This document shows, piece by piece, positions 1 to 64,000 of a DNA stretch of 64,000 nucleotides. Origin of the DNA: a virus; IMG/VR virus record IMGVR_UViG_3300020185_003648, positions 1 to 64,000 of that record, one strand, 5' to 3'. Both the position numbers and the translations under genes were made by a program. Numbering within the stretch: the first letter of the stretch is position 1; the number at the start of each line of letters is the position of its first letter. Below the pieces are notes generated by a model. The model was not told the origin of the DNA. It did no database searches and worked only from the letters and a program-made list of their open reading frames with translations.

Positions 1-634
1 CGTCGGTGCTAATTGTTGGATTCGCAATTGTTCATATATACTCGTTTCTTTGTCGAGAAAGGCTTGGAATGCACATGCAGGGGCATACCATACCCGAATC
101 ATGCTTAGGTTACTCGCCTACATCGTTCCACACATCATGTTACATTACTAACCAATATAGTGTAGAGTTATACCCTACGTACGCATGTGTTACCTTAGTA
201 CACCTACGACGAGCGAGAATCAATGTTTAAATGCGATGGGGGATGATTAATGATAGGTTGGGGTGGAGCGGTACACCTATCGTTTATACCGTTGTTATAC
301 TCCGAACCTCAACGTGTTAGGGTGTACTATTGTACCCTATTTATCCAGTTCTTGTTTAATGATATACACTATTGTAGTAACGAGCCATGCGAATGTTATA
401 CCGATTACTATTACCCACATGCCGTTTGTCGTTTATTGTTATATATGCGTTTATATCGCATGTATGCACGTAATTTGCGCGTGGCAATGTGTACCAATTC
501 ACCCGATGGGTTATACGATAATTTGAGGCGTGTTGGGCGATGTAATGATTGCATTATTGGGGTTTGGATATACGTATTATGACACATTCAAATCTACGGA
601 AAAGAAGAGAGTCTTGAGTCTATTCGTCGTTGTT
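1..634. other. Compositionally atypical stretch without a convincing gene
   Basis: This is the only long gap in the window. Its GC content is visibly higher (about 43% over the first 300 bases by hand count) than in the AT-rich flanking genes. It is rich in CG, TAC and GTA and poor in A-runs. Two plus-strand frames stay open (250-582 and 263-526), but their products are Cys/Tyr-rich and nearly lysine-free, unlike every real protein nearby. No tRNA, hairpin terminator or promoter of the local type was recognised. It could be a non-coding or structural region, recently acquired DNA, or an assembly edge; the sequence alone does not decide. Confidence 0.5.
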
Positions 635-1204
635 TTATTTACTGAGATTATTATGTGCTTTGTTTTTATTATTTGCTTTCCAATTTAGTTTATCGCTTTT
701 TTGTCTATTTTCTTCCCAATATAATGGTTGTAAATTAGTATAGTGATTTAATTCATAAACTTCGTTTACCGTTTTAGCGCTTACCATTGGTTTTATATGA
801 TCGACTTCCCAATATGAACCGTAGTTGTCCCAATTCATTTTATCGTCGAATTGCGTTTCTAAATGCTGTTTTAACGTATTCCAATCGCAACCGATTGCTT
901 TATTCAATGTTGAAGATTTAGAATACCCATTTAATTTTACCGATATTGATAATCTACTTCTTATACTTCGTTTTATTTTTTGAATGGGGGTAAGATTATT
1001 TTGATATTTTCTATTATATTCTTTACGTGATATTCTCCCTCCATTATCTAACCATTCCCTTCGATGTTTTTTCTCAAGTTGAGGATTTAATTTCCTATAT
1101 TCCTTTACACAAGTTTTACAATGGGAATGTTTGTATTGTTTATTATTGTGATACTCACTTAATGGTTTTTCTACAGAACATTTAGTACATATTTTTGTTG
1201 ACAT
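635..1204 (-). CDS. HNH homing-type endonuclease
   Basis: A 189-residue HNH nuclease of the free-standing phage type. The N-terminus has a zinc-ribbon-like pair (CTKC near residue 6 and CKTC near residue 29). The HNH core lies near residues 130-170: WEVDHIKP, then NLQPLYWEENRQKS, giving the DH, N and N..K landmarks of the fold. Such enzymes make site-specific DNA breaks and spread with or without introns. No interrupted gene is visible beside it, so it is probably free-standing. ATG start at 1204; it is the last recognisable gene before the anomalous left edge. Confidence 0.8.
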   Translation of the reverse strand: MSTKICTKCSVEKPLSEYHNNKQYKHSHCKTCVKEYRKLNPQLEKKHRREWLDNGGRISRKEYNRKYQNNLTPIQKIKRSIRSRLSISVKLNGYSKSSTLNKAIGCDWNTLKQHLETQFDDKMNWDNYGSYWEVDHIKPMVSAKTVNEVYELNHYTNLQPLYWEENRQKSDKLNWKANNKNKAHNNLSK

Positions 1205-1313
1205 GATAAAAGAATGCTAGTGGCGTTCGATGGTGGAGCATCTACTAACCAATAGCATTTAAGTTTGTTTTTAATATTGCATACTCCACTATGCGGGTAT
1301 ACATATTATAAAC

Positions 1314-1439
1314 TTATTTTTTATTATTGGTTTTGTTATTTGCTTTATCTAATTTCTGCTGGAGAAACTGAATTTGTTTTTTGTCCTCGTTATTTGCTTT
1401 TAGTTCGAGTATTTTATTTATTATTTTGTTTTGGTTCAT
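1314..1439 (-). CDS. Small Lys/Asn/Gln-rich hypothetical protein
   Basis: A 41-residue frame starting MNQNKIINKIL, rich in K, N, Q and E with a heptad-like pattern that suggests a short coiled coil. It begins 12 bases after the stop of the upstream nuclease-like gene and fills an otherwise empty gap on the coding strand. No homology is recognised. Function unknown; it could be non-functional sequence. Confidence 0.4.
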   Translation of the reverse strand: MNQNKIINKILELKANNEDKKQIQFLQQKLDKANNKTNNKK

Positions 1440-1451
1440 TTGGTGCCCCGT

Positions 1452-1823
1452 TTATTTATTAAATATTTCGTTTAATATTTTTTCATTTTGTTTATTACCA
1501 ATTCTAAATTCACTTACACCCGATACTTTTTCCGCAATTGAAAATTGTTTTTTACCTAGTTTTCTATGTACTTTTTTTTCGAATTTAATCGCTTGTTCTC
1601 TTGTCTTGAATTGTTTTATACCCATTAAATGAATATCACCCCATAGTTTAACCCATGCCAAATCACCTTCACGTGCTTCATTTTCTCTAATACGAGATTC
1701 TTCAAAACCATATTGATGACCTACTTTATATAACACACCCCAATATCTTGGACCGCCAAAGAGTTGTATGCCTTTACCTTTATAATTTCTTAAATCATAC
1801 CAATAAACACTATACTCTTCCAT
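1452..1823 (-). CDS. Possible GIY-YIG/T5orf172-like nuclease
   Basis: A 123-residue protein. Near residues 28-35 it has YWGVLYKVG, resembling the paired strands of GIY-YIG proteins. A basic helix with Arg follows (ESRIRENEAREG), then FKTREQAIKFEKKVHRKL near residue 85, which resembles the E..xH segment of T5orf172/MUG113-type GIY-YIG domains. This is motif-level resemblance only. With the HNH gene next door it would make a small mobile-nuclease neighbourhood. Its ATG lies 2 bases after the stop of the preceding small gene. Confidence 0.45.
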   Translation of the reverse strand: MEEYSVYWYDLRNYKGKGIQLFGGPRYWGVLYKVGHQYGFEESRIRENEAREGDLAWVKLWGDIHLMGIKQFKTREQAIKFEKKVHRKLGKKQFSIAEKVSGVSEFRIGNKQNEKILNEIFNK

Positions 1824-1825
1824 TG

Positions 1826-1978
1826 CTATTTAAATATATAATACTTATTTAATACATTACCTTTGTCATCAATTAACTCGACCGGCTCCGGATCTCCAAG
1901 CGCATTTAAGTCGTTCATCTTGTCTTGATGATTTGTTAATATATGATCAATTGTTGATTGCATGTAAATTAAACTCAT
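1826..1978 (-). CDS. Small hypothetical protein (50 aa)
   Basis: The frame starts MSLIYMQSTIDHIL and ends KYYIFK. Its ATG overlaps the TGA of the upstream gene as ATGA, and its TAG lies 2 bases before the next ATG, the spacing seen throughout this genome. That packing is the main support. The middle is acidic (DPEPVELIDDKG). No family recognised. Confidence 0.6.
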   Translation of the reverse strand: MSLIYMQSTIDHILTNHQDKMNDLNALGDPEPVELIDDKGNVLNKYYIFK

Positions 1979-2184
1979 ATCTCGTTTACATCTAAATTTG
2001 TACCCATTATGGCGTTAAAATCATCTACTTTATCTGTCATTAAACAATAGAATGCTACGCCAATTAAATCTCTATGTTCTTCACAAAATGCCAAACCCGC
2101 TATATCCAAATCCGGGCTGTATCTTCCCACGGCTGGTTTTTTACATTTATGACATACTGCTTCGGGTGTATCTGTTTTAGGCAT
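1975..2184 (-). CDS. Small CxxC zinc-binding-like protein
   Basis: A 69-residue protein with CHKCKK near residue 11 and CEEH near residue 34, a plausible Cys/His zinc site in a short treble-clef or ribbon. No catalytic motif is seen. It overlaps the next small gene by four bases (ATGA), suggesting co-translation. Function unknown. Confidence 0.6.
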   Translation of the reverse strand: MPKTDTPEAVCHKCKKPAVGRYSPDLDIAGLAFCEEHRDLIGVAFYCLMTDKVDDFNAIMGTNLDVNEI

Positions 2185-2193
2185 AAGGTTCTA

Positions 2194-2601
2194 TTATTTT
2201 TTAGGCATTGTTAAACCTCCAATATAGTTACCATCTTCTAAATGTTCAAATGGATTTTCATCTGCTCTATTATAATCATCTTCTAGTCTTATGATATCGT
2301 CTTCTCCGAAATAAGTTCCTGTTTGTACTTCAACAAATTGTACTATTTCATCTGTTTCATTCCAAGCCCTATGTTTTGCACCTAATGGTATAAAAATTGA
2401 TTGGCCTACTTCTCTAAATATTTTTTCATCATCCAAAACGATAGTTAAATTGCCTTTTACCACTGTCCATTGTTCTTGACGTTTTGTATGGTATTGGTAG
2501 GATAATTTTTGCCCTGGGGCTACTGTTATACGTTTTACTTTACATTCGGGAGCATCAAGTAATACTTCATACATACCCCATGGTCTAGATTCTATTTCCA
2601 T
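2194..2601 (-). CDS. Cupin, mannose-6-phosphate isomerase type II-like
   Basis: A 135-residue single cupin domain. The opening RPWGMYE, then KRITVAPGQKLSYQYH, a QWTVVKGN segment and IPLGAKHRAWN resemble the C-terminal isomerase domain of ManC/type II phosphomannose isomerases, with metal-ligand His/Gln/His positions visible. In that family the domain interconverts fructose-6-P and mannose-6-P. If active here, it could feed the phosphomannomutase and GDP-fucose genes elsewhere in the window. It lacks the fused nucleotidyltransferase of ManC, so other cupin roles remain possible. Confidence 0.7.
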   Translation of the reverse strand: MEIESRPWGMYEVLLDAPECKVKRITVAPGQKLSYQYHTKRQEQWTVVKGNLTIVLDDEKIFREVGQSIFIPLGAKHRAWNETDEIVQFVEVQTGTYFGEDDIIRLEDDYNRADENPFEHLEDGNYIGGLTMPKK

Positions 2602-2603
2602 AA

Positions 2604-2975
2604 TTACAATTTGAATATTTTGTTCAGTCTTGCGCTCCCCACCATACCATATGTTTTTAATTTGGTATGTAAGTCAAATGGTAAGTATTGGTTCCATTCT
2701 TCAACTACTTCCTTGCTAAAGCCCTTAGGGTGTTTAGCAAATTCTCTAACGTCAGCAATTATTTCACCTGGGCATTCTAAATCCTCTATTGGATGTTCAT
2801 TTTTGCTATACCATTGTTGGTAGTTAGATAAGCTTTGATTGTCTTTGTTTATTAACTTAGCGATAGCTGATACAATGTCAGCATATTCGTTTTCGGTTTG
2901 TTCATCACCGTTGTCAATTGCTTCGATGTAAACTTTTCTTGCTTCTGCTAATTCTCTTTCTAATTCTGTTGCCAT
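2604..2975 (-). CDS. Hypothetical protein (123 aa)
   Basis: A soluble, mostly helical-looking protein. The first 50 residues are acidic and coiled-coil-like (ELERELAEARKVY), followed by a Trp/Tyr-containing C-terminal half. It is the first gene after the composite promoter at 3006-3036. The leader between promoter and ATG is AT-rich and ends AAAGGTT just before the start. Function not recognised. Confidence 0.75.
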   Translation of the reverse strand: MATELERELAEARKVYIEAIDNGDEQTENEYADIVSAIAKLINKDNQSLSNYQQWYSKNEHPIEDLECPGEIIADVREFAKHPKGFSKEVVEEWNQYLPFDLHTKLKTYGMVGSARLNKIFKL

Positions 2976-3005
2976 AACCTTTATATTTTTATAATTTTAA
3001 CTCGG

Positions 3006-3036
3006 TAAATATACGAAGGCTGCCTATGGCAGCCAA
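3006..3036 (-). promoter_or_regulatory. Composite terminator/promoter element A
   Basis: On the minus strand: TTG (3036-3034), a 20-nt spacer, then TATATTTA (3013-3006) inside CGTATATTTAC. The spacer contains a 7-bp hairpin, GGCTGCC/GGCAGCC with a 3-nt loop (3018-3034), just after the stop of the upstream oxygenase. The layout matches the Bacteroidetes TTG/TAnnTTTG promoter. The hairpin probably ends the upstream unit. The box is 31 bases from the next ATG. Confidence 0.7.
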
Positions 3037-3047
3037 ATATTTTCGTA

Positions 3048-3605
3048 TTAAAGTGTAAATTTATTTTCTCGGACCCAGAATATTAATATCCATTTTTCAC
3101 CTTCAGTTACAGGTAATCCTGCATGCAATGAATCTTTATATGGTACGCCGTTTTTATCTACGTTATCCCAAACTACTACTTTACCTAATTCGGGGTGGGT
3201 AGTTTGGTCTATATTTGGAAAGTGCGTTTCACCTCCCTTAGGTACATCATTTAAATAGAATAATACACTGTATCTTCTTTGTCCACCTTTAGCTACTTCT
3301 TCATTATAATATTCTTCACCTTCAATAAAGTAGTCATAATGCACTTTATATTCACCTCCTTGAGTGTAGTATACAACATGAGGTGCTTCTTGATTTTCAA
3401 TTGGTAGACGAGTTAAACTCGCTACAATTGTTTTTATTTCATGTAATAAAGTATCATAATCAAATAACCAAGTACCTTGTGCCACTCTATAATTGTCTAA
3501 TTCATTACCACCTAATAATCCCGCTTGTTCTAAGTATGGAGATGCTAAGTTAATAACGTGTTGACACTCTTCAGGTGTGAGAATTTGTTTATATTCTTGT
3601 ACCAT
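3048..3605 (-). CDS. 2OG-Fe(II) oxygenase, prolyl-4-hydroxylase type
   Basis: A 185-residue protein of the P4Hc family. The metal site is visible as H..D in YKVHYDYF (about residue 110) and a distal His in DSLHAGLPV near residue 160, followed by a Lys (EGEKWIL) at the usual 2-oxoglutarate-binding position. YSVLFYLNDVPKGGETHFP is the typical strand pair between them. Such enzymes hydroxylate proteins or small molecules using Fe(II), O2 and 2-oxoglutarate. The target is unknown; this is one of six or more in the window. Confidence 0.88.
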   Translation of the reverse strand: MVQEYKQILTPEECQHVINLASPYLEQAGLLGGNELDNYRVAQGTWLFDYDTLLHEIKTIVASLTRLPIENQEAPHVVYYTQGGEYKVHYDYFIEGEEYYNEEVAKGGQRRYSVLFYLNDVPKGGETHFPNIDQTTHPELGKVVVWDNVDKNGVPYKDSLHAGLPVTEGEKWILIFWVRENKFTL

Positions 3606-3608
3606 AAT

Positions 3609-3959
3609 CTAATTTTTCCAAAATAATTGTATTGCTAATATACAAAATGCTAAAGCAATACAGGTTAATGACTTTAATGATAAGGGTTCTTTTAAAAATA
3701 TCCAAGTTAAAAACGCAAATAAAATTATACCAATACTAAAACCTATAAATCTACTAGGCCATACCAACCCATTAAACGCCCCAGCTATATGTTTTGTTGC
3801 CATAATTGACCCATATGATACAACTACTCCTACAGATGAAATTAATATAGGATTATCACTTGCCCATTTATTGAAAAATTGTAAGTGAGATTGAAACCAA
3901 ATTACAACTTGAGATGCTATAAAAAATAATATTCCTATTGTTAATGCTTTATAATCCAT
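3609..3959 (-). CDS. Small multi-pass membrane protein, DMT/EamA-like
   Basis: A 116-residue protein with about four hydrophobic segments (near residues 5-22, 40-55, 68-90, 96-113). LKEPLSLKSL before the last segment resembles the half-repeat of EamA/small-multidrug-resistance transporters. It probably sits in the inner membrane, possibly as a dimer, since full DMT carriers have ten helices. The substrate is unknown. Confidence 0.6.
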   Translation of the reverse strand: MDYKALTIGILFFIASQVVIWFQSHLQFFNKWASDNPILISSVGVVVSYGSIMATKHIAGAFNGLVWPSRFIGFSIGIILFAFLTWIFLKEPLSLKSLTCIALAFCILAIQLFWKN

Positions 3960-3978
3960 TATAACTTATTTATGTGAT

Positions 3979-4009
3979 TAAATATAAAAAGGCTCCCTAT
4001 GGGAGCCTA
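3979..4009 (-). promoter_or_regulatory. Composite terminator/promoter element B
   Basis: TATATTTA box at 3986-3979, 20-nt spacer, TAG in place of TTG at 4009-4007. The spacer holds a perfect 7-bp hairpin GGCTCCC/GGGAGCC (3991-4007) followed on the minus strand by TTTTTAT, a good intrinsic terminator for the MANLQ gene upstream. The box is 20 bases from the next ATG. Confidence 0.65.
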
Positions 4010-4039
4010 ATTTTTTTATAAAGTTTTACCTAACCAATA

Positions 4040-4189
4040 TTATAAATCAACACCATTTCCACTTGTATCAGTAGTAATTTTCATTGTATTTGAAGTACTG
4101 TCATACCACAAATTGCCTACTTGGTTTCCAGGAGTAGAATTACTTAAATCCAGATAACCTGTTATAACTGTTGTTTGTAAATTTGCCAT
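4040..4189 (-). CDS. Short MANLQ-family structural protein
   Basis: The MANLQTTVITG start at 4189 is chosen over an upstream in-frame Met at 4252 because both longer neighbours begin the same way. That start also removes an overlap with the preceding gene. The 49-residue product matches only the N-terminal domain of those neighbours (NLWYDSTSNTMKI versus IWFDTSANKLKY) and lacks the kelch-like repeats. It is probably a minimal virion or fibre-associated paralogue, or a remnant of one. Confidence 0.7.
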   Translation of the reverse strand: MANLQTTVITGYLDLSNSTPGNQVGNLWYDSTSNTMKITTDTSGNGVDL

Positions 4190-4221
4190 TGTTTTATGAT
4201 TTAATATTATAAATAATTTGT

Positions 4222-5172
4222 TTAACCTATAGTTTTTACACCTATAGAACAAGTTTGGTTATATTCTTCGGTACATGATACGGATGAAGGAGTACTCCCG
4301 CCTGCAGCTAAACCTGCTCCGGAATCACCTGTTGATGATGGATATCCTCTTCCTAAGGACAAATTACCTCCAGTTGACCATGTTGATCCATTATATTCAA
4401 AAGTAGAACATTGGGCTGGAAATCCACCTCCTCCAAAAGAAACTGCTGCAGTTACGTTTCCTGACATCCCGTGTTGGTATTTTGGAGAAGGCATACAAGC
4501 ACCTTCTGACCAACTGCTACCATCATATATCCAAGTTTTACAGGAAGTAGAATAGGGGAAACCACCAGTTCCTATTGCAGAATTTTGTTCTCCAGTAGCT
4601 CCCATCCCTTCTCTTGCATCTGGGAAGTTACCTGTACATGTCCATGACGAACCATTGTATTCAAAAGTACATAAAATATTACGAAAACCAAAACCTACTG
4701 CGGCATTTTGTTGACCAGCTGAGGCAGCGTCGTCAGCAGTTACAGGAAAGGCTCCTCCAAAAGACCAAGAAGAACCATTATATTCTTGTGTACAAGTATA
4801 AGCACCAACGGGACTAAATCCACCATATTGTAAAGCGGCATTTTGTTGGCCAGTTCCTGTACCTGTGTTTCTAACAGCTCTAGCCATAGCACCTCCCGTA
4901 GCCCATGAACTACCATTATATTCCTCTGTACAGGCAAGAATTGTTGAACCACCAAAGGCTAATCCAGCATTTTGTGTACCTGCTCCTCCAAGTTCATGCC
5001 TAGCAACACTTAAATTTCCTCCTGTACTCCATGTACCTGTACTATATTGTACCGCAGAATATTGTACTTTATTTAAACTTGTATTATACCACACATAACC
5101 CGCATCTGAAGTTACTGGGGAGTTTCCCAGGTGAAGTGAGCCATTTATAGTGGTTGTTTGTAAATTTGCCAT
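4222..5172 (-). CDS. Kelch-like repeat tail/adhesin protein
   Basis: A 316-residue protein. After the MANLQTTTING N-terminus come about five repeats of roughly 45 residues built on EYNGSSWATGG, separated by GxQNAALxFGG segments. The spacing and GG doublets suggest a beta-propeller of the kelch type, as seen in marine phage structural proteins. It probably decorates tail fibres or binds surface glycans. It has no signal peptide, consistent with a virion protein, and is paralogous to the next gene upstream. Confidence 0.75.
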   Translation of the reverse strand: MANLQTTTINGSLHLGNSPVTSDAGYVWYNTSLNKVQYSAVQYSTGTWSTGGNLSVARHELGGAGTQNAGLAFGGSTILACTEEYNGSSWATGGAMARAVRNTGTGTGQQNAALQYGGFSPVGAYTCTQEYNGSSWSFGGAFPVTADDAASAGQQNAAVGFGFRNILCTFEYNGSSWTCTGNFPDAREGMGATGEQNSAIGTGGFPYSTSCKTWIYDGSSWSEGACMPSPKYQHGMSGNVTAAVSFGGGGFPAQCSTFEYNGSTWSTGGNLSLGRGYPSSTGDSGAGLAAGGSTPSSVSCTEEYNQTCSIGVKTIG

Positions 5173-5192
5173 TAGTTAAGTTTTTATTTATA

Positions 5193-6125
5193 TTATAATT
5201 CGCAAGTTGTTATAAATGAACTTCCTTGAACCCATTCTTCAGTAGAAGCACATTCTGCTGCGAAGGCCGTGGCTCTAGTTCCACCACCACCATCATGACT
5301 CTTAGCACAGGACATATTTCCTCCAGCAGACCACGCTATACCATCGAATTCATAAGCTTTATTAGTAGCTGCAGGTGTAAGTCCACCCCAAGCCACTGCT
5401 GAATCTGAAGTTGATGCAGCTACTTTTGGGGATGCAACAGTTATTGGATAATTTGTTCCTGTGGACCATGTACTTCCATTGTATTGATAAACTAAATTTC
5501 TTAGAGTAGAAGGTAATCTACCACCCACTGTTACAGATGAGTTTTGTTGGCCCCCTCCCGCTATACAATTTATTAGAGCATTAGATGGGAGATTTGTTGT
5601 ATTTGACCATGACGAACCATTATATTCAGAAGTAGTGCAGGCATATCCTCCAAATGCTAAACCTGCATTTTGTTGTCCTGATAATCCTCCTTCTTGTCTT
5701 GATTGTGTATCGGTTCCCCCTGTAGCCCAAGAAGATCCATTATATTCCCAGACGGAAGTTCCAATCCAGGTGTGACTTAATGCCGCATTTTGTTCACCTG
5801 TACCTTTATGTAAGTAATCTGATATAAGATAATTTCCTCCATTTGACCATGAGGAGCCATTATATTCTTCTGTAGAATTAGTTTTAGCACTACCAACTTT
5901 ACCATTAAAAATTAAACCTGCATTTTGTTGGCCAGCTCCTCCAATCCAATTTCTTTGACAGCTCATGGTAGTTCCTGCTGACCATGTTCCGGCATTAAAG
6001 GCGGTATATGAATATTTTAATTTGTTAGCAGATGTATCAAACCATATATTTCCTGCATTAGAGGTATTAGCGGTGGTTCCTACTTTTATTGCTCCTGTTA
6101 TAGTAGTACTTTGTAAATTAGCCAT
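5193..6125 (-). CDS. Kelch-like repeat tail/adhesin protein
   Basis: A 310-residue paralogue of the adjacent downstream gene. It starts MANLQSTTITGAIKVG and carries about six EYNGSSW-type blades with GGAGQQNAGL or GTGEQNAAL linkers. Loop residues between blades differ strongly from the neighbour while the framework is kept, the pattern expected of binding-surface diversification. It probably forms a propeller at a fibre tip. The upstream leader holds CATATTTATC, a weak match to the local promoter box. Confidence 0.75.
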   Translation of the reverse strand: MANLQSTTITGAIKVGTTANTSNAGNIWFDTSANKLKYSYTAFNAGTWSAGTTMSCQRNWIGGAGQQNAGLIFNGKVGSAKTNSTEEYNGSSWSNGGNYLISDYLHKGTGEQNAALSHTWIGTSVWEYNGSSWATGGTDTQSRQEGGLSGQQNAGLAFGGYACTTSEYNGSSWSNTTNLPSNALINCIAGGGQQNSSVTVGGRLPSTLRNLVYQYNGSTWSTGTNYPITVASPKVAASTSDSAVAWGGLTPAATNKAYEFDGIAWSAGGNMSCAKSHDGGGGTRATAFAAECASTEEWVQGSSFITTCEL

Positions 6126-6183
6126 TTTTGAATAAATTTGTATCTAGTGATAAATATGAAAAAATAAAATAGGAGATAAAAAA

Positions 6184-7065
6184 TTATATAGAAGATAATA
6201 CTAAATTAATATCCAAAATGTCATTAATATTCATATAAGGGCACTCATGCATATTATTTTCAAATTGAAAATCAAATGTGTACGAGCCTATAAGTTGATT
6301 TGCTCTTTTAGGTAATTTTGCCTCTACATTAGTATGCATTTCATACCCAAATACTTTAGGTGAAGTTCCTATCCATAGAACTGTTGATTTTAAGTTTAAA
6401 GCAGCAGATGCGTGTTGTAAACTTGAATCTATTAATACACGTTTTTTAGAGACAACAAGTAAAGAAAATAATTCCATATTAGACATTTTCTGATCTATTC
6501 GTTCTACACCTTCCAGTTGATATCCATCGGGTCTTGTGATTTGTATAATGTGGTATTGTTGAGAAAATTTTTTAACTATTTCTTGTGCTACTTCAATTGG
6601 AATATCCCTTGTCCAAGAATATGAATATCTTTGGCCTTCCATTGGTCCTCCTCCAGATTGGATAACCATAATGGGTTTTTGTCTTTGCCATAAACCTAAA
6701 AGTAGACCTTGAGCATAATTTGGTATAATAACAGGTAATTGTCCTGTATATTTTAATCCCATTAGATCACACCAATTTTCAAGTAAGTGTTTTTCTTTTG
6801 TAATATGGGTTGTTTGATGATAGGGCTCGTGTTTAGATATAATTACATCTTTACCTTCGATATAGTCTTCATAAAAATAGGGAGATTGACCTAATTGATA
6901 TACTCTATCTACATCTGGGTTGTTTAGATATATTTCTGGCCAAGAGGTCACCATAATGAGCTTTCTATCAGGATAAGTATTTTTAATGGTTTTTACTAAA
7001 GCAGACCCTGCTATATTTTTACCTAAGCCTCCTTGTATGTGCCAAATAAAGTATTTTTCCTCCAT
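6184..7065 (-). CDS. Glycosyltransferase, GT9/heptosyltransferase-like
   Basis: A 293-residue GT-B-type protein. It has an N-terminal GGLGKNIAGSALVKTIK nucleotide-sugar fold segment, IMVIQSGGG near residue 132, and a C-terminal VLIDSSLQHASAALN that matches the donor-site helix of ADP-heptose/GT9 enzymes. It probably transfers a sugar onto host or virion glycans. It abuts the oxygenase upstream with a one-base gap, so the two are probably co-expressed. Confidence 0.75.
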   Translation of the reverse strand: MEEKYFIWHIQGGLGKNIAGSALVKTIKNTYPDRKLIMVTSWPEIYLNNPDVDRVYQLGQSPYFYEDYIEGKDVIISKHEPYHQTTHITKEKHLLENWCDLMGLKYTGQLPVIIPNYAQGLLLGLWQRQKPIMVIQSGGGPMEGQRYSYSWTRDIPIEVAQEIVKKFSQQYHIIQITRPDGYQLEGVERIDQKMSNMELFSLLVVSKKRVLIDSSLQHASAALNLKSTVLWIGTSPKVFGYEMHTNVEAKLPKRANQLIGSYTFDFQFENNMHECPYMNINDILDINLVLSSI

Positions 7066-7066
7066 T

Positions 7067-7708
7067 TTAAAATTTAAGTTCTGTTAGTGATTCTTCATTT
7101 CCCAATCCAATTGATGGTACAATATTGAATGCTAAACTACAACGTGTAGTATCTGTTTTATTTAAAGGAACTGAATGATGTAAATGGGATGGAAATAGAA
7201 GCAAAAGACCAGGTGTAAATTCTACAGAGAATTCAGACCAAGCATATTTTGATTCTCTTTTATCTGCTAACATTTTAGGAGATATATGAGAAACATTCAC
7301 ACCCATTATAGGTTTATGAAATTTTACTGCTGGTGTTTCTTCTACAGGTTCTCCAAAATAAAGTACTCCTGAAATTAGACTATTTGGGTGAGTATGTACC
7401 GTATGGTATTGGCCTGGGTATTTATAGGATATCCAGGATTGGCTGAATTTGTATGAGTTATAATCAAATCCTGAGGTTTTGCCAAATTCGTAGGCTATAT
7501 TTAATATATAATTTCCTAATTGGGCACATTCAGGTTCATTTAATATATAACTATTTTTAGAACGTTCACCATACTCTTCACTGCTTTCTTTGTCAGTTTC
7601 CATTTCTTGTTTGTAAAACCAAGGTACAACCTCTCCTAATTCCTGGGGGAGGATGGTAGTTAAAATTGGTGTTGGAAATATTCCGTGGATTTGATAATCG
7701 ATTGGCAT
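7067..7708 (-). CDS. 2OG-Fe(II) oxygenase (2OG-FeII_Oxy_5 type)
   Basis: A 213-residue protein with YHTVHTHPNSLISGVLYF (HxH.. metal-site strand, near residue 105) and LLLFPSHLHHSVPLN (distal His, near residue 175), followed by TRCSLAFNIV with the Arg expected to bind 2-oxoglutarate. This matches the TIGR02466-like family common in marine phages. The substrate is unknown. It is the first of three consecutive oxygenase genes. Confidence 0.85.
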   Translation of the reverse strand: MPIDYQIHGIFPTPILTTILPQELGEVVPWFYKQEMETDKESSEEYGERSKNSYILNEPECAQLGNYILNIAYEFGKTSGFDYNSYKFSQSWISYKYPGQYHTVHTHPNSLISGVLYFGEPVEETPAVKFHKPIMGVNVSHISPKMLADKRESKYAWSEFSVEFTPGLLLLFPSHLHHSVPLNKTDTTRCSLAFNIVPSIGLGNEESLTELKF

Positions 7709-7753
7709 AATAAATTAAAATTTAATAGTGTATAATTTTACTAATATAATGAT

Positions 7754-8347
7754 TTAACCTTGTATTACAAAATTAAATGCAATAGAAATGCGCTCAGCAT
7801 CTGAATTATTTTTTTCTACAGAGTGTTTCATCCAAGAGGGAAAAATTATTACTTGTCCTGTATTGGGAGAGATACTATAACTATGTGAACTAAAATGGGT
7901 TTTATTTTTTCTATACTTACCTAAAAAGAAACGTGAATTATCGTCTCTATGAATAATTAGATCACCAGTATTAGGGTTGGGTACTTCTACATAATAAACA
8001 GCGGATAGTACAGAATTTTGATGGTCATGAGGGATGTTGTAATCATTTTTCCCATTAATATTTACCCACCAATTTCCCAATACTAAATCATCTATATCTG
8101 TAGTTTGCTTACAATAGTCATTTATAAATAGAGTTAAATCACTAATAAGTTCTTCTAAAGCAGGGGGTAAAGGGTGATGTATGTCGTTGGAATGCCACCC
8201 ACCCTTATTAGAAATTTCTACTCCGGGATCTGTTTGTCTTAATTTTAAGATATATTCTTTTATTGATAAGTTATCAACATTTTCGATGGGTACCTCCCAC
8301 ATTGGGGTTGGGAATAATACTGATTGTTTTGGGTAAAATTTCAACAT
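7754..8347 (-). CDS. 2OG-Fe(II) oxygenase (2OG-FeII_Oxy_5 type)
   Basis: A 197-residue protein. NIPHDHQNSVLSAVYYVE gives the HxD/H metal-binding strand near residue 105. VIIFPSWMKHSVEKN gives the distal His and ERISIAFNF the 2OG-binding Arg strand. It resembles the oxygenase at 36086-36637 (shared GGW, WVNI, distal His and RISIAFNF), so the two are probably paralogues in one phage. Target unknown. Confidence 0.87.
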   Translation of the reverse strand: MLKFYPKQSVLFPTPMWEVPIENVDNLSIKEYILKLRQTDPGVEISNKGGWHSNDIHHPLPPALEELISDLTLFINDYCKQTTDIDDLVLGNWWVNINGKNDYNIPHDHQNSVLSAVYYVEVPNPNTGDLIIHRDDNSRFFLGKYRKNKTHFSSHSYSISPNTGQVIIFPSWMKHSVEKNNSDAERISIAFNFVIQG

Positions 8348-8372
8348 AACATTTATTTATTTTTAAAACATT

Positions 8373-8960
8373 TTAATTTTTAGGTATTTCAATATGGTCA
8401 TACCATCCTGTTAAGATATATTTTGTTTGTGTTTGTGAAGCTATACCTCTATGTAGGTAAGTCCAATCTGAAGGCCATATTACTAGTTTACCTTGTATTG
8501 GGGTTTCAAAATGATGTTGATAATAAAATTCTGTTTCTCCTCTATCTGTAACTGTATTTAGGTATATCATCCAAACCAACACTCTATTTGAATATTCTAA
8601 ACTAGCTCTTTCACAATGGTAGCCATGAAAGCCTTCACTAGGTTCATATCTTTGCATATTGAATAAAGGTGACATTTGAAATGGATCTAACTTGCTCATT
8701 GCAAGTTGGTGTCTTACTATATAGTCTTCTTTGCCTTTTTCTACTACCTTTACCAATTGAGATAACAAAGAACCCCAGATATTGTGTTGCAAATATCCAG
8801 GGTGAAATGTTATGTCAGTTGATTTTTTTGAATCTGTAGAAGATTGCCCGTTAGCTCCATACAAAACACCAGGTTTTTTTTCGTCTGATGCTTCAAATGT
8901 CTCTATAAAAGAGTTACATAACTCGGGTGATAGTGCACCTTCTTTAGAATATAAAAACAT
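8373..8960 (-). CDS. 2OG-Fe(II) oxygenase, prolyl-hydroxylase-like
   Basis: A 195-residue protein. FHGYHCERAS carries the proximal metal ligands, VLVWMIYLN and RGETEFYY form the central strands, and LVIWPSDWTYLHRGI supplies the distal His. This matches P4Hc-type oxygenases; the proximal pair reads HxC/E rather than a plain HxD, so ligand assignment is less certain. It starts 5 bases after the upstream gene, and the three oxygenases appear to be one unit. Confidence 0.8.
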   Translation of the reverse strand: MFLYSKEGALSPELCNSFIETFEASDEKKPGVLYGANGQSSTDSKKSTDITFHPGYLQHNIWGSLLSQLVKVVEKGKEDYIVRHQLAMSKLDPFQMSPLFNMQRYEPSEGFHGYHCERASLEYSNRVLVWMIYLNTVTDRGETEFYYQHHFETPIQGKLVIWPSDWTYLHRGIASQTQTKYILTGWYDHIEIPKN

Positions 8961-8965
8961 ATTAT

Positions 8966-9688
8966 CTATTCTTTAGATTGTTCTAGTTGTTTTTGTTGTT
9001 CTTGAGCTTGAAGTAGCAAGGCCTCCTTAGCTTCTTTAAAGTTTAATAACTTACCATCTTCTGTTTTTAATCTTTCTATTGTTTGTAAGGGACCTACAGC
9101 ATTTAGTACTTCTCCTTGATTTGAGTTAGGTCCTAAAGAATTAACTCTATTTTGGAGGGCAAATTGGAAAGTTTCAGCTTGATGGGCATTTACATCTTTA
9201 TCATTAAATGAGCCATCATTTAATTCTTCTTTAATTTGAGACCATAGTTTTATTTCGCGAATACGGTCATGTGTAGATTGTTCCATTCCCACTTTTTGAT
9301 ATAAGTTTTCATCTAAATCAATTTGGATTTCCATTTGTTTAATTTCGTCCCCATCCTGTATAGCCTTTTCCATTTTACGTTCTAATTTTAATCTTTTAAC
9401 TGTATTTCGACGTAAGTCAAAAGCCGTTGTTAAAACAGATTCAAACATACCATTTTGCTCCCTTATAGATTGCCAATATTTAGAGGCTTGTGTGGGGTGC
9501 TTACCGTCATTCAAAACTGAAATTCTCATTTCTGTTTCAGTTCTAAAAACTTGTTTTTTAGTCCAAGTATCTGTTAATTCTTCTTGTAATGCTATTATGG
9601 CTTTAGCATCTTCTTCTTTTAAAATTGATAAAATTGGTTTTAGATCATCTGTAATAGTAAGATCTGTTGCTTGTTTATTTTCGGACAT
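8966..9688 (-). CDS. Phage hypothetical protein, helical/coiled coil
   Basis: A 240-residue charged protein, mostly predicted helix. It has long K/E/Q-rich stretches and ends in a Gln-rich tail (LLLQAQEQQKQLEQ). No enzyme motif, signal or membrane segment is seen. Its place at the head of the oxygenase/fibre run suggests a structural or assembly role, but that is inference from position only. Confidence 0.7.
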   Translation of the reverse strand: MSENKQATDLTITDDLKPILSILKEEDAKAIIALQEELTDTWTKKQVFRTETEMRISVLNDGKHPTQASKYWQSIREQNGMFESVLTTAFDLRRNTVKRLKLERKMEKAIQDGDEIKQMEIQIDLDENLYQKVGMEQSTHDRIREIKLWSQIKEELNDGSFNDKDVNAHQAETFQFALQNRVNSLGPNSNQGEVLNAVGPLQTIERLKTEDGKLLNFKEAKEALLLQAQEQQKQLEQSKE

Positions 9689-9758
9689 TTGTATAACTTT
9701 ATTTTATTTTGTTTATATTGTAATATATAATATTTAATCTAATATTCCTACTTATTTT

Positions 9759-10016
9759 TTAAGGAAGGATAGAAGTGATTTGTTGTCCTCTTAATTCTTC
9801 ATGAGGGAAGTCTTCGTCATATACTTGACCTTCTATAGCAGCATTAACTAATGCTTGGGCTTCTTCTTTTGTTTTAGATGTAGCCCCTACTCTAGTTGCC
9901 CATGTTGTGTTTTCTGTCACCCACACATCCCCAGGATATCCTGCCACATGAGATAATTCGCTATCAGCGTGAGTAATGAATCCTTTTCCTGTATTTACTG
10001 CGTGAAAATAAGCCAT
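9759..10016 (-). CDS. Hypothetical protein (85 aa)
   Basis: A small soluble protein starting MAYFHAVNTGKGFITHA. The segment TSKTKEEAQALVNAAIEGQV resembles an insertion/linker helix. No family recognised. The leader to the ATG is almost pure A/T without a ribosome-binding purine block. Confidence 0.65.
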   Translation of the reverse strand: MAYFHAVNTGKGFITHADSELSHVAGYPGDVWVTENTTWATRVGATSKTKEEAQALVNAAIEGQVYDEDFPHEELRGQQITSILP

Positions 10017-10101
10017 TGTTTTTGATTTTATAAGTTTAAATTTTAATTATTTTTTGTATTTCAAACTATCGAAATATCATTAATAAATATTATAAATTTA
10101 A

Positions 10102-10245
10102 TTACTTATTACCTTTTTGTTTGTAATAGTCTAATCTACTTTGTTTTTGGAATGAAGCAGGTGTAGATGTTTTTTTAGGACGTTTAACTGTCTCTAACCA
10201 TTCCATTACTTGTTCGTAATTTTGTTTTGCTGAATGTTTACTCAT
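10102..10245 (-). CDS. Small basic hypothetical protein (47 aa)
   Basis: Reads MSKHSAKQNYEQVMEWLETV and ends in a Lys-rich tail. Its ATG overlaps the TAA of the DUF4494-like gene by one base (TAATG), the junction used across this genome, which is the main evidence that it is translated. Basic and probably helical; function unknown. Confidence 0.6.
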   Translation of the reverse strand: MSKHSAKQNYEQVMEWLETVKRPKKTSTPASFQKQSRLDYYKQKGNK

Positions 10246-10451
10246 TATAGTATGTCTAAATATTTAGTTTCCGTTACTTTAGTTACTTGGAAATCTGTAA
10301 GTGTTCCCTCGTCTCGTAATTTTTTTACGGTTTTTGCTTCTGCCTCAGTTACTGACATAGAATCTACTAAATACATCTCGCGGACTTTAGTTGGGGCACC
10401 ATTTCGTTTTGGTTCGCCTTCCAACTCAACTAATACTGAAAAATACGACAT
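10245..10451 (-). CDS. DUF4494-like small protein
   Basis: A 68-residue protein. The pattern of an N-terminal strand (YFSVLVELE), REMYLVDSMSVTEAEAKTVKKL and a C-terminal FQVTKVTETKYLDI resembles DUF4494, a small family found mainly in Bacteroidetes and their phages, which supports the host inference. The biochemical role of that family is not established. It is driven by composite element C and followed by a translationally coupled 47-residue gene. Confidence 0.7.
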   Translation of the reverse strand: MSYFSVLVELEGEPKRNGAPTKVREMYLVDSMSVTEAEAKTVKKLRDEGTLTDFQVTKVTETKYLDIL

Positions 10452-10478
10452 TGTTTATTGTTTTATGATTAATATATG

Positions 10479-10509
10479 TGAATATAAAAAGGCTCCATTA
10501 CGGAGCCAA
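10479..10509 (-). promoter_or_regulatory. Composite terminator/promoter element C
   Basis: TTG at 10509-10507, exactly 20 nt, TATATTCA at 10486-10479. The spacer contains the hairpin GGCTCC/GGAGCC (10491-10507, 5-nt loop) followed by TTTTTAT on the minus strand, an intrinsic terminator for the secreted nuclease gene. The box is 28 bases from the DUF4494-like ATG. Confidence 0.7.
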
Positions 10510-10516
10510 GTTTATT

Positions 10517-11119
10517 TTAATGTTTTTCACATTCTATTTTATAATGTTCGAACCCTTCATGTTCAGGAACTATATTTGGAAAGAAGAAACATAACGCTCC
10601 ATCTTTATACACTAAGTGTTTTTTAAATGCTGTTGGTATAGCAGCACCTGCTTCTACTCTAAAGGGTACAGGTTCAAATATAATTTCAATTTCAACATCA
10701 ATTTTTCCTTTTTCAACCCATAATAATCTCTCAAATGTCTCTAATGATTTCCATTCACCACGATTGAGTGATTTATGTTGTAATGCTGAATTTAGGTAGG
10801 AGAATGTTTTATATAGTTTATCTCTTGATTCTACAAAGTCAGCAGCGGGTGCCATATGTCCTTTATCCCACTCATTGTATTTGTAGTCATCGTTATCTGA
10901 AGTGTGGATTGAATCGTTTTTATAGAAATTCATTCCCTTACGTGACGCTGTCCCGTTTGGGTTTGTAATACTATATTTTACATTTAAGGGTTGTTCTAAG
11001 AATTCAGAATATACTACAGTGAATACATCATTTCCAGTTGTAACTTTGTTTCGCAAAGTCTGGGAATGGCCACCTATAAAGGTAGCCATAGCCAATATTG
11101 TCAATAAAAACTTATTCAT
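10517..11119 (-). CDS. Secreted DNA/RNA non-specific endonuclease (NUC1 family)
   Basis: A 200-residue protein with an N-terminal signal peptide (hydrophobic residues 4-16, ending GGHSQ). The family motif appears as DKGHMAPAADF near residue 85, a variant of DRGHxxP with the catalytic His. An Asn-containing helix (FSYLNSALQHKSLNRGEW) follows at the metal-binding position. Such enzymes cut DNA and RNA outside the cytoplasm. In a phage it could degrade host DNA in the periplasm or extracellular DNA during release; that role is inference. Confidence 0.85.
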   Translation of the reverse strand: MNKFLLTILAMATFIGGHSQTLRNKVTTGNDVFTVVYSEFLEQPLNVKYSITNPNGTASRKGMNFYKNDSIHTSDNDDYKYNEWDKGHMAPAADFVESRDKLYKTFSYLNSALQHKSLNRGEWKSLETFERLLWVEKGKIDVEIEIIFEPVPFRVEAGAAIPTAFKKHLVYKDGALCFFFPNIVPEHEGFEHYKIECEKH

Positions 11120-11122
11120 CGA

Positions 11123-11410
11123 TTATTTTTTCTTAGTAGCGCGTCCCGGTTTCTTACGAGTTACCTTTTTAGGTAAGTCTTTAACCTCTTCAACGATGTC
11201 TTCTACTTTGTCTTTTGCTTTTTCAGCAAATTCTTTAACGTCTTCGATAGCATCTTCAACGTCTTCTTTTACGTCTTCATATTTGTCTTCAACTACGTCT
11301 GGAATTCCATCTTTGTCTTCGTCTTTGAAGGATTTAAAATACTTTGTAGCGACATAAACTGCTCCAGCTGCAACCGCTAATACTAATAATACAATTAATA
11401 ATGTTTTCAT
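11123..11410 (-). CDS. Membrane-anchored acidic/amphipathic protein
   Basis: A 95-residue protein with one N-terminal hydrophobic segment (residues 3-24) and then DEDKDGIPD, a thrombospondin type-3-like calcium-binding loop. A long VEDAIEDVKEFAEKAKDKV repeat of the YtxH/apolipoprotein-like amphipathic kind follows, ending in a Lys/Arg-rich tail. It probably sits in the inner membrane with the repeat outside the bilayer. Its link to the nuclease gene 4 bases downstream may reflect an envelope role. Confidence 0.65.
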   Translation of the reverse strand: MKTLLIVLLVLAVAAGAVYVATKYFKSFKDEDKDGIPDVVEDKYEDVKEDVEDAIEDVKEFAEKAKDKVEDIVEEVKDLPKKVTRKKPGRATKKK

Positions 11411-11414
11411 AAAT

Positions 11415-11636
11415 TTAATTTAGTTGTGAATATTTCGAATATAAAATGTCTTTATATGACTTCGATAAATATATGACTACTGACAACTTCGCGGGAGTTT
11501 TGTCTTCCTTTATAAGTGTCATTATAATCTCATACATTTGTGCTTGGCAATTGATATGAAGTTCAGGATGTATTCCTTCAGGAACATATTTTCTAACTGA
11601 GTTGAGTATGAACTTCTCTAAGTAATTAGTTGTCAT
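11415..11636 (-). CDS. Hypothetical protein (73 aa)
   Basis: A small soluble protein, probably helical, starting MTTNYLEKFILNSVRKYV. It has a single Cys and no recognised motif. Its start overlaps the upstream stop (ATGA), so it belongs to the same transcript as the two genes before it. Confidence 0.65.
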   Translation of the reverse strand: MTTNYLEKFILNSVRKYVPEGIHPELHINCQAQMYEIIMTLIKEDKTPAKLSVVIYLSKSYKDILYSKYSQLN

Positions 11637-11935
11637 AATGTTTCTATTTCTATATCAGTTGATATTAGGTTTTCAATTTCAGCTTCAAGTGAAGGTGGAA
11701 CATCTAATTCGGCGAACCTAAATATATTGAAAGTTGGTTCATGCATACCACCATCCATCTCAATTTCAGGATTACTTATTTCCTCTAAACGAACACCTAT
11801 CCTATTGTATTTAGGATACTCAACTACATCTCTAATAGTATAGTAGTCGTCCTTTTTAGGTATTCGACTTAGTTTAGACATTTGTTCCGCTGAAAAACTA
11901 TCGTCTACACATATTACGTAACTACCTACTTTCAT
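11633..11935 (-). CDS. Small beta-rich hypothetical protein
   Basis: A 100-residue protein. MKVGSYVICVDDSF, DYYTIRDVVEY and NRIGVRLEEI form a strand pattern like small SH3-like barrel proteins common in Bacteroidetes phages. The family has no known activity that I can name. ATGA overlaps at both ends show co-translation with its neighbours. Confidence 0.65.
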   Translation of the reverse strand: MKVGSYVICVDDSFSAEQMSKLSRIPKKDDYYTIRDVVEYPKYNRIGVRLEEISNPEIEMDGGMHEPTFNIFRFAELDVPPSLEAEIENLISTDIEIETL

Positions 11936-12180
11936 AACTTATTTCTTTCTATAACACTAATAAGAGTTTTTAAGTCTTCTAGGTTGCTAATTTCAATATT
12001 CTCATAATCAAATAATTCTACATACCATCCCCTTCTTTTAGCTTCATCATTATCAGTTGATATCAAACATAATTCATCTGTAATGTTATATGTGAAGTAG
12101 AAGTAAGGTTTATCTCCTGATTCTTCTGCTGATATATCATATCTTTCAAATCCTAAATCTATTAAATCTTGTTCTTTCAT
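11932..12180 (-). CDS. Hypothetical protein (82 aa)
   Basis: An acidic soluble protein starting MKEQDLIDLGFERYDIS, with alternating aromatic strands (YFYFTYNI) and a C-terminal helix. No recognised family. The ATG is preceded by an AATAAGTT leader like that of groEL, again without a Shine-Dalgarno sequence. Confidence 0.65.
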   Translation of the reverse strand: MKEQDLIDLGFERYDISAEESGDKPYFYFTYNITDELCLISTDNDEAKRRGWYVELFDYENIEISNLEDLKTLISVIERNKL

Positions 12181-12192
12181 AACTTATTTTAT

Positions 12193-12774
12193 TTATATAT
12201 CTAAATCGTAATTAGCAAATACTTTCATATAAGTTGTTAAACGGGTTCCATTACCATCTTTAGCTTGTGTACCACGTCTAAACCATTTACTAACTGCACC
12301 TGCACCTACTAAATGTGCTGCTGCTAATGTACCTGATTTGGTTACAAATACACCATGTACTACTTTACCATCATATTTTTTTAGATAGCGTCTTAGTGAC
12401 TTGTAATTTTCAGTTAACAATCTATCCATAGCTTCTTCTTGTAAATGAGGACTATTTAAGAACGTTTTACGTGATACATTTATACCTAGTGATTTAAGTG
12501 TTGACTTACCAAATTGGTATCTACCCATGTAACCAAAGCGATTAACGATATCATATCGATTACTACTCTCATAATGCCCAATCGCATCTAAAAATGCTGT
12601 ATGGTTTTTAATCACAGGTAGTTCGCTTTTAATTTCAATTTTAACTGATATTGGTTGTAGTGGGATTTGTTTTACTACAATGGGTTCTTGTTTTGGTAAT
12701 GTAAGGGCTGTATAGGCACTTATTACTAATGATACCAATAATAATGATAGAACAATTTTGGTTGATTTTCTCAT
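12193..12774 (-). CDS. Membrane-anchored lysozyme/transglycosylase-like muralytic enzyme
   Basis: A 193-residue protein with an N-terminal signal anchor (residues 7-25) and a lysozyme-like fold. The catalytic Glu candidate is in DAIGHYESSNRYD near residue 70, followed by YMGRYQFGKSTLKSLG and AAAHLVGAGAVSKWF, the helix pattern of SLT/peptidoglycan-degrading phage proteins. It probably cleaves peptidoglycan in the periplasm. It is separate from the amidase lysis cassette, so it may act at entry or in virion release. Confidence 0.75.
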   Translation of the reverse strand: MRKSTKIVLSLLLVSLVISAYTALTLPKQEPIVVKQIPLQPISVKIEIKSELPVIKNHTAFLDAIGHYESSNRYDIVNRFGYMGRYQFGKSTLKSLGINVSRKTFLNSPHLQEEAMDRLLTENYKSLRRYLKKYDGKVVHGVFVTKSGTLAAAHLVGAGAVSKWFRRGTQAKDGNGTRLTTYMKVFANYDLDI

Positions 12775-12780
12775 TTAATA

Positions 12781-13182
12781 TTATTTAGTTAAACTTTCTC
12801 TAACTTCCTTAATGTGCTTACAATTGCCATTGCTTCTCCATGAACCCGGGCAAGAACATTTAATTGTTTTAGAGTCTATAACTGTAACGTAATATTTTTT
12901 ATCGCTACTAGATGATGCGAATTCGATGATACGCTTTTCCTTTGCTTTAGCAACCTTTATTTCAGGAAATATTATATCGTTTAATGTTGTTTTAGGGTGT
13001 ACTTTAATCCAAGATGGAGTATGAAATGTACCTTTTTCATTAGTTAGGAAACCACCTCGTACATTTGATTTAGGGACTTTATAGAAGTGCCTTGTAATCA
13101 TTGTTCCATTTGCTTCGTTTGGAGATAGGGATAATGCGTTTTCACTATAAACTATCTCATTATTTACTTTCCACAATGCCAT
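12781..13182 (-). CDS. SWIM zinc-finger-like protein
   Basis: A 133-residue protein ending in a SWIM motif, CSCPGSW...NCKH (CxC then CxH, near residues 110-125). SWIM domains bind zinc and contact DNA or protein. The N-terminal part is beta-rich with no known domain. It is the first gene after composite element D, heading a run of small genes down to the nuclease. Its specific role is unknown. Confidence 0.7.
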   Translation of the reverse strand: MALWKVNNEIVYSENALSLSPNEANGTMITRHFYKVPKSNVRGGFLTNEKGTFHTPSWIKVHPKTTLNDIIFPEIKVAKAKEKRIIEFASSSSDKKYYVTVIDSKTIKCSCPGSWRSNGNCKHIKEVRESLTK

Positions 13183-13207
13183 AATATAACCTTTTTATTT
13201 CAATACA

Positions 13208-13238
13208 TAAATATACGAAGGCTGCCTACGGCAGCCTA
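13208..13238 (-). promoter_or_regulatory. Composite terminator/promoter element D
   Basis: TAG (for TTG) at 13238-13236, a 20-nt spacer, TATATTTA at 13215-13208 within CGTATATTTA. The spacer is the 7-bp hairpin GGCTGCC/GGCAGCC (13220-13236), the same stem as element A. It separates the 173-residue gene from the SWIM-protein operon; the box is 26 bases from the next ATG. Confidence 0.65.
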
Positions 13239-13261
13239 ACGTTTTTATAGATATTTTTAGC

Positions 13262-13783
13262 TTATTTTACTCCACTAAAACGTTTCATCCATTTTACACC
13301 TTCGTCAACTGTTTCTTCGTTAACGTCGTCTAAATCAAGATAAAATTGTTCTCTTTCATCATCATCCATTTCAGCATCTGATTTTGGTGTTCCATCTGCG
13401 TGGTAACCTGGTTTAGAGGCTTCGTTTGTAGGGAAACTAGAATCTAATCTAGCATCTTCAGCACGATTTTGCATCATAATACTTAAATAATCTATTACCT
13501 CACTAGAATCAAATGGATCCCCACTTTCATGATAATCACTATAGATTTCTTCAAAGGTATTTAAAAATTCCTTTAATAAAGTTTGACTAACTAAACCATC
13601 CATACGTTCAAATGTATCACGAGTCATTTCTTCAATATTAGATTCATTTGTGTTTGCTTTAGACATCATATCTTTTACTTTTGAGGCTTTATATGCATCA
13701 CTATCTACATCGGGTAATGTATCGATTTTACCTTGCTTAAATAACTGCATTAATTTAATTTTTTCAGTTTCTTGTGGTGTCAT
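13262..13783 (-). CDS. Acidic hypothetical protein (173 aa)
   Basis: A soluble, strongly acidic, mostly helical protein. The C-terminal half has an Asp/Glu cluster (DAEMDDDEREQFYLDLDD) and a SKPGYHADGTP loop. No catalytic motif is recognised. It lies alone between two hairpins, so it is probably its own transcription unit or a short one. Confidence 0.7.
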   Translation of the reverse strand: MTPQETEKIKLMQLFKQGKIDTLPDVDSDAYKASKVKDMMSKANTNESNIEEMTRDTFERMDGLVSQTLLKEFLNTFEEIYSDYHESGDPFDSSEVIDYLSIMMQNRAEDARLDSSFPTNEASKPGYHADGTPKSDAEMDDDEREQFYLDLDDVNEETVDEGVKWMKRFSGVK

Positions 13784-13811
13784 ATGAAATATAATTATAT
13801 ATTAATAAATA

Positions 13812-13831
13812 TTGCCCCCTTTCGGGGGCAA
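13812..13831 (-). terminator. Hairpin terminator with GAAA tetraloop
   Basis: An 8-bp perfect stem closes a GAAA loop on the minus strand (TTGCCCCC/GGGGGCAA), 9 bases after the stop of the DUF932 gene. AATATTTATTAAT follows rather than a strict T-run. The same stretch could also carry a weak promoter for the next gene, but the spacing does not fit the other nine elements. Confidence 0.7.
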
Positions 13832-13840
13832 TTAATTTTT

Positions 13841-14650
13841 TTATGCTACAAACTCTAAGGCACGTTCGTATAATTTCTGGTTTAAGTCCATATCTTGCTT
13901 AAAATTCTTGATTGGACGTGCTTGTCTAAGCTTACCTTTTGGTGTTTTGTACAGGAAATTACCTTCCATTATGTTTTCCTGTACACGATTGAAAGTTTCC
14001 CAAAGCCCTAATCCTTCATCTTGTGAACGTTGTGTTTGTAAAACACCTACAACTGCTAACTCAGTGATTTTATTATCAGTACCTTTAACTCTTTCTTCTA
14101 ATAATGCGGTAGCAAATTCGAATGCTTGAGTTTGAGTTAATTCCGTTGCTTTCATTTTATTCATTGATTCAACAGTTAATGGTAATTTTTCAACTAATGA
14201 TTTAATTACTTCTTGTAACGCTTCGAAATCATAACCCATATGTCTTACTTTATGGCTTTCGAATTGTGTAGTTGCTATAACTAATCCGTTTTCACATATA
14301 CATCTGAACAATCCTGCTTGGAATGAAAATGAATTTTTACCATCGTGGCTATTAGTTAATAAAATTTGTGGGTAAACTGTATCACCATCTGCACCATCAA
14401 TTACTACATCTGGGTTTCTAAGTACTACTAAGTGCTTTTGGAAACCTTTAGTTGTATCTTTTCTTGCTTTAACTTCTTTAGCATCAACTACTCCCCATCC
14501 TAATAATTCTAAATCACGAATTACAGTATCAGTTGGAATGTGTGTGTACTTGTCTGAAGTACTTTCGCTACTTGTTTTTGTAAAAATTGATGGAGTTGTT
14601 TCTCTTAATCTTTCTAAACTTTTGAACTCTGTGTTTTGATAATTTAACAT
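13841..14650 (-). CDS. DUF932 phage/plasmid-like protein
   Basis: A 269-residue protein matching the DUF932 (TIGR03299-like) pattern. It has LGWGVVDAKEVKARKD, HLVVLRNPDVV, a central GKNSFSFQAGLFRCICENGLVI and a helical C-terminus. The family is widespread in phages and plasmids and often abundant early after infection; its molecular function is not settled. It is driven by composite element E and ended by the GAAA hairpin, so it appears to be a single-gene unit. Confidence 0.82.
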   Translation of the reverse strand: MLNYQNTEFKSLERLRETTPSIFTKTSSESTSDKYTHIPTDTVIRDLELLGWGVVDAKEVKARKDTTKGFQKHLVVLRNPDVVIDGADGDTVYPQILLTNSHDGKNSFSFQAGLFRCICENGLVIATTQFESHKVRHMGYDFEALQEVIKSLVEKLPLTVESMNKMKATELTQTQAFEFATALLEERVKGTDNKITELAVVGVLQTQRSQDEGLGLWETFNRVQENIMEGNFLYKTPKGKLRQARPIKNFKQDMDLNQKLYERALEFVA

Positions 14651-14693
14651 AACCTTTATAATTTTAATTTAACGCCCGAACCATTCGAACACG

Positions 14694-14724
14694 TAAATAT
14701 ACGCTAGGCTTCCCGGGTAGCCAA
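14694..14724 (-). promoter_or_regulatory. Composite terminator/promoter element E
   Basis: TTG at 14724-14722, a 20-nt spacer, TATATTTA at 14701-14694 inside CGTATATTTAC. The spacer hairpin is built on the GGCT/AGCC arms around a CCCGGG palindrome (14707-14722). The element and about 20 bases beyond it are nearly repeated at 15179-15228 (element F), flanking two small genes. The box is 44 bases from the DUF932 ATG. Confidence 0.7.
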
Positions 14725-14742
14725 GTTTCCTGTGAATTACTT

Positions 14743-14961
14743 TTAAGAAAAGTTGGTAAAATACACCCAGTATCCTATATAATATAAAAGGAGACATATA
14801 TACCATCTTAATTTATATAACATTTTGTTTTTAAATTTATGTTCTGGGAAGATAGATTTATCTAGCTTTAAGGCTATAGGTTTTATTTGTTCCCATAGTA
14901 ATGCTAATAGGGCATATAGTAGAACTGCAATAATTAGATTTTCTGCTTGTTTTTTCTTCAT
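14743..14961 (-). CDS. Small membrane protein (72 aa)
   Basis: Two hydrophobic segments (about residues 7-23 and 52-68) with a basic loop between them (LKLDKSIFPEHKFKNKMLYKLR). It probably spans the inner membrane twice. The size and topology are holin-like, but it lies away from the amidase, so this is only one possibility. Confidence 0.65.
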   Translation of the reverse strand: MKKKQAENLIIAVLLYALLALLWEQIKPIALKLDKSIFPEHKFKNKMLYKLRWYICLLLYYIGYWVYFTNFS

Positions 14962-14981
14962 AACTTTTTATTTTAATTTAA

Positions 14982-15149
14982 TTACCAACCTCTTTCACCT
15001 CTTAATTCATAAGCATCTTGACGTGATTGTGCTTGTGCTTCTATATCCCAAGCTTCATCAGCTGTAACACAAATTTCTTCTTTACCATTCCAAACAATAG
15101 CACATTCGTTTCCACTTAATTCATCATTAAAAAATCTTAATACTTGCAT
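14982..15149 (-). CDS. Small acidic hypothetical protein (55 aa)
   Basis: Starts MQVLRFFNDELSGNE and ends in an acidic, Arg-containing tail (YELRGERGW). It lies directly after composite element F and 20 bases before the small membrane protein, with the standard TATAAAGTT-type leader. No family recognised; position and promoter support it. Confidence 0.65.
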   Translation of the reverse strand: MQVLRFFNDELSGNECAIVWNGKEEICVTADEAWDIEAQAQSRQDAYELRGERGW

Positions 15150-15178
15150 AACTTTATATTTTTATAATTTCAACGTGG

Positions 15179-15209
15179 TAAATATACGAATGGCTTCCCG
15201 GGTAGCCAA
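15179..15209 (-). promoter_or_regulatory. Composite terminator/promoter element F
   Basis: TTG at 15209-15207, a 20-nt spacer, TATATTTA at 15186-15179 within CGTATATTTAC. It has the same CCCGGG-centred hairpin as element E (15192-15207). It follows the long envelope operon and would end it, while driving the 55-residue gene 30 bases downstream. Confidence 0.7.
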
Positions 15210-15226
15210 GTTTCCTGTGCATTACT

Positions 15227-16909
15227 TTAGAAAGAGAAACGAGAACCTATTGTATAATTTACTAGTACAGGAAAATTAGGTAATGTTGATGTAACAGCGT
15301 TTATACCTAAATTCATTCCAAATCGTTTAGTTAAATTAAATGTTCCACTTAGTCCACCTATAAACATTACATCTGTACTCCATGTTGTACGACGTGAGAA
15401 TGTCTCTAATGATACAAAGGGAGATGATATTGCTACCATAGGTGATACTGATACTCTACCTAATGGAATTGGTTTTGTATAGAATCCAGTTACTGATTGG
15501 GATAATATGTTTTCATCATAGTATATTAATCCGTTAACTACATTTAAGTCAAGTGCAGTTATTGATGTTCCTAAAGCGAATCCAGCTGCTGAACCTTTTT
15601 TACCTAAAAATACTACACTATGGTTCATCATTCCCATTACTGTAGTAAACATTTTAGCACCTCCTATTGATGCTGAGTATACCCTTGATGGTCTACCTTC
15701 TTTATTGATATGGATTTTAGTAAAACTAGCATTCACCATAAACTGTTGAAGGTTACTCCAGACCATTGTATTTAAACCATATGTCTTATCCCCCATCAGA
15801 GAAGAACGTGATACACCAAATGTAGAAGCATAGCTATAAGAACCATCCGGTCCTTGCATCATAGCTACGTTAGCTGTTATAATTGGAGGGGCTAATTGTC
15901 TAGCTTCTTTCTTCTTTTTCTTTTCCTCTTCCTTTTTCTTTTGTTCTTCTTCCTCTTTTTCCTTTTCCTTTTCCTCATCAGATTTCTCCTCCTTCTTCTC
16001 CTCTTCCTTTTCTTCCGTTTTTTCTTCTTCCTTAGATTCCTCTTCTTTAGTTTCCTCCTTTTGCTCTTCTTCTTTGGTTTCTTCTTTAGATTCTTCCTTA
16101 GTTTCCTCTTTAGTTTCTTCCGTCTTTTCTTCCTTTACTTCTTCAGTTTTTTCTTCAGATTTAGTTTCTTCTGTTTTAGTCTCTTCAGTTTTTGTCTCTT
16201 CTGTTGATGAACCTCCATCATTCGATTCACTACTTGAATTTCCCCCTTCAGTGCTTCCACCGCCATCTCCAGATGAATTCCCTTCAGTTGAGCCTGAAGA
16301 GCTAGTATCTGAACTTGAAGAAGTATCGCCTGAAGATGAACTACTAGACGATTGGTTGTTTGTTGTTGATGTATCATTTGAACTAGTATTAGTTGTACCT
16401 GTAGTACCAGTTGTTGAAGTATCACCTCCAGTTGTTCCTGTGGTACCGGTAGTAGTAGAACCAGTTGTTCCTGTAGTTGCAGTAGTTCCTGTTGTAGCTG
16501 TTTGTGTGGGTGCTGTAGTTGCTATAGGTGGAGGTGATGCAGGTACAGGTGGGGGGGCAGAGGCTGCTGCAGCAGCCGCAGCCGCAGCGGCAGCATCAGT
16601 TGCTTGTTGGGTTGTCTGTTGTGTTTGGGCTTGTGTTGTTGTAGCGTTTGTAGTTGCTGTTGAACATGGGTTTAATGACGCCCACCATAAGTATGTTTCT
16701 TCAAGCCATGCTTGCAATTCGCCATTTTGAAATTGCTGTGAGGTAAACGTTCTAGCCTTATTATAAAATACAACAGTTGCCTGTCCATTCATAGGAACAG
16801 TAAATACACTCACTGCTCCAGTACACCTATCTACATAGGTTTGTATAAGATTTTGAGAATATAAATTACTAAAACCTACTAAAAATAATATTAGTAGAAG
16901 TTTTTTCAT
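15227..16909 (-). CDS. Predicted secreted outer-membrane protein with low-complexity passenger
   Basis: A 560-residue protein with a clear signal peptide (ending NLYSQ). A short N-terminal domain has two Cys (DRCTG and NPCSTA). Then come an A/P/T-rich stretch, a long Thr/Gly and Ser/Gly repeat, and an E/K-rich segment (about residues 235-340). The last ~220 residues alternate in beta-strand fashion and end in SRFSF, a C-terminal Phe like the insertion signal of outer-membrane barrels. It probably exposes the repeat through the outer membrane. It is coupled by TAATG to the CsgG-like gene, suggesting the two work together. Homology outside the barrel is not expected. Confidence 0.65.
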   Translation of the reverse strand: MKKLLLILFLVGFSNLYSQNLIQTYVDRCTGAVSVFTVPMNGQATVVFYNKARTFTSQQFQNGELQAWLEETYLWWASLNPCSTATTNATTTQAQTQQTTQQATDAAAAAAAAAAASAPPPVPASPPPIATTAPTQTATTGTTATTGTTGSTTTGTTGTTGGDTSTTGTTGTTNTSSNDTSTTNNQSSSSSSSGDTSSSSDTSSSGSTEGNSSGDGGGSTEGGNSSSESNDGGSSTEETKTEETKTEETKSEEKTEEVKEEKTEETKEETKEESKEETKEEEQKEETKEEESKEEEKTEEKEEEKKEEKSDEEKEKEKEEEEQKKKEEEKKKKKEARQLAPPIITANVAMMQGPDGSYSYASTFGVSRSSLMGDKTYGLNTMVWSNLQQFMVNASFTKIHINKEGRPSRVYSASIGGAKMFTTVMGMMNHSVVFLGKKGSAAGFALGTSITALDLNVVNGLIYYDENILSQSVTGFYTKPIPLGRVSVSPMVAISSPFVSLETFSRRTTWSTDVMFIGGLSGTFNLTKRFGMNLGINAVTSTLPNFPVLVNYTIGSRFSF

Positions 16910-17619
16910 TAGTGGTCAAATATTTTCTTTTGACGCATACGCTTTACAATCTTGTATACGGCTGTATTTAATGCTTTTTTAGTAGCTGTTCCTATTGATG
17001 ATTGGTTGAATGCTACTTCTTCTAAGTTTTCATCGTTTAATAAAGTAACTTCTCTAGTTGTAGTTGATTTTCCTAATCCAGATCCTGTCATATACAATCC
17101 TGATTGTGCGTCTACTAATCTAACTTGTAGACCTAATCTAGTTACTAGTTTATTGGTTACTCCATCTTTTAGGTTTACTGTTTCATCTTCTGAGATAGAA
17201 AAATCATATACTTCTATGTACCCAAAGTATTTAGCTCCTACAATATTACCTTTTAACTCATACTTTTCAGTTAATAATCCCTTAGCTGATGCTTTATATT
17301 GAGTAACCATTCTGTTTTTGATTTCATCTTTAGTTTCAACGAATTCAAAGCGGAATGTCTCTTCCATAAATGCAACTGTAATATTAGATAAACCTAATCC
17401 TACTCTATAGTCACCTAATTCAGGGTATTGTTCTAATACTTCAGGGCTTACACCTATTGATAATATAGCTACAGGTACGGGTTCGCCCATATATTCAGGT
17501 ATAGTATATACTGAAGCTGCTGTTTCAAATCCAGCAGTATAATCTTCTGTTATAGTTTTACCTAATGTTTGTCCAAAGCAGAAATTCAGTCCTAATAAAA
17601 ACGTTATTAAATATTTCAT
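16909..17619 (-). CDS. CsgG-like outer-membrane secretion protein
   Basis: A 236-residue protein with a signal peptide (to about residue 17, CFGQ). The conserved part resembles CsgG: VGLGLSNITVAFMEET, the membrane-spanning-like region AKYFGYIEVYDFS, VRLVDAQSGLYMTGSG and the C-terminal helix GTATKKALNTAVYKIVKRM. CsgG forms the nonameric outer-membrane channel for curli. No lipobox Cys is obvious at the cleavage site, unlike bacterial CsgG. CsgG homologues are known in T4-like marine phages, but their role is unclear. Confidence 0.75.
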   Translation of the reverse strand: MKYLITFLLGLNFCFGQTLGKTITEDYTAGFETAASVYTIPEYMGEPVPVAILSIGVSPEVLEQYPELGDYRVGLGLSNITVAFMEETFRFEFVETKDEIKNRMVTQYKASAKGLLTEKYELKGNIVGAKYFGYIEVYDFSISEDETVNLKDGVTNKLVTRLGLQVRLVDAQSGLYMTGSGLGKSTTTREVTLLNDENLEEVAFNQSSIGTATKKALNTAVYKIVKRMRQKKIFDH

Positions 17620-17813
17620 TATCCTAATGTATCAAATATCCCAAATGTGGCATTGCTAAATTGGGATGGATTGGTTATTAATTCAAATATTACTTTACCA
17701 AAGCCGGTAAGTGCTATGATTCCTAAAGCAGTAACCCATATATTGATAGCATAATCAAGTAGTGTATCTGCTTCTTTCCAGAAATTTATATAAGATTGTA
17801 ACATATTTTTCAT
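17619..17813 (-). CDS. Small membrane protein (64 aa)
   Basis: A single hydrophobic segment near residues 24-46 (INIWVTALGIIALTGF), with an amphipathic start. It sits between the CsgG-like gene and the amidase, so it could be a holin-like or antiholin-like protein or an accessory of the secretion genes. The sequence cannot separate these. Confidence 0.6.
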   Translation of the reverse strand: MKNMLQSYINFWKEADTLLDYAINIWVTALGIIALTGFGKVIFELITNPSQFSNATFGIFDTLG

Positions 17814-17815
17814 TT

Positions 17816-18307
17816 TTAAACTGTTAATGCTGTTTTAAATGCTTTCCAATCGAAAGCTGAACCTGGGTCTGTTTTACCCTTGCCTTTACCTCTAATATCA
17901 TCACCTGATACATCTGAATGTCTTACTACTGCGTCAGCTGGTATGTTATATTGTTTCATCCAGTGTTTACAAACGTCTACTGCTGTTTTAAATTGTTCAG
18001 CTGTATACGTTCCAGGTGTTTCTATTGCTTTACTAAATGTCCCAAAATCGTGTTCGCCTGGTACCAATAGTTCAAATCCTAAAAAATGTGAGTTTAGATT
18101 CTCTAAGTCTCCAAACTTAGATTGTCCAGCGTGAAATGCTTTACCGGGTGTTTCTACTTGTTTTTCGTAAGTTCCATCTGGGTGGATGTAACCATGTACT
18201 GAAAGTTTTACGGATTTAATGAAATCGTGGGCTTTCATTGGTCCCTCAGGCATTTTTAAATATTCTGCCATTGAGTGAACTATAATTCCTTTAGGTACTA
18301 TTGCCAT
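17816..18307 (-). CDS. N-acetylmuramoyl-L-alanine amidase (endolysin)
   Basis: A 163-residue Amidase_2/PGRP-like domain. Zinc-ligand candidates are the His in IIVHSMAEY near residue 9 and in VVRHSDVSG near residue 130. FHAGQSKFGDLENLNSHFLGFEL is the family core and RGKGKTDPGSAFDW the C-terminal catalytic region. It cuts the muramic acid-peptide bond. MAIVPKG at 18307 is chosen because it removes an overlap with the upstream holin-like gene; an in-frame Met at 18346 lies inside that gene. No signal peptide, so it needs a holin. Confidence 0.85.
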   Translation of the reverse strand: MAIVPKGIIVHSMAEYLKMPEGPMKAHDFIKSVKLSVHGYIHPDGTYEKQVETPGKAFHAGQSKFGDLENLNSHFLGFELLVPGEHDFGTFSKAIETPGTYTAEQFKTAVDVCKHWMKQYNIPADAVVRHSDVSGDDIRGKGKGKTDPGSAFDWKAFKTALTV

Positions 18308-18311
18308 AATC

Positions 18312-18557
18312 TTATTCTTCTTCGTTATTGTTATCTTTTTTTCCAAACATTTTACCTGCTTCAGCTATACCAAAACAACCTAATGTTATTATTACAAATG
18401 AATTGTAAATAAATTCATTAATTACTAAATCTTGTCCTACGTAGCCAGTTACTAAATCTGCTACTGCAAATAATGTCATTACAACGAATGAAGAAAATCC
18501 AATAACAGATTTTTCGTTGATGTCGTTTTTGTCTTTAAACATATCTTTAAAAGCCAT
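18312..18557 (-). CDS. Holin-like two-helix membrane protein
   Basis: An 81-residue protein with two hydrophobic helices (residues 18-38 and 48-67) and a charged, acidic C-terminus (KKDNNNEEE). Size, topology and position immediately upstream of the amidase fit a holin that releases the endolysin to the periplasm. There is no sequence family match that I can state. Confidence 0.65.
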   Translation of the reverse strand: MAFKDMFKDKNDINEKSVIGFSSFVVMTLFAVADLVTGYVGQDLVINEFIYNSFVIITLGCFGIAEAGKMFGKKDNNNEEE

Positions 18558-18572
18558 AATTGTGTTTTTTAA

Positions 18573-18860
18573 TTACCAATCAAAACCGTCATCTTTTCTT
18601 TTTTCGGTTTCAGTCTTTTTTGGTGGTGGTGGTTTAACATATACTTTCTTCACAACCGTATCCTTTTTCTGTTCTGGGATGTTTATTGTTATATTAGGTG
18701 TAGATGATTGTTCAGTGACTTGTTCTATTTGAACAGGCTCTTCATCTACTAACCCTAATTTCTCTTTTACTACATCTATAAACAAAGTCGAAATAGTAGC
18801 TATTGCTACTCCAACTCCTGCTATAATTTGTTTTTTAAAATCTTCTAAAAATTCTTTCAT
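18573..18860 (-). CDS. Membrane-anchored periplasmic protein, possible inner-membrane spanin
   Basis: A 95-residue protein with one transmembrane segment near residues 12-29. A periplasmic tail follows that turns proline- and lysine-rich (YVKPPPPKKTE). With the coiled-coil lipoprotein encoded 2 bases upstream it resembles an i-spanin/o-spanin pair, which bridge the two membranes and finish lysis in Gram-negative hosts. The assignment rests on topology and gene order only. Confidence 0.5.
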   Translation of the reverse strand: MKEFLEDFKKQIIAGVGVAIATISTLFIDVVKEKLGLVDEEPVQIEQVTEQSSTPNITINIPEQKKDTVVKKVYVKPPPPKKTETEKRKDDGFDW

Positions 18861-18861
18861 C

Positions 18862-19386
18862 TTAATCCTCTAATTGTGATGGAGAACATCCATCTGTATC
18901 TACATTGCTTACCTCGGTAATAGGCGTATCTGGGCATTTATCCAATGCGTTAACTACACCATCATAATCATAATCTGCTCTTGCTACTAAAATATCAACT
19001 CCTGCTCCAAATTCTTCTACTTGAGATAATAAATCTTGCATTTGTTGAGATGTTGCTAATCCTCCTGCAGTTACCGTCATCCCGTTTACAGTTTCAGTTA
19101 TACCCTGTACCTGTATTAACATTGCTTCTAATCTAGCTTGTAACTCTAATACTTGAGCATTAAATTCTTCTACTTGTTTAGAATACTCTTCTACATCTAC
19201 TATCATTTCACCAACCTGAAGATTTAATGTATCTAAATCGGCTATTATTTGTGGTATGTTAAGTTCGTCAAATTGTGTCTGTAGGTCTGATACAGCTGCG
19301 TTAAGGCTTTCAAAGCCACGTTCCATTGATGGGTTAGTGCAGGCTGCTGTAACTAATAACGCTAATCCTAAAATTAATTTTCTCAT
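18862..19386 (-). CDS. Coiled-coil outer-membrane lipoprotein with TSP3-like loop
   Basis: A 174-residue protein with a lipoprotein signal (LLVTAACTN, Cys near residue 16). A long heptad-rich region (about residues 25-125) follows, then a calcium-loop segment DYDYDGVVNALDKCPDTP like thrombospondin type-3 repeats of OmpA-type proteins. It is probably tethered to the outer membrane and extends through the periplasm. It could be an o-spanin partner of the next gene or a structural periplasmic spacer. Confidence 0.65.
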   Translation of the reverse strand: MRKLILGLALLVTAACTNPSMERGFESLNAAVSDLQTQFDELNIPQIIADLDTLNLQVGEMIVDVEEYSKQVEEFNAQVLELQARLEAMLIQVQGITETVNGMTVTAGGLATSQQMQDLLSQVEEFGAGVDILVARADYDYDGVVNALDKCPDTPITEVSNVDTDGCSPSQLED

Positions 19387-19775
19387 AATAAATTTATTGA
19401 TGTAGCTCCTACTTTTTCATCTTCTAAATACAATTCTATCCTGTAGGAACTTTTAGGTAGAGTTGCTGTATAGACTGTAAATAGGTTATCTCCTAATTCA
19501 CCTTTAACTTGTTCTTTAGATACTACTTTACCTAAATTAGTGATTACTTTAATATAGTATTTACCAGTAGTATTTAATTTTACGTTCATATTAACTTCTG
19601 TAGTAGCGAAATTGCTTTCTAATTTTATACCTACTAATTCAGTTATTTTTAGTTTTTCAGGAAATAATCCTTGATATTCATATTCTACTACTTCTATACT
19701 ATCTGCAGTACATTGATTCATTAGTACTAATAGAAGCATAAATAAATTGAATATTCTAAATTTTGTAATCTTCAT
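19383..19775 (-). CDS. Putative lipoprotein with C-terminal beta domain
   Basis: A 130-residue protein with an N-terminal hydrophobic signal ending LMNQC, a lipobox-like Cys at about residue 22. The mature part is beta-rich (MNVKLNTTGKYYIKVITNLGKVV, SSYRIELYLEDEKV) and recalls Ig-like or T9SS type-A-like sorting domains of Bacteroidetes secreted proteins, without a firm match. The ATGA overlap with the next gene suggests co-translation. Confidence 0.6.
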   Translation of the reverse strand: MKITKFRIFNLFMLLLVLMNQCTADSIEVVEYEYQGLFPEKLKITELVGIKLESNFATTEVNMNVKLNTTGKYYIKVITNLGKVVSKEQVKGELGDNLFTVYTATLPKSSYRIELYLEDEKVGATSINLL

Positions 19776-19777
19776 GG

Positions 19778-21511
19778 TTATTGTATGTTTAAGTTTATTT
19801 TATCACCGTTTGCCTTTACAGCATCGGTATTTTCAAAGTAAAATAACCCTGTTACATTGTTTACTGTTCCTATTGGGGTAAATTCAAGTGTAAATGCTTT
19901 TCCTTTTTTAATAGTAGATTTACCATCTGTGGATAATCCTCCAAATAATAATTCACCCTCGAATGGTTTAGAGAAATTAGTCACTGTATTACCTGTATCG
20001 TAAATTACATTTTTAAGTACTAATTTAGAAGTATCGTATTTTATTCTTGCTTGTAACCCTACGATATCTAACCCGTCATGAGTTAACTCAACTTTTACTA
20101 ACCCATCTTCTATTATACTAACTAAGTCTAATGTAGTTGTTCCTACTGCTTTCCTACTTAGGTTTAATCCTGATTTAGCTGCTTTTGCTGCTAGATTAGC
20201 TGGGAATGAAGTACTATGTGATTGATCTAAATCAACATGATGCCAGAAAGCAAAATCAAAAGTTAATAAGTTTTCTGTTGGAGTAAAGTTTCCATTCCAA
20301 TATTGAGGTGCTTCTGTCTGTTCACTTTCTGTTTTTCTTATATCTAATTCTGCTCCTAACTTTTCTATTGTGTAGTTTTCATATAGTACGGTTGCAGTAC
20401 ATCCATGAAACCAAGTACCATCATCATTTTGTTGTGGAAGGCAAAACTCTCCTGCTACATCTAATCCTAAAACATAAGCTAGAAGGCCGTATGTATCTGC
20501 TGAGTTGAATGCTTGGTTGAGATTAGCGTCAGCTGAGAATAAACCGAAGTTATCATAAGTTGTATCAGTACCATTTATTCCTACATCTGTTAGGTACTGG
20601 AATGACCTATAAGCATCGGTTACTGTATGTACGTTTGGAATATATGATGCATCTATTGGTTCTAAATTCCATGCATAATACTCTTGATCTAATGTTACAT
20701 CAGTTAGTATTACATCTGCGTTTGAATCTAATGTAAAAGGACCTAAAGTACTGTTTGTTGTTCCTATTGTTACCCTAAAGTTAGTAGGAACTAATGCTTC
20801 AGGTAAATTAAAATGTAAGGTAGCGTTATAAGTAACAGCTTGTTCTATACCGAACAGGAATTGTCCGTTTGGTTTAGAAGCATAAATTGGAGATGTAATT
20901 TGGTCTCCGTTAGTATCTTCTACGTTTGCAAGAGTAAGTCTAAATTCCTTTTCAGCAGCAGTAGCTGTATCGGGTTTTACTGTAAAGAACATTGTAAAGA
21001 TAGGTGTAACTGTAGAATACGATGCACTATCTAATAGGTCTTGTAAATTTTTATCTGAAAGTTGTATTGCTATTCTAGCTACACTCCATTTCGCATTATA
21101 TTCTGAGTATGTAGCTGTGCCGGTGTTCCATTTATTGTAGCTATCTCTTAAATCACCTTGTAGTAGACTAAAAGAGGTATTAGGAAAATCATAACTTTGT
21201 GTAATAGGTCCAGCATCCTGTAATGCTACTACACCTGGGAATGCACTTGGTACTGGATCTGCGGTTAGTATTTGACTGTTATATTGTACGTCTAAAAATA
21301 GGTATTTGAAATTTACTAACGAATCATAGTCTGCAGTACCTACTGCTGTCATATGTAATTCCATTCGTAGAGTTTTTGCTTCTTCTATAGGATTATTTAC
21401 ATCAACTATGGCATTAGTTTCAGTGTCAAAGAATTTTAATCCAAATTGTACATTTTGACTAAACAAAGTCAAAGGTAAAATTAGCAATAAGAATAATAAT
21501 AATTTTTTCAT
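19778..21511 (-). CDS. Secreted multidomain protein with cohesin-like and dockerin-like segments
   Basis: A 577-residue protein with a signal peptide (ending LTLFSQ). Residues ~20-230 form one or two beta domains of cohesin/Ig type. ADANLNQAFNSADTYGLLAYVLG near residue 330 resembles a single dockerin calcium-binding half-repeat with its F-helix. The C-terminal ~130 residues (KVELTHDGLDIVGLQARI, TSKLVLKNV, FTLEFTPIG) resemble a cohesin domain. No catalytic motif is seen. It is probably a scaffold or adhesin outside the cell. It starts one base after the upstream gene's stop, in the CsgG operon. Confidence 0.65.
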   Translation of the reverse strand: MKKLLLFLLLILPLTLFSQNVQFGLKFFDTETNAIVDVNNPIEEAKTLRMELHMTAVGTADYDSLVNFKYLFLDVQYNSQILTADPVPSAFPGVVALQDAGPITQSYDFPNTSFSLLQGDLRDSYNKWNTGTATYSEYNAKWSVARIAIQLSDKNLQDLLDSASYSTVTPIFTMFFTVKPDTATAAEKEFRLTLANVEDTNGDQITSPIYASKPNGQFLFGIEQAVTYNATLHFNLPEALVPTNFRVTIGTTNSTLGPFTLDSNADVILTDVTLDQEYYAWNLEPIDASYIPNVHTVTDAYRSFQYLTDVGINGTDTTYDNFGLFSADANLNQAFNSADTYGLLAYVLGLDVAGEFCLPQQNDDGTWFHGCTATVLYENYTIEKLGAELDIRKTESEQTEAPQYWNGNFTPTENLLTFDFAFWHHVDLDQSHSTSFPANLAAKAAKSGLNLSRKAVGTTTLDLVSIIEDGLVKVELTHDGLDIVGLQARIKYDTSKLVLKNVIYDTGNTVTNFSKPFEGELLFGGLSTDGKSTIKKGKAFTLEFTPIGTVNNVTGLFYFENTDAVKANGDKINLNIQ

Positions 21512-21988
21512 TTATAGTTTAAGTTTATCAATTAATTCAATACAAACCTTCTTTAAAGCGGTTGAAACATTTGTTTGGGAAAACTGACCACCCTGGTCTA
21601 TTATTAAGGTGGCTGTTGAGATAGACTTTGCTTGTCCTTTAGCTACTACAGGTTTCTTCTTTTTACCTTTAATAGTTAAGTAAGCTCTTGCAATGATTTC
21701 TGTAGCTTCTGTATTTTTAGAATATACAGCAAGTTGGACGTTAGTTTTTTTAACGTCGAAGTATAGAAGTTCTACGTGTAGAACTGTTTCTGATTTGGGG
21801 GATAAGTCGTGTCCTTTATCTTGAATTAATTCTTCAAGTATATTTTGAACACCAAAAGCTAAGTCCCTATTGTTTGCAAAGGGTCCTAGCTTAATATTGT
21901 TTTCTACTTCACCTATTTGAATAACTTGTTGTGCTGTTGTAACAAATGGGAGTAGAAACATTCCCAATATAATTAAGAATTGTTTCAT
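21512..21988 (-). CDS. Secreted protein, possibly CsgG-related
   Basis: A 158-residue protein starting MKQFLIILGMF at 21988. That start is chosen over the in-frame Met at 22021 because it gives a clean signal peptide (ending VTTAQQ) and leaves CATATTTATCC, a promoter-like box, in the leader. The mature part has alternating strands (LHVELLYFDVKKTNVQLAVY) and a terminal helix VSTALKKVCIELIDKLKL, loosely recalling CsgG C-termini. It is first in the envelope operon. Confidence 0.6.
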   Translation of the reverse strand: MKQFLIILGMFLLPFVTTAQQVIQIGEVENNIKLGPFANNRDLAFGVQNILEELIQDKGHDLSPKSETVLHVELLYFDVKKTNVQLAVYSKNTEATEIIARAYLTIKGKKKKPVVAKGQAKSISTATLIIDQGGQFSQTNVSTALKKVCIELIDKLKL

Positions 21989-22027
21989 ATTATTTTCCGT
22001 TTCACGGATAAATATGAACAAGTCTAA

Positions 22028-22660
22028 TTACAATCGGGAAATATAATCTTCTTCTGGGGTGTCGTCTACTAAACCAAGTTCTTTAAAATGTTCAAGCATA
22101 TTCTCGTCCATTTCCCAATCAACTTGGTCGACTTTAAGTACGTTTTTATGTTCTTGGATACCTTCAATTTGTTTTTTATCGAATACATCTCCAACATAAA
22201 GGAAATAACAATTATAACATAGTAGTTCTAAGTTATCTAATTTCCAATTCTTTTTATTATAATCTTTAAAAGCAATTAGTAGTGGAGCTTTTAAGTCACT
22301 TACACGTTGTTCACTATGACCACATCTACAACATTCCTCCTTAATAATACCTTCTTGTACTAATCGAGATTTGTATTTGTTTATATCATATGAGTCAACG
22401 TATGTTTCACCTGACATTAATTCGTCTAGTCTAGGTTCTTTACCGCCAAAGTGTTTTCGTATACCTTTACCTTGTTGGTTTTTATGTAGTTCAAATAATG
22501 TTTTACCTGATTCTTCGTCTACAAATACCTTAGCGAATTTTCTATAATGTTGAGGACTACATCTTAAGTATCTGCTTGCAGCGGCGTTCGATTTAGTCAT
22601 CTTCATCGCACGCAATATTTCCTCTTTAGATATCGGCCTCGGTTTTCTACCCTTTCCCAT
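22028..22660 (-). CDS. HTH plus HNH-like zinc protein
   Basis: A 210-residue protein. The N-terminal ~50 residues form a Fis/NtrC-like helix-turn-helix (EEILRAMKMTKSNAAASRYL). A zinc-knuckle HNH-like core follows: CCRCGHSE near residue 112 and NLELLCYNCYFL near residue 145. The residue after the last CxxC is Tyr where HNH enzymes have His, so nuclease activity may be lost. It could be a DNA-binding regulator or recombination protein. Confidence 0.65.
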   Translation of the reverse strand: MGKGRKPRPISKEEILRAMKMTKSNAAASRYLRCSPQHYRKFAKVFVDEESGKTLFELHKNQQGKGIRKHFGGKEPRLDELMSGETYVDSYDINKYKSRLVQEGIIKEECCRCGHSEQRVSDLKAPLLIAFKDYNKKNWKLDNLELLCYNCYFLYVGDVFDKKQIEGIQEHKNVLKVDQVDWEMDENMLEHFKELGLVDDTPEEDYISRL

Positions 22661-23069
22661 CGAATATATTAGGTTTTATTCTAACAATGATTGCCCAGAG
22701 TTCTTCAGCATTTTCTATCATTATTTCCTCATCAGTTTCTTCTATAATAATTCCATTTTGTGTTCCATCTGGGTTCCAACGTTCATAGAAATAAAATGAC
22801 AATAATTCGTATATTTCTTTACCAAATGAAAGTAATACAAGTGAATCTATAACTTGATAGAAGTTTTCTTCATACTTAGATAAATCTATAGCGAAGTCTT
22901 TTTCTAGCAAATATGATTTGGAAATAGCATATTCAAATTGATTTATTAGATGTATAAATAAATCTCGTTTTTGATCGAATGCTTTTTTATTCTTTCTCTT
23001 TATAGACGTATCAGCTTGTAATAGTTGATCAAGAGATTGTTTTAGTAAGTGTAAGGGATCTGTCCTCAT
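22647..23069 (-). CDS. Hypothetical protein (140 aa)
   Basis: A helical, acidic soluble protein with a conserved-looking FYERWNPDGTQNG loop near residue 95. It overlaps the upstream gene by about 40 bases and the next by 14, and no better start is available. No family recognised. Confidence 0.65.
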   Translation of the reverse strand: MRTDPLHLLKQSLDQLLQADTSIKRKNKKAFDQKRDLFIHLINQFEYAISKSYLLEKDFAIDLSKYEENFYQVIDSLVLLSFGKEIYELLSFYFYERWNPDGTQNGIIIEETDEEIMIENAEELWAIIVRIKPNIFDGKG

Positions 23070-23370
23070 TTCGTAACAATTTTAGTGTTGTGTTAATTTC
23101 TTTACACATTTCAAACTCATCTATCGATTCATAGTATCCTAAAGATGAACTTAAGGCGTTTTCCCAACCTTGTTTTTCTATAACTGCAGTAGCACTATTA
23201 GTATTAACACTACATATAGTAGCTACTTTTTGATTTTTACGAATGGCTTGTTTTATACCAGCAAAGGTTTCAGCAAATAGTGAACCTTTGTTTTCATTAA
23301 CAAACTCTCGTAGGTGGGTTTGTGAAGCACCTAATACTTTAACGTTTATTAATTTTCTGGGTTTGCTCAT
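23029..23370 (-). CDS. Hypothetical protein (113 aa)
   Basis: Starts MSKPRKLINVKVLGAS with a basic N-terminus and an ASQTHLREFVNENKG segment, with mixed strand and helix. No recognised motif. It lies in the tight run from 23770 down to 22028 and overlaps its downstream neighbour. Confidence 0.6.
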   Translation of the reverse strand: MSKPRKLINVKVLGASQTHLREFVNENKGSLFAETFAGIKQAIRKNQKVATICSVNTNSATAVIEKQGWENALSSSLGYYESIDEFEMCKEINTTLKLLRNEDRSLTLTKTIS

Positions 23371-23371
23371 G

Positions 23372-23770
23372 TTAACTTTTAAATACGACGTTTGCTACAA
23401 ATGATACGAATGATGATAATGGAACTTGGAAGGCTGCTACATTCTTTTCAGGTGCATCTTCGTCTTCATCAAATTCAAGTTTAAAATCATTAAATTTAGG
23501 TGCCAACTGAGTAGCAACATCATTTTGTAACATACCAATTTGTTCAGGTGAGGGGTTAGGTACTTCGTTTCCAGCATCATCTAATGGGAAGAATTTTACC
23601 TTAATACCTTTCTTTGTTGGGTTTTTGTTGACATCGAAACTTAATTTGTATCGTTTATCACCTAACTTTATTTTATAAGACAAAGAACCATCTTCTTGGT
23701 TTTCTCCATCTTCGTTTAAAGTAGGATTAGTATAATTTTCGTCTAAGAAATATTCTTTTAAATTTGACAT
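23372..23770 (-). CDS. Hypothetical protein (132 aa)
   Basis: An acidic beta-rich protein with strands around YKIKLGDKRYKLSFDV and GIKVKFFPLDD, and an FDEDEDAPEKN acidic loop. It starts a new run of genes, and the leader contains TAATATTTATACC with a TTG 21 nt upstream, close to the promoter pattern found elsewhere. Function unknown; a small nucleic-acid mimic or structural protein are both possible. Confidence 0.65.
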   Translation of the reverse strand: MSNLKEYFLDENYTNPTLNEDGENQEDGSLSYKIKLGDKRYKLSFDVNKNPTKKGIKVKFFPLDDAGNEVPNPSPEQIGMLQNDVATQLAPKFNDFKLEFDEDEDAPEKNVAAFQVPLSSFVSFVANVVFKS

Positions 23771-23794
23771 CGTAATTGTGTTTTGGTATAAATA

Positions 23795-24670
23795 TTACAG
23801 AGTTTCGTATTCGAATTCAATAGGTTCGAATCCCCATGTATCAGCATTTTCGGTTTTTTCTTGAGCAGTAACAGCTCTATACATATCATTTACTTTTCTA
23901 TTAATACCATCTAAAAAACCACCTCCACCTTTACCATGGTAGATATGAAATAATGCTGGTGAGTAGATTGCTTTAAGTTCAAAACCATGTTTAAGTGCCT
24001 TCTTTTGAACGTTTGTATCGCTATATAGAACATAAATAAGCTCTTCCTCGAATCCACGTATTTCGTTCCAAATATTTTTATGTGCTAATTGGAAGTCACC
24101 ACAGCAATTTATAATACTATAGTTATCACCTTCAACTACGGCTTCACCTGTAGTACGTTCTTCACTATTTTCGATTAAATGGTCTCTTAATTCACGCCAT
24201 TCACCATATTTCCTTTCACCACCATGAAACGCTTCAATGTCCTTCCATTCAGTATGTCTACGTGATATAGTATAGAATGTGTTATCGTTTAAGTCGTTTT
24301 TAATCGTTGCTTCCAGCTCATCTCTACGTGGGGCAATTACATCAATGTTTGTTGATACAATATAATCACCTGTGGCACGTCTAATACCAATATTACGACC
24401 TAATACCTCATTACATACCTGAGCATGTGGGTCGTTATTAGTAAGCATAGATGCTATTTCAGGTGTAACCACTATATGTTTTAGGTTACCTTTACCTTGT
24501 ATATTTTTTTCAATATCCCAAAGTAATGGATGGTTGTTAGGGGAATTCCAATCTACTAATATTACTTCATCGAATGTATCGATTAGAGAGTTTAAACAAT
24601 AAGTGGCTCTATCATTTAGATCGCCTCCATAATTATCATTTCTTGCAACAACAATAGCGCTTAATTTCAT
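23795..24670 (-). CDS. Family 2 glycosyltransferase
   Basis: A 291-residue GT-A protein. AIVVARNDN near residue 5 opens the nucleotide-binding fold, EVILVDWNSP is the next strand, NIGIRRATGDYIVSTNIDVI near residue 100 includes the DxD-like position, and FHIYHGKGGGG near residue 245 is a late catalytic-loop His. It probably transfers a sugar in the glycan locus that extends to 41343. It ends the locus on the left and overlaps the next gene by four bases. Confidence 0.8.
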   Translation of the reverse strand: MKLSAIVVARNDNYGGDLNDRATYCLNSLIDTFDEVILVDWNSPNNHPLLWDIEKNIQGKGNLKHIVVTPEIASMLTNNDPHAQVCNEVLGRNIGIRRATGDYIVSTNIDVIAPRRDELEATIKNDLNDNTFYTISRRHTEWKDIEAFHGGERKYGEWRELRDHLIENSEERTTGEAVVEGDNYSIINCCGDFQLAHKNIWNEIRGFEEELIYVLYSDTNVQKKALKHGFELKAIYSPALFHIYHGKGGGGFLDGINRKVNDMYRAVTAQEKTENADTWGFEPIEFEYETL

Positions 24671-25107
24671 TTATATTGTATTATGTTATCGGAACATATT
24701 CCTATATGTCCTTCTAGGTTATAATTTTCAGGTGGCATTACTGCTATACTATTTTCACATTTAATATTTGGGTAAGCCCAAATATATCCTTTTGAAGTTA
24801 ATGTTACATCATCTTCTTGATGCCAAAAATAGTTTAAATAAACACCTGTTTTGTCTAATATATTAAGTTGGCCTATAGCATCCAAATTTTTAGTATGAAT
24901 CCATAATTTATTTGAGTGGTGTTTTAGTAAGTCAAGAGGGAAATCGTATGTTGGTTCATCATGCCCCAATTTAAATTTACCAACTATAAACCAAACATCG
25001 ATTTCAACTTGAAACCCTTGCTTTATAGCTTCAAAGATATAGTTAGGGTGGTTTTCCTTATCAGGTTGTTTACCATTTATATTACCACGATGTGATATTA
25101 AAATCAT
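24667..25107 (-). CDS. Glycerophosphodiester phosphodiesterase-like protein (short)
   Basis: A 146-residue protein with the GDPD start ISHRGN, then ENHPNYIFEAIKQGFQVEIDVW (catalytic E..D positions) and KLGHD, the His of the metal site. Classical GDPDs are about 240-300 residues, so the barrel here is shortened after the first half. It may act on teichoic- or lipid-type phosphodiesters in the host envelope or trim a glycan carrier. Overlaps both neighbours by four bases. Confidence 0.65.
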   Translation of the reverse strand: MILISHRGNINGKQPDKENHPNYIFEAIKQGFQVEIDVWFIVGKFKLGHDEPTYDFPLDLLKHHSNKLWIHTKNLDAIGQLNILDKTGVYLNYFWHQEDDVTLTSKGYIWAYPNIKCENSIAVMPPENYNLEGHIGICSDNIIQYK

Positions 25108-25664
25108 AATAAAGGTATAAAAGTTTTACCTAGTTTTCTATTTTGAGAGGTAAATAAGTCGAAGCCTAAAGTAATTCTTATGCCATTATATGGTTTGGTT
25201 ATTTTAACATAATGGTCCCAGTCTTTATTATTATAATCGTGATTATTTCCAGGTCCTACATAAATTTGACCTATTTTATTATCTATTTCAACCCCATTAT
25301 GAAAGATGGTTTTAGTGTTTTGAGGGGTAATAGATATATAACCGTGGTATAAACCTTCATGATAATGGGATTTCAAATTTTGTTCAACTTTTTCACCAGC
25401 GTCATAATTTAACCAGCTACCAATCCATAAGGGTCTATCATCTCCTATAAAACTTCTTATATGATAATTTAATTCCTTATATAACTTGTAAAATAAAAGG
25501 CTACCTGATGTTAAATTAAATATATTATATTTTTCATATGCCCAAGTACTATTATTAGTATTATAGTCTTGAAGAATAAATTCGTGAGCTTTCTTACACT
25601 GGAATTCGAATAGGGAGTGATTATCCCTTATTAGGTTAGATTGGTATAATTTATATTTCTCCAT
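25104..25664 (-). CDS. Possible 2OG-Fe(II) oxygenase-like double-stranded beta-helix protein
   Basis: A 186-residue protein. SHYHEGLYHGYISI near residue 110 offers an HxH-type metal strand, IYVGPGNNHDY a distal His, and GIRITLGFD an Arg strand at the usual co-substrate position. This is the pattern of phage 2OG oxygenases with weaker conservation, so a cupin or inactive relative is also possible. It is embedded in the glycan locus. Confidence 0.5.
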   Translation of the reverse strand: MEKYKLYQSNLIRDNHSLFEFQCKKAHEFILQDYNTNNSTWAYEKYNIFNLTSGSLLFYKLYKELNYHIRSFIGDDRPLWIGSWLNYDAGEKVEQNLKSHYHEGLYHGYISITPQNTKTIFHNGVEIDNKIGQIYVGPGNNHDYNNKDWDHYVKITKPYNGIRITLGFDLFTSQNRKLGKTFIPLL

Positions 25665-27027
25665 TATAGTTTTTTAAAAAATAATCTAAATCTTCAGGTG
25701 TACCTATCCCCCACATTTTAGGAATGTCAAATGTTTTAATTTTTTTACAATCGGCTATTGCTTCATTAAATACAGGACAAACATAAAATTCATTATTAAC
25801 ACGTATATTTTTTTCTATCATTTGTTCAGCATATTTTACAAAGTCTGAACCGTGTTTCCAATAGTAATATCCTACTGTTGCTATATCGGATATTGGATTC
25901 TTTTCTGCTACTTCGGTTACTAATCCGTTTTCATCTACTTTAGCAAAACTCCATTTTGGATGAGTTGCTTTAAATGATACTATACCTCCATCGGCATCTG
26001 TTTCATTCATTTTATATAAGAATTCGTTTGAATCCCATTCTACAAATTGGTCTGAATTAGCAAAGAATAAAGGGGCATCTGCATCGATATGTTCTTTGGC
26101 CAATAATGCTGTACAAGCAGCACCCTCAGTCATACCGTCTGTTTCTACTATTTTACAGCCGGGGGTGATTAGGTTAAGTAATGTATCTAAATTATATTTT
26201 TCTCTATGTTCTTTTTGAACAACATAGATAAAGTTGGCATCAATATTTAGGTTTTCAACTACAACTTGTATCATTGGTTTACCTTTAACCTCAATTAATG
26301 GTTTTGGAAATGTATAACCCGCTGCTTGGAACCTTGAACCCGCACCTGCCATTGGTATTAAAACATTTAATTTACCACCTTGCCATTTTGGAACTTTTCC
26401 CATTTTCTTTATATTTAATTTTTCTGCTATGTTTTTTATGTTTACATCCTTTGGAGTATCAACTCGTAATACATCCGCTCTTGAACGTGATGCTGCTAAT
26501 AACCCAGCTGGTGAATCTTCTATTATCAATGTTTCTTCAGGTAACACCCCCATTATGGACATTGCTTTCCAATACATTTCAGGATGTGGTTTACCTTGTT
26601 TTACATCTTCGTTTGATATAATTAAATCTAATTCTTCAATTAAATCAAGTTTAGCTAATATTGTCAGCACTGAACGTCTAATAGCATTTGAACAACAAGC
26701 TAATTTATATCCTCTTCGTCTTAGTTCTTTAAAGGTCATTTTAATGAACTGGTCAGGTTTGATATATTGTAGTTGTTGTATAGTAAGTTCTTGTTTACGA
26801 TTCCAGATTTGGGAATGTAATTCTTGAGGTAAACCCCTATCCTTAGTTAACATATCAAGTTTTTCACTTGATTTTAAACCATCAAATGTTTTTAAATGGT
26901 CTTGTCTATTAATTATGTATTTAGAATCTACTTCGTTTAAAGCAGAGTTAAGTGCTTCGTAATGTAAGTCTTTTGTGCTTACTAAAACACCATCTAAATC
27001 AAATATTATTAATTTTTTACCACTCAT
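25651..27027 (-). CDS. HAD phosphatase - sugar nucleotidyltransferase fusion
   Basis: A 458-residue two-domain protein. Residues ~1-205 are a beta-phosphoglucomutase-like HAD domain (IFDLDGVL, then ACCSNA, and IIEDSPAGLLAA). Residues ~215-455 are a nucleotidyltransferase (LIPMAGAGSRF, FPKPLIEVKGKPMIQ, FFANSDQF). The fusion could dephosphorylate or isomerise a sugar phosphate and activate it as an NDP-sugar; the base and sugar are not readable. The start MSGKK at 27027 is preferred over an in-frame Met at 27054 because the upstream gene ends at 27017. Confidence 0.8.
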   Translation of the reverse strand: MSGKKLIIFDLDGVLVSTKDLHYEALNSALNEVDSKYIINRQDHLKTFDGLKSSEKLDMLTKDRGLPQELHSQIWNRKQELTIQQLQYIKPDQFIKMTFKELRRRGYKLACCSNAIRRSVLTILAKLDLIEELDLIISNEDVKQGKPHPEMYWKAMSIMGVLPEETLIIEDSPAGLLAASRSRADVLRVDTPKDVNIKNIAEKLNIKKMGKVPKWQGGKLNVLIPMAGAGSRFQAAGYTFPKPLIEVKGKPMIQVVVENLNIDANFIYVVQKEHREKYNLDTLLNLITPGCKIVETDGMTEGAACTALLAKEHIDADAPLFFANSDQFVEWDSNEFLYKMNETDADGGIVSFKATHPKWSFAKVDENGLVTEVAEKNPISDIATVGYYYWKHGSDFVKYAEQMIEKNIRVNNEFYVCPVFNEAIADCKKIKTFDIPKMWGIGTPEDLDYFLKNYNGEI

Positions 27028-27700
27028 ATACTTTTCTATCTTTATACCAATCAACTAAATTAACATCTTGTTTTAACCAATGTACACCTACTTCTTTGTC
27101 TAAACAAATATCAGTAAAGAAACTTATACCATTATCAACTAAATGTTGGTAATTTAATTTAAATTCCATATTCATATTTGTCATATAATTCCAAGTAATA
27201 AGGGATTCAGGGGGAATAGGTAATAACTCGTCTATTTGAAAGTCAAACATTATTAACATATCTTCTACCTTACCATAAATTACATTGTCTGAAGGATAAT
27301 CGTGTGATGTATGATAGTATTCTAAATCGTAAGCTAAGTCTGTTCTAACACCTGTTTTACAAGTAGCCATAAATGATAATTGTTGATCTTTTAAACCATC
27401 CATTAAGGAGGGTAAATTAGATATAATAGTGTCACTTCTAACCTTTAATACTTCATCTACTTTACCCTCTAAATATTTTATGCCTTCATATGTAGATTTA
27501 ACTTGCATATTAACATTCATATAACCTGGGAATTGAGGTTTATCTACTAAGACAACTTCGATTCCTTTAGAACGAATGTATTCTAAACGAACTATACTTT
27601 CATCACTCCATGTAGACCAAACTACATTTGGATATTGTGAATAATGGTCTGCTACTTCTTTATAATAGTTTGTAGGTCCTTGTATTACGATTCCTTGCAT
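27017..27700 (-). CDS. WavE-like lipopolysaccharide biosynthesis protein
   Basis: A 227-residue protein. GIVIQGPTNYY at the start, VVWSTWSDES near residue 28, and DEVLKVRSDTIISN near residue 83 match the WavE family, whose members act in outer-core LPS synthesis and are probably glycosyltransferases. It is coupled to both neighbours by overlap. The acceptor is unknown. Confidence 0.75.
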   Translation of the reverse strand: MQGIVIQGPTNYYKEVADHYSQYPNVVWSTWSDESIVRLEYIRSKGIEVVLVDKPQFPGYMNVNMQVKSTYEGIKYLEGKVDEVLKVRSDTIISNLPSLMDGLKDQQLSFMATCKTGVRTDLAYDLEYYHTSHDYPSDNVIYGKVEDMLIMFDFQIDELLPIPPESLITWNYMTNMNMEFKLNYQHLVDNGISFFTDICLDKEVGVHWLKQDVNLVDWYKDRKVYEW

Positions 27701-28521
27701 TAGTCTTCTAAATTATAAAGTTTCATTATACCATCTTTTAATGAGGTTGTTGGTTTCCAATATTTCAAGATAAAGGGGTCGGGTTCGTTCATAGCATTCT
27801 TTTGTGTTTCATCTTTTCTATCTGAAGGTATTACTTTACAACTTGCTACTACATCTAAAAAATCTGCTACCTCTCTAATTGTATTCCATTCAAAATTAGA
27901 AATATGATATTCTTCATTCTTGGGTAAAGTATCATATTGTTTAGCTAGAGTATATAAGGCTTCACAAGCATCATCTGCGTATAAAAATTGTCGAGATTCT
28001 GTACCATCAGTTCTCATTTTAATAACACCATCTTCTTTGGCCATTTTAATAAAATCGGTTATAACGTGAGATTTTTCTTCATCATGCTCCTTACCATATA
28101 CATTCCAAAACTTAACTAATAAGCCATCTAAATCTTTAGTTACTTTTTCTCCTAATGCCTTTAACATTCCATAACTTGAATAGGACATTTCAGCCATTTG
28201 AGATGAAGCAAATATAAAAGGTGTGCCCGATTGTTGAATAGCGTCAAATGTGTTTGACATTATTCTCATATTATTCATTATAAATTCACTTGTGTCTTGA
28301 TATTGTTCTAAATACTTAGCTCCACCAACATCAAATGCTAAAAAATATACTATATCAGCTTCTAAAAGATATTCATCTAATACCATATTATTTTGTATAC
28401 GTAAATCCTCCCATTCGTTATTGAGAATATCTATTTCGTATACTTTTTCACCTTGTTTCTTAAGGTAATTTACTAAATGGGAACCAATTTGTCCTGCTGA
28501 GCCTAGTACTAAATGAATCAT
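27700..28521 (-). CDS. SDR-family nucleotide-sugar epimerase/dehydratase
   Basis: A 273-residue Rossmann protein. LVLGSAGQIGSHL is the GxxGxxG NAD site, FASSQMAEMSYSSYGMLKALGE contains the Tyr-x3-Lys catalytic pair (YGMLK), and ADDACEAL follows as in extended SDRs. It uses NAD(P) to alter an NDP-sugar; the precise reaction cannot be assigned. It is one of several SDR genes in the locus. Confidence 0.8.
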   Translation of the reverse strand: MIHLVLGSAGQIGSHLVNYLKKQGEKVYEIDILNNEWEDLRIQNNMVLDEYLLEADIVYFLAFDVGGAKYLEQYQDTSEFIMNNMRIMSNTFDAIQQSGTPFIFASSQMAEMSYSSYGMLKALGEKVTKDLDGLLVKFWNVYGKEHDEEKSHVITDFIKMAKEDGVIKMRTDGTESRQFLYADDACEALYTLAKQYDTLPKNEEYHISNFEWNTIREVADFLDVVASCKVIPSDRKDETQKNAMNEPDPFILKYWKPTTSLKDGIMKLYNLED

Positions 28522-29429
28522 ATTATATTTTTTTCTTTTAATTTCACTAATCCTCTATCAAGATATTCTTTCATTCTAGATTCAAATATTTCTCTTTGAT
28601 TAGGTACTTTTTTTAGTGTAAGTAAATCTTTATAATATTTTGAAAAACCACCCTCTAATAAAGGACCAACTGAGTATTCAAATATGGATTCGCCACGTAG
28701 TACCCATTGTTGGAAATCTACTCCTTGGTCTTTAATGTATTCAGTTATCATTAAAGAGTACCAATCGTGTGGACCATATCCTTTCCAATCATCTTGTATT
28801 GGGCAAAGTTCTTCCATAAACGATTTACTATATAAATCAAACCAACCCGCCCATTTTGATTTTTGGGTTTCGTTTAATTCTATATCTTGTTCACTTACTT
28901 TAGAGTTATATCTAACATCATAAATGTCTACTTGATTCCAAGTATCATAAGTTGCTCCAACATTTTCGTTTGATATTTCGTCCCATGTTCCATCCCATAA
29001 TTTATTTATTTCAGGGGTAATAACAAAATACTTATTAGGTGCTTTTTTAGATGAAGCAATTAAATATGTAAGTAAGTATTCACTAAAGTACATATCAGGA
29101 CAAACATTCATATAAAAATCAACTTCAGGTGAAATTGATTCTCGTTGGAAATCTAAATGTCCATATAATTCGTCTCCGTCGTATATTTTAGGAGTATATT
29201 TGTAATCAACTAATAAATTAGATAACTGATTAAATTTATCTATAAAAAATTGTTTAGGTAATTTACTATTATCCCAATCAATCAAGTACGAAGATAAGTT
29301 TAGACACGCTGATATTTCAATTGTGTCGTCTTCGGTTAAATGGTATTTTGATTTTTTAAATTGGGTAAAGGATAACATTGCGTAATCTATTTCCCAAGGA
29401 AGTAAGTGATAGGTAATTTTATAATTCAT
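28518..29429 (-). CDS. Putative glycosyltransferase-like protein (303 aa)
   Basis: A soluble alpha/beta protein with no clear family signature. YHLLPWEIDYAMLSF opens it and DFYMNVCPDMYFSEYLL in the middle resembles the donor-site region of GT-A enzymes, with the CPD acidic position in place of DxD. Its position between two SDR genes in a sugar locus is the main functional hint. Confidence 0.5.
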   Translation of the reverse strand: MNYKITYHLLPWEIDYAMLSFTQFKKSKYHLTEDDTIEISACLNLSSYLIDWDNSKLPKQFFIDKFNQLSNLLVDYKYTPKIYDGDELYGHLDFQRESISPEVDFYMNVCPDMYFSEYLLTYLIASSKKAPNKYFVITPEINKLWDGTWDEISNENVGATYDTWNQVDIYDVRYNSKVSEQDIELNETQKSKWAGWFDLYSKSFMEELCPIQDDWKGYGPHDWYSLMITEYIKDQGVDFQQWVLRGESIFEYSVGPLLEGGFSKYYKDLLTLKKVPNQREIFESRMKEYLDRGLVKLKEKNII

Positions 29430-30252
29430 TCCACATTTTTTTAATTCCAGCTTCTAAACCTTTTATATTAAACAATACAATATCATCTATTCCTACTCCA
29501 TCACCTATGTAACTTTTACCTTTAGTTGTACTATTAATATTAATACTAACTTGTGATTCAGTAATTTGTTTAATTAAAGTAGCTAATCTTGATAATGTAT
29601 ATTTCTGTGAATATACTAATTCTACCTCGCTATCCAAAGGATATTCAGGATTACTTAAATAATAGTTTATAACACTAGTTAAATCATCTATATGGACAAA
29701 ATCCATTAATTTATCCTCGTGAATTTCAATTGGTAAATTTTGTTTTATTTTAAGTAAACTTGAATTAATAAATCGTGTATCGTCTTCACCAGTCCCAAAT
29801 ACACCATATATTCTAAAATTGTAGCTATGTCTATCTGTTTTCAATAATCGACTGATTATATTTTTAGACATTCCATAGTAATCAATAGGCCAACTTGTAT
29901 TTAAATTATTATTTCTAGGAATAGGATGGATTCCTTTACGTCTATCAAATTCAGCACCCGAAGCAAAGTTAAAAAATTTACCAAATCTATCTCTATTATC
30001 CATTAAGTGGAAATACATAGATAAATTTTGGTACATAGTTTCAGCAGTATCAGGTTGTAAACGACTACCACCTTTAATAGCACAATGTATTATAACATCA
30101 AAATATTTAGTTTGTAGATACGTTTTAACTTGTTGGCTATCCGTTAAATCTAATTCGCTACTACTAGGAGAATATACGTCGTATTTATCTTGTAATGATT
30201 TGATTAAGTTTTTACCTACAAAACCATTACCACCCGTAACTAATATTTTCAT
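29419..30252 (-). CDS. SDR-family NAD-dependent epimerase/dehydratase
   Basis: A 277-residue protein with ILVTGGNGFVGKNL (NAD site), FFNFASGAEFD, and the catalytic YYGMSKN near residue 125. VHIDDL is the later extended-SDR motif. It resembles GDP-fucose-synthase or RmlD-like reductases in size. It lies directly after the E1-beta-like gene with no gap, so both may act on the same keto-sugar. Confidence 0.78.
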   Translation of the reverse strand: MKILVTGGNGFVGKNLIKSLQDKYDVYSPSSSELDLTDSQQVKTYLQTKYFDVIIHCAIKGGSRLQPDTAETMYQNLSMYFHLMDNRDRFGKFFNFASGAEFDRRKGIHPIPRNNNLNTSWPIDYYGMSKNIISRLLKTDRHSYNFRIYGVFGTGEDDTRFINSSLLKIKQNLPIEIHEDKLMDFVHIDDLTSVINYYLSNPEYPLDSEVELVYSQKYTLSRLATLIKQITESQVSININSTTKGKSYIGDGVGIDDIVLFNIKGLEAGIKKMWNEL

Positions 30253-30789
30253 TTATTTTGTTTTACAAAAGTCAGCATATTCAACTAATATAGTGTTAAT
30301 TCCGTCTTCTCTATTTAGTGCCTTTTCATATGCGGGAATGATGTCTTCGGGTTCAATTAGTTCTATAACTTCTATATTAGATGTCATTTGTCTAAACGCT
30401 TCCGAGAAGTTACCCTTATGTTGACATTGTGGGTCTACGGGATGTTCACTTCCAACTGCCACTCTAATAATAACCTTAGGATTTAGTTTGCCATTAGACA
30501 TACTTTTAAACTTATCTAAATGGTTTACAATTTGGTCAACACCCATTAATAAAAAATTCCATCTTGGGAATGTAGATACAGGAATCATCCCTTCAATAGC
30601 CATTCCATTTGCTATACCCGATTGTAAGTATTCCGCTACAGGTAATTCTAACCTTTTTTCAGATGGTAAATGGGATAAAGAATCATATAATCCGGTTCCT
30701 TCATATTCGACCGCTTGTCCAATAAATAAGGTTTTAGGGTGGTTTGCTAATAAACTCATTGCCTCTTTAAGGCTATCAAAGTATTTCAT
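30253..30789 (-). CDS. TPP-dependent E1 beta-like subunit (short)
   Basis: A 178-residue protein matching the N-terminal pyrimidine-binding domain of E1-beta/transketolase proteins. It has FIGQAVEYEGTG, RLELPVAEYLQSGIANGMA (the Glu that activates thiamine lies in this region of the family), STFPRWNFLLMGVDQIVNHL and IIRVAVGSEHPVDPQ. The usual C-terminal transketolase domain (E1-beta ~325 residues) is missing. Paired with the E1-alpha-like gene 9 bases upstream, it probably forms a small TPP enzyme acting on a sugar intermediate. Confidence 0.72.
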   Translation of the reverse strand: MKYFDSLKEAMSLLANHPKTLFIGQAVEYEGTGLYDSLSHLPSEKRLELPVAEYLQSGIANGMAIEGMIPVSTFPRWNFLLMGVDQIVNHLDKFKSMSNGKLNPKVIIRVAVGSEHPVDPQCQHKGNFSEAFRQMTSNIEVIELIEPEDIIPAYEKALNREDGINTILVEYADFCKTK

Positions 30790-30798
30790 ATTTGTATA

Positions 30799-31428
30799 TT
30801 AAAATTGTACCCTTTTACCTGCCCCAGCGTGTGGGTATTTAGTATTATCATATTGGTAATATAATAAGTTTTTCTGTTCTAAAATACCACCCATATAATG
30901 AGAATCCAAATAATATGGAGTTTCTCTACCCCAAATTTCTTGAGTTGGAGTACATACTGATTTTTTATTGTCTTCTACTATGAACGTAATAGGTAAATCA
31001 TGGTTTAAGGAATATTTGTAGGCTTCGTGAAAATGTCCTGTTTCTGAACTCATGTCACCAACCCAACACCATACTCTATTAGATTTACCTTGTTGTTTGA
31101 TTGCTAATGCTATTCCGGTTGCTATTGAAGGTATACCTCCAACAATTGAACTACAAATAAATTTATATTCAGGTAAATTGGCTACCATAGATTTACCTTC
31201 ACGTATGTTAGCTTCCATAACGTCTTCAGGTATACCTTTTAATAACCCTTGATAATGGTTTCTCCAAGTACAACATACCCAATCCTCTTCAATGTTAATT
31301 TTTTTAAATATTTCAATTAACATATCTTCATTTCCACTATATAAATGGATGGGAGCTGCTATTTCACCATTATTAAAGGCATCTCCTATTCGATTTTCAA
31401 ATTCTATTAAGGATTTTTTAGTTACCAT
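30799..31428 (-). CDS. TPP-dependent E1 alpha-like subunit (short)
   Basis: A 209-residue protein. WRNHYQGLLKG recalls the RxHG.. loop, GGIPSIATGIALAIK the central helix, and GDMSSETGHFHEAYKY followed by FIVEDNK is the thiamine-diphosphate motif (GD...N). E1-alpha proteins are usually near 360 residues; this one keeps the cofactor domain but not the flanks. The context (RfbH-type dehydrase, SDRs) suggests C-C bond formation or cleavage on a keto-sugar rather than pyruvate oxidation. Confidence 0.75.
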   Translation of the reverse strand: MVTKKSLIEFENRIGDAFNNGEIAAPIHLYSGNEDMLIEIFKKINIEEDWVCCTWRNHYQGLLKGIPEDVMEANIREGKSMVANLPEYKFICSSIVGGIPSIATGIALAIKQQGKSNRVWCWVGDMSSETGHFHEAYKYSLNHDLPITFIVEDNKKSVCTPTQEIWGRETPYYLDSHYMGGILEQKNLLYYQYDNTKYPHAGAGKRVQF

Positions 31429-32393
31429 ATAAAGTTTTTGTTGTAATATATTACTATGTGTGGAATTTCTTCATCGAAATTAGCTTTAGGTTCCCATCCT
31501 AATGCTCTTAATTTATCATCATTTAAGGCATATCTAACATCTTGTCCTTTTCTTGAATAAGAAAAATCTAAATAATCATTAATGTTTATATCATCCCCTA
31601 ACTGCCATTTTAATACTTTTTTAATTGTATCAATGTTGCTTTGTTCATAACCTCCACAAATGTTATAAATTTCGTTTTTAACACCTGATTCGATTATTGT
31701 AATTACGGCTTCAGCTGTATCTTTAGCATGTAACCAATTACGAATTGGTGTACCTTCATTATGTAATGGGATTTTTTTACCTAATGTAAGATACTTAACT
31801 GCTTTTGGTATAAGTTTTTCAACATATTGTCCTTCGCCGTAATTATTTGTTGGGCGTAATATTACGTAGGGTATTTCATGTGTCCTACCCCAAGCTGTAA
31901 TAAGTTGGTCTGCTGCTGCTTTAGTTGCTGAATATGGATTAGATGGTTTAAGCATATCTGTTTCGATATGTTCTCCTTCTGTAATATCTCCATATACTTC
32001 ATCAGTTGAGAAATGTAATAGTATTGGTTTGTTTTTACCTTCTCCTCTATAGTTTTTGATTAGTTCAAGTAAATTATGAACACCATTTATATTGGATTTT
32101 ACAAATTCATCACTTTTTACTATTGAATTTCCAACGTGGGTTTCGGCGGCAGTGTTTATTATATAATCACACTCATGTAGGAATTCCAAATCGTTTATAT
32201 CGCTGTTTATAAACGAAAAACGTGGATGTTCCATGAATGAATCATAAGCATCTTCGCGATAGGCATAAGTCATCTTATCTACTCCCATTACATGCCAGCC
32301 TTTAGCAAGGCATGCTGTAGTTACATAGCTACCTATGAAACCAAAGCAGCCCGTGACTACTACGGCATATTTTCTATCTTTTTTATTTACCAC
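31422..32393 (-). CDS. NDP-glucose 4,6-dehydratase-like SDR
   Basis: A 323-residue protein. VVVTGCFGFIGSYV (NAD site), HFSTDEVYGD (TDE motif of RmlB-type dehydratases), and NPYSATKAAADQL (Tyr-x3-Lys) mark it as RmlB-like, with RPTNNYGEGQ and NWLHAKDTAEAV downstream. It would make the 4-keto-6-deoxy sugar that the neighbouring RfbH-type enzyme could dehydrate at C3. The start is a GTG at 32393, which overlaps the preceding small gene; no in-frame ATG precedes the NAD motif. Confidence 0.82.
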   Translation of the reverse strand: MVNKKDRKYAVVVTGCFGFIGSYVTTACLAKGWHVMGVDKMTYAYREDAYDSFMEHPRFSFINSDINDLEFLHECDYIINTAAETHVGNSIVKSDEFVKSNINGVHNLLELIKNYRGEGKNKPILLHFSTDEVYGDITEGEHIETDMLKPSNPYSATKAAADQLITAWGRTHEIPYVILRPTNNYGEGQYVEKLIPKAVKYLTLGKKIPLHNEGTPIRNWLHAKDTAEAVITIIESGVKNEIYNICGGYEQSNIDTIKKVLKWQLGDDININDYLDFSYSRKGQDVRYALNDDKLRALGWEPKANFDEEIPHIVIYYNKNFIW

Positions 32394-32508
32394 GTCCTGC
32401 CTTTTTTACAACTTGTTTAACGGTACTTCTACCTTTATTTGATTTTACTTTACTCTTATCCGCCTTTGTATTTGGCGTTAAACTATTTCCAAAAAACTTA
32501 CTGCTCAT
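32383..32508 (-). CDS. Small Lys-rich basic protein (41 aa)
   Basis: Reads MSSKFFGNSLTPNTKADK then KSNKGRSTVKQVVKKAGRGK. It starts inside the last codons of the RfbH-like gene (11-base overlap) and ends across the GTG of the dehydratase, so it fills the junction exactly. Strongly basic, possibly nucleic-acid binding. Support is packing and codon use only. Confidence 0.5.
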   Translation of the reverse strand: MSSKFFGNSLTPNTKADKSKVKSNKGRSTVKQVVKKAGRGK

Positions 32509-33808
32509 CTGTGAAAAATTTATTTACAATTGTTCTAATATAATCTATTTGTTCTAATGTGATTACTGGGCTGCATCCTAAGAAGAATGTATCCGTTGTT
32601 ACTTTTCTTGCTATAGGGAAATCCTTAATTACTTTTTCAGCATCAATTAAATGACTATATGCTGGTTGTAACATAATATTACCTGCGAAGTAAGGACGAG
32701 TTTGAATTAAATTATCCTCTAAGTATTCACAAAACTCTGTTCTTGTGAATCCAGCACCATCCTTAACTGTTAATGCTACAGCGAACCAATCAGGGTCTGA
32801 TTTGTCTTGTGCTTTAGGTAATATAAATTTATCTTCGTATTGTTTAAAAATATCTACTACAGCAGCATGATTACGTCTACGTAATACACCTATTTCATCT
32901 AACTTTTCTAATTGGGCATTTCCCATTGCCGCTTGTAATTCGGTTGGTTTAAGGTTATAACCAATTTCTTCGTAGATATATTTGTGATCAAATATTTCAT
33001 CTGGTAAGCTAGGCATCCAGTTATTAAATCTACATCCACAGCTACCATCTCTTAAAGCGTTAGCTTTTCCAGCACAATAACACCCACGTCCCCAATCTCT
33101 AAAACTTCTTAGGATACGTTCTGTTTCTCTATCATTACATGCTACGAATCCTCCTTCACCCATTGTAATGTGATGTGCGGGGTAGAATGAACAGCTAGCC
33201 ATTTTACCAAATGAGCCTAATAATTTTCCATCGTAAGTTGTACCTAAACCATCACAACAATCTTCTAATAAAATTAAATCATATTTTTCTACGATTTCCA
33301 TTAGCCTATCCATGTTAGGTGGATTACCTAATACGTGGGCAAATGTTATAATTTTAGCATCGGGATGTTCTTGACATGCTTTTTCAACTTGGTCTAAATC
33401 TAGATTTAATGTTTCAAGTTCAATGTCAACAAATATAGGTTCAAATCCTACTTGTATTGCTGGGGATAGTGTAGCTGGGAATCCAGCTATAGGGGTAATT
33501 ACTTTGGTTCCTTTAGGTAAGTTTAAACCACGTTTTGAGGTTAAAGCTAACATCATAAGCAAGTTAGCACTTGAACCGCTATTAGTTAATACACCTAAGT
33601 ATTTACCTAATTTTTTAGGGAATCGTCTTTCAAATAAACCACCTTCTTTACCTAATACTAACCAACCTTCAAGCATAGTTCTAACTACTGCTTGATGTTC
33701 TTTTTCGTCAATATAAGGACCAGCATATTGAACTAAGTCTTTACCTGCTTCCCATTTGGTTTCTTTTGCTTTAATAAATTCACCTACTTGGTCTAAAATT
33801 TCTTTCAT
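32498..33808 (-). CDS. rfbH: RfbH-type NDP-4-keto-6-deoxyhexose 3-dehydrase
   Basis: A 436-residue PLP-fold protein of the DegT/DnrJ/EryC1 superfamily. The usual Schiff-base Lys is replaced by His in FYPAHHITMGEGG near residue 220, the hallmark of 3-dehydrases. CYCAGK and CGCRFNNW near residues 248-265 supply Cys residues for the [2Fe-2S] cluster of the AscC/E1 (RfbH) subgroup, which ColD-type enzymes lack. It removes the C3 hydroxyl to yield 3,6-dideoxy sugars and needs an E3-like reductase, not seen here. The Fe-S plus His combination makes the assignment strong. Confidence 0.88.
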   Translation of the reverse strand: MKEILDQVGEFIKAKETKWEAGKDLVQYAGPYIDEKEHQAVVRTMLEGWLVLGKEGGLFERRFPKKLGKYLGVLTNSGSSANLLMMLALTSKRGLNLPKGTKVITPIAGFPATLSPAIQVGFEPIFVDIELETLNLDLDQVEKACQEHPDAKIITFAHVLGNPPNMDRLMEIVEKYDLILLEDCCDGLGTTYDGKLLGSFGKMASCSFYPAHHITMGEGGFVACNDRETERILRSFRDWGRGCYCAGKANALRDGSCGCRFNNWMPSLPDEIFDHKYIYEEIGYNLKPTELQAAMGNAQLEKLDEIGVLRRRNHAAVVDIFKQYEDKFILPKAQDKSDPDWFAVALTVKDGAGFTRTEFCEYLEDNLIQTRPYFAGNIMLQPAYSHLIDAEKVIKDFPIARKVTTDTFFLGCSPVITLEQIDYIRTIVNKFFTDEQ

Positions 33809-34308
33809 GGAATATATGCTATAAATTGACCACCCGTATCGGGGTGGATGTTTGTTAATGTGAATGTATAAAGAGGATTGTGGGAAGCCAAGGTATTTTT
33901 AATCCAATTTGTATCGATTTTATATTTTTCGATATCGTCTATTATAATAACATGGTCATTTCTTTTATGTTTTAAAATAGCTTCTATTTCGGTTTTATAA
34001 GGGCTGCCTGTATCATGTGCATCTAACCAAAACATAGTTCTTTCATCTACGTGTTCTTGGATTAACTTTTCGATATTATCTTCAGTAGAACCTAAAAATA
34101 AATTAATTTTGTTCCAATAGTGTAAAGGTTTAAAACGTTGTACGCAATGATCATAAAAACGTTCTTCAACTTCTATTGATATAACACGTTCAAATCCTAC
34201 ATCTAAGGCATCTTGTACTGAATCACCCATGTATGTTCCTGTTTCGAAAAACAGAGTACAATCAGATTTGTATCGTCTAAACAGATAAAGGTAAGGCCAG
34301 TATCCCAT
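33805..34308 (-). CDS. SAM-dependent methyltransferase-like protein
   Basis: A 167-residue Rossmann protein. LFFETGTYMGDSVQDAL is a SAM-site-like motif I with ERVISIEVEERFYDH as the following strand; MFWLDAHD and VIIIDDIEKY are motif II-like strands. It is shorter than most methyltransferases. Probably modifies a sugar or lipid of the locus. It overlaps the fucosyltransferase gene by about 30 bases. Confidence 0.6.
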   Translation of the reverse strand: MGYWPYLYLFRRYKSDCTLFFETGTYMGDSVQDALDVGFERVISIEVEERFYDHCVQRFKPLHYWNKINLFLGSTEDNIEKLIQEHVDERTMFWLDAHDTGSPYKTEIEAILKHKRNDHVIIIDDIEKYKIDTNWIKNTLASHNPLYTFTLTNIHPDTGGQFIAYIP

Positions 34309-35107
34309 TTTCTGTAAATAAATTTGTTATAGTGTCAACTATGTTTTGTTCGTAATCAACATATTTAAGGGCACGTTTGTAATTTTCATCTATAGCTTTT
34401 TTGCAGACACTATAATATTTTTCGTTTAAAGAATTTACTTTATTAGTAATATCGTCGACGTTGTTTACTTGAATAATACCGTTTGTATTAAAAAAGTCTC
34501 CAATGTTTGAACAGCCCCAATATATTGGAATGGTTTTAAGTAAAAATAAATCTAGGATTTTTTCTGTAAAATACCCCCTATGATTAGTGTTTTCAATCGC
34601 AACCCCAAATTCACTTCCTCCAAAAACTTCAATCTTGCCCTTTCTAGCATCATCAATATCGCTTCTATTTCCATATGTTTTATAAAAATTAGTTGGTATT
34701 TTTAATTCGTTTTCTCTAGATGTTAATTCGTGTCTAAGTGAATGTCCATATGTTTTATTTAAAGCACCTGCTAAATGAGATACTTGGAATGTTTTATCAT
34801 ATGTTTTTTCGTATTCAGCTTTTCTAAACCAAGTATGTCCAAAAGGTAAAAACATTGCGTTATCACAATTGTTTAATACTTTCTCGTCCCATGTTAATAT
34901 AACTGAGAAGTATTGTTGGTTGGCTATTGCCCAATCGTGTAGGCCAAAGTAGATATTTGGTTCCTGTAATACTAAAACATTTATTTCACTTAAATCCTCT
35001 TGTACTTGTGGGATGTCGTCTACAAATAGAGTGAATGGAACATCCTTAAGGTGTTCCATTTTGCCTCTAAAAACAGCTTCGTCGAAATGTTTTATTTTTA
35101 ATATCAT
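34277..35107 (-). CDS. GT10-like alpha-1,3-fucosyltransferase
   Basis: A 276-residue protein. The family core is FGVAIENTNHRGYFTEKIL (residues ~170-190), followed by LLKTIPIYWGCSNIGDFFN, which matches the GDP-fucose-binding EN..YxTEK....YWG pattern of GT10 enzymes. It should transfer fucose from GDP-fucose. It lies immediately downstream of gmd with an ATGA overlap, and fcl is two genes further up, so donor synthesis and transfer are linked. MILK at 35107 is chosen because of that overlap. Confidence 0.82.
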   Translation of the reverse strand: MILKIKHFDEAVFRGKMEHLKDVPFTLFVDDIPQVQEDLSEINVLVLQEPNIYFGLHDWAIANQQYFSVILTWDEKVLNNCDNAMFLPFGHTWFRKAEYEKTYDKTFQVSHLAGALNKTYGHSLRHELTSRENELKIPTNFYKTYGNRSDIDDARKGKIEVFGGSEFGVAIENTNHRGYFTEKILDLFLLKTIPIYWGCSNIGDFFNTNGIIQVNNVDDITNKVNSLNEKYYSVCKKAIDENYKRALKYVDYEQNIVDTITNLFTENGILALPLSV

Positions 35108-36081
35108 AGTGTTTCCATCCAATATTCAACCATTTCATCAATCATTGTTTCGAATGTATATTCGGGTTTCCACCCTGTAGCAGTACGTAATTTTGTACTA
35201 TCACCTTTTAAGTCTGTTAATTCTTCAGGACGTAAAAATTTAGGATCTTGTTTAATGTATTGTTTCCAGTCTAAATCTAACTTACCAAATGTATAAGCAA
35301 CTAAATCTTTTACTGAGTGTGATACACCTGTAGAACATACAAAGTTATCTGGTTTGTCTAGTTGCAGCATCATCCACATTGCCTTAACATAATCTTTAGC
35401 ATGTCCCCAATCACGGGTAGCATCTAAATTACCTAGTGATAAGTCTTGTTTTAAACCTTTTTTAATCATTACAGCACCTTTAACTACTTTATTTGTTACA
35501 AAGTTTGTACCACGTCTTGGTGATTCGTGATTAAATAAAATACCATTTGAAACAAACATACCATATGAATTTTTGTAGTTGTTACAAATATTGTATGAGT
35601 ATACTTTAGCACATCCATAAGGAGATACAGGTACTAATGGCGTAGTTTCTCTTTGGAAACCATCTTCGTCTATGCTATTACCAAACATTTCACTACTTGA
35701 TGCTTGATACATTTTAGCATCGGGTTTAGTTAAACGTATGGCTTCAAGTAAATTCAACGTTCCAATGCCCGTTGCTTGTGCTGTGTATATGGGTTGGTCA
35801 AACGATATTCTAACGTGGGATTGCGCCGCTAAATTATAGATTTCGTTAGGTTGACATTGTTGTATTACTGAGATTAGTGAGGCTAAGTCAGTTAAATCAG
35901 CATATTGTAATTTACCTATTAATTGAGGATAAATTTCGTCTAAGCGTGATGTTTGGTTTTCGGCTACAGAATTACGTTTTACAGTGCCCCATACTTCATA
36001 ACCTTTTTCTAATAAAAATTCAGCTAGGTAAGAACCATCTTGGCCGTTTATACCTGTAATTAATGCAACTTTTTTATTCAT
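35104..36081 (-). CDS. gmd: GDP-mannose 4,6-dehydratase
   Basis: A 325-residue extended SDR. ALITGINGQDGSYLAEFLLE is the near-invariant GMD NADP site. NLAAQSHVRISFDQP, YQASSSEMFG and VSPYGCAKVYSYNI (catalytic Tyr-x3-Lys) follow. It converts GDP-mannose to GDP-4-keto-6-deoxymannose, the first committed step to GDP-L-fucose. It is slightly shorter than bacterial enzymes (about 370) but no key motif is missing. Its partner fcl lies about 0.5 kb upstream. Confidence 0.93.
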   Translation of the reverse strand: MNKKVALITGINGQDGSYLAEFLLEKGYEVWGTVKRNSVAENQTSRLDEIYPQLIGKLQYADLTDLASLISVIQQCQPNEIYNLAAQSHVRISFDQPIYTAQATGIGTLNLLEAIRLTKPDAKMYQASSSEMFGNSIDEDGFQRETTPLVPVSPYGCAKVYSYNICNNYKNSYGMFVSNGILFNHESPRRGTNFVTNKVVKGAVMIKKGLKQDLSLGNLDATRDWGHAKDYVKAMWMMLQLDKPDNFVCSTGVSHSVKDLVAYTFGKLDLDWKQYIKQDPKFLRPEELTDLKGDSTKLRTATGWKPEYTFETMIDEMVEYWMETL

Positions 36082-36085
36082 ATTT

Positions 36086-36637
36086 TTAATTAAAATTAAA
36101 TGCTATCGATATTCTATCTTCTTGACTTAAATTAGGACTTACTGAGTGGGGTAGAATTTGGTGGAAAAATATTATTTGGTTTTGAATGGGGGTAAATGAA
36201 AAACAATCATTTATAGAAAGGGGGTTATAAAAAAATATATTTCCACTTTGTTTTGGTATCTTTAAATATAAAACCCCTGAAAGATTACTTTGAGTAGATT
36301 TAGATTCGGTAGGTTCATGAGTATGGATAACGTTGTGAGCCCCATGGGGAGATATATTAACCCACATGCTATCTATTTTTATATTGGGGTTTTTAGTTAT
36401 CTTTTTTTGAAGAGTATTAATATACTCTACTAAAGGATAAAAATCTAAATTAGAATGGAGATTAGCCTCAGATTGCCACCCCCCTGTATTACTTTTAGAT
36501 ACACTATGAGGATGTTTTATTTGGTAATTATAAGAACTCTTAATCCAATGTTCAATATTTAAATCATTTAAGGTAGTTGTCCAAACTCCTGCTTGAATAA
36601 TAGATTTAAATTCAAAACTATTTTCTTGATGTTTCAT
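36086..36637 (-). CDS. 2OG-Fe(II) oxygenase (2OG-FeII_Oxy_5 type)
   Basis: A 183-residue protein. WVNISPHGAHNVIHTHEP near residue 100 gives the HxH metal strand, IFFHQILPHSVSPN the distal His, and DRISIAFNF the 2OG-binding Arg. It closely resembles the oxygenase at 7754-8347. Lying between fcl and gmd, it could hydroxylate a deoxysugar or a glycan-carrier molecule, but no substrate can be read from the sequence. Confidence 0.85.
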   Translation of the reverse strand: MKHQENSFEFKSIIQAGVWTTTLNDLNIEHWIKSSYNYQIKHPHSVSKSNTGGWQSEANLHSNLDFYPLVEYINTLQKKITKNPNIKIDSMWVNISPHGAHNVIHTHEPTESKSTQSNLSGVLYLKIPKQSGNIFFYNPLSINDCFSFTPIQNQIIFFHQILPHSVSPNLSQEDRISIAFNFN

Positions 36638-37520
36638 AATTTTCTATAAACCAATTAACTGTTTCCTTTACTCCTACTTCTAATGGTGTGTATTCGAATT
36701 CAGGATATAGTTCTTTTATTTTTGAATTATCTGATGGTTTTTTGAATTGTCCATCTGGTTTAGATTCGTCAAATATAACTTTACCTTTGAATTTAAATTC
36801 AGCAACTAAAATATCAACTAATTCTTTAATTGAAATTTCTTCATCTCCACTGAATATTAAAGGTTCTGTTCCTTCATAATTTTCAAGTGTCCATTCTGCT
36901 AAACGTGCTACATCTTTGGAATATATGAATTCTCTTAACGGCTTCCCACTACCCCATACAGTAAAGTCTGTTTTATTTTTCTTAGCTAAGTATAGTTTAT
37001 GAATTAACATAGGCATTACATGCCCGTGTACTAATGAAAAATTATCATTAGGACCATAAATGTTGGATGGGATTATTGACGTATAATTAATACCATATTG
37101 TTCTCTATAGGCATTAATTTGAACATCCGCCATACGTTTAGCATATGAATAAGCATCATTTGAGGTATGTGGAACTCCTGTATGGATTTGGTCTATAGTA
37201 AGGGGATAATTTACACTATCTGGAAATACGCAAGTTGATAAGAATGCTACTAATCGTGTAACGCCTGCTTTACGAGAAGCCTCAATTACATTAGTATTAA
37301 TCATTAAGTTATCATAAAAATATTCACCTTTATAATTTGAGTTTCCTCCAATACCTCCTACTTTACCAGCACAATGTATTACACCTTCGGGTATAATGGT
37401 TTTGAATAAAGCCTCTGTTTGTTTTCTATCTGTTAAATCGCAAAATTCACGAGTTAACTTAAGTTCGGATTTCATGGCTGAACCTACTAGTCCCCCACCC
37501 CCTGTAATTAATGTTTTCAT
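36618..37520 (-). CDS. fcl: GDP-L-fucose synthase
   Basis: A 300-residue protein. TLITGGGGLVGSAM is the NADP site. CAGKVGGIGGNSNY, FLSTCVFPD and DAYSYAKRMADVQ (Tyr-x3-Lys) are typical of GDP-4-keto-6-deoxymannose 3,5-epimerase/4-reductase, as is GHVMPMLIHKLYLAKKN. It completes GDP-L-fucose from the Gmd product. Length is near the usual ~310. The start overlaps the upstream glycosyltransferase by four bases. Confidence 0.9.
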   Translation of the reverse strand: MKTLITGGGGLVGSAMKSELKLTREFCDLTDRKQTEALFKTIIPEGVIHCAGKVGGIGGNSNYKGEYFYDNLMINTNVIEASRKAGVTRLVAFLSTCVFPDSVNYPLTIDQIHTGVPHTSNDAYSYAKRMADVQINAYREQYGINYTSIIPSNIYGPNDNFSLVHGHVMPMLIHKLYLAKKNKTDFTVWGSGKPLREFIYSKDVARLAEWTLENYEGTEPLIFSGDEEISIKELVDILVAEFKFKGKVIFDESKPDGQFKKPSDNSKIKELYPEFEYTPLEVGVKETVNWFIENYETSRK

Positions 37521-38152
37521 AACGTTGAGTAAAATTTGTTTTGTTGTCTTTGTCTATTTATATCCTTTATATGATATAAAGCATATGAATCATCTTCGCT
37601 TGGTAAATCAGCGTATGTTCTCCAGCCTACAATTTTTTCGTGGACTTTATTTTCCCACTTAATTTCGGGTTTGTTTCTGAAGATTCTATGTTGGCTATCA
37701 GGCCAATTAACCCACCCATGGCTATTAAGTTGCCAGCCCCAATTTATAACATCGTTTTGTTCTAAACCTTTAACAATATTAACACGAGGAACTGCTATTA
37801 AATCAATTTCTTCATTTGATTCTAATACTTGATGAATTATGGTACTAAATGTTTCTGATAAGGTCTCATCTGCATCGATTTGGAATATCCATTCTTTAGT
37901 ACAATAACTTTTGCCATTATTTTTAAATGAAGCAAAATCCCCATTTAAATCAAAGTGGCATTTTTTAATTAGGATAGAATCCTTATTTTTTAAGATAAAT
38001 TCGTCTACTAACGTAATTACTTCAGTTGTAGCTTTAGAATCAAGTTGAATAACTAATTCATCAGAATGTTTAACTACTTGAGTTAATTGTCCTAATAGAC
38101 GTTTTAACTCTTCGTATTCGTTATATGCTGTTACAAAAAATGATATACCCAT
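37517..38152 (-). CDS. Family 2 glycosyltransferase
   Basis: A 211-residue GT-A protein. ISFFVTAYNEYEEL begins the fold and WIFQIDADETLS near residue 110 carries the DxD metal motif. NSHGWVNWPDSQHRIFR later resembles the acceptor loop of small GT2 enzymes. MGISFF at 38152 is chosen because it lies one base after the previous stop; an in-frame Met at 38164 lies inside that gene. Truncated relative to many GT2 enzymes but with the catalytic half intact. Confidence 0.8.
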   Translation of the reverse strand: MGISFFVTAYNEYEELKRLLGQLTQVVKHSDELVIQLDSKATTEVITLVDEFILKNKDSILIKKCHFDLNGDFASFKNNGKSYCTKEWIFQIDADETLSETFSTIIHQVLESNEEIDLIAVPRVNIVKGLEQNDVINWGWQLNSHGWVNWPDSQHRIFRNKPEIKWENKVHEKIVGWRTYADLPSEDDSYALYHIKDINRQRQQNKFYSTL

Positions 38153-38153
38153 A

Positions 38154-38609
38154 TTATTCTTCAAAAAAGTTAATATAATCTAGTGCCTCCATAAAGTCAT
38201 GTCTACCAAATTTCTTTAAAGTAGTCATATCTGTTTTATGGGCATAGTATTCGTCAGTACCAGGTATTTTAAATTTACCTTTTTCTTCTTCAGATACTTC
38301 TTTAACTTTTACACCTGCCCATTCCCAATTTGTAGCATCGGTTCCGTGAACGAATACTGTTCCTTTATTGTGAATGTTTATAGTTGTTGGGTACCAAACA
38401 CGTGTTTCATCATCCATTACTTTAATATCTTTGTAAAGTTCTGGGATTGTATCTTCATATTCTTCAAAATTAAATTCACTCTGTTTCATAAAATCTGTAG
38501 TTTCAAAACCACAACCGAAACAGAAGTATTTATTATTTGTAGAATTTATTGGTGTTACATAACACGCATCGCTACTACATTTAGGGCATTCTTGTAGACT
38601 GTCTTTCAT
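38154..38609 (-). CDS. Zinc-ribbon phage protein
   Basis: A 151-residue protein with an N-terminal zinc ribbon, CPKCSSDAC near residue 8 and CFGCGFETTDFM near residue 31. A beta-rich domain follows (TRVWYPTTINIHNKGTVFVHG). Proteins of this pattern occur in T4-like marine phages without known function. It may bind DNA or RNA. It sits between glycosyltransferase genes but need not belong to the sugar pathway. Confidence 0.7.
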   Translation of the reverse strand: MKDSLQECPKCSSDACYVTPINSTNNKYFCFGCGFETTDFMKQSEFNFEEYEDTIPELYKDIKVMDDETRVWYPTTINIHNKGTVFVHGTDATNWEWAGVKVKEVSEEEKGKFKIPGTDEYYAHKTDMTTLKKFGRHDFMEALDYINFFEE

Positions 38610-39904
38610 TATGATGGTTTTTTAGGTAATGAGATTTTCTTGATGTTAGGTAATTTAATTTCTACCTTTTTAGGTGCATTAGCATCCATTATTGCCTCTA
38701 ATTTTTCTTGCATTTTTTCAAATGAGAAATTAGTTTTACAATAGTGTGATAAGCGTTTTCCTTTTTCAGCATATCCTTTATAGCTATTAAAATAGTCTTT
38801 TAATAATAAAGATGTAAAACTTACATCAGCTGAGAACCATTTAGAATCTTTAATAATTAACCTATCTTGAATAGCTGATTCGTGTACGGGTTTTAGTTCA
38901 CCTGGTATTAAACTTGCAAATTCAGGATTTAAGAAATCTAAATGTCCACTCCAGTTTGAAGCAATTACCGGTTTTTTACTTTGGGTAAATTCAAGTAATG
39001 GACGTCCAAAACCTTCACCTTTAGTTAAGTTAATCATTGCTTTAACTTTAGGGTGGTTATATAAATGGTTTACATCTTCATCATCTACTTCTCCATGAAT
39101 TAGATAAATGTTAGGTAATTTTCCACTTATGCTTTTACGAATAGCATCTATACGTTGTAATATAGTTTCTCTATCCATTATTGAAGCTGGACCAGACATT
39201 GTTTTCATAATCAGAGCAGGTTGTTTGCTTTTGTTTTTGAATGTCTCTAAGAATGTTTTAACTAATACAGCTACATTTTTTCTGTCTTCACCATAACTTC
39301 CTTTTAACCAATGTCCTACAAATAAGAAACAAAATGCTTCATCAATTGTGTCTAATGATTCTACTAATTCAGTTTTAGGTAAATCTTTAGGTTCGATATA
39401 AAAATATTTTTCTAAATCTACACCTTCAAATAATATATCTGCTTGTTTTTCAAATTTAACTACGCCTGTAGTATTATTCGCTTTATCCTTTTGCTCATAC
39501 TGAGTGTTTAGTAAAGCTGCTAATGAATGTTTAGATGAGCCTAAAATTAAATCCATGTTATTAGCACCTTGAATAAATCTTACATCACATGTATCAGTTT
39601 CAATCCCGGCAGTAATACCAATATTAAATTTACCTAATTTTTGAAATTCATCTGGGATAGATATTTGGATCCAAACATCAGGTTGTCTTTGTAATTGTGG
39701 GGGGATAATGTTATCTAATAATTTTTTATCTTCAGGATTATCTTCTTTTAAGAAACCAAATGGAGTATTTCCCCATCTTTGAGATATAAATTTAACATCA
39801 TATTTGTCTGAATTAACTAATGCCCTTGCTACGTCTCTTGCACGTGCACCGTAACCTGAAAATGTATCTAAGGGGCAGCTAACTACTATAAATGGTTTAC
39901 TCAT
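38609..39904 (-). CDS. GT-B glycosyltransferase (GT4-like)
   Basis: A 431-residue protein. The N-terminal domain starts VVSCPLDTFSGYGARARD and the C-terminal donor domain has LFVGHWLKGSYGEDRK and KAMINLTKGEGFGRPLLEF near residue 290, the E..G.G.P..E pattern of GT4 retaining enzymes. It is next to another GT-B gene with matching architecture; the two probably add successive sugars. No membrane segment is seen. Confidence 0.82.
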   Translation of the reverse strand: MSKPFIVVSCPLDTFSGYGARARDVARALVNSDKYDVKFISQRWGNTPFGFLKEDNPEDKKLLDNIIPPQLQRQPDVWIQISIPDEFQKLGKFNIGITAGIETDTCDVRFIQGANNMDLILGSSKHSLAALLNTQYEQKDKANNTTGVVKFEKQADILFEGVDLEKYFYIEPKDLPKTELVESLDTIDEAFCFLFVGHWLKGSYGEDRKNVAVLVKTFLETFKNKSKQPALIMKTMSGPASIMDRETILQRIDAIRKSISGKLPNIYLIHGEVDDEDVNHLYNHPKVKAMINLTKGEGFGRPLLEFTQSKKPVIASNWSGHLDFLNPEFASLIPGELKPVHESAIQDRLIIKDSKWFSADVSFTSLLLKDYFNSYKGYAEKGKRLSHYCKTNFSFEKMQEKLEAIMDANAPKKVEIKLPNIKKISLPKKPS

Positions 39905-39906
39905 AA

Positions 39907-41343
39907 CTAATATACTAATTTATGTCTTAATTTTTTAACTGGTAGTTTTTCAATTTTAACGAAATCAAATTTTCTTCTTGGAGTAAAGTTATTGATAGTT
40001 TCATCCATGTATTTGATAACGTTTTCATTCATTCTTCTTGCTGACATCATTGATTCATCTGAAGTAACCCATTCGCGGGCTGCTCTACCACCCTCTAATT
40101 TTTCTTCAGTAGACATTTCATAAGATTGGTTCATTGCTTTAGCCAATTCTTTAAAATCAAGATGATCTTCGAAAATATATGGTGTTTTTGGTGAACCTAC
40201 TAATGTAGCTACTGATGGGAATACGGGTATAGCCCATTTACCATGTTTTTTATAAGTTCCGTAATGGTTTGAAGGGAAATTTTCATCAAATTTGATCCAA
40301 TTTCCATTTTCATCTTCAAAACGCATTTGGTCTTGCATACCACCCGTAACATTAGCCATAATCATAGTTCCAGCCATCATTGATTCAGTTAATGCTAACC
40401 CCCATCCTTCGGCATTAGAAGGCAATATTGTAATATCAGCTAAATTATACAAGTAGTTCATACCTTCAGTTGATATTTTTCCACTTGAGAATTTTACACT
40501 TTCATCTTCTCCTAGGAATAAATCTCTTACAGCATATAAATCTGTACCATTTTCATCTATAGGTTGAGTGTGTAGTACTAATGCTACTTTATTTCTTTTA
40601 TCTTCAGGTAAATTTTCTTTAAATACTGAGTATGCCGCTATAAGGTTAGATATGGCTTTTCTTCTAATATTTCTTGAATTAAAGAAGAACACATGTTCAT
40701 ATTCTTTATCACCAAATAATTGCTTTTTAGCTTCTTGTAATTTATCCCACTTTTCATGTTTTTCAGTAATTGGAAAAAATTGTTCTTCATTTATACCATG
40801 TGGTACATAAGCTATAATTTTGTCTTTAGCTTTTTCACCTAAAACAATTTTATTAATGTTTTCAGTTTGTTTGGAGATTGCTAATAATGTATCACACGAT
40901 TCATAATATGATTCATTATACATTGGTGCAGGTAGGTCATCCCAAATATTTAAATATACCATAGGTACTTTGGTACGAATCTCATTTTCAATTTGAAATA
41001 ACCATTCCCAATATCTTGGATCTGTAAAGAAGAATATAGCGTCAGGTTTTTCGGTTTTAAGCATTTGGCGAATTATAGTAGAATCACCATACCCGTTTTG
41101 TGGGTAACAAAATACAGAAGCATCAGGTACACCTGCGCGATTACCTGTATCTTGACTTAAATCAATACGTTTTCCTTGTTCGGGGTGGTTTATTGCTGCA
41201 CCTAAATTAACCCAATTGTATTTGTGGCATGTTCCTAATATAATTTCTCGTGCCATTGTTGCAATACCGGAGTGCATGCGGATGTCGTCACAAAGGAATA
41301 GAATTTTTTTCCTTTGATCTTTTGGTAAATAACCTTCTTTCAT
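39907..41343 (-). CDS. GT-B glycosyltransferase (GT4-like)
   Basis: A 478-residue protein. ILFLCDDIRMHSGIATMARE opens the acceptor domain, FFFNSRNIRRKAISNLIAAY begins the donor domain, and ITILPSNAEGWGLALTESMMAG near residue 310 is the EGxGL..E motif of GT4 enzymes. It is the first gene of the glycan locus after a small DNA-binding-like protein. Likely cytoplasmic. Confidence 0.82.
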   Translation of the reverse strand: MKEGYLPKDQRKKILFLCDDIRMHSGIATMAREIILGTCHKYNWVNLGAAINHPEQGKRIDLSQDTGNRAGVPDASVFCYPQNGYGDSTIIRQMLKTEKPDAIFFFTDPRYWEWLFQIENEIRTKVPMVYLNIWDDLPAPMYNESYYESCDTLLAISKQTENINKIVLGEKAKDKIIAYVPHGINEEQFFPITEKHEKWDKLQEAKKQLFGDKEYEHVFFFNSRNIRRKAISNLIAAYSVFKENLPEDKRNKVALVLHTQPIDENGTDLYAVRDLFLGEDESVKFSSGKISTEGMNYLYNLADITILPSNAEGWGLALTESMMAGTMIMANVTGGMQDQMRFEDENGNWIKFDENFPSNHYGTYKKHGKWAIPVFPSVATLVGSPKTPYIFEDHLDFKELAKAMNQSYEMSTEEKLEGGRAAREWVTSDESMMSARRMNENVIKYMDETINNFTPRRKFDFVKIEKLPVKKLRHKLVY

Positions 41344-41350
41344 GTAAACT

Positions 41351-41542
41351 TTATTTATCTAATGTTAGATTTGTTTGGTTGTGAATTTTACTTCTAAATT
41401 CATCTGATGTTAAATAGAGGTATAGTGCTCTATCTGCTAGTTTTTGTAAACTAAATTTTGTTTTAACACATTCGATTTTAAATTCTTCGAATAAGTCTCT
41501 GTGTACTTTGACACTTGTTAATTGTAAACCTTGTTTGCTCAT
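41351..41542 (-). CDS. Small RHH-like DNA-binding protein
   Basis: A 63-residue protein. QLTSVKVHRDLFEEFKIEC, a strand followed by helix, and FSLQKLADRALYLYL recall a ribbon-helix-helix fold. It could regulate the adjacent glycan locus. The leader carries TATATTTA in an AT-rich run but lacks the TTG at 20 nt, so its promoter is uncertain. Confidence 0.6.
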   Translation of the reverse strand: MSKQGLQLTSVKVHRDLFEEFKIECVKTKFSLQKLADRALYLYLTSDEFRSKIHNQTNLTLDK

Positions 41543-41586
41543 AATCTATTTTATTTGTATATAAATATATAACAAACATTTTTCTT

Positions 41587-42534
41587 TTACTCTAATGTAA
41601 AAAACTTTTCATCAGGAGACAAACCTTCACCGCATAATTCTCGGTTTTTTCCGAATTCACACCAATCACATAGTTTAGAGGGGCATTTAGGAAATTCTTT
41701 ATCTAGGGGTTGTCCCTCCGCTGTATAGCAATCCCTAATAAATTCTATAAAATCTTCTTTTGCTTCTCTTAGACGTTTTGGATTGTCAGTTGGACGGAAA
41801 TTTTGAACACGGTATGCTTGGTGAGGTGACATTAACTTCTCGTCCTCAAAATCTAATACTTTTCTTTTAACAATAAAAAATTCTACGTTAATTTTATCTT
41901 TAGGAACTTTAAATAGTTCTGAGTAGTAGTTTTTATAGAGTAGTAGTTGTTGGGATTTTGTAATGTCTCCTTTTTCCCATTTACTCCATCCTTTAGTAGA
42001 TGTTTTTATATCGTAAATCGTGTATTCTCCACTATTTTTATCTTTAGTAACTAAATCAACATACCCCATGTATTTAATATTAGGGCGTTCTTTGATTGGT
42101 TGAAGAATTAATGGGATTTCAATACCTACTAATTCCATGGTTTTTTTAGAAAAATTGTTTTTTCTACCGTACTTATGTTTTTTAAACCACTCTAAAATAC
42201 CAATACCATCATGGTAAAATTCTGATAGTTGTTCTTGTGTAGAAAAATGTTTTCCTTTATTTTTCTTTTGGTATTTTTTATATTCCTCTGTCATTCGTTC
42301 CTTAAAGAACTGCTTGATATTAATATCGTCAGCTGCCTTTATGGATACATCGTACATTGTTTGTAGGTAGTGTTGTATAGCCTCGTGCATCGCGGTTCCA
42401 AACACGAAGTGAATATTAGGTTTATCGTCCTTATATCCTTTTACATACTGCAAATACCACTTATGTGGACAATGCTTGTACATAGAATATTGGGAAAATG
42501 ATACTACTTTATCTGTTGCGTAATTAACTTCCAA
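41587..42534 (-). CDS. PD-(D/E)XK exonuclease, RecB/Cas4-like
   Basis: A 315-residue protein. SFSQYSMYKHCPHKWYLQYV near residue 12 begins the RecB-type nuclease fold and FVFGTAMHEAIQHYL supplies the early His. YMGYVDLV and YTIYDIKTSTK give the D...DxK active site. CPSKLCDWCEFG near residue 285, with the early Cys, forms the four-Cys set of a Cas4/AddB-like iron-sulfur cluster. It probably resects DNA ends for phage replication or recombination. Confidence 0.82.
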   Translation of the reverse strand: MEVNYATDKVVSFSQYSMYKHCPHKWYLQYVKGYKDDKPNIHFVFGTAMHEAIQHYLQTMYDVSIKAADDINIKQFFKERMTEEYKKYQKKNKGKHFSTQEQLSEFYHDGIGILEWFKKHKYGRKNNFSKKTMELVGIEIPLILQPIKERPNIKYMGYVDLVTKDKNSGEYTIYDIKTSTKGWSKWEKGDITKSQQLLLYKNYYSELFKVPKDKINVEFFIVKRKVLDFEDEKLMSPHQAYRVQNFRPTDNPKRLREAKEDFIEFIRDCYTAEGQPLDKEFPKCPSKLCDWCEFGKNRELCGEGLSPDEKFFTLE

Positions 42535-42832
42535 CCTCTTCTTTTAAACGTTCGATATACAATGTTGCGTCCATCAATTCTTCTTGTAAATGTAATAACC
42601 AGTCTTGCAAATTCAAATCATCTCGCTCGAGGGTTGTATTGTATTTTTTAATACCAGTTTGTGAACGTTGTTCAAATCGTTCTTTTACAGCTTGAACGTA
42701 TTTGTCTTTTTTATCTGGAAATGTAGTGTCTGAATACCATTGAGCACCCGTGGTAGGTTTATCAATAGTCATTGTGTATAACTCTTTATTTGAACTCATA
42801 TCTTCAAAGTATTTTTTAACTGAATCACTCAT
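42524..42832 (-). CDS. MazG-like nucleotide pyrophosphohydrolase-type protein
   Basis: A 102-residue protein whose C-terminus, LQDWLLHLQEELMDATLYIERL, has the E-E..D spacing of all-alpha NTP pyrophosphatases. RFEQRSQTGIKKYNTTL before it is typical of the short phage version. It may control nucleotide pools. Overlaps the nuclease gene by 11 bases. Confidence 0.65.
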   Translation of the reverse strand: MSDSVKKYFEDMSSNKELYTMTIDKPTTGAQWYSDTTFPDKKDKYVQAVKERFEQRSQTGIKKYNTTLERDDLNLQDWLLHLQEELMDATLYIERLKEEVGS

Positions 42833-43062
42833 TATCCTTGTAAAGTATTTTTATTTTCTTCAAAGTAATTTTCTAGAGCTTTTAGTTTATCATCAGCATC
42901 AACTAACATTACTAAAGCCTCAGTAGCATTAGAATAAAAATCACCTGTGGTATGGTCTCCAATCCCAACGGCATTATTAGATAATAATTCAAGAGATAAT
43001 AAAGCTTTAGCTTTTTCTGCTTCAGCCTCTGTTTTTAACATTTTATATAGATGTGGTTTCAT
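42832..43062 (-). CDS. Hypothetical protein (76 aa)
   Basis: Helical and acidic, starting MKPHLYKMLKTEAEAEKAKALLSL, probably an alpha-hairpin. No recognised motif. It is coupled by overlap to gp62 above and the MazG-like gene below, so it belongs to the replication cluster. Confidence 0.6.
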   Translation of the reverse strand: MKPHLYKMLKTEAEAEKAKALLSLELLSNNAVGIGDHTTGDFYSNATEALVMLVDADDKLKALENYFEENKNTLQG

Positions 43063-43469
43063 TTTAATAATTTTTTAATTTCTTTATCACTTACTCCTGT
43101 TAAAGAAAGTATGTTTTGTATTTCTGCTTTACTTAGTAAAGGTTCAAATTCAATTGCTTCTCTTGTACTAATATTAAAAAATGAAGCTAATTTATCTATA
43201 ACCTCTTGATTATATGTCTTTTTACTTGGTTTAATATACTTGAAGAATGTTTTTTTCTGTGGTATAGTTTTACAATAAAAAGCATACAATTGATCTTTTG
43301 GAAGATACTGATATTTTTGGACTAAGTTAACCAATTCAATGTTCTCCTCCTTCATACTGATAAAGCGATTTATCATGAATGGGTTAAAAGATCCTTGATC
43401 GTCGCTCGAAAACGACGACCATGGTTTCTTTTCATAGCTAATATTGGCTAACCAGTCAAAAATTGTCAT
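43059..43469 (-). CDS. 62: Clamp-loader small subunit, gp62-like
   Basis: A 136-residue protein. The segments IFDWLANISYEKKPW, NPFMINRFISMKEEN and LYAFYCKTIPQKKTFFKYIK match the gp62 clamp-loader subunit of pelagic T4-like phages. In T4, one gp62 joins four gp44 to load the sliding clamp. The nearby gp44 gene at 43694 supports this. Shorter than T4 gp62 (about 187) but similar to marine relatives. Confidence rests partly on order. Confidence 0.75.
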   Translation of the reverse strand: MTIFDWLANISYEKKPWSSFSSDDQGSFNPFMINRFISMKEENIELVNLVQKYQYLPKDQLYAFYCKTIPQKKTFFKYIKPSKKTYNQEVIDKLASFFNISTREAIEFEPLLSKAEIQNILSLTGVSDKEIKKLLK

Positions 43470-43694
43470 CTACTTGTATTCTTCTCTTAGTTCTTTTGGT
43501 AAAGTGTCTTCTAAAATAGCACCATTTTCTGGATCATAAAATACTGGGATTGGGACAATAGCGTCTTCACTAGTTCCAGTAATAAATTTAGATACTTTTC
43601 TTAGTATCATTCCTTGCTGCCAAACTTTACCTCCAGAAGGTGTGTCAATTGCTGTTGTTTTGGATAAATCCAAATTCATTTGTGGTTGTTCCAT
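43470..43694 (-). CDS. Hypothetical protein in clamp-loader cluster
   Basis: A 74-residue protein. GGKVWQQGMILRKVSKFITG and the central acidic part, with IVPIPVFYDPENG, suggest a small beta fold. Its stop is one base before the gp62 ATG, and its ATG overlaps the gp44 stop by one base. That exact packing argues for a replication role or simple conservation of order. No family known to me. Confidence 0.65.
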   Translation of the reverse strand: MEQPQMNLDLSKTTAIDTPSGGKVWQQGMILRKVSKFITGTSEDAIVPIPVFYDPENGAILEDTLPKELREEYK

Positions 43695-44605
43695 TAGAAT
43701 GGTTTTAATAAGTTAGCGATACATCCCATAAAGGTAATTTCTTTATCCGGAGCCATTACGGATTGATATTGTGATTCGGCAATAATAATGGTACCTAACA
43801 CTGGGTTATGGAATGAATCTAAATTGTTATATAAGGCTCTGTATAATTCATTATAATCTCTAATGTTTGAATCTGCTACGATTTGACGTATTTGATTAAA
43901 AGCACTAGGTTCGTTAGATGAAATCAATTCAATGATTTTATCTGTGTATTGTTTTTGGTTTACAATCTTTTTATTGAGTTCAAGTTTATTGTCTTTAACA
44001 CATGATTGTAATAAATTTAATGTCTTTCTAATATCAGGGTATGTTTTGTTGATAATTTCAACTAAATCCTCTTTATTAAATTCAACATTTTCTCCTTGTA
44101 ATATATTAACACATCTTTTGGCAACCTCGCCTTTTGATGGAGGTGTTATTTCGTATACTGATGTTCTAGATTGTATTGGATCGATTATACGTTCAACATA
44201 GTTACAAGTAAAGATAAAACGTGTTGTAATAGAAAATGTTTCAATTACGTTACGTAATGCCGCTTGTGCGTTGATCGTTAGAAAATCAGCTTCATCCATT
44301 ATAACCACCTTTAAAGCGCGGAATGTCGCAGCAGATGCGAATGATTTTACCTTATCTCTAATTGTTTCTATACCATTTTCATCTGAACAGTTGACGTATA
44401 AGAAATCGCAATCTATATTACTTGTAATTAGTTTAGCAGCAGTAGTTTTACCTGTTCCTGCTGCACCGTATAATAATAGATGTGGTAAGTCTTGTTTTTC
44501 GATCCATTGGTTTAGATCTTGTTTAAAACCATCATTTCCAATGTAATCTGCGGGATCAGTTGGGCGGAATTTTTCTGTAAATAATGTATGTTCTCTAACT
44601 AGCAT
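43694..44605 (-). CDS. 44: Clamp-loader AAA+ subunit, gp44-like
   Basis: A 303-residue AAA+ ATPase. LLLYGAAGTGKTTAAKL (Walker A, about residue 42), VVIMDEADFL (Walker B), RFIFTCNYVERI (sensor 1) and SRTSVYEI (SRC-like Arg) are all intact. It opens and loads the sliding clamp on DNA, working with gp62 nearby and gp45 at 47666-48385. Composite element G lies just upstream, and the leader ends AAGGTTAC before the ATG. Confidence 0.92.
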   Translation of the reverse strand: MLVREHTLFTEKFRPTDPADYIGNDGFKQDLNQWIEKQDLPHLLLYGAAGTGKTTAAKLITSNIDCDFLYVNCSDENGIETIRDKVKSFASAATFRALKVVIMDEADFLTINAQAALRNVIETFSITTRFIFTCNYVERIIDPIQSRTSVYEITPPSKGEVAKRCVNILQGENVEFNKEDLVEIINKTYPDIRKTLNLLQSCVKDNKLELNKKIVNQKQYTDKIIELISSNEPSAFNQIRQIVADSNIRDYNELYRALYNNLDSFHNPVLGTIIIAESQYQSVMAPDKEITFMGCIANLLKPF

Positions 44606-44621
44606 GTAACCTTAATTTGTG

Positions 44622-44652
44622 TGAATATAATAAAAATAAATGGGGAAGCCAA
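44622..44652 (-). promoter_or_regulatory. Composite terminator/promoter element G
   Basis: TTG at 44652-44650 (it forms the loop of a hairpin), a 20-nt spacer, TATATTCA at 44629-44622. The hairpin GGGGAAGC/GCTTCCCC (44642-44660) has an 8-bp stem and a 3-nt loop and lies just after the H1-like gene. A T-rich run (TTTATTTTTATT) follows it. It should terminate the groES-groEL-H1 unit and start the gp44 unit 17 bases downstream. Confidence 0.72.
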
Positions 44653-44667
44653 GCTTCCCCACATAAA

Positions 44668-44835
44668 TTACTTGCTTTCTGCAACTGAAGCTTTACGGTA
44701 TTCCGTAACTAGCTTTTTAATCTCACCAATTGCTTTTCTAGCTCTTTGTTGAGATGCTTTTGTTGTTCCAGCGTTCTCTGCTTTGAATGTCTCATACAAA
44801 GCGTCGATTTGTTCAAAAACTTCTTGTTTACTCAT
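44668..44835 (-). CDS. Histone H1-like (Hc1-type) DNA-binding protein
   Basis: A 55-residue helical protein starting MSKQEVFEQIDALYETF. QQRARKAIGEIKKLVTEYRK is the conserved pattern of the short H1-like proteins found in Bacteroidetes, which are thought to bind DNA through basic helices. It follows groEL by 22 bases in the same unit and is ended by hairpin G. Its acidic N-terminal half and basic C-terminal half are visible. It fits a Bacteroidetes host. Confidence 0.75.
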   Translation of the reverse strand: MSKQEVFEQIDALYETFKAENAGTTKASQQRARKAIGEIKKLVTEYRKASVAESK

Positions 44836-44857
44836 TTTTATTTAATTTAAATTAAAA

Positions 44858-46492
44858 TTACATCATTCCCGCCATTGGGTTTGGTGTCTCGTCATCATCT
44901 TCTTTCTTTTCAAAGATAACTGATTCTGTTGTTAAAATAGTTCCTGCGATTGATGCTGCATTCTCTATTGCTATTCTTGTAACTTTTTTAGGGTCAATAA
45001 TACCTGCTGCTTTGAAATCCATTACAGTTAAATCTTTATAATTTAATCCGTTCCATGTATTTTCATCTGCTAGCAAGTTAAATGAAGCATATGTAATATC
45101 ATTTGTTTCATGTCCAGCATTTGTTAAGATTTTGAAGAATGGTTCTTGAATTGCTTTACGTACAATTCTTCTACCTACAGAAATATCGTCTGTTCCATCT
45201 CTGCTAATTTTCTGTGCAGCGTAAAATAATGCTGTTCCACCACCGATTAGGATTCCTTCTTCTAATGCTGCTTTTGTAGCAAATAAAGCATCTTCTACTC
45301 TATCTTTTTTCTCTTTAATTTCGATTTCGCTATTTCCACCAACGTTGATGATTGCTACACCTCCAATTAGTTTACCTAATCTTTCTTGTAATTTTTCTTT
45401 TTCGAATGCTGATGTTGCGTTATCTAATTGGGATTTGATTTCACTAGCTTTTGCTGTAATAGCTTCTTCACCGCCTTTACCATCTACGATAGTAGTTTTG
45501 TCTTTAGTAACATTAACTGTTCTAGCTTTACCTAATAATTCACCGAATTGGATTGATTGTAGTTTATCTAGTTTATGTCCTTTGTTTTTAGAGATTACAG
45601 TACCACCTGTTACAGTAGCTAAATCTTCTAAAGCCATAGTTCTTCTATCACCAAAATCAGGGGCTTTAACAGCAACAACTTGAATAGTTCCTCTCATTTT
45701 GTTTACAATGAGGGTAGCTAATGCTTCTCCATCAATGTCTTCAGCTACAATAAGTAAAGGTTTACTTTCACCACTTGCTTTGTTTAATACATTAAGCAAT
45801 TCACTGGCTTGTGTAATTCTACCATCATAGATTAAAATGTAAGGGTCGTTTAAAACCGCTGCCATTGAATCGTTGTCTGTAACAAAATATGGTGATTTGT
45901 AACCACGTTCGAATTGCATACCTTCTACTACTTCAAGTGAAGTTTCTCCAGTTTTAGATTCTTCGATTGCTACAACTCCATCTCTACCTACTTTATCTAA
46001 AGCTGTTGAAATTAAGGTTCCAATCTCTTCATCGTTGTTACCTGAAATAGTAGCTACTTCCTTAATTTGTGAATCTTCTGTAATTTCAACAGATAGTTCT
46101 TTTAATGCTTCTTTTACAGTGTTTACTGCCTCGTCAATACCTTTCTTGATATCAACCGGATTAGAACCATCATTGATTTGTTTGATTCCTTCTTCAAGAA
46201 TAGCAGTGGCTAATACTGTAGAAGTTGTTGTACCATCACCTACCTCGTTAGCAGATTTTACAGATACTTTTTTAGCTAATTCTGCACCAATAGATTCAAC
46301 TTGATTTTCAAGTTCTTTAAATGCCTTTGCTACAGTAACACCATCTTTTGTAACTTTAATTTCACCATTAGGTTCTTTAATTAGTACTGTTCTACCAGCT
46401 GGCCCTAATGTTGATGCTACGCTATTATTGAGTTTCTTAACTCCTTCTAATAGTTGATTCTTGGATTCTTTTCCGAAACTTGTTTCTGTCAT
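44858..46492 (-). CDS. groEL: GroEL-type chaperonin (60 kDa)
   Basis: A 544-residue full-length group I chaperonin. NSVASTLGPAGRTVLIKEP near residue 24 and VGDGTTTSTVLATAIL near residue 85 are the ATP-binding elements. The apical and intermediate domains are intact (ALEEGILIGGGTALFYAA near residue 405), and the tail ends in GMM as in bacterial GroEL. It folds proteins in an ATP-driven double ring with GroES, encoded 3 bases upstream. A phage-encoded set could fold capsid or other phage proteins. No truncation is seen. Confidence 0.96.
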   Translation of the reverse strand: MTETSFGKESKNQLLEGVKKLNNSVASTLGPAGRTVLIKEPNGEIKVTKDGVTVAKAFKELENQVESIGAELAKKVSVKSANEVGDGTTTSTVLATAILEEGIKQINDGSNPVDIKKGIDEAVNTVKEALKELSVEITEDSQIKEVATISGNNDEEIGTLISTALDKVGRDGVVAIEESKTGETSLEVVEGMQFERGYKSPYFVTDNDSMAAVLNDPYILIYDGRITQASELLNVLNKASGESKPLLIVAEDIDGEALATLIVNKMRGTIQVVAVKAPDFGDRRTMALEDLATVTGGTVISKNKGHKLDKLQSIQFGELLGKARTVNVTKDKTTIVDGKGGEEAITAKASEIKSQLDNATSAFEKEKLQERLGKLIGGVAIINVGGNSEIEIKEKKDRVEDALFATKAALEEGILIGGGTALFYAAQKISRDGTDDISVGRRIVRKAIQEPFFKILTNAGHETNDITYASFNLLADENTWNGLNYKDLTVMDFKAAGIIDPKKVTRIAIENAASIAGTILTTESVIFEKKEDDDETPNPMAGMM

Positions 46493-46495
46493 AAC

Positions 46496-46786
46496 TTATT
46501 CTACTATTGATAAAATTGAATTTTGTGCTGTAATGTAATATTCTTCTCCGTCTAATGTAATAGTTTGAGAACCCATTTTTGGTAATAATACTTTCATACC
46601 TACTTCTAAATCTGTAGGAACTATTGTATCAGTATTAAAATTGTAAACATTAGAAATTGCTATTACTTCAGCCATTTCTGGTTTTTCTTTACCCATATCG
46701 GGGATAATGATGTTTCCAGCCATTAATTCTTCTTCCTCGATAGGACGTAATATAACGTTCCCATTAACTGGTCTTAATTTGTTCAT
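46496..46786 (-). CDS. groES: GroES-type co-chaperonin
   Basis: A 96-residue protein. LRPVNGNVILRPIEEEE at the start, a mobile-loop region with AGNIIIPDMGKEKPEMAEVIA, and GMKVLLPKMG match Cpn10. It caps GroEL. The mobile loop (EELMAGNIIIPD) keeps the hydrophobic triplet that binds GroEL. Overlaps the upstream 93-residue gene by four bases and precedes groEL by 3 bases. Confidence 0.92.
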   Translation of the reverse strand: MNKLRPVNGNVILRPIEEEELMAGNIIIPDMGKEKPEMAEVIAISNVYNFNTDTIVPTDLEVGMKVLLPKMGSQTITLDGEEYYITAQNSILSIVE

Positions 46787-47064
46787 CTTAAAATTGCTTC
46801 TTTTAAATTAGTATGAATTGTTTCAAAGTTTTTAGCATATTCCTTTAAGGTAAATACACCATCTTGATTTGTTTGATGTTTAGCTATTGCTAAAACTGCT
46901 GTTCCTAGATTAGTATAGAAACCAATAGTTTTTTCTTTTGTAGTATCTACTACATTGTAACTATATTCGTCTACAACGATTTTATAGTCGCCTAATAATA
47001 CATCCTCGATGAATGTACTCTTTCCAGACCCTTTTGGTCTGCCTTTAAAATTTGGATTTGCCAT
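46783..47064 (-). CDS. Hypothetical protein upstream of groES
   Basis: A 93-residue protein. GRPKGSGKSTFIEDVLLGDYK resembles a P-loop-like segment, but only one glycine-rich turn is present and no Walker B is seen, so ATPase activity is doubtful. The rest is helical. It is the first gene after composite element H and is translationally coupled to groES, so it may be a phage-specific chaperonin accessory. Confidence 0.6.
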   Translation of the reverse strand: MANPNFKGRPKGSGKSTFIEDVLLGDYKIVVDEYSYNVVDTTKEKTIGFYTNLGTAVLAIAKHQTNQDGVFTLKEYAKNFETIHTNLKEAILR

Positions 47065-47098
47065 AACTGATTGTGTGTTTGTTATTATTTCTTATATG

Positions 47099-47129
47099 TA
47101 AATATACGAACATTCGTTCGATAAACCAA
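47099..47129 (-). promoter_or_regulatory. Composite terminator/promoter element H
   Basis: TTG at 47129-47127, a 20-nt spacer, TATATTTA at 47106-47099 inside CGTATATTTAC. The spacer includes a short hairpin, CGAAC/GTTCG (47107-47120). It follows the Hsp20 gene and drives the chaperonin genes. A TCTAGAGCGAG sequence adjoining it (47131-47141) is repeated inverted upstream of Hsp20. Confidence 0.7.
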
Positions 47130-47130
47130 G

Positions 47131-47641
47131 TCTAGAGCGAGAAATATTTACTTGATTTGTAGAGTTTTTAACTCTGAACCTTTAGCGAAAGGTACACTAA
47201 TAGTCAATAATCCGTTTTCGAATTTTGCTATGGCTTTTGATAAATCGAATTTAGAATCGATTTTCCAACCAAAGTTAAAAGAACGTTTAGCAATACCCTT
47301 GTGGATATAGTCTACATCTTCTTCTTCTTTAGCTTTTGTGTAATTAATGCGAAGAACATTGTCTTGAAGTAAAATTTCAATGTCTTCTTTAGCGATACCA
47401 GTACAGGCAACATCAAAGATAAGTCCTTTGTCGTTTGTATAGATGTCTACTGGGTGGGATAATTTGGTTTGGTCTAGCGGTGAATATTGGCTAGCGTCTT
47501 GAAAGAAATTTCTAACTAAAATGTCGAACGGATTACGTTCATAAAATAATGTACTCATAATGATTTACGTTTGTGACGTCCTAAGATCGTCGGTTTAAAA
47601 ATTGATTTAATATAACATTTACATAACTAACTCGCTCTAGA
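47131..47641. repeat. 11-bp inverted repeat flanking the Hsp20 gene
   Basis: TCTAGAGCGAG at 47131-47141 and its exact reverse complement at 47631-47641 bracket the Hsp20 gene. The TCTAGA core is itself a palindrome and each copy lies next to a TTG. They may be operator-like sites or ends of an inserted segment. Only 11 bases match fully, so chance is possible. Confidence 0.5.
47148..47558 (-). CDS. Hsp20 small heat-shock protein
   Basis: A 136-residue alpha-crystallin-domain protein. FDVACTGIAKEDIEILLQDN begins the domain, and FENGLLTISVPFAKGSE is the conserved GxLxxxxP-like end motif. It binds unfolding proteins without ATP. It sits between the clamp gene and the GroES/GroEL unit, so folding functions are grouped. 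An upstream TATATTTA box (about 47653-47660) lacks a clear TTG at the usual spacing. Confidence 0.88.
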   Translation of the reverse strand: MSTLFYERNPFDILVRNFFQDASQYSPLDQTKLSHPVDIYTNDKGLIFDVACTGIAKEDIEILLQDNVLRINYTKAKEEEDVDYIHKGIAKRSFNFGWKIDSKFDLSKAIAKFENGLLTISVPFAKGSELKTLQIK

Positions 47642-47665
47642 GTCAAGGTTTGCTATAAATATATG

Positions 47666-48385
47666 CTATTGTAACCTTACCATAAAATATTTTGATAAAG
47701 TTGTATCTGTCTTAAATTCTAGTTTTGCTAATCCTTTATTACTTACACTCATTGTACCTTCCGCACCTTTATTTGATGATAATATTTCTCTAAATACTAA
47801 TGCTGAAAATGGTAGTATATCGCTTTGTTTTGTGAATGTAGCGGGTTCAGTGAATTTAACTTTATTAGCATGTGTTGAACGTTCACCTAACAACATTTCA
47901 ACAACATTTTCGTTTTGTGCTGTGGTAGTTGTATTGATAGTGAATTGAGGTGTTTTTTCTAAAGCGTTATGTGCTTTAGTAAAATTGGATATAAATTCGT
48001 CATTAATTTGAAATGTAAAATCGTAATCTGCTTCACCTACTTTCCTTACAGCTTGAATAATACTTATATCACTTAAATTATAATCTAAATCAAATTTATT
48101 ATCCTTAATTTTAAGTTTATTTACTAAACCGGTGTTTGATTTAGACAGTTCGAGTTGAACATCTTCATTTGTAATACTTAATAGTCTTAATAATGAATCT
48201 GTATTGTAAATACCTATTTCATTATCCTCTAATGCTAAATCAAATACTAAATTACCAATTGCATCTTTTGTTGAGGTTTCAAAGTTAATTTCTACTTTAC
48301 CATTCGATATAGTCCATATAACTTCACCTACTAATCCACCCAAAAAATATTTTTGGATATTGTCTATAATATAACTTTTTTTCAT
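47666..48385 (-). CDS. 45: Sliding clamp, gp45-like
   Basis: A 239-residue protein of the T4 gp45 clamp type. The two-domain beta pattern is visible: FDLALEDNEIGIYNTDSLLRLLSI near residues 50-70, NTDSLL being the family core. A second domain ends SNKGLAKLEFKTDTTLSKYFMVRLQ. It encircles DNA as a trimer and tethers the polymerase. It lies beside the C-terminal gp43 gene and the PMM gene. Confidence 0.85.
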   Translation of the reverse strand: MKKSYIIDNIQKYFLGGLVGEVIWTISNGKVEINFETSTKDAIGNLVFDLALEDNEIGIYNTDSLLRLLSITNEDVQLELSKSNTGLVNKLKIKDNKFDLDYNLSDISIIQAVRKVGEADYDFTFQINDEFISNFTKAHNALEKTPQFTINTTTTAQNENVVEMLLGERSTHANKVKFTEPATFTKQSDILPFSALVFREILSSNKGAEGTMSVSNKGLAKLEFKTDTTLSKYFMVRLQ

Positions 48386-49083
48386 GTTAATAAATGTAAT
48401 AATTTTTCAGTGTCTTTCCAACTCTTTACGTGATGAATTTTACAATCCTTCCGTTTTTGAGAAATAATTTGTTGTTGTATAGGAAAATCATTCCCCCCTG
48501 GTTGTAGTCTATCTCCAAAGAATATAAATTTGTCTTTTATATCTTTTACAATTTGTCCTTTGTCTTTACCTTTTTCATATATATCAATACTAATTTCTCC
48601 ACCTACTACAGCATCTAACCCTGGGTGTTTTTCTCTAATTTTACAAGCAAATTTCTTACGTTCTTGATGTTTTTTATCCCATGCTCCATAATGTTCTCTT
48701 TGCTCTTGGTTACAACTTCTACCTATAACAGAAAAATTAACAGCACCCTCTCGTTGTTCAATATGATTTCCATATCGGTAGGGATATTTAGATTTTTCTA
48801 AAAACCTTTTTAATAAATCTTCACATTGGGTTGGAAGATTAAACTCATGTTGGTATTCTAACTTATTATTAATAAAAAGTTGATTGCCTGAATTTTGGTA
48901 GCAACGTTCTACTGAACCCCATATATCAAAACCCAATTGTTCAATTGTTTTATCTTTATCACTGCCTGAAATTAACCATACACTATTTTTCTTAATAAAT
49001 GATTGAAAAAATGTTTTAAAACTGGGGTCAATTAACCCTCGGAAGGGAGTTAATGTTCCATCGACATCAAAAATATAAATCAT
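48382..49083 (-). CDS. Eukaryotic-type phosphomannomutase (HAD-IIB)
   Basis: A 233-residue protein with FDVDGTLTP (catalytic Asp pair), VNFSVIGRSCNQEQRE, KIREKHPG, and GGEISIDIYEKGKDK, then FFGDRLQPGGNDFPI. These match the PMM1/PMM2-type fold, including GGEIS and the FGD..PGGND metal loop, rather than bacterial ManB/PgmB enzymes. It should interconvert mannose-6-P and mannose-1-P, supplying GDP-mannose for gmd. It is coupled by ATGA to the gp43 C-terminal gene. Confidence 0.85.
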   Translation of the reverse strand: MIYIFDVDGTLTPFRGLIDPSFKTFFQSFIKKNSVWLISGSDKDKTIEQLGFDIWGSVERCYQNSGNQLFINNKLEYQHEFNLPTQCEDLLKRFLEKSKYPYRYGNHIEQREGAVNFSVIGRSCNQEQREHYGAWDKKHQERKKFACKIREKHPGLDAVVGGEISIDIYEKGKDKGQIVKDIKDKFIFFGDRLQPGGNDFPIQQQIISQKRKDCKIHHVKSWKDTEKLLHLLT

Positions 49084-50006
49084 GTAAAAAACTGGTTAAC
49101 GTAAGGGTTTGTATTTAACCTCCATTCTAAATCTTCGTAAAAACCTTCTAATTTATTTAATAATATTGTGTCAAATACTTTTTCTTTATCAGCAAATTTA
49201 TCTAAGAAATCTTTAATTTTATCAGGCATATCAAAATCAAGATAAGCTAACGCTTCAATTTGAAATGGGTTCTTTTTTAAGTAAATCCATTTTACTTTAT
49301 CACCTTGAACAATTTGACTATATGTCTTATCTAATTTCCAATATTTTAATAAATCATTATATTTAATTGTAGCACGTACTGCAGCAGGTGCTCCTTTACG
49401 GATTACTGTAAATATTTCTGTGCCTACTGGTTTACGTTCAATATATTTGTTTAGAGTTTTTACACCTTGTGGGTTTCCTAACTCATTAATTGGCATTGAA
49501 TGTAATATCTTTTGTTTGAAATCCAAAATTCTTGTATCGATTTCTCCTTGAGGTGTTCCTTTTAAAACATCTTCAAGTACATTTTTAAAGAAATTACCAA
49601 ACACTTTAGGAAAGTTAGATTTTTTATATTCTAATCCTTTTACATCAAGTGATTCTTTTACAATACCTTCTTGTTTTGTAATCCACTGAGCATATCTACG
49701 TGTTGCTCTAAAGTATGCTGAACGAATAACACATTCAGTTTTCATTTCGAGACGATGTGTACCTTGTATATTGAAGCAGTTGCGAGCTAAATTGTCGTAT
49801 TCTTCGTTTATAACATCTTGATATTTTAACGCAACCTTTTCTAGTATATCATCCTTTTCTTCTTCCGGGAATTCTTCAAAGTTAGGATATAAGTGTTTTA
49901 GAAGAGGTTCCGCATTAAAGTAGTTTGAATCCGTGTCAACGTAAGCACAGTAGTTTACGTCTTCTTCATCGCAAATAAACCAAGGTGTATCTTCTATGTG
50001 TTTCAT
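49080..50006 (-). CDS. 43: Family B DNA polymerase C-terminal part (gp43 split)
   Basis: A 308-residue protein containing polymerase motif C, YVDTDSNYF at residues 22-30, followed by TRRYAQWI (KKRYA-like, primer-DNA contact) and the thumb (residues ~130-308). It lacks exonuclease and motifs A and B, which are encoded at 55221-56984. The two lengths sum to 895, close to T4 gp43. The protein begins just before motif C and could fold with its partner as a split enzyme. Its start overlaps the upstream stop as TAATG. Confidence 0.9.
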   Translation of the reverse strand: MKHIEDTPWFICDEEDVNYCAYVDTDSNYFNAEPLLKHLYPNFEEFPEEEKDDILEKVALKYQDVINEEYDNLARNCFNIQGTHRLEMKTECVIRSAYFRATRRYAQWITKQEGIVKESLDVKGLEYKKSNFPKVFGNFFKNVLEDVLKGTPQGEIDTRILDFKQKILHSMPINELGNPQGVKTLNKYIERKPVGTEIFTVIRKGAPAAVRATIKYNDLLKYWKLDKTYSQIVQGDKVKWIYLKKNPFQIEALAYLDFDMPDKIKDFLDKFADKEKVFDTILLNKLEGFYEDLEWRLNTNPYVNQFFT

Positions 50007-50389
50007 TAATACTTTTTATATGACTTTTCTTCAACTAGTCCTGAATTTGTTAGCAAGTTGATTAATTTTTTAACCTCTGATCTTTGGTCATTGGTAATAT
50101 ACACAGAACGGGCTAATTCTACAAATTCTTTATCAAATCTATTTTCACGTTCACAATCTCGAATCCAATCCTCTATATCCCATAATTTGCCGTTTATTTT
50201 AGCTAATTCCAGATAATGGGTTTGTAATTCACTACCATATTGCTCAAACAATTCTACTACTAATGGGTTTAGTGTATTAAATTCGTTTTTGATGTTAACT
50301 AATTTTTCTTCATCTTCAATTCTAAGCATTTTTAACTCTAAAATTGAAATTTTATCTAATAGCTCCCCGTTTGATATTTCTACTTTCAT
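50006..50389 (-). CDS. DUF6165-like protein
   Basis: A 127-residue helical protein. VEISNGELLDKISILELKMLRI and LWDIEDWIRDCERENRFD match my memory of DUF6165, a family found with glycan genes. It lies between the polymerase C-terminal gene and an SDR gene and is coupled to both, so it belongs to the inserted sugar cassette. The function of the family is unknown. Confidence 0.65.
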   Translation of the reverse strand: MKVEISNGELLDKISILELKMLRIEDEEKLVNIKNEFNTLNPLVVELFEQYGSELQTHYLELAKINGKLWDIEDWIRDCERENRFDKEFVELARSVYITNDQRSEVKKLINLLTNSGLVEEKSYKKY

Positions 50390-51309
50390 GGTTTAAAATA
50401 ATTATATGTCTGTAATATACGATCTAGATCTTGCTTAGACACTAAAGAATACGCACTTGTAAATTCATGTGGAATTGGAGATTCTGATATGTTGTTATAA
50501 TGCATTACGTAAACTTTATCTTTTAAAGTAGTTCTAGGAACTTCTTCTTGGGCTATCATTACTTCATGTATTTTTTCAGAAATACGGGGTTGACCGTTTT
50601 TATATTGTAACCCAAACTTCTCAGAATATATTTCAAATAAATCTTTAACTAAAAATGATTTTAAATTAGGTATAATATTTACACCATCTAATTCTAAACC
50701 GATTTCAATTAAATCAATTGCTTCCTGTATCTCAATCATGAACCTAGTCATTTCTTCTGAGTATAGGGTAAGTGGATAGTTTTTATTAATAGAATCCCAT
50801 ATTAAGGGTATAATACTACCTGTAGAGTTTAAAACATTACCATATATGGCTGATGATAAATTTACTTGTGATTTTTCTGAGTTTACTATAAAGGATTCTC
50901 CTGCAATGAACTTCATAGAACCATATAGGGTAGTAGCAGCGCGAGATTTATCAGATGATATAAAACATGCAGCTTTAAAATTATTTTCTTCAGCTGCTCT
51001 TCGAGAATTAATAGAACCATCAATTAATACCCTAACTGCTTCTTCTACATTTTGATCTACAGATTCTATTTGCTTTAATGAGGCGGCAAATATACCAATT
51101 GTATGGTTTTTAGCAGATCTTATTAGTAAATCCGCATTACGTACATCTCCTATAATACAATTAATTTTAGGAAAACGTTTTTTAAGATAATAATGCTTTG
51201 CTTCATCTCTTGAATAAACAGTTATTTCATTATCACTATAATAACGTTCTACTAAATGGGATCCTAAATACCCGGCTCCTCCTGTTATAAAAATTTTTTC
51301 TCCTTTCAT
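50386..51309 (-). CDS. SDR polysaccharide-biosynthesis epimerase/dehydratase
   Basis: A 307-residue protein. IFITGGAGYLGSHLVE (NAD site), SRDEAKHYYLKKRFP, FAASLKQIESVD, ISSDKSRAATTLYGSMKFIAGE (catalytic region) recall the CapD/PseB-type family that acts on UDP-GlcNAc. A substrate is not certain. Part of the block inserted between the two polymerase genes. Confidence 0.75.
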   Translation of the reverse strand: MKGEKIFITGGAGYLGSHLVERYYSDNEITVYSRDEAKHYYLKKRFPKINCIIGDVRNADLLIRSAKNHTIGIFAASLKQIESVDQNVEEAVRVLIDGSINSRRAAEENNFKAACFISSDKSRAATTLYGSMKFIAGESFIVNSEKSQVNLSSAIYGNVLNSTGSIIPLIWDSINKNYPLTLYSEEMTRFMIEIQEAIDLIEIGLELDGVNIIPNLKSFLVKDLFEIYSEKFGLQYKNGQPRISEKIHEVMIAQEEVPRTTLKDKVYVMHYNNISESPIPHEFTSAYSLVSKQDLDRILQTYNYFKP

Positions 51310-52502
51310 ACTATTTTAAGATTTGGGAAAGGTATAACATATGGGATACCTAAATGTTTAGTTTTTTCAATGATCATATCCGAAAAATTCCATGCCAATA
51401 GTAGAATGTAATCTCCTTTTTCGTTTAAATCCTCTAAAGAAATTATAGGTATTTCTTGGTTAGCCATATACCTATTATAACGTTCAGGTGATTCGTCTAC
51501 TATATACTTTAGATCGTCTGTAGTTAATTTTAATTGATTAACTATCATATTAGCCCTACCTGAGGCTCCATACCCTATAATTGTTTTGTTTTTGTTTTCT
51601 TTAAAGAAATTAGATAAATTATTTAATGCTTCTTCTACTTTAGTACTAAAGGTATCTAAATTTAAATATTCCTTTTCGTTTTCTATTTGTAGATAAACGC
51701 TATTACTAATTTCATGTTCTTCACTTCTACCTATTATAACTCTAATTGATCCAGAATGAATTGGGATACGTTCGAAATCAATAATACTTAGACCATAAGG
51801 GCTTAACAAATTTTGTAGACTTGTTAAAGTGTAGTAATATAAATGTTCATGATATATAAAATCAAATTGGAATTTGTCTACTAAATCAATTAAGTATTGT
51901 ACTTCAACAATGAATTTACCATTTGGTTTTAAAGCATGTGTAACGCCTTTAACTACTGATTGTATGTCGCTTATGTGGGCAAATGAATTGCTTGATAAAA
52001 TATAATCGAATTTATTGGTTAAACTATATTTTTCTACATTTTCAGTATTAAAAAAATCGTCTATAATGTTTAATCCTTTATCCCTACCTAATTTTGTAAT
52101 ATTAGTTGCAGGGTCTATACCTGTAGCATTTATACCTTTTTCTTTTAAGGCTAATAGTAATGGACCATCATTACACCCAAATTCTAAAATTTCAATATCT
52201 TTATTTACTCCATTATTAACTAACCACTCAGAATATTGGTTAAAATGACGTTGCATTCCTACTGAGGAGATATATCTATAATCTTTGAATAATGTTTGTG
52301 GATCTATTAAATGATCGGTTTGTACTAAACTACATTTTTTACAAATTTGCCATTTTAAGGGATAGTCGGATCTAATGGTTTTTTCTTCTTCTGTTGGAAA
52401 GTATCCTGCTAATGGAACTATACCGAAATCATGAATGGTATGAAGTTCCGTAGATTCGCATGAGGCACATTTAGTACGTTGGGTATAATCTAAGTTAGTC
52501 AT
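51306..52502 (-). CDS. Zinc-ribbon C-methyltransferase, NDP-sugar type
   Basis: A 398-residue protein. CASCESTEL near residue 12 and CKKCSLVQTD near residue 53 form the N-terminal zinc-binding domain. ILEFGCNDGPLLLAL near residue 100 is the SAM motif I. IIGYGASGRANMIVNQL near residue 305 begins the C-terminal Rossmann-like domain of the methyltransf_13/14 family. It methylates a keto-deoxysugar carbon in related pathways. Fits the adjacent SDR. Confidence 0.82.
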   Translation of the reverse strand: MTNLDYTQRTKCASCESTELHTIHDFGIVPLAGYFPTEEEKTIRSDYPLKWQICKKCSLVQTDHLIDPQTLFKDYRYISSVGMQRHFNQYSEWLVNNGVNKDIEILEFGCNDGPLLLALKEKGINATGIDPATNITKLGRDKGLNIIDDFFNTENVEKYSLTNKFDYILSSNSFAHISDIQSVVKGVTHALKPNGKFIVEVQYLIDLVDKFQFDFIYHEHLYYYTLTSLQNLLSPYGLSIIDFERIPIHSGSIRVIIGRSEEHEISNSVYLQIENEKEYLNLDTFSTKVEEALNNLSNFFKENKNKTIIGYGASGRANMIVNQLKLTTDDLKYIVDESPERYNRYMANQEIPIISLEDLNEKGDYILLLAWNFSDMIIEKTKHLGIPYVIPFPNLKIV

Positions 52503-53526
52503 TTATAGTTTCGATTGCTGATATAGTGCTTAATCTAAGTAATTCTTTATCGATCTCCAAACCATTTATGGTAATTCTTAATCTGTCTTCTACATATTCA
52601 AATGTATTATTTATAAACTTACCAACATAATTTTCCATTTCGTTACTAGGTATTGGAACATATATTTGAAGGGTTCTGTCAGTAGTTTTTATATCTCTTA
52701 AAGGTATTGCTTTACCATCAATAAAAACTTCAACATCTAATTCTTTTTCTATGTCCCAAAAGAATAATACCGTTTTATTTGTTAATGTTTCTTCGCCTTG
52801 GTTATATATTTTTTCTTGGCCTAAAATCCATTTAAACCCATCTCCAGTATAATATTCTTCTACAAAACCTTTATCCCCCATACTAATTAAAGTTGTGGCT
52901 ATGGGTTGCCATTGGTCAGGTAAGATTAATTGGGTTTCATCTGAATTAAATTTATTAAATATATATCCCTCTGGGATTCTGCCGTGAGCTGTTTTTAAGT
53001 AATCTTGATAATTTATTTCTAATATATTATTAGCAAAATGAAGAGGTTTAATGGCTGCCCATGACATATGAGCCGACCTTTCACTTTGAGGTAAATCATA
53101 GTCTAATAATACACTTTTGTGATTCATTAAACCCTTTTCAGAAAGATAAACTAAATCATCCGTTACATTTAAATCATAATTTAAAACATATACCTTTTCA
53201 AATTCTAACATATTTGCAAAAAGTAACCCTCTTTTCCATTGTTGTACTGCAGCGTAACCATAGTCTACATACAAGGTACATAGTCTATAATTTTCAACCA
53301 TTTTCCAATGAAGTATAGAACCCTCATTTATGTCAATCATAGGATTACTATAATCGTATACAGAATAATTTGTTAAAAGATTTTCTTCTTCTGTAATTGG
53401 AAAATGAGAAAATAGTATAATTTCTTTATTATACCTTTTTAGAGAATTTAAAGTATTTAATAATACTTGTTTTTTCTCTTCTGTATTACAATAAGCGGTA
53501 ACTAAAAAACATTCTTTATTTTTCAT
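52495..53526 (-). CDS. Putative GT-A-like glycan protein
   Basis: A 343-residue protein. CFLVTAYCNTEEKKQVLL and EFEKVYVLNYDLNVTDDLVYLS near residue 110 resemble GT-A glycosyltransferases (a DxN/DxD-like acidic site), followed by a beta-rich C-terminal part. It probably acts with the neighbouring GT-PIG-L fusion. Family uncertain. Confidence 0.55.
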   Translation of the reverse strand: MKNKECFLVTAYCNTEEKKQVLLNTLNSLKRYNKEIILFSHFPITEEENLLTNYSVYDYSNPMIDINEGSILHWKMVENYRLCTLYVDYGYAAVQQWKRGLLFANMLEFEKVYVLNYDLNVTDDLVYLSEKGLMNHKSVLLDYDLPQSERSAHMSWAAIKPLHFANNILEINYQDYLKTAHGRIPEGYIFNKFNSDETQLILPDQWQPIATTLISMGDKGFVEEYYTGDGFKWILGQEKIYNQGEETLTNKTVLFFWDIEKELDVEVFIDGKAIPLRDIKTTDRTLQIYVPIPSNEMENYVGKFINNTFEYVEDRLRITINGLEIDKELLRLSTISAIETIND

Positions 53527-54958
53527 AACAAGCTATATAGGGGGTAGTATCTTTTTCTGAATCATATTTTTCTATAGATTCGTGTTCAATGTAGTTTGTA
53601 TTATCATCGTTGCTTTTAAACCAATCTCCGGATTTATTTAATAGTTGGACTATTATGTCACTTTCTGAGGAGTATAGGTTTAAGATATTTATTTTAGTTG
53701 TTAAAGTTTCTAAATCTAACCGTTTAGGGGATTTGCCAAATACGTAGAAATTTTTAGTTATACTTTTAACAGCTTCAAATATAGCTCTATGTTGAGGGTG
53801 ACCATATTCTCCTATGGGGTTGTGGGTGACTATTTTCTCCCATTTTCTATTAAGGATTATTGTTTTTAATTTTAGAATATCTAAATCATTAAATGAATAT
53901 AAATCATCTTTTAAATTCCACATTTCCCAAGACTTTACTTGTAATTCCTTCATTACTTTTGAAAATTCTTTTCTACGAATTTCATTTGAGGAATTAGTTA
54001 AGCATATCACTTTATAGTCTTGGGCATTATTTATAAGTTCCCCTCCCCCAAATATTAATTCGTCATCAGGGTGAGCTACTATCATTAATTTAGTACAAGT
54101 GTAATCATTAAAAGTGTTAGATAATACTTCATGGTCCTTTTTAATTACTGATGGATCAGGCCCATGTATAAAATATGGTTCTAGTGTACTTTCATCGTAC
54201 ATTACATCAAACCCTTTTTTTAAATAAATACTTTTTACTTTAGTTTCTTCAGGTGAACTATAGTAATTGTTCCATGTAATTGGAAGATATTTAGTTAAGT
54301 TTTCTTGCCATAAGATACAATTTGCTACCCTTTCCTCTGAGAAGGCATTATTATCTACAAATACCCTTAAACTTCTGTTACTCAGTTCAGAATACCATTC
54401 CATACACCTATCAAAAAACCATTTACTACGTTTATCATAGAAATAGAATCCCGTAGCAATAATTCTATTGTTTGGGTTACGGGTAATTTTTTTAATATAG
54501 GCTAATTCCATTCCATATCTCCCATCCAATTTAATCTGACCATGTAATTTCCATTGGGCCATATCTGGGTGATAATATCTCATAAAAAGAGGATATTCTG
54601 GGATTTCGGGCAGGTATTTTAAGGATTTGTCTATATTTTTAGTAACAAAAGCATCACCATCTATCCAAGCAAATTTTTCAAACTTTTCTTCTAATGAATA
54701 TAAACTTGCTATATATTTACCATAATATAAAGAATAATCTTTATTAATTAAATCAGGTTCATGGCTAAAGTAATGGGTGTTTTTAGGAGTAAAATTTACT
54801 CTTCTTTGAATTACATTTGGAAGATTAATATTAGGGTCACAATTAAATCCATATACTATAAGTTTATGCCTAGAATATTTAAGTAAACTCTTGGCAAGAA
54901 CTTTAACCATTTTCATGTAAGCCTCATCACCTCCTGTAATCCAGACAAATTTCTCCAT
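53516..54958 (-). CDS. Glycosyltransferase - PIG-L deacetylase fusion
   Basis: A 480-residue protein with two domains. The first ~270 residues are GT-A-like (KFAWIDGDAFVTKN near residue 92 is the DxD-containing strand; residue spacing like GT8/GT-A). The C-terminal ~180 are PIG-L: MIVAHPDDELIFGGGEL near residue 293 binds zinc with the later His in GEYGHPQHRAIFEAV. The enzyme could add an N-acetyl sugar and deacetylate it, which is inference from the fusion. Confidence 0.78.
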   Translation of the reverse strand: MEKFVWITGGDEAYMKMVKVLAKSLLKYSRHKLIVYGFNCDPNINLPNVIQRRVNFTPKNTHYFSHEPDLINKDYSLYYGKYIASLYSLEEKFEKFAWIDGDAFVTKNIDKSLKYLPEIPEYPLFMRYYHPDMAQWKLHGQIKLDGRYGMELAYIKKITRNPNNRIIATGFYFYDKRSKWFFDRCMEWYSELSNRSLRVFVDNNAFSEERVANCILWQENLTKYLPITWNNYYSSPEETKVKSIYLKKGFDVMYDESTLEPYFIHGPDPSVIKKDHEVLSNTFNDYTCTKLMIVAHPDDELIFGGGELINNAQDYKVICLTNSSNEIRRKEFSKVMKELQVKSWEMWNLKDDLYSFNDLDILKLKTIILNRKWEKIVTHNPIGEYGHPQHRAIFEAVKSITKNFYVFGKSPKRLDLETLTTKINILNLYSSESDIIVQLLNKSGDWFKSNDDNTNYIEHESIEKYDSEKDTTPYIACYEK

Positions 54959-55221
54959 TAAAATCTTGTACCGTCTCCGGGTAATTTAACTACACCTGCA
55001 TCAATTTCACCTTCACTGTTTAGTATACGCTCTCTTAATTTAATTTCAAAGTTTATTCCATCAAACTTAAATTTTCCTCCCTGTTGGAGCATTTTACGGA
55101 AAAATACTTCTCTTTTTTCACTCCAATCTTGGCTCATTTCTATGAGTTCTTCTTTTGTAGCGTGGTGATCGTTTACCATTACGTGAACTCCTTGTCTTAA
55201 TACTTGTTTTGTTAATGCCAT
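54958..55221 (-). CDS. Hypothetical protein after gp43 N-terminal gene
   Basis: An 87-residue protein. ATKEELIEMSQDWSEKREVFFRKML is helical and ERILNSEGEIDAGVVKLPGDG recalls short phage proteins. Its start overlaps the stop of the polymerase gene by one base, and its stop overlaps the fusion gene, so the sugar cassette may have been inserted after this gene. Function unknown. Confidence 0.65.
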   Translation of the reverse strand: MALTKQVLRQGVHVMVNDHHATKEELIEMSQDWSEKREVFFRKMLQQGGKFKFDGINFEIKLRERILNSEGEIDAGVVKLPGDGTRF

Positions 55222-56984
55222 TATAGTTCTATTTTAATTTCGTTTTTAATTACTTTATTCATATGTCTGTTAGCACATAGTGCTGATTCTTGTATAATTC
55301 TCCATCCTGACAATGTAATTGCTTCTGATAGTATTGACATAGGCATTCCATATCTAAATGAAGGTAATGCTGTTGCTCCATAAAGTGAGTTAAGTAGGAT
55401 TTTCATTGTGTACTGTAGTAAGTGGTTTTTTTCTCCACCCTCTGTATCGCCTGCTTTGTATGCTTTTTTCATTCTATTTTTATACAAAACACGTTCATCA
55501 AACCATTTGTTTAGGATAGTTGATAATACCGATTCTTTATCTGTTCTAAAAAAGCAACCATTTGCGGATACAGTCCATTTATTCTTTTCTATTAAAGCTA
55601 TAAGTTTTTCTACTGTAACTGTAGCTGCTTTTTCTCTATGATTTTTAATAATAAGTTCCCTTTCAGGGTCCATATTTTTTAAATCACTTAGTCCGAAATA
55701 ATTGTTACGGTCTGGTTTACCACTATATGGACCAAAATCTTGTAAGTTTTCGGGTAAATCTTCAGGTACAATCCTTCCCATAAAGGTTTCTTGTCCTATG
55801 TTTAGGGACATAATGATTGAAGGATATAAAGAAGTTAAATCCTCATCAAACATATATTTATACAAACCTGCTTTAGGACAAAATAAATAACCACCTGCAT
55901 AGTTAAGTTTTTTAGCACCCATAGGGCGATTTGGTGGAATTATTCCTTTTGAAAGTAGATATGCTGAAATAGCACCATCATGTATTTTAGAGGAGGCATA
56001 TACTTCGCTATAATTTACTTTACCTTTATGTGCTAAGTTTTTTGTTAAGGCTAGATATTGAAGTTTTTTATCTAGTTCAACTAAGATTTCAACATCGACA
56101 AAGTTATATTGAATAAACTTGTGAATGTCTTCTTCAAATAACCTATCAAGTGAACCCTCGTATTCGATTTTATTGATACCTACATATTTTTCTCCAATGG
56201 CATCTAGTTTCCAAGATGGTTCGTCTTCCCACCCATATTTTTTATGTAATCGCATGTAATCCAGCGATTGTAAGCCGATTATATCAACAAATTGGTCTGC
56301 TTTATACCAGTATTCGCCTTTAGATACTTTATCGTCTACTAGCCCAATAGGTGATAAACGCTTTGCTTCAGAATCACCTAAAACATTACACATTCTGTAA
56401 TATAGGTAAGGGATATCGAAGTAATCACTATTGTATCCTACTAAAATATCAGGGTTGATTTCCTCCATTTTGTTGAGAAACATATCAAGTAAATCTGCTT
56501 CATGTGAAACAGGTATAATCTCCTTATTTTTATTTTCTCCTGTTTTAGTATGTTTTAATTGTCCCTTTTTATCTAAGATAATAATAGACCAATGGTCTGC
56601 TTGTTTATCATACCAAGCAATTGAAGTTACAGGTTTAGGTGCAGATGCTATATATTCTTCTGTAAGTGCTCCTCCCATTTCAATCTCGATATCGAAAAAT
56701 ACTTCTCTGTGGGTAGTAGAAGGTTCATCGTTTATACCATAGGTTTCAATAAGGAACTTTTGGTGGGCTGATATATCATGGAAATGTAATCCCATGTCTC
56801 CTTTTTTAGCATCGTTGGTTCTAACTAGTTTTTCACCATTTAGACCTCTATAAGGGGCATCATCAGAATTTACTTCTCTATAGGAGTGGTTCTTCCATTT
56901 GATTTGGTGGTAACCTTCGTCGTCCCATAAATGAATGAGGTGTTTGTTTTGACCAGCACCTTGAGCATGAATTTTTTTATACAT
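55221..56984 (-). CDS. 43: Family B DNA polymerase N-terminal part (gp43 split)
   Basis: A 587-residue protein. The 3'-5' exonuclease carries ExoI (FFDIEIE, about residue 96), ExoII (VGYNSDYFD, about 180) and ExoIII (YNFVDVEILVELD, about 295). The polymerase half has motif A (DLTSLYPSI, about 385) and motif B (KILLNSLYGA, about 533), then ends in NKVIKNEIKIEL, before motif C. Motif C and the thumb lie at 49080-50006. It is not a partial record: a stop codon and a coupled gene follow. Confidence 0.92.
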   Translation of the reverse strand: MYKKIHAQGAGQNKHLIHLWDDEGYHQIKWKNHSYREVNSDDAPYRGLNGEKLVRTNDAKKGDMGLHFHDISAHQKFLIETYGINDEPSTTHREVFFDIEIEMGGALTEEYIASAPKPVTSIAWYDKQADHWSIIILDKKGQLKHTKTGENKNKEIIPVSHEADLLDMFLNKMEEINPDILVGYNSDYFDIPYLYYRMCNVLGDSEAKRLSPIGLVDDKVSKGEYWYKADQFVDIIGLQSLDYMRLHKKYGWEDEPSWKLDAIGEKYVGINKIEYEGSLDRLFEEDIHKFIQYNFVDVEILVELDKKLQYLALTKNLAHKGKVNYSEVYASSKIHDGAISAYLLSKGIIPPNRPMGAKKLNYAGGYLFCPKAGLYKYMFDEDLTSLYPSIIMSLNIGQETFMGRIVPEDLPENLQDFGPYSGKPDRNNYFGLSDLKNMDPERELIIKNHREKAATVTVEKLIALIEKNKWTVSANGCFFRTDKESVLSTILNKWFDERVLYKNRMKKAYKAGDTEGGEKNHLLQYTMKILLNSLYGATALPSFRYGMPMSILSEAITLSGWRIIQESALCANRHMNKVIKNEIKIEL

Positions 56985-57000
56985 AACCTTATTTTACTCT

Positions 57001-58314
57001 TTAGTATATTATTACGTCGTCATTGTCTTTACCTTTAGGCTTAGACCTTGGTTTGCGTTTATCAATATAATCACTTTCTTCCGCGAATCCAAGTTTTATT
57101 TCATCCCAATTTGCTATATCTGGGGAGTAATATGGAGCGTGGTTTTTTAAGTAATCGTCTATATGTTTAATTGAATCTACGATTTTAATAGCAGCACGAT
57201 CTAATTCATTAATTTCTTCGTTTGCTTTAGTTAGCTCACCATATAAGAATTCAATTTTATTATCTTGTTCTTCTATAATTTCCTTTTGAGATACTTTATC
57301 TTCGAGTTCATCTAACTCTTTTAGAAATTCTTTCGTTTCTGGTTTAACTACTTCAGGTTCAATTACCTCAATATCATTTTCAGGGTTGATGTCTGGAAGG
57401 TCATTTGGGTCGGCTTCAAGTTCTATTTCATCTAAACCATCCCATACATCGCTTTCTACTATTGACCAATTTTTTAAATCATCTTCTTCCTTCTTTGGTT
57501 TAATTTGATCAAAAGCAAAGTTAGCAGCTATTACAAGTGAAATTGCTAATGGGTCAAATACGAATATAATAACTAACAACAAATAGTTAATAATTTTATC
57601 CATTGGAATCCCGGTAAGTCCTGATAGATATTTAAGTGGTCCTAATTCGCCTGCTACTTCAGATGTATTTTCTAATTCAAGAATAGCAAGTTGATATTTT
57701 TGTAAACTATCAGCTGCTACTTCTCGTTTTGCTTGTACTGCTTTTCTATTTACTTCCTCAACCTCAATACGTTTTTGAGCCATTCTAAGCTCTGTTGTAG
57801 ATACAGTAGTACGGAAACCTGTCGTTGAGGTGGTATCTCGGACTTGTATTTGACTAGATTTCGCAGTTGATAAATTATTAATATTGGCTCCAATAATCTC
57901 AAGGTCTTTGTCATACCTTGCCAAATCCGATTCATAGAAATCTTTCTTTTGAGTTAAAAATTTTACTTTATTATCTACAACTGACATTTCGGATGCTGTT
58001 GCTTGGTAAGCAGCGGATAAAAAGCCATATATACCCATACTAGTAATGAACACCAATACTAGCGCAGCAATAGAAAGATATAATTTAAGCCACTTGTTTA
58101 TTGTGTCCCAATACTGATATAATAGTGAGGCAATCACAAGTTTAGCTACCTCCAAAGAGGTAGCCATTATAATAACTTCAAAAGATGCTCCCGCAAATAA
58201 TTTACTTAAACCACTAACTGAATAGAATGCTGCTGATGCAGATACTGACAAGGCAGCGAAAGCAATTATAAATGGAAATAGACCTTTTTTAACGGAATGT
58301 AGAAAGTTCTTCAT
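57001..58314 (-). CDS. Membrane protein with cytoplasmic coiled coil
   Basis: A 437-residue protein. Hydrophobic segments lie near residues 12-32, 42-62, 78-100 and 243-270, with a soluble coiled-coil stretch (about 120-220) between the third and fourth. FDPLAISLVIAANFAFD is the last segment. The C-terminal 165 residues are acidic and coiled-coil-like and end in a basic tail (RKPRSKPKGKD). This layout occurs in T4-like marine phages. It may anchor replication or assembly factors at the membrane. Confidence 0.7.
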   Translation of the reverse strand: MKNFLHSVKKGLFPFIIAFAALSVSASAAFYSVSGLSKLFAGASFEVIIMATSLEVAKLVIASLLYQYWDTINKWLKLYLSIAALVLVFITSMGIYGFLSAAYQATASEMSVVDNKVKFLTQKKDFYESDLARYDKDLEIIGANINNLSTAKSSQIQVRDTTSTTGFRTTVSTTELRMAQKRIEVEEVNRKAVQAKREVAADSLQKYQLAILELENTSEVAGELGPLKYLSGLTGIPMDKIINYLLLVIIFVFDPLAISLVIAANFAFDQIKPKKEEDDLKNWSIVESDVWDGLDEIELEADPNDLPDINPENDIEVIEPEVVKPETKEFLKELDELEDKVSQKEIIEEQDNKIEFLYGELTKANEEINELDRAAIKIVDSIKHIDDYLKNHAPYYSPDIANWDEIKLGFAEESDYIDKRKPRSKPKGKDNDDVIIY

Positions 58315-58831
58315 CTGTAAACATTTTAGATAGGTCAGGTCTAAAGTAATTTATATTTTTCATTACCTTACGATCCCTAGTGCGATACACGATATACATA
58401 TCACCTACCTTCTCATAGTAGCATGGTTCATCTTGCTCTTGTTCGCGGTAGTACATTGTTTCTTCTGCTTCTTCTTTGGTTTTACAAGCTTTAGACATAT
58501 TTGATGCTTGAACTTCAGCATAAGCAGGTAAAATCTTGTCTTTAAGTCCGTGAAGCATTGCACCATTTCCAAGAGAAACATATGTAATGTCACATAAAGC
58601 ATCCAAAATTTCGACAATATCTCCATTTTCACATGCCTCTTTATACTCTTCGAGTTCTTCGAGGATAAAATCATATACGAACATCCATTCTTTTCTGTTT
58701 GGAATTGTTGGAACATAATTGTTTGGTTTACCCATTACGGCATTAAATGTTTCTACTTCATCTACAAATGGTACAGGATTAACCCATACCGGTAGTTCTT
58801 CTTCTTTAAATAATGATAATTGTTTGCTCAT
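58289..58831 (-). CDS. MazG-like pyrophosphohydrolase-type protein
   Basis: A 180-residue protein. FILEELEEYKEACENGDIVEILDALCDITYV near residues 55-85 has the E-E..E and D..D helices of all-alpha NTP pyrophosphatases. A C-terminal extension (KNINYFRPDLSKMF) is unusual. It may clear non-canonical nucleotides during phage DNA synthesis. It overlaps the membrane-protein gene by 26 bases. A second MazG-like gene is at 42524. Confidence 0.75.
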   Translation of the reverse strand: MSKQLSLFKEEELPVWVNPVPFVDEVETFNAVMGKPNNYVPTIPNRKEWMFVYDFILEELEEYKEACENGDIVEILDALCDITYVSLGNGAMLHGLKDKILPAYAEVQASNMSKACKTKEEAEETMYYREQEQDEPCYYEKVGDMYIVYRTRDRKVMKNINYFRPDLSKMFTDEELSTFR

Positions 58832-59217
58832 AACTTTTTAATTGCGTTTATTTTATAATAATGGAGAATATCGTTATATAGAGGGTGGGTTTTTGTTATA
58901 ATTAAAACTGTACCTTTATTTAAAACCGTATTTCCAATTCCGGGTAATGTACAATGAATTTCTTGAAGAACCTCGTAATTTCCAATAGTTTCATCTAATG
59001 GAGCAGTATTAACATGGGGAGGTTCTTCAGGTGGAGTAGGTTTAGTATAGGGAAACATTTCATTTAATGTTTTTCTTCTTCCGTTACATCCACAATCTTC
59101 TTCACCTACAGCTTTAGCAATAGTGTCTGCTAATTTATCTAAACCGGTAGCATGGGTAAATTTTGCTATTGTATCTCCTATACCTTTTGATTCTTCTTTA
59201 GGGTTGAATTCTTCCAT
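58828..59217 (-). CDS. Hypothetical phage protein with CGC motif
   Basis: A 129-residue protein. GIGDTIAKFTHATGLDKLAD and EEDCGCNGRRKTLNEMF are a signature seen in other large phages. A beta-type C-terminal half follows (NKGTVLIITKTHPLY). The Cys pair may bind metal. Overlaps the MazG-like gene by four bases. Function unknown. Confidence 0.65.
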   Translation of the reverse strand: MEEFNPKEESKGIGDTIAKFTHATGLDKLADTIAKAVGEEDCGCNGRRKTLNEMFPYTKPTPPEEPPHVNTAPLDETIGNYEVLQEIHCTLPGIGNTVLNKGTVLIITKTHPLYNDILHYYKINAIKKL

Positions 59218-59653
59218 ATCCTTCTGCTTTATAATCTTGTATTGGTTCTGAATTTTGTTTTTCCCAAGGGTAAGTTATCCATTCGTCTCCTACTACTTTT
59301 CCATAAATATCCGGTTGGTTTGGGGATTCTATTTTAGTATGTAATGTAGCTACACGTATTTTGTTGTAATTTTCTCTTAACTCTGCTACAGTTTTTCCTG
59401 AATCACAAATGTCGTCTATAACCATTATATGGGACAAATCTGCTGTTTTTGATAGTTGAGCAGGGTTTAAATGTTGGTAAGCTATACCTGTTTTATGAGA
59501 TAATATTACGGCAGGAATTAGACCACCTCTAGGACAACCATAAAGGTAAAATGGTTTTTTATCTAATGCTAATATTTTTTCAGCTAAGACGTCAGTAATA
59601 CTTTCAATATCGTCCCAGCTTAAAAATAATTTATTTTCTACTTTTAATGCCAT
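59198..59653 (-). CDS. Phosphoribosyltransferase-type enzyme
   Basis: A 151-residue protein of the type I PRTase fold. FYLYGCPRGGLIPAVILS near residue 34 and the PRPP motif MVIDDICDSGKTVAEL near residue 79 are intact, with LHTKIESPNQPDI as a later loop. It transfers a phosphoribosyl group between PRPP and a base; hypoxanthine/xanthine-type and other salvage reactions cannot be separated. Confidence 0.82.
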   Translation of the reverse strand: MALKVENKLFLSWDDIESITDVLAEKILALDKKPFYLYGCPRGGLIPAVILSHKTGIAYQHLNPAQLSKTADLSHIMVIDDICDSGKTVAELRENYNKIRVATLHTKIESPNQPDIYGKVVGDEWITYPWEKQNSEPIQDYKAEGYGRIQP

Positions 59654-59657
59654 AAGT

Positions 59658-60323
59658 TTAATTGTAGGGTCCTAATAAATACTCTGTAGGGGTATTTTGT
59701 AAATAATCCTGATTTATTACTCTGGTAAGGTAGTCTACTTTGTCTTTTACATCTTCGGGATAGCTACGTATAAAACTATTTATACTATATCTTTCTCCTT
59801 TAGTTACTTTTGTTACTTCATGTACCCAAAAGAAATCAGCGGGGAATATTAAAGCATCTCCTTTACTTAATGGTATTGTATGATTGCCATTAAAAAATTT
59901 AAACTCTCCCCCTTCATAATCATCGTTTAAATTAAAACTTATACTACCGTAAATTCCAGAATCATGATCTGAATGAGGGTGTATTTCAGCACCAGTTTCA
60001 TATTTCATTATCCTATAATTATGAGAAAAATTTAGGTAACTTTTTAATGAATGGGTAAAAAAATATTTAGGTTGTTCTAAATAATTTATCCAAGTATCTA
60101 TAGCCAATTTTGTTTTTTCTTTAATAAAATTAAAACTATCAGTACGTGGTTTTAAGGGAACAACTTTAAAAGTAGATTGTCTACGTTTATTTGTATTGTA
60201 ATTAAGGCTACCTTCAAAGTTAGCTTCTTCTTTTCTTTGTTCGAATTCATTAATTAATCTATCACATTCTTCATGTGTAAGAAAATTGGGAATGGTTAAA
60301 GCTAGTTTAGTTATATCAAACAT
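59658..60323 (-). CDS. 2OG-Fe(II) oxygenase, prolyl-hydroxylase type
   Basis: A 221-residue protein. EIHPHSDHDSGIYGSISFNL near residue 118 carries the proximal H.D ligands, LIFPADFFWVHEVTKV the distal His, and GERYSINSFI the Arg for 2-oxoglutarate. It belongs to the P4H/PKHD group common in phages. Substrate unknown. Lies between folE and the PRTase gene. Confidence 0.86.
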   Translation of the reverse strand: MFDITKLALTIPNFLTHEECDRLINEFEQRKEEANFEGSLNYNTNKRRQSTFKVVPLKPRTDSFNFIKEKTKLAIDTWINYLEQPKYFFTHSLKSYLNFSHNYRIMKYETGAEIHPHSDHDSGIYGSISFNLNDDYEGGEFKFFNGNHTIPLSKGDALIFPADFFWVHEVTKVTKGERYSINSFIRSYPEDVKDKVDYLTRVINQDYLQNTPTEYLLGPYN

Positions 60324-60326
60324 ATC

Positions 60327-61022
60327 TTATATATTATGTCCTCCGTTATTAATTTTTAAACTATCAAAAAACTCTTTACGAGCATTATTAGTATCGTCTC
60401 TAAAGGCTCCTGATGCTTTAGTTGTTACCATTGCTGCTCCTTGATGTTTAACACCTCTACAGGATACACAATTATGTGTTCCTACGATTGTTACAATTAC
60501 ACCTAAGTTACCTTCTGTAATTTTTTCTACAGCATTATGAATGGCTGATGTTAATTGTTCTTGGATTGCTCCTCTTCTACCAAATAATTCTACAATACGA
60601 TTTAATTTAGATAAACCAATTACTTGACCATCTGCTCCGGCGATATATCCAATATGAACTACGCCTCCAATTGTTTGGTGGTGGTGCGAACACATCGAAG
60701 TTAACGGTATATTACGCTCGATAATTACACCATCATAACCATCACTAGGAAATGAAGTTATTTCGCTCATCGCCGTGTATCTACCTGCCCACAGGTCATT
60801 TACGTATGCTTTTGCTACACGTCTTGGTGTTTCCATTGAGTTTGGATCGTTTCTCCAATCACATTTAAGAGCATCTAAAAACTGACCGTAGGCAACTTCT
60901 GCTTCGTCTATCATTTTTAATTTTTCATTGTCTGTGAATGGGAAGCCTTCTGCTACCCCGTTTGCGAAACCGGTTTGTACAACCTCTAAATTTACGTGTT
61001 GTTTTCTTCTGTTATTTGCCAT
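60327..61022 (-). CDS. folE: GTP cyclohydrolase I
   Basis: A 231-residue protein. METPRRVAKAYVNDLWAGRY, LTSMCSHHHQTIGGVVHIGY and NCVSCRGVKHQGA give the zinc Cys-His-Cys set and catalytic His. It opens GTP to dihydroneopterin triphosphate, the first step to queuosine and folate. With QueE encoded next to it, the likely product is a 7-deazaguanine base. The ATG overlaps a 56-residue gene. Confidence 0.93.
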   Translation of the reverse strand: MANNRRKQHVNLEVVQTGFANGVAEGFPFTDNEKLKMIDEAEVAYGQFLDALKCDWRNDPNSMETPRRVAKAYVNDLWAGRYTAMSEITSFPSDGYDGVIIERNIPLTSMCSHHHQTIGGVVHIGYIAGADGQVIGLSKLNRIVELFGRRGAIQEQLTSAIHNAVEKITEGNLGVIVTIVGTHNCVSCRGVKHQGAAMVTTKASGAFRDDTNNARKEFFDSLKINNGGHNI

Positions 61023-61182
61023 ATATAAACTTTGTTGTTTGATCTTTACTTTGTATTGATATTCCCTCTAATGTAAGTGAAATTAATTCGAAATCCAAGT
61101 TTTCTAAATAAGAAATTATGTGATGGGGTTCAATTATTTTTTGAACCCACATCTCGTGAAGTACTTCTAACTTACTATTCAT
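61012..61182 (-). CDS. Small protein between queE and folE (56 aa)
   Basis: Reads MNSKLEVLHEMWVQKIIEP then helical residues ending FIYGK. It begins at a TAATG overlap with the queE stop and ends overlapping the first codons of folE by 11 bases, so it is translationally coupled to both. It could be a small partner of the 7-deazaguanine enzymes. No family recognised. An 8-bp inverted repeat (GGGTTCAA/TTGAACCC, 61124-61148) lies in its code. Confidence 0.65.
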   Translation of the reverse strand: MNSKLEVLHEMWVQKIIEPHHIISYLENLDFELISLTLEGISIQSKDQTTKFIYGK

Positions 61183-61961
61183 TATACCTCTCTTTGATCT
61201 TCAAAAGCTATAATGTGAGGTCTCCAAGTTAATCTGTAACCATTATCTCTCACCCAATCAAACATTAAAGGGTATGATTTAAATAAAGCTTCTCGTGAAT
61301 CTCCTGCAGGCATAAACCATACTTTATCTTTTGGTATTTCCATACCATTGATAAAATCTAAGATTTCGTTTAATGAACCTTGGTCTTTACCATCCCATAC
61401 TGGTTTAATATGGTAATCTGAGTGGTAGTTGATACTTAGCTTAATAGCTGCTAAGTTCATTCTAAGTTTGTTGTGTTGTTTTACCATTCTTTCGTCCGTG
61501 ATTCCACCTTGAGGGGTTTCAACGCCAATAACAGGGACTGAATTGCTGAACTTAGGAGAAATCGAGAGCAAATTGATAGGATAGTCAGTTTCAAGAAAAT
61601 GCGATCCTTCAGTTTCGATAGTGATAAAAATATTATTTTCATGTGCGAAGTGTGTTAATTCATTTACTAATTTACCATGCATTGTAGGTGAACCTCCTGT
61701 TAACATCATTTCTTTGATGTGAGGGTTTGCCTTATACATTTCGATAATATCGTTAAATGTAAATGAACCTTTTTCAGGATGGATACTAGTGTACCATGAA
61801 TCGCACCAACCACCTTCGCCGAAATAGCATCTGTGGGTGCAACCTGTTGTTCTAATTACTACTGTGGGGTATCCTGCTCGTGAACCTTCACTTTGGACAG
61901 CCGTGTAAATTTCTACAATAGGTAAAACCTTATTGTAGTCTTCAATTCTTCCTAAAGACAT
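61182..61961 (-). CDS. queE: 7-carboxy-7-deazaguanine synthase (QueE, radical SAM)
   Basis: A 259-residue radical SAM protein. IVEIYTAVQSEGSRAGYPTV, the cluster region CTHRCYFGEGGWCDSW near residue 41, MMLTGGSP and IETEGS are typical of QueE. The third Cys lies seven residues after the second, so the spacing reads CX3CX7C rather than CX3CX2C. It makes CDG from carboxy-tetrahydropterin. QueD and QueC are not in this window. Driven by composite element I. Confidence 0.88.
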   Translation of the reverse strand: MSLGRIEDYNKVLPIVEIYTAVQSEGSRAGYPTVVIRTTGCTHRCYFGEGGWCDSWYTSIHPEKGSFTFNDIIEMYKANPHIKEMMLTGGSPTMHGKLVNELTHFAHENNIFITIETEGSHFLETDYPINLLSISPKFSNSVPVIGVETPQGGITDERMVKQHNKLRMNLAAIKLSINYHSDYHIKPVWDGKDQGSLNEILDFINGMEIPKDKVWFMPAGDSREALFKSYPLMFDWVRDNGYRLTWRPHIIAFEDQREV

Positions 61962-61980
61962 ATTATAACTTTTATTTGTG

Positions 61981-62011
61981 TAAATATAATAACCTATTGG
62001 CTACAAGCCAA
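61981..62011 (-). promoter_or_regulatory. Composite terminator/promoter element I
   Basis: TTG at 62011-62009, a 20-nt spacer, TATATTTA at 61988-61981. The spacer contains the hairpin TTGGCT/AGCCAA (61997-62011) just after the tail-fibre stop, so it would end that unit. The box is 20 bases from the queE ATG, and the leader is nearly pure AT. Confidence 0.7.
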
Positions 62012-62016
62012 CCTTT

Positions 62017-64000
62017 TTATAACCTATTTTTAATCCACTTAATCTCGCTTTGTAAAGCTTCAATTTGGGATTGTTGTTTTTGAACAACATCTATAAGTAA
62101 AGAAGTTAATTTGGAATATTTAATACCCTCTACTTCTCCTTCTTCATTTTTCTTAACTAATTCTGGTAAATGTACGTTTACTTCTTCAGCAATCAAACCA
62201 ATATCACTAGCTCCTGTTTCTTTCCAATCAAATGTTACGGGACGTAAATTTAAGATAGGATTAGATTCTAAAGGTTGGATATTTTCTTTAAAACGCTTTG
62301 CAGATGTTTCTGTTATAGAGTTAAAGCTTACATCATCTGTTGTACGAACATTTTGGTTCATAGCATACAAATCGTTTGCACCTTGTCCTGTATTTACAGT
62401 AGCAAATGTTACGGCATCTGTAGAACGGACATTCTGATTCATTGCGTACAGTTCGTTTGCACCTTGTCCTGTATTTACAGTAGTAAATGTTACTCCATCA
62501 GTAGTTCTAACATTTTGGTTCATTAAATAAACCTCAGTAGTACCTTGCCCTGTATTAATGTTACCTGCTATCGTTAAAGTAGTACCATCAAATGTTAAAT
62601 TAGCTTCAGCGTTCATAGCATCCGCACCTGTAGCAGTTATAACACGGTTATTTGAACCATTTGTCATAAAATCGGAAACGTCTACTGAAATAGCATCAGC
62701 TGCTACATTGATACCGGTTCCTGCTCCAACATTTAAAGTAACATCTCCAGTTGTTCCACCTCCAGTTAAACCTGCTCCCGCTACAACTGATTCAATATCT
62801 CCTATATTTAAGTCATTATTAAATCCTGAAAGATTAATATTGGATTTAGTTAATTTTCTTTGGACATTAGAGGAATCTATTACTGCAAAGAAATCACCAT
62901 CCCCATTAGTTGTAGAGGTTGATAATTCTGCTAAATCTACATTTACAGTAGTAGTTACGCCTTCTCCTGTTCCACTTGTTACATCTATTAAAGTACCAGC
63001 TGTAATTCCTGCAATATAATTTCCGGTGGTATCTGCTCCTAGTGCTACAGAATTTCCTTTTACAGAATTTGCTATAGAAGCTGTAACTGCTGTTAAAGCA
63101 TGTGATGAAGTAGCAGGAACATTTAAAGCATGTGAAGCTGTTATAGCATATGATGCTGTTACAGGTACATTTAAAGCATGTGAAGCTGTAACTGCTGTTA
63201 AAGCATGAGAAGCCGTAGCAGGAACATTTAAAGCATGTGAAGCTGTTGTGGCTAGGGTTGCAGTAGCAGCATTTCCTAAAAGTGAACCTGTAAATGTTCC
63301 TAAGTAAGAACCAGTTGCAGATCCTGAAAAGAATGAGTAGAAACTACTTGAAAAAGATCCTGTAAATGGACCATCTCCACTTGAAGCAAATGATTGTGTA
63401 GTAACATTCACTACAGAAGTAGATATTGCTAATGAAGCTGTTTGAGCAAATACTGCGTTATCAATCGAACCTAATAAGAAAGATGCAGTGTTTGCGGTTG
63501 TTGCATTACCTTCTACACTTCCAATAAACTTAGTAGCAGTTATTGTGTTAGTAGCAGTATTAAATTTAAACCCAGAATCTGTACCTATTTTATGGGTACC
63601 AGTTGCTGTATCGGATAATAGTATAAAATGTTCACCAGAATCTGATGATTTGTCTTCTAGGCCTAGATGGTCTGCATTATAGGCGTAACTTGAAGATATA
63701 GCAGTTGAGGAAGAGGAAGCGTTATCTGCAAAAGATGCAGTTAATCCTTCTGTAATAGACATAGCATGAGATGCTGTAATTGTAGTAGAAGAACTTAAAA
63801 TACCAGTTACACCTTCTCCATCACCTTCAAAAGATCCACTAAAAGATCCCGATCCTATACCTGTAAAGTCTCCTTGAGTTGATCCACTAAAGGATCCACT
63901 TAATATGGTATTTCCTACTAAGGTAACACTTCCTGAAATGTCTAAAGAACCTGTTATAGTTGTATCTCCAACTATGACTGTATCTCCATTGACGTCTAAA
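62017..64000 (-). CDS. Tail-fibre protein with S74 chaperone domain (5' end outside window)
   Basis: Open on the minus strand from the right edge to 62017, so at least 660 residues. An internal Met at 63762 is not the start, because the frame continues upstream in GSFSG-type repeats. The central region has repeated ASHALNVPATASHAL units and three MNQNVR(T/S)TD..F blocks. The last ~110 residues (SAKRFKENIQPL, DIGLIAEEV) are a Peptidase_S74 intramolecular chaperone that trimerises and usually cleaves itself from fibres. It is the distal host-binding fibre or a fibre arm. Confidence 0.85.
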   Translation of the reverse strand, partial: LDVNGDTVIVGDTTITGSLDISGSVTLVGNTILSGSFSGSTQGDFTGIGSGSFSGSFEGDGEGVTGILSSSTTITASHAMSITEGLTASFADNASSSSTAISSSYAYNADHLGLEDKSSDSGEHFILLSDTATGTHKIGTDSGFKFNTATNTITATKFIGSVEGNATTANTASFLLGSIDNAVFAQTASLAISTSVVNVTTQSFASSGDGPFTGSFSSSFYSFFSGSATGSYLGTFTGSLLGNAATATLATTASHALNVPATASHALTAVTASHALNVPVTASYAITASHALNVPATSSHALTAVTASIANSVKGNSVALGADTTGNYIAGITAGTLIDVTSGTGEGVTTTVNVDLAELSTSTTNGDGDFFAVIDSSNVQRKLTKSNINLSGFNNDLNIGDIESVVAGAGLTGGGTTGDVTLNVGAGTGINVAADAISVDVSDFMTNGSNNRVITATGADAMNAEANLTFDGTTLTIAGNINTGQGTTEVYLMNQNVRTTDGVTFTTVNTGQGANELYAMNQNVRSTDAVTFATVNTGQGANDLYAMNQNVRTTDDVSFNSITETSAKRFKENIQPLESNPILNLRPVTFDWKETGASDIGLIAEEVNVHLPELVKKNEEGEVEGIKYSKLTSLLIDVVQKQQSQIEALQSEIKWIKNRL

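Follow-up and report, generated by a model that had tools for sequence, protein, structure and literature searches.

What are the nine short elements that recur on the minus strand of the window, the 64,000-nucleotide stretch of viral DNA analysed here (positions 1 to 64,000 of IMG/VR record IMGVR_UViG_3300020185_003648)? A first-pass annotation had described each as TTG or TAG followed by 20 nt and TATATT(T/C)A, and all nine sequences match, with TTG in seven and TAG in two. All lie on the coding strand, 5–30 nt past the stop of an ATG-initiated ORF of at least 35 aa and 16–43 nt ahead of the next ATG of such an ORF; the closest ORF upstream of 44622, 3979 and 14694 is small (49–72 aa) and putative. 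For the window and six uncultured contigs, gene calls follow a simple ATG-ORF rule. Judging from sequence, those elements that also carry a hairpin, termed composites here, are probably fused terminator-promoters of about 31 nt, each placed where two phage genes on the same strand meet.

On the minus strand of the window, the 20-nt spacing between TTG and TATATTYA occurs seven times, and none of the other spacings between 8 and 39 nt occurs more than once. The annotation had held that an equal frequency in shuffled sequence would speak against the pattern; the seven sites observed compare with a mean of 0.21 (maximum 2 in 200) for spacing-20 TTG sites under a first-order Markov null. Across the full 65,483-nt record, TTG-N20-TATATTYA occurs seven times on the reverse strand and never on the forward strand, and a reversed control pattern gave no match.

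A stem-loop had also been claimed in every case, and that claim held in part when the 43-nt segment immediately preceding the TATATT box was folded against 200 dinucleotide shuffles per site. Hairpins above chance were found at five of the nine sites (z −3.1 to −4.3, 0/200 shuffles each). At 3006–3036 (TTG 3034–3036; TATATTTA 3006–3013), the hairpin GGCTGCC-ATA-GGCAGCC occupies 3018–3034 (z −3.74), and at 3979–4009 (TAG 4007–4009; TATATTTA 3979–3986), AGGCTCCC-ATA-GGGAGCCT occupies 3990–4008 (z −3.12). The site at 10479–10509 (TTG 10507–10509; TATATTCA 10479–10486) carries GGCTCC-GTAAT-GGAGCC at 10491–10507 (z −3.77), and that at 13208–13238 (TAG 13236–13238; TATATTTA 13208–13215) carries AGGCTGCC-GTA-GGCAGCCT at 13219–13237 (z −4.31). 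In the composite at 44622–44662, which precedes the clamp-loader gene (43694–44605) and has TATATTCA at 44622–44629, TTG (44650–44652) forms the loop of the hairpin GTGGGGAAGC-TTG-GCTTCCCCAT (44640–44662 in the fold; z −4.27).

The other four sites are promoters of the form TTG-N20-TATATTTA. That at 61981–62012, ahead of a QueE-like gene (61182–61961), has a marginal hairpin, TTGGCT-TGT-AGCCAA (61996–62012 in the fold; z −1.64, 11/200). At 14694–14724, 15179–15209 and 47099–47129 folding was at chance, with 101, 103 and 89 of 200 shuffles folding equally well, and a hairpin in all nine sites is thereby ruled out. The promoter at 14694 precedes a DUF932-type gene (13841–14650) and is retained in many relatives; it is near-identical to that at 15179, and the two flank small ORFs (55 and 72 aa) in a 576-nt gap. 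Among relatives, the corresponding gap is 77 nt in L163 and 1651 nt in L170, where it includes a 525-aa ORF; each of the two gaps has one site (2 of 80 loci comparable).

The same spacing recurs among relatives. Across 80 homologous loci, TTG stands 20 nt from TATATTYA 173 times, compared with 4–23 times at each other spacing from 10 to 34 nt. In the cultured relative of the group, Flavobacterium phage immuto, whose host is Flavobacterium sp. LMO8, TTG lies 20 nt from TATATT 39 times on the coding strand versus 3 times on the other. The window encodes a T4-type clamp loader and immuto has T4-like Gp20 and Gp23; the counts argue that N20 is the promoter spacing of this T4-related phage group, the hosts of which are probably flavobacteria. 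Near DNA matches to window positions 1–25000 were absent from the phage collection; the search for relatives of 2604–2975 found none and that for 12781–13182 found one.

Bacteroidota sigma-A promoters have the consensus −33 TTTG/−7 TAnnTTTG with a near-invariant G at −5, and Bacteroidetes naturally lack Shine-Dalgarno sequences, according to PMC6847099. The phage sites resemble these promoters in having a −33 TTG and a −7 TAnnTT at a set distance. They differ in carrying A in place of the G at −5 (TATATTYA), in their strict N20 and in extended features, namely TTGG at the −33 box and TTCG ahead of the −7 box. Correspondingly, TTG to TA..TTTG showed no peak at spacing 20 across the 80 homologous loci. 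A precise promoter consensus can now be given for these phages, and an exact extended form occurs in 10 stretches among the genomes of 84,980 species, four of which adjoin homologs of phage ORFs. Shine-Dalgarno cores precede 0–2.6% of genes in these phages versus 14 of 32 RB49 genes. A gp55-type sigma factor (phrog_234) had weak matches in 4 of 10 records and none in the window's own, possibly fragmentary, record.

A comparison of hairpins in the promoter spacers of relatives with shuffled sequence, as the annotation had proposed, revealed strong stems in 64 of 317 non-redundant promoter-like sites, against 2.7 ± 1.3 (maximum 6 in 40) in the null. Similarly, 33 of 142 sites folded at −12 kcal/mol or better, compared with 1.55 ± 1.29 after column shuffling (maximum 6 in 100), and four flanking control windows around the 142-site set contained such stems at 0–2.1%. 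Column shuffling retains the consensus and not the relatedness of sites, which were dereplicated beforehand at 75% (142 sites) or 72% (317 sites) identity. Immuto has a hairpin at 9 of 45 coding-strand sites and at 0 of 29 on the other strand. When hairpins abutting TATATTYA were picked regardless of TTG, 50 non-redundant examples lay on the coding strand and 2 on the other; TTG stood at exactly 20 nt in 27 of the 50 and TAG in 11 (38/50). The stem is locked 0–6 nt from TATATT, and its register to TTG varies.

Composites and plain promoters also differ in position. None of 48 composites lies within an ORF and 81% have a stop codon at most 40 nt upstream; 11% of 150 plain promoters lie within ORFs, and 50% of the remainder have such a stop (for the Fisher test of these distances, counts were reconstructed from fractions already rounded). 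Most promoters of this consensus are plain ones that lack a strong stem. In seven records, just 53 of the 167 promoters located between genes are accompanied by a hairpin; of 147 coding-strand hairpins between genes, 94 have no link to such a promoter. TAG is commoner where the stem starts at the G (10/25 versus 40/292, p = 0.002). An apparent covariation between the middle −33 base (TTG/TAG) and the base facing it was rejected as unproven, as that pair had helped to choose the stems; with stems chosen independently of it, A opposite T occurred in 9/10 and T opposite T in 12/15 (p = 0.63). Homogenisation of copies within one genome by recombination was rejected, as within-genome identity was raised no more for composites than for plain promoters (within minus between approximately 0.046 versus 0.060).

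The strong stems contain 39 G·U and 3 A·C pairs, which suggests that the stem acts as RNA, within the transcript from upstream. The stem that fills the spacer at the clamp-loader junction is altered on both sides in seven of nine pairs; across 33 sequences (14 distinct), 96% of cells are paired versus 67% in shuffles (0/500), and the covariation score is 0.795 versus 0.244 (0/500), with slid controls at 0.08–0.31. On its own, the count of seven double-sided pairs was attained by 60 of 500 shuffles; the count of further pair types was attained by 43 of 500. Past the stem, TTCGTATATTT often takes the place of a clean T run, and most rows of the clamp-loader junction have ATATATTATAAAA as the tail, so the fit to classical intrinsic termination is weak. 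T enrichment ahead of the box is modest in hairpin sites.

It is proposed that, as DNA, each composite would serve as a promoter in which TTG at approximately −33 is separated from TATATTYA at approximately −7 by a constant 20 nt, the last bases of which are often TTCG. In the transcript of the upstream gene, a GC-rich hairpin would form from the spacer, to which sequence immediately 5′ of the −33 box may contribute; the U-rich tail would come from the −7 box with its preceding Ts. The hairpin would terminate upstream transcription where the next unit begins, and host RNA polymerase, phage-modified or not, would start a few nucleotides past the −7 box. Any modulation of transcription by the hairpin, which the annotation had suggested, would have to target the upstream transcript or the DNA, as the hairpin lies upstream of this expected start. 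The terminator-promoter of the first-pass annotation is thus upheld in its anatomy (spacing, phase-locking, covariation, G·U bias and place after stops), and not in having a hairpin at every site. A doubtful extension is that polymerase stopped by the hairpin stands over the next −7 box, such that termination feeds or gates the next initiation. If so, the strict stem-to-box register would have been selected for coupling rather than for saving space, and T4-related phages of different bacterial phyla would have kept the coupling while exchanging their promoter language for the hosts' own. The cultured pair of immuto and Flavobacterium sp. LMO8 opens termination/re-initiation coupling to testing.

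Among other explanations, there is a small but real chance that the hairpin is an RNA processing element, or one protecting the 3′ end, of the upstream mRNA, and shares promoter space as intergenic room is scarce. The sense-strand RNA signature and the position directly after stop codons also fit such an element, and most stems at the clamp-loader junction are capped by a GAAA (GNRA-type) loop and lack a U tract. However, a stem followed by a T run is seen in many composites (e.g. 64499 and 25489 of immuto, and the G002 and G011 sites), and a processing site would have no need of a locked distance of 0–6 nt to TATATT together with a TTG at 20 nt.

A regulatory DNA palindrome, acting as a cruciform between the boxes or as the operator of a dimeric repressor, is very unlikely. 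Operators classically include inverted repeats between −33 and −7, the position seen here, but the arm sequences vary among sites of one genome and covary among relatives, and a DNA palindrome would not show the G·U tolerance described above. It is equally improbable that nothing is nested and the promoter consensus TTGGmTACCCrAGA yields the stem as a by-product. This would fit 14694, 15179 and 47099, and in a motif scan 114 of 161 TTGGCT-N17-TATATTTA sites folded more weakly than −5 kcal/mol and 20 reached −10. For the group as a whole it is disfavoured by the consensus-keeping column shuffles, and differently sequenced stems occur at the same place. Promoters of phage N4 virion RNA polymerase contain small hairpins, but a promoter of that type is scarcely credible here given the two-box, Bacteroidota-type TTG-N20-TATATT motif and the 253 of 317 promoter-like sites without a strong stem.

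The preferred terminator-promoter reading can be set against known systems. Composites share with intrinsic (rho-independent) terminators a GC-rich stem, a short loop, an often T-rich tail and a place after stop codons; they differ in their tail, which coincides with or enters the −7 box and is not always T-rich. In the PeSL (promoter-early stem-loop), a strong sigma70-like promoter is combined with a stem-loop that terminates transcription; PeSLs are associated with early expression, and their copies mediate the shuffling of genes. PeSLs were reportedly described in T4-type phages such as RB49/phi1 by Arbiol et al. 2010 and Comeau et al. 2014. The annotation knew of no description of a nested arrangement; something like it, the PeSL, is known in T4-type coliphages, and RB49 promoters with a spacer-filling hairpin exist. 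The composite architecture is also present in cultured immuto, and composite terminator-promoters extend from coliphages to mostly uncultured phages with a Bacteroidota-type promoter. This joint occurrence suggests that the architecture itself, and not a particular sequence, is under selection.

In RB49 DNA (positions 1–50000), a hairpin fills the −35/−10 spacer near 43031, 33335 and 25338, and five others span the −10 box. Such nested hairpins occur at 3 of 50 loose promoter matches versus none of 50 in any of four flanking windows, and at 0 of 23 matches to a stricter pattern that excludes TATACT. Full nesting is therefore rare in RB49, whereas in flavobacterial-type phages the stem is phase-locked to the −7 box. 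The boxes differ too, being sigma70-like in RB49 (TTGACA, and TATACT or TATAAT) and TTG-N20-TATATTYA with TTCG before the box in composites, including those of the window. Shared features are the fusion of promoter and stem-loop in one short element between same-strand genes (five of nine window sites) and occurrence in T4-type phages (the clamp loader here, Gp20 and Gp23 in immuto). The PeSL of T4-type coliphages is the closest known kind to the flavobacterial composite, which by analogy may work like a PeSL in which a Bacteroidota-type promoter replaces the sigma70 one.

All nine minus-strand sequences claimed in the first-pass annotation are present as written, starting at 3006, 3979, 10479, 13208, 14694, 15179, 44622, 47099 and 61981. 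The window spans 64,000 of the 65,483 nt of an IMG/VR record, and the whole record holds TTG-N20-TATATTYA seven times, always on the minus (coding) strand and never on the other, and two further sites carry TAG instead of TTG. Every other spacing from 8 to 39 nt is found at most once, and a Markov null has a mean of 0.21 and a maximum of 2 in 200 replicates, far below the seven observed. The sites lie 5–30 nt past an ORF stop and 16–43 nt ahead of the next ATG. The annotation had placed all or part of a hairpin at every site; judged against dinucleotide shuffles, it is clear in five, marginal in one and absent from three. At the hairpin-free sites 14694 and 15179, GGCTACC beside TTG matches the shared promoter consensus. 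A block like AAAGTAATGCACAGG lies directly 5′ of TTG in many promoters of the DUF932-type gene (window 14725–14745 and 15210–15230; loci L130–L209) and is possibly an additional promoter or regulator element. Short inverted copies of CTCGCTCTAGA / TCTAGAGCGAG (47130–47141 and 47631–47642) flank a small gene at 47148–47558.

Across 80 homologous loci, the 20-nt spacing of TTG to TATATTYA is found 173 times, and each of the others between 10 and 34 nt is found 4–23 times. The logo of 118 non-redundant sites, 114 of them on the coding strand, reads T-TTGG-mTACCCrAGA-N5-TTCG-TATATTyA-C and is A-rich thereafter. Many orthologous promoters of the DUF932-type gene retain TTGGCTnCC or TTGGATACC, with a stem evident by eye in some and not in others. 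Host sigma-A promoters, as excerpted from PMC6847099, have TAnnTTTG (also in an excerpt of PMC9723704) with a near-invariant G at −5, and the −33 element of F. johnsoniae is 'much less evident'; the phage form differs in its A at −5 and its strong −33 box. Cellular genomes rarely contain the exact extended form, since a collection of 84,980 species' genomes yielded only 10 stretches: four loci with homologs of phage ORFs, four in one Chryseobacterium genome (three readable, near-identical to one another) and two in other Bacteroidota bins. Chryseobacterium potabilaquae contigs (L210, L212, L218) carry near-identical TTGGATACC...TTCGTATATTTA ahead of one shared coding start, perhaps an insertion sequence.

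The search of relatives proposed in the annotation bore out an excess of strong stems over column shuffles. Among 142 non-redundant T[T/A]G-N20-TATATTYA sites, 33 reached −12 kcal/mol or lower (shuffles 1.55 ± 1.29, maximum 6 in 100), as did 0–2.1% of the sequences in each of four flanking control windows. In a wider set, 914 raw T[T/A]G-N20-TATATT matches were reduced to 485 promoter-like sites and, after dereplication, to 317, of which 64 had a strong stem (shuffled 2.7 ± 1.3, maximum 6 in 40). In seven records, made up of six contigs and the window, a hairpin was present at 53 of 167 intergenic promoters; of 147 coding-strand hairpins between genes, 53 were tied to such a promoter. The hairpin is therefore real in a large minority of promoters, and neither partner is universal. 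Scanning viral contigs for TTGGCT-N17-TATATTTA returned at least 120 stretches; among the matches listed, 114 of 161 sites were weaker than −5 kcal/mol and 20 reached −10.

The nesting was also examined by selecting hairpins with a 3′ end no more than 6 nt from TATATTYA, irrespective of TTG. This gave 50 non-redundant hairpins on the coding strand versus two on the other. Exactly 20 nt before the box, 27 of the 50 have TTG and 11 have TAG; all remaining spacings between 12 and 29 nt have at most two of either. In 18 of these 38 cases the box's second or third base opens the stem, and in the other 20 the box starts 3–10 nt inside the hairpin, so promoter spacing is fixed while the stem register shifts. 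With the shorter box TATATT, 93 coding-strand hairpins were found versus 13 on the other strand, 61 of the 93 with TTG or TAG at 20 nt. In L190, L196, L206 and L207, hairpin-abutted TATATT follows AAAGGAAGCCCT...AGGGCTTTCG without TTG at 20 nt, in some loci in more than one copy; these boxes are possibly another composite subtype or a dispersed repeat. By eye, TATTTAT-like sequence comes some 5–16 nt after some other hairpins (window 13811–13832, minus strand; L301–L309; L336–L344), many of which have a T run, again without TTG at 20 nt; these hairpins are possibly a second (late?) terminator-promoter class.

Covariation was assessed at the clamp-loader junction, where the stop codon is followed by T[T/A]G-N20-TATATT in 33 (14 distinct) of the 38 loci L257–L294; the five without a match, and L248, L249 and L254 with the element in another register, were left out. 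All 33 rows run in the order stop codon, T(T/A)G, hairpin, TATATT. Across nine stem pairs, 96% of cells are paired (67% after shuffling), both sides have changed in 32 cells (9.7 after shuffling), and the covariation score is 0.795 versus 0.244 ± 0.043 (each 0 of 500 shuffles; slid controls 0.08–0.31). Seven pairs show both-side change; 60 of 500 shuffles attain as many, and 43 of 500 attain the observed number of pair types. Every cell of the inner eight pairs is standard or G–U, and the outermost pair is unpaired in 5 of 14 rows. In the wider set, the 64 strong stems contain 39 G–U and three A–C pairs (shuffled-column means 1.2 and 0.9), which, with the covariation, points to a sense-strand RNA hairpin. 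Because the expected start is downstream of this stretch, only transcripts from the upstream unit would contain the hairpin. At the window's clamp-loader site (44622, preceding the gene at 43694–44605) the stem differs from that of these junctions and has TTG as its loop; by eye, some of the site's closer relatives (L220–L256) have a hairpin and a less exact promoter, and many have neither.

In eight records, all 48 composites (−9 kcal/mol or lower) lie outside ORFs, and for 81% of them a stop codon is found no more than 40 nt upstream (median 21 nt). Among 150 plain promoters, 11% fall within an ORF, and 50% of the remainder have a stop that close upstream (median 42). The cultured Flavobacterium phage vB_FspM_immuto has 39 coding-strand sites with TTG 20 nt ahead of TATATT, versus three on the other strand. 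Under the looser T[T/A]G-N20-TAWWTT, strong hairpins, several with a textbook T run, accompany 9 of 45 coding-strand versus 0 of 29 other-strand sites. Most likely, the stem would end transcription of the upstream unit and the overlapping boxes would start the next. Confidence in the anatomy of the composite element is high; confidence in termination by the hairpin, as predicted from sequence, is moderate. A weak point is that several tails are T-poor, above all at the clamp-loader junction.

Proteins of the phage match a T4-type clamp loader, DNA polymerase (two ORFs), GroEL, QueE and GTP cyclohydrolase; the first 25 kb of the window has no near DNA match to cultured phages. The DUF932-type protein (13841–14650) and GroEL are 40.5% and 55% identical to those of vB_FspM_immuto, which infects Flavobacterium sp. 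LMO8, is 160 kb long and has T4-like Gp20 and Gp23. Shine–Dalgarno cores precede 0–2.6% of genes in the window and six related or motif-sharing contigs, and 14 of 32 RB49 genes in the identical test; their scarcity is a known trait of Bacteroidetes (excerpt of PMC6847099). The immuto matches and the scarce cores make a flavobacterial host likely. The two DNA polymerase ORFs, 49080–50006 and 55221–56984, match the C-terminal and the N-terminal part of a single PHROG family (phrog_262) and are about 5 kb apart, with other genes between. Five ORFs matching a nucleotide-sugar epimerase family (phrog_540), an aminotransferase and two glycosyltransferases mark 27700–41343 as a predicted phage sugar biosynthesis cassette.

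The stem-loops of promoter-early stem-loops (PeSLs) of T4-type coliphages are reported, in the primary papers, to terminate transcription. An excerpt of PMC4503421 describes PeSLs as composite promoter-terminator motifs mediating shuffling in T4-like phages. The annotation knew of no description of the nested arrangement; for Bacteroidota phages none was found in the literature searched, of which coverage was partial, but PeSLs and nested stems in RB49 are comparable. RB49 DNA (1–50000) contains TTGACA-GGGGATCGGTGATCCCC-TATACT and two alike, plus five with a stem spanning −10. Nested stems occur in 3 of 50 loose promoter matches, and each of four flanks has 0 of 50. Under a stricter pattern excluding TATACT, 10 of 23 promoters have a stem, whether upstream of the boxes, across them or downstream, and no stem is fully nested. 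The flavophage elements would function like PeSLs, but they lack the sigma70-like boxes that are a defining feature of PeSLs and are therefore classed as a variant rather than as members.

Follow-up and report, generated by a model that had tools for sequence, protein, structure and literature searches.

We identified a compact gene set that is common to viruses of marine and freshwater Bacteroidota and that seems to be undescribed; a full-text literature search found no paper on it. The example studied here lies in the window, a 64-kb stretch of DNA within a virus record of 65,483 bases (Table 1). Its least variable gene, I, encodes a protein with a predicted CsgG fold, and its most variable gene, B, encodes a secreted protein modeled with two cohesin domains. 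From gene content and predicted folds we infer that the genes encode an exported system spanning the envelope, by which a cohesin/dockerin scaffold is displayed on the infected Bacteroidota cell; we regard the chances of this reading as evenly balanced.

Conservation of the cassette among viral loci

The run of eleven genes reported in the initial annotation consists of 10 ORFs by our count, which we name A to J in transcription order. Clear signal peptides can be read at the start of A, B, C, D, I, and J, and a lipobox in C and D, bearing out the earlier claims of at least six secretion signals and two lipoproteins.

Table 1. Cassette genes and the element bordering them in the window
Feature	Position	Strand	Description	Basis
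Cassette	15227-21988	-	10 ORFs, A to J in transcription order	ORF list; gaps of -4 to +15 nt
Gene A	21512..21988	-	Signal-peptide periplasmic protein, 158 aa, YajG-like (Lipoprotein_16)	PF03923 in family members
Gene B	19778..21511	-	Secreted scaffold, 577 aa	AlphaFold; cohesin fold matches; Pfam cohesin in relatives
Gene C	19383..19775	-	Lipoprotein whose domain resembles the type IX secretion C-terminal domain (CTD)	Weak Pfam; hhalign
Gene D	18862..19386	-	Optional lipoprotein, coiled-coil-like middle, TSP3-like end	ORF; weak TSP_3
Gene E	18573..18860	-	Single-pass inner-membrane protein, Pro-rich periplasmic part, C-terminal Trp	Sequence
Gene F	18312..18557	-	Holin-like, two predicted TM segments; mobile neighbor, not core	Varying place beside endolysins
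Gene G	17816..18307	-	N-acetylmuramoyl-L-alanine amidase (endolysin); mobile neighbor, not core	PF01510; phrog_1794
Gene H	17619..17813	-	Small membrane protein, optional	ORF; present in 28 loci
Gene I	16909..17619	-	CsgG-fold protein (predicted), type I signal peptide, not lipidated	Foldseek; VIA; hhalign
Gene J	15227..16909	-	Signal peptide, two-Cys N-domain, acidic linker, C-terminal beta-barrel with beta-signal	Alignment; beta-signal
Hairpin element	15179..15209	-	GC-rich hairpin, then TTG-N20-TATATTTA promoter-like element; probable transcription-unit boundary	Position just after J

Using gene I and short conserved peptide patterns, we retrieved at least 80 viral loci, which together with Flavobacterium phage immuto and the window make 82, many of them fragments and many near-copies. 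Immuto, which has T4-like capsid genes, is the closest cultured relative with gene I (48% identity). When the ORFs were clustered, I was found in all 82 loci and J in 81, followed by E (78), B (75), A (72), and C (57). The holin-like F is in 40 loci and the amidase G in 15; the optional genes H and D are in 28 and 7. The cassette genes lie on one strand in every locus; C directly follows B in 57 of 57 loci, J lies within 60 nt of I in 74 of 81, and B is missing from no locus that extends far enough to include it. Only in the window's clade do F and G sit within the cassette; elsewhere F and G come after J, or other lysis genes are found there. The stable core is A-B-C-E-I-J, and the holin and amidase are neighbors that move. 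Comparison of gene order in related phages shows that the exported unit proposed in the initial annotation is real and that its holin and amidase are not stable members.

A tblastn search of cultured phages with A and B gave no match, and the immuto homologues were detected by profile only. No bacterial relative of I was found in 84,980 species by a pattern scan that reaches only fairly close relatives, and the phage-only status of this gene is provisional. Over the same 1194 locus pairs, median identity falls from 0.74 for I through 0.51 for A, 0.41 for J, 0.39 for E, and 0.36 for C to 0.29, the lowest value, for B. Gene F has a median of 0.69 (437 pairs) and ribonucleotide reductase NrdA, which is less conserved than I, one of 0.61 (483 pairs). 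With B the most variable gene and I the least, the ranking fits an exposed module mounted on a machine that stays the same.

In some immuto-type phages E and I are separated by an insert (about 6728-7983 in L068-L071; also L078 and L079) that encodes two proteins, a small one of membrane/coil type and an Ala-rich, repetitive one of ~330 residues, with no matches. The window also encodes a phage GroEL (44858-46786, minus strand, PF00118) with an adjoining GroES-like gene, and homologues of both are found in immuto. From about 23800 to 41300 the minus strand carries an extended series of genes of the glycosyltransferase, epimerase, and sugar-nucleotide-like kinds, several of them matching the sugar-gene block of immuto.

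Transcription of the cassette

Co-transcription of the cassette is plausible: a hairpin element follows J, and no copy interrupts the run. Tight spacing continues upstream of A, which makes a transcript longer than the cassette probable. The hairpin-TATATTTA element that follows J recurs at 14724, 13238, 4009, and 3036, with similar copies at 47129 and 62011 (minus strand); none of these six other places in the window is inside the cassette. The element looks like a combined terminator and promoter at transcription-unit borders, and its TTG-N20-TATATTTA part resembles the Bacteroidota promoter (TTG/TAnnTTTG). The Bacteroidota promoter pattern TANNTTTG showed no excess over chance.

Gene I is predicted to have the CsgG fold

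Gene I was originally assigned to CsgG, a call that fails in Pfam and single-sequence searches and succeeds by profile-profile and structure comparison. Pfam CsgG (PF03783) had no match above cut-off in I, in 12 relatives, or in the virus record itself, and the PHROGs gave no match for I; the same kind of scan matched Pfam CsgG in a control phage, HTVC008M. A profile of I found nothing among PDB sequences. Aligned by hhalign to a CsgG profile of 45 sequences drawn from proteobacterial genomes and phages, the I family scored 94.9%; against only three CsgG sequences, a profile too small to inform, the probability was 0.6. The AlphaFold model of I has the order beta-alpha-beta-alpha-beta-beta-beta-alpha at a moderate mean pLDDT of 66, and its best Foldseek matches in the PDB are all CsgG (4uv2, E 6e-7). 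VIA superposed the model on CsgG with Z 12.4 and an rmsd of 4.1 over 157 residues, followed by PelC, LptE, and the flagellar protein FlgT with Z of about 9; TraT, at Z 6.8, was too weak to be retained. The best viral structure match is an annotated phage CsgG. On this model the protein has the CsgG fold and is nearest to CsgG itself.

I lacks the N-terminal lipid anchor of CsgG. None of 83 sequences has a Cys at the cleavage site, and nine lipobox-like strings among them fall within the hydrophobic core. The Tyr-Pro of the constriction loop in CsgG is aligned with Y65-P66 of I, a pair that does not vary among 51 sequences; of the loop residues Tyr51 (mature numbering), Asn55, and Phe56, the Asn and Phe are not conserved in I. 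The model contains one long hairpin (131-149, 153-170), and the region of the second hairpin has pLDDT <50. Nine phage records of this kind contain no CsgE, CsgF, or curlin repeats, whereas CsgF and curlin were detected in the HTVC008M control. Gene I perhaps works like a CsgG- or PelC-type ring, and it does not belong to a curli system.

Gene B resembles a modular cohesin/dockerin scaffold

The AlphaFold model of B (pLDDT 80) places cohesins at residues 18-225 and 454-577 and dockerin-like helices at 288-350, and the two cohesin domains match known cohesin folds with Z of 12.6 and 14.0. In Pfam the cohesin match of B is below cut-off (E 3e-4, 21.4 bits vs 24.1); Pfam cohesin is found in 29 of 46 relatives. 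The cohesin-like character given to B before any database search is firm by fold. D299 and D339 are the only residues that never vary across the 46 relatives, and the two lie in the dockerin-like region; one relative alone shows Pfam Dockerin_1, at E 1.3e-3 and below cut-off.

Extra or alternative copies of B exchange the first cohesin for other domains: a C-type lectin (Lectin_C) in L021 and L022, PA14/GLEYA in L041, and lectin plus ConA-like domains in L061 and L063. The immuto counterpart is split in three, namely a lectin with a dockerin-like module, a dockerin-like protein, and a cohesin with a type IX secretion tail. This architecture appears to follow the logic of a modular cohesin/dockerin scaffold, with cohesin-dockerin binding predicted.

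Gene C and possible routes to the cell surface

Ten of 10 members of the C family match DUF3244 weakly and five of 10 match Por_Secre_tail; the C protein of the window matches the type IX tail weakly. By hhalign, C aligns at 94.5% with the CTD that immuto-clade B proteins carry, against 1.6 for a cohesin control, and on this evidence C is homologous to that type IX secretion tail. Por_Secre_tail is above cut-off in the B of immuto, L061, and L077, and the B of the window is without it. A separate C occurs in 57 loci and a tailed B in 18; no locus has both and none has neither. The two classes coincide with the two main clades on the tree of I. The tree gives three changes between them, a count inflated by two fragmentary loci, L073 and L074, labeled C by default; when these are left out, the classes are the two main clades, so the mutual exclusion may reflect a single fusion or fission.

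Many C proteins have acidic residues right after the lipid Cys. The signal C-X-K-(D/E)2, which moves lipoproteins to the surface in Capnocytophaga (PMC5080379), fits nine of 44 distinct C sequences; that of the window (CTADSIE) does not fit. The other lipoprotein, D, has no surface-export motif in its sequence. Both candidate routes, the type IX tail and the C surface signal, point outward. A cohesin protein with a type IX tail, as in immuto, would not need I as its channel.

Predicted envelope partners A, E, and J

Pfam PF03923 (Lipoprotein_16, YajG-like) is found in eight of 10 members of the A family, with a best E of 3e-6, and an A profile built without I sequences aligns with the I profile at an hhalign probability of 74. 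The A profile made only chance matches to PDB sequences, and we rejected A as a CsgG in its own right (hhalign 2%). The optional gene D has a weak TSP_3 match in Pfam.

E has one membrane segment near the N-terminus and a Pro-rich tail. Its last residue is Trp in 78 of 78 sequences, compared with 117 of all 1854 ORFs in the set, these 78 included. The earlier suggestion that E might be a spanin is not upheld: E stays with I where lysis genes lie elsewhere, and no coiled-coil pattern was found in its sequence. In several relatives, moreover, Rz-like genes distinct from E accompany the endolysin.

J carries a low-complexity acidic linker of ~270 residues in the window and 93-327 across relatives. 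It ends in TIGSRFSF, an outer-membrane beta-signal, and the same kind of motif ends 70 of 78 relatives, in agreement with its initial description as a large outer-membrane-type protein; Pfam gave spurious low-complexity matches only.

Lysis genes beside the cassette

The amidase call for gene G, which starts at ATG 18307, is certain (PF01510, E 2e-17; phrog_1794 amidase, E 2e-17). An endolysin lies within 2.5 kb of the cassette in 57 of 74 loci and belongs to one of four unrelated kinds: amidase (15), GH19 (17), M15 (13), and one further kind (12). The endolysin state changes at least 11 times on the tree of I, which means that the link between cassette and endolysin has persisted through replacements and suggests a shared timing or a shared task. 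The link is missing in immuto-type phages and in some others; immuto and related phages have the cassette without adjacent lysis genes, and the holin and chitinase of immuto lie ~28 kb away. A signal-anchor protein with a weak transglycosylase-like domain is encoded at 12193-12774 (minus strand) of the window and is possibly a second cell-wall hydrolase.

Proposed function and alternatives

In the display system that we propose, I would assemble into a periplasmic ring of the CsgG type that sits at the outer membrane. Three further proteins would join it: the barrel J, the small CsgG/YajG-like A, and E, an inner-membrane tether that would use its conserved terminal Trp to dock on the outer-membrane components. 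B would be the scaffold, its cohesins and dockerin-like module linking copies to each other or carrying lectin-bearing partners, and C, as a surface lipoprotein, would anchor it. The outcome would be a glycan-binding coat on the cell, sticky or shielding, with adhesion or shielding as its likely use. A more specific version is a phage surface organelle in which the CsgG-fold ring, the barrel, and the Trp-ended tether hold a cohesin-dockerin scaffold with phage-swapped lectins, sent outward by host type IX secretion in one clade and by lipoprotein surface export in the other; we put this forward tentatively, as somewhat less probable than its negation. Weighing against display are the moderate model of I, the misfit of the window's C to the surface signal, a dockerin visible to Pfam in one relative and there below cut-off, and the type IX tail on the cohesin protein of immuto, which would leave I without a channel task there; the endolysin linkage also counts against it by suggesting a role near lysis.

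Help with lysis is the main and a serious rival, which we rate as unlikely. E, I, and J would here form a device reaching from the inner to the outer membrane, its task being to disrupt the latter or to time lysis, with B and C helping release or keeping progeny off debris. Such a device would account for the endolysin link that outlasts replacement among four unrelated families (57 of 74 loci) and for the holin and amidase inside the cassette in the window clade, and it has a precedent in the CsgGF of phage Melnitz, proposed as a lysis pore (PMC9004378). It accounts poorly for immuto and its relatives, which keep the cassette without neighboring lysis genes, and for the separate Rz-like genes that several relatives own beside their endolysin, and it leaves unexplained the cohesin/lectin scaffold of every complete cassette. 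Superinfection exclusion, which like lysis was among the roles in the initial annotation and to which we assign a similarly low probability, keeps the architecture of the display system and fixes its use: the displayed scaffold would cover or cross-link the glycan receptors of competing phages. The swapped lectin, PA14, and ConA-like domains on B, the high variability of B and C, and the recurrence in 21 loci of a nearby family of non-specific endonucleases with signal peptides are in keeping with it. No tie to receptors was found, however, and the endolysin neighbors suggest late expression, which would be late for exclusion. In the window this DNA/RNA non-specific endonuclease (PF01223, E 2e-22) is encoded at 10517-11119 (minus strand), and in immuto the family lies immediately upstream of B1.

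Extrusion of a fiber through I by a diverged type VIII (curli-like) system, one of the roles first suggested for this region, is very improbable. It would fit the CsgG fold and the invariant Tyr-Pro of I that aligns with the constriction loop, but the accessory and fiber proteins CsgE, CsgF, and curlin are all missing from the nine phage records, I is not a lipoprotein, and B is a folded multidomain protein rather than an amyloid repeat.

If the display reading is true, aquatic Bacteroidota phages rebuild the host exterior with a modular lectin scaffold before release. This would explain genes that are widespread but unannotated in viral contigs from the environment and would show that phages use the CsgG fold for something other than curli. 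It would also offer a testable case of a phage sending its own proteins through the type IX and lipoprotein export pathways of its host.

Comparison with known systems

CsgG of type VIII secretion is the closest structural relative of I, being its best PDB match and having a constriction-loop Tyr-Pro that aligns with an invariant pair in I. I differs from it in having no lipid anchor, in lying below Pfam detection, and in occurring without CsgE, CsgF, and curlin. The curli operons of pelagimyophages and Melnitz (HTVC008M; PMC7029224, PMC9004378) likewise belong to T4-like aquatic phages and contain a CsgG-fold gene in an exported operon. These operons differ in being of the CsgF-CsgG-curlin-repeat type, with a clear Pfam CsgG and no annotated A, B, C, E, or J, so that of the link first drawn to curli of marine T4-like phages the fold is common and the operon is not. 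For phage CsgG an earlier idea was 'sibling capture' (PMC7029224). Curlin-repeat genes are annotated beside CsgG in HTVC008M (L086) and Melnitz-3 (L087), where the papers call csgA and csgB missing.

The exopolysaccharide exporter PelBC (PMC12141448) and LptDE resemble the cassette in pairing a CsgG-fold partner with a separate outer-membrane beta-barrel, and PelC and LptE rank next after CsgG among the structure matches of I. PelC and LptE are, in contrast, lipoproteins of polysaccharide or LPS export; J is without the TPR part, and these systems have no cohesins. Rz-like spanins are comparable to E as inner-membrane proteins with a periplasmic tail; E differs in following the cassette rather than the lysis genes, in its missing coiled coil, and in its Trp end.

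Cellulosome scaffoldins share with B the cohesin folds and dockerin-like modules, which are on separate proteins in immuto. B differs in being phage-encoded, in carrying lectin or PA14 domains instead of cellulases, and in having its binding predicted. In the Bacteroidota phage Cryophage (PMC7468147), where no CsgG-fold cassette is described, several variable proteins carry type IX secretion tails and one of them has PA14; there, as proposed for the cassette, phage proteins with swappable binding domains are routed outward by host type IX secretion.

Follow-up and report, generated by a model that had tools for sequence, protein, structure and literature searches.

DNA polymerases of the T4 type that are split into two parts have been considered mainly in the context of homing endonucleases. 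The gp43A and gp43B of the Aeromonas phages 25, 44RR and Aes120 (Petrov, Ratnayaka and Karam 2010) are described in PMC2988022, according to which the two halves of phage 25 gp43 are reported to co-purify and to show activity. An earlier note on the DNA studied here had referred to split gp43 in some Aeromonas T4-like phages. The locus described in this work lies in a stretch of 64,000 nucleotides (the window) from the IMG/VR virus record IMGVR_UViG_3300020185_003648. Like the Aeromonas phages, it encodes a T4-type family B polymerase (PolB) in two genes and carries motif A and motif C on separate chains. The closest named intact relative is gp43 of Microcystis phage Mel-JY01 (33-34%), a single chain of 848 aa with a short loop before the DTDS motif, in contrast to the two-gene polymerase of the window. 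Judging from the sequence, it is highly probable that the two halves constitute a functional heterodimeric polymerase which goes back to one split and whose gene junction later served as a site for cargo.

Both halves are open reading frames with exactly the ends given to them in the earlier note (Table 1). The N-half matched the Pfam families DNA_pol_B_exo1 (6e-15) and DNA_pol_B (3e-19). On the gp43 profile phrog_262 of PHROG (856 positions), it occupies positions 22-569 (3e-107) and the C-half positions 565-851 (6.5e-50), resulting in a continuous coverage with no stretch of the profile missing between them. The match of the N-half ends at position 569 (query 582), which places the split at about 565-582, between motifs B and C. 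The summed length of 895 aa (587+308) compares with 882 aa for the intact polymerase of the sister lineage L224 and, together with the full coverage of phrog_262, agrees with the earlier estimate that the halves add up to about one gp43. RB69 gp43 was matched by the N-half in sequence (1.7e-46) and in fold (E 5e-26, TMq about 0.7). For the C-half, a sequence search of the PDB gave no meaningful match, its likeness to RB69 gp43 being one of fold only (E 8e-7, prob 1.00). Together, the two proteins exhibit exonuclease motifs I-III, polymerase motifs A, B and C, a KxRY-type motif and the gp43 profile, the features by which a T4-type family B DNA polymerase (gp43) is recognized.

Table 1. Genes from the N-terminal polymerase half to the sliding clamp, listed in their order along the minus strand
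Feature	Length (aa)	Position	Strand	Domains, matches and remarks
N-half of gp43 (polN)	587	55221..56984	-	N-terminal domain, 3'-5' exonuclease, palm motif A, fingers with motif B
hyp87, small hypothetical	87	54958..55221	-	no Pfam/PHROG match
PIG-L deacetylase domain protein	480	53516..54958	-	domain at residues 291-400, Pfam PF02585 (3e-15)
Glycosyltransferase-like (GT-like) protein, assignment uncertain	343	52495..53526	-	69% homologue at the same place in L010
Sugar C-methyltransferase (MT)		51306..52502	-	Methyltransf_13/23/14; PDB 4rv9, D-mycarose 3-C-methyltransferase (7e-60)
Nucleotide-sugar dehydratase/epimerase (SDR, Polysacc_synt_2)		50386..51309	-	Pfam 3e-40; PDB 4tqg, CapE-like
DUF6165 protein		50006..50389	-	Pfam 3e-15
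C-half of gp43 (polC)	308	49080..50006	-	leader MKHIEDTPWFICD, motif C DTDS, RRYA motif, thumb
Phosphomannomutase-type (PMM) HAD phosphatase		48382..49083	-	Pfam PMM 1e-27; 4-bp overlap with C-half
gp45-like sliding clamp		47666..48385	-	last of coupled run; matching ORF at the same place in relatives; gene order and sequence

Among the aligned relatives, the exonuclease residues D98, E100, D187, D190 and D297, motif A (D382-S-L-Y) and the motif B residues K528, N532, Y535 and G536 of the N-half are invariant, as are motif C (D24-T-D-S) and R103-R-Y of the C-half. Pfam, PHROG and the residue alignment thus confirm the allocation proposed in the earlier note, with the exonuclease and motifs A and B on one half and DTDS, RRYA and the thumb on the other. 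For both halves, dN/dS was 0.02-0.16. The fragments might nevertheless be remnants of a degenerative split in a phage replicated by another polymerase, an idea left room by the incompleteness of the window record (65 kb). Its probability is small, since the catalytic residues are all invariant, dN/dS is far below 1, the halves are conserved clade-wide and three relatives of ~164 kb contain no other PolB match. A second PolB was not found in the 65-kb record either. A full-length gp43 elsewhere, named in the earlier note as an objection, was ruled out through the relatives only, because the record is incomplete. The natural two-subunit polymerase considered there appears to be the best reading of the sequences in view of the invariant residues, the low dN/dS, the clade-wide split and the lack of any other PolB match in these genomes.

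The leader of the C-half, MKHxEDTPWxICD, is nearly invariant across the split clade and absent from intact Mel-JY01-type and T4-type enzymes. When the C-half was modelled alone, most of the thumb was obtained with confidence. Low confidence was seen at residues 1-18 and 20-27 (leader and motif C) and at residues 91-126 (RRYA region), which is consistent with these parts needing the partner chain; the shallow alignment (28 rows) may be partly responsible. In family B polymerases, the sites of motif A and motif C are both needed for polymerisation. Since these motifs reside on different chains, polymerisation requires that the halves come together. In the heterodimer, the N-half would supply the exonuclease, motif A and the fingers, the C-half motif C, the RRYA motif and the thumb. 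With the metal-binding aspartates divided between the chains (D382 versus D24/D26), neither half would polymerise alone. The leader probably acts as an interface latch.

The stop codon of the N-half and the start codon of the C-half are separated by 5,214 bp. From polN through gp45, which is called gp45-like from its gene order and sequence rather than from a family search, each gene overlaps the next by 1-11 bp, as expected from the earlier remark that each half has its own start, stop and coupled neighbours. Due to these overlaps throughout the run, a single message very probably serves for the translation of both halves, and co-transcription of the coupled genes would provide both subunits. 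A sigma-70 promoter scan gave 60 sites, no more than the 67 in shuffled sequence; terminator-like sites numbered 8 versus 5.2 +/- 2.3. The list of intervening genes in the earlier note stood as regards the PIG-L, methyltransferase, SDR and DUF6165 genes. By contrast, its glycosyltransferase assignments are less secure than put there: the N-terminal part of the 480-aa PIG-L protein had no Pfam or PDB match and the 343-aa protein no Pfam or PHROG match, and because of these missing family matches the label reflects appearance only. The SDR resembles CapE/UDP-GlcNAc dehydratases. The DUF6165 gene is located between the halves in the window, L064, L068 and L226, and downstream of polC in L003, L005-L007, L009 and L010. 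hyp87 is found between the polymerase halves in many relatives and elsewhere in others; it seems to be a wandering small gene, located upstream of queE in L029, L033, L039, L051, L072, L074 and L225.

The window stems from a metagenomic contig, and an assembly error had been mentioned in the earlier note as a possible refutation. However, the independent contig L010 has the order polN - hyp87 - PIG-L - GT-like - MT - SDR - polC, so that its halves flank the same cassette; at this junction, L068, L064 and L226 carry other genes, and the boundary genes all overlap. As L010 repeats the gene order, an assembly or binning error that joined unrelated pieces is very unlikely, its chance being close to nil. 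The PIG-L/GT-like/MT/SDR cassette occurs at the junction only in the window and L010 (2/81 loci), the proteins being 69-85% identical. The earlier note had called a split separated by sugar genes unusual; genes between polymerase halves are not unique, as demonstrated by Acinetobacter phage vB_AbaM_DLP1 (see below). In the other marine phages L240-L246, a PIG-L protein 61-63% identical to that of the window and its GT-like neighbour adjoin a probable tail sheath gene, and the pair therefore looks like travelling cargo. The position of the cassette inside a coupled run with polymerase and clamp genes might also reflect a functional tie to the polymerase, e.g. co-regulation of a DNA modification with replication. 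This is improbable given that the cassette is present at just 2/81 loci, that the PIG-L/GT-like pair adjoins a tail gene elsewhere and that its SDR and methyltransferase resemble capsule and deoxysugar enzymes.

A scan of viral contigs yielded 80 loci with C-halves 66-84% identical. These loci, the window and five loci from bacterial metagenome-assembled genomes (MAGs) provided 81 readable junctions; many are near-copies, and thinning left 33 rows (30 at 92% identity plus three MAG loci). The inspection of relatives proposed in the earlier note gave a uniform result, as two genes were present at 81/81 junctions (33 after thinning), with separate stop and start codons for the halves in all relatives. 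The genes overlap by 4 bp (ATGA) at 44 junctions and by 1 bp at 4, are separated by a gap of 9-43 bp at 3 and harbor an insert of 0.2-5.9 kb at the remaining 30. On the tree, the state 'interrupted or adjacent' changed at least 5 times, 4 of the changes being forced by well-supported branches, and hence inserts entered or left the junction repeatedly. The idea that the cassette caused the split was rejected, since the split is clade-wide and the halves are mostly adjacent in relatives. In L054 (8220-10001), L056 and L229, the N-halves possess about 25-35 extra C-terminal residues, apparently an absorbed insert. The wider module (queE, folE, polymerase halves, gp45, hsp20, groES, groEL, gp44) is kept across the clade; GroEL, GroES and Hsp20 genes (window 44858-47558) lie inside the replication module throughout.

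Inteins or split inteins occur in this region of relatives, at DTDS in L131 and twice in the uncultured huge phage LR756508, and the halves might accordingly be rejoined into one chain by a split intein, an intron or ribosomal frameshifting. The chance of this is slim: no Hint/intein domain was detected by Pfam in either half of the window, Rfam gave no intron match in 48800-57200 at a threshold as loose as E<=1, the halves are separated by as much as 5.9 kb of genes, each half has its own stop and start codons in every relative and the C-half leader is absent from intact enzymes.

The origin of the two genes can be traced with L224. The split clade is monophyletic (100/100; SH-aLRT 99 in a second tree) and L224 is its sister at 100, L224 being a single record from a mixed MAG and the split clade having a long stem branch. 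The L224 polymerase is intact, 57% and 49% identical to the N- and C-half, respectively, and located in the same neighbourhood as in the split clade (queE-folE-up180-pol-gp45-h93-groES-groEL-gp44). Its loop at the split position is enlarged to KTAEETLQTGKDVYEIRTTPRQRYEDCTGVVVYEDTDS and clearly longer than in T4 or Mel-JY01. About 70 Mel-JY01-type relatives are intact, and the ones included in the alignment have a short loop. Due to the enlarged loop of the intact L224 polymerase and the shared neighbourhood, an order of loop growth, one split and later uptake of cargo is suggested; loop growth, a frame change with ATGA overlap and then cargo is the simplest course. A single split would have taken place after divergence from the L224 lineage, in the already enlarged surface loop before motif C, the splitting event being the frame change that created the ATGA stop/start overlap. 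Once separate, the genes would have tolerated the junction as a landing site in which hyp87 and DUF6165 genes settled and, in the window and L010, the sugar-modification cassette.

In LR756508 and in the group of L196 and L210, the polymerase is likewise broken in the loop before motif C, apparently independently, and this loop therefore looks like a recurrent break point. A common origin of the LR756508 split with that of the clade is disfavoured by the trees and by the intact L224, and a scan for close relatives with the LR756508 C-half found nothing. It is conceivable, though still doubtful, that this loop is a recurrent break point yielding a stable, genetically free two-subunit replicase with a standing cargo site, the N-half perhaps also acting as a lone editing or regulatory subunit.

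The other lineage split in this loop comprises L196 (5333-8900), L210 (1-2700), L236, L237 and L238, of which L236 is the same contig as L196, while L210, L237 and L238 are near-copies in the compared stretch. Here, an N-half with a 45-aa tail is followed by an endonuclease-like ORF and the C-half, whose motif C is broken by 5 nt (GAC ACC [TAACT] GAT TCG). The exact DTDS motif would be regained by hopping from ACC over UAA to ACU, comparable to the bypassing in T4 gene 60. A 12-bp hairpin is located just upstream of the interruption, and L196 and L210 do not differ in about 100 nt around it, compared with an identity of about 90% in the flanks. Recoding of this motif C is a guess, the alternative being a dead gene. 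As judged by eye, the N-halves of LR756508 and L196/L210 end in similar tails. In L131 (7267-11350), a PolB is broken exactly at DTDS by a split intein, and between the intein halves there is an endonuclease-like ORF that, by eye, is apparently related to that of L196. LR756508 (L082, 12001-22710) has, besides its split polymerase, an apparent further intein in the gp44 clamp loader gene.

The bins of the MAGs and the similarity of GroEL, whose nearest counterparts among phage records belong to Flavobacterium and Bacteroides phages, weakly suggest marine Flavobacteria as hosts. Flavobacterium phage immuto, nearest by GroEL, was rejected as a close polymerase relative, as it has a family A polymerase. 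FolE-like and QueE-like genes adjoin the module (window 60327-61961) and, by analogy with the annotation of immuto, suggest a 7-deazaguanine DNA modification.

A large group of marine phages shares this split as a fixed trait, at a new site and with the catalytic carboxylates on different chains. The intact sister with its enlarged loop is a likely intermediate, so that the route leading from a single gene to two subunits can be tested directly. It also appears that the junction of a core replication gene can turn into a cargo site. In practical terms, annotation would label such halves as truncated. In the open-access literature, nothing was found on such a split for marine or flavobacterial phages. 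In the Aeromonas polymerases, the split falls between motifs A and B, at about 490-497 of phrog_262 (Aes120/DLP1 boundary 489-497), and the gap contains a homing endonuclease or untranslated DNA, while the gap described here contains metabolic cargo and no endonuclease match. DLP1 (Lazarusvirus) resembles the window in that unrelated ORFs, here small ones spanning about 2 kb, lie between its two polymerase genes, but it is an independent lineage and has the Aeromonas split site (about 495/497). Rhodothermus phage RM378 is also T4-like with PolB in two genes; however, its polymerase is cut between exonuclease and palm (p024 exonuclease only, p092 polymerase only) and the genes are about 57 kb apart. 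LR756508 is split in the same loop before motif C, its C-half also has a leader (MKTKKIK...), and it shows the same order of polymerase, clamp and clamp loader. By contrast, its N-half has a 45-aa tail, and inteins are present at motifs B and C. It groups with the intact Mel-JY01-type enzymes (99/96), so its split is apparently independent. L131 has a split intein at DTDS, whereas the window halves have no intein match. Thus, a split T4-type gp43 is as such known, while the locus described here differs in split site and in the content of the gap from the Aeromonas phages and DLP1, from RM378 and from L131.
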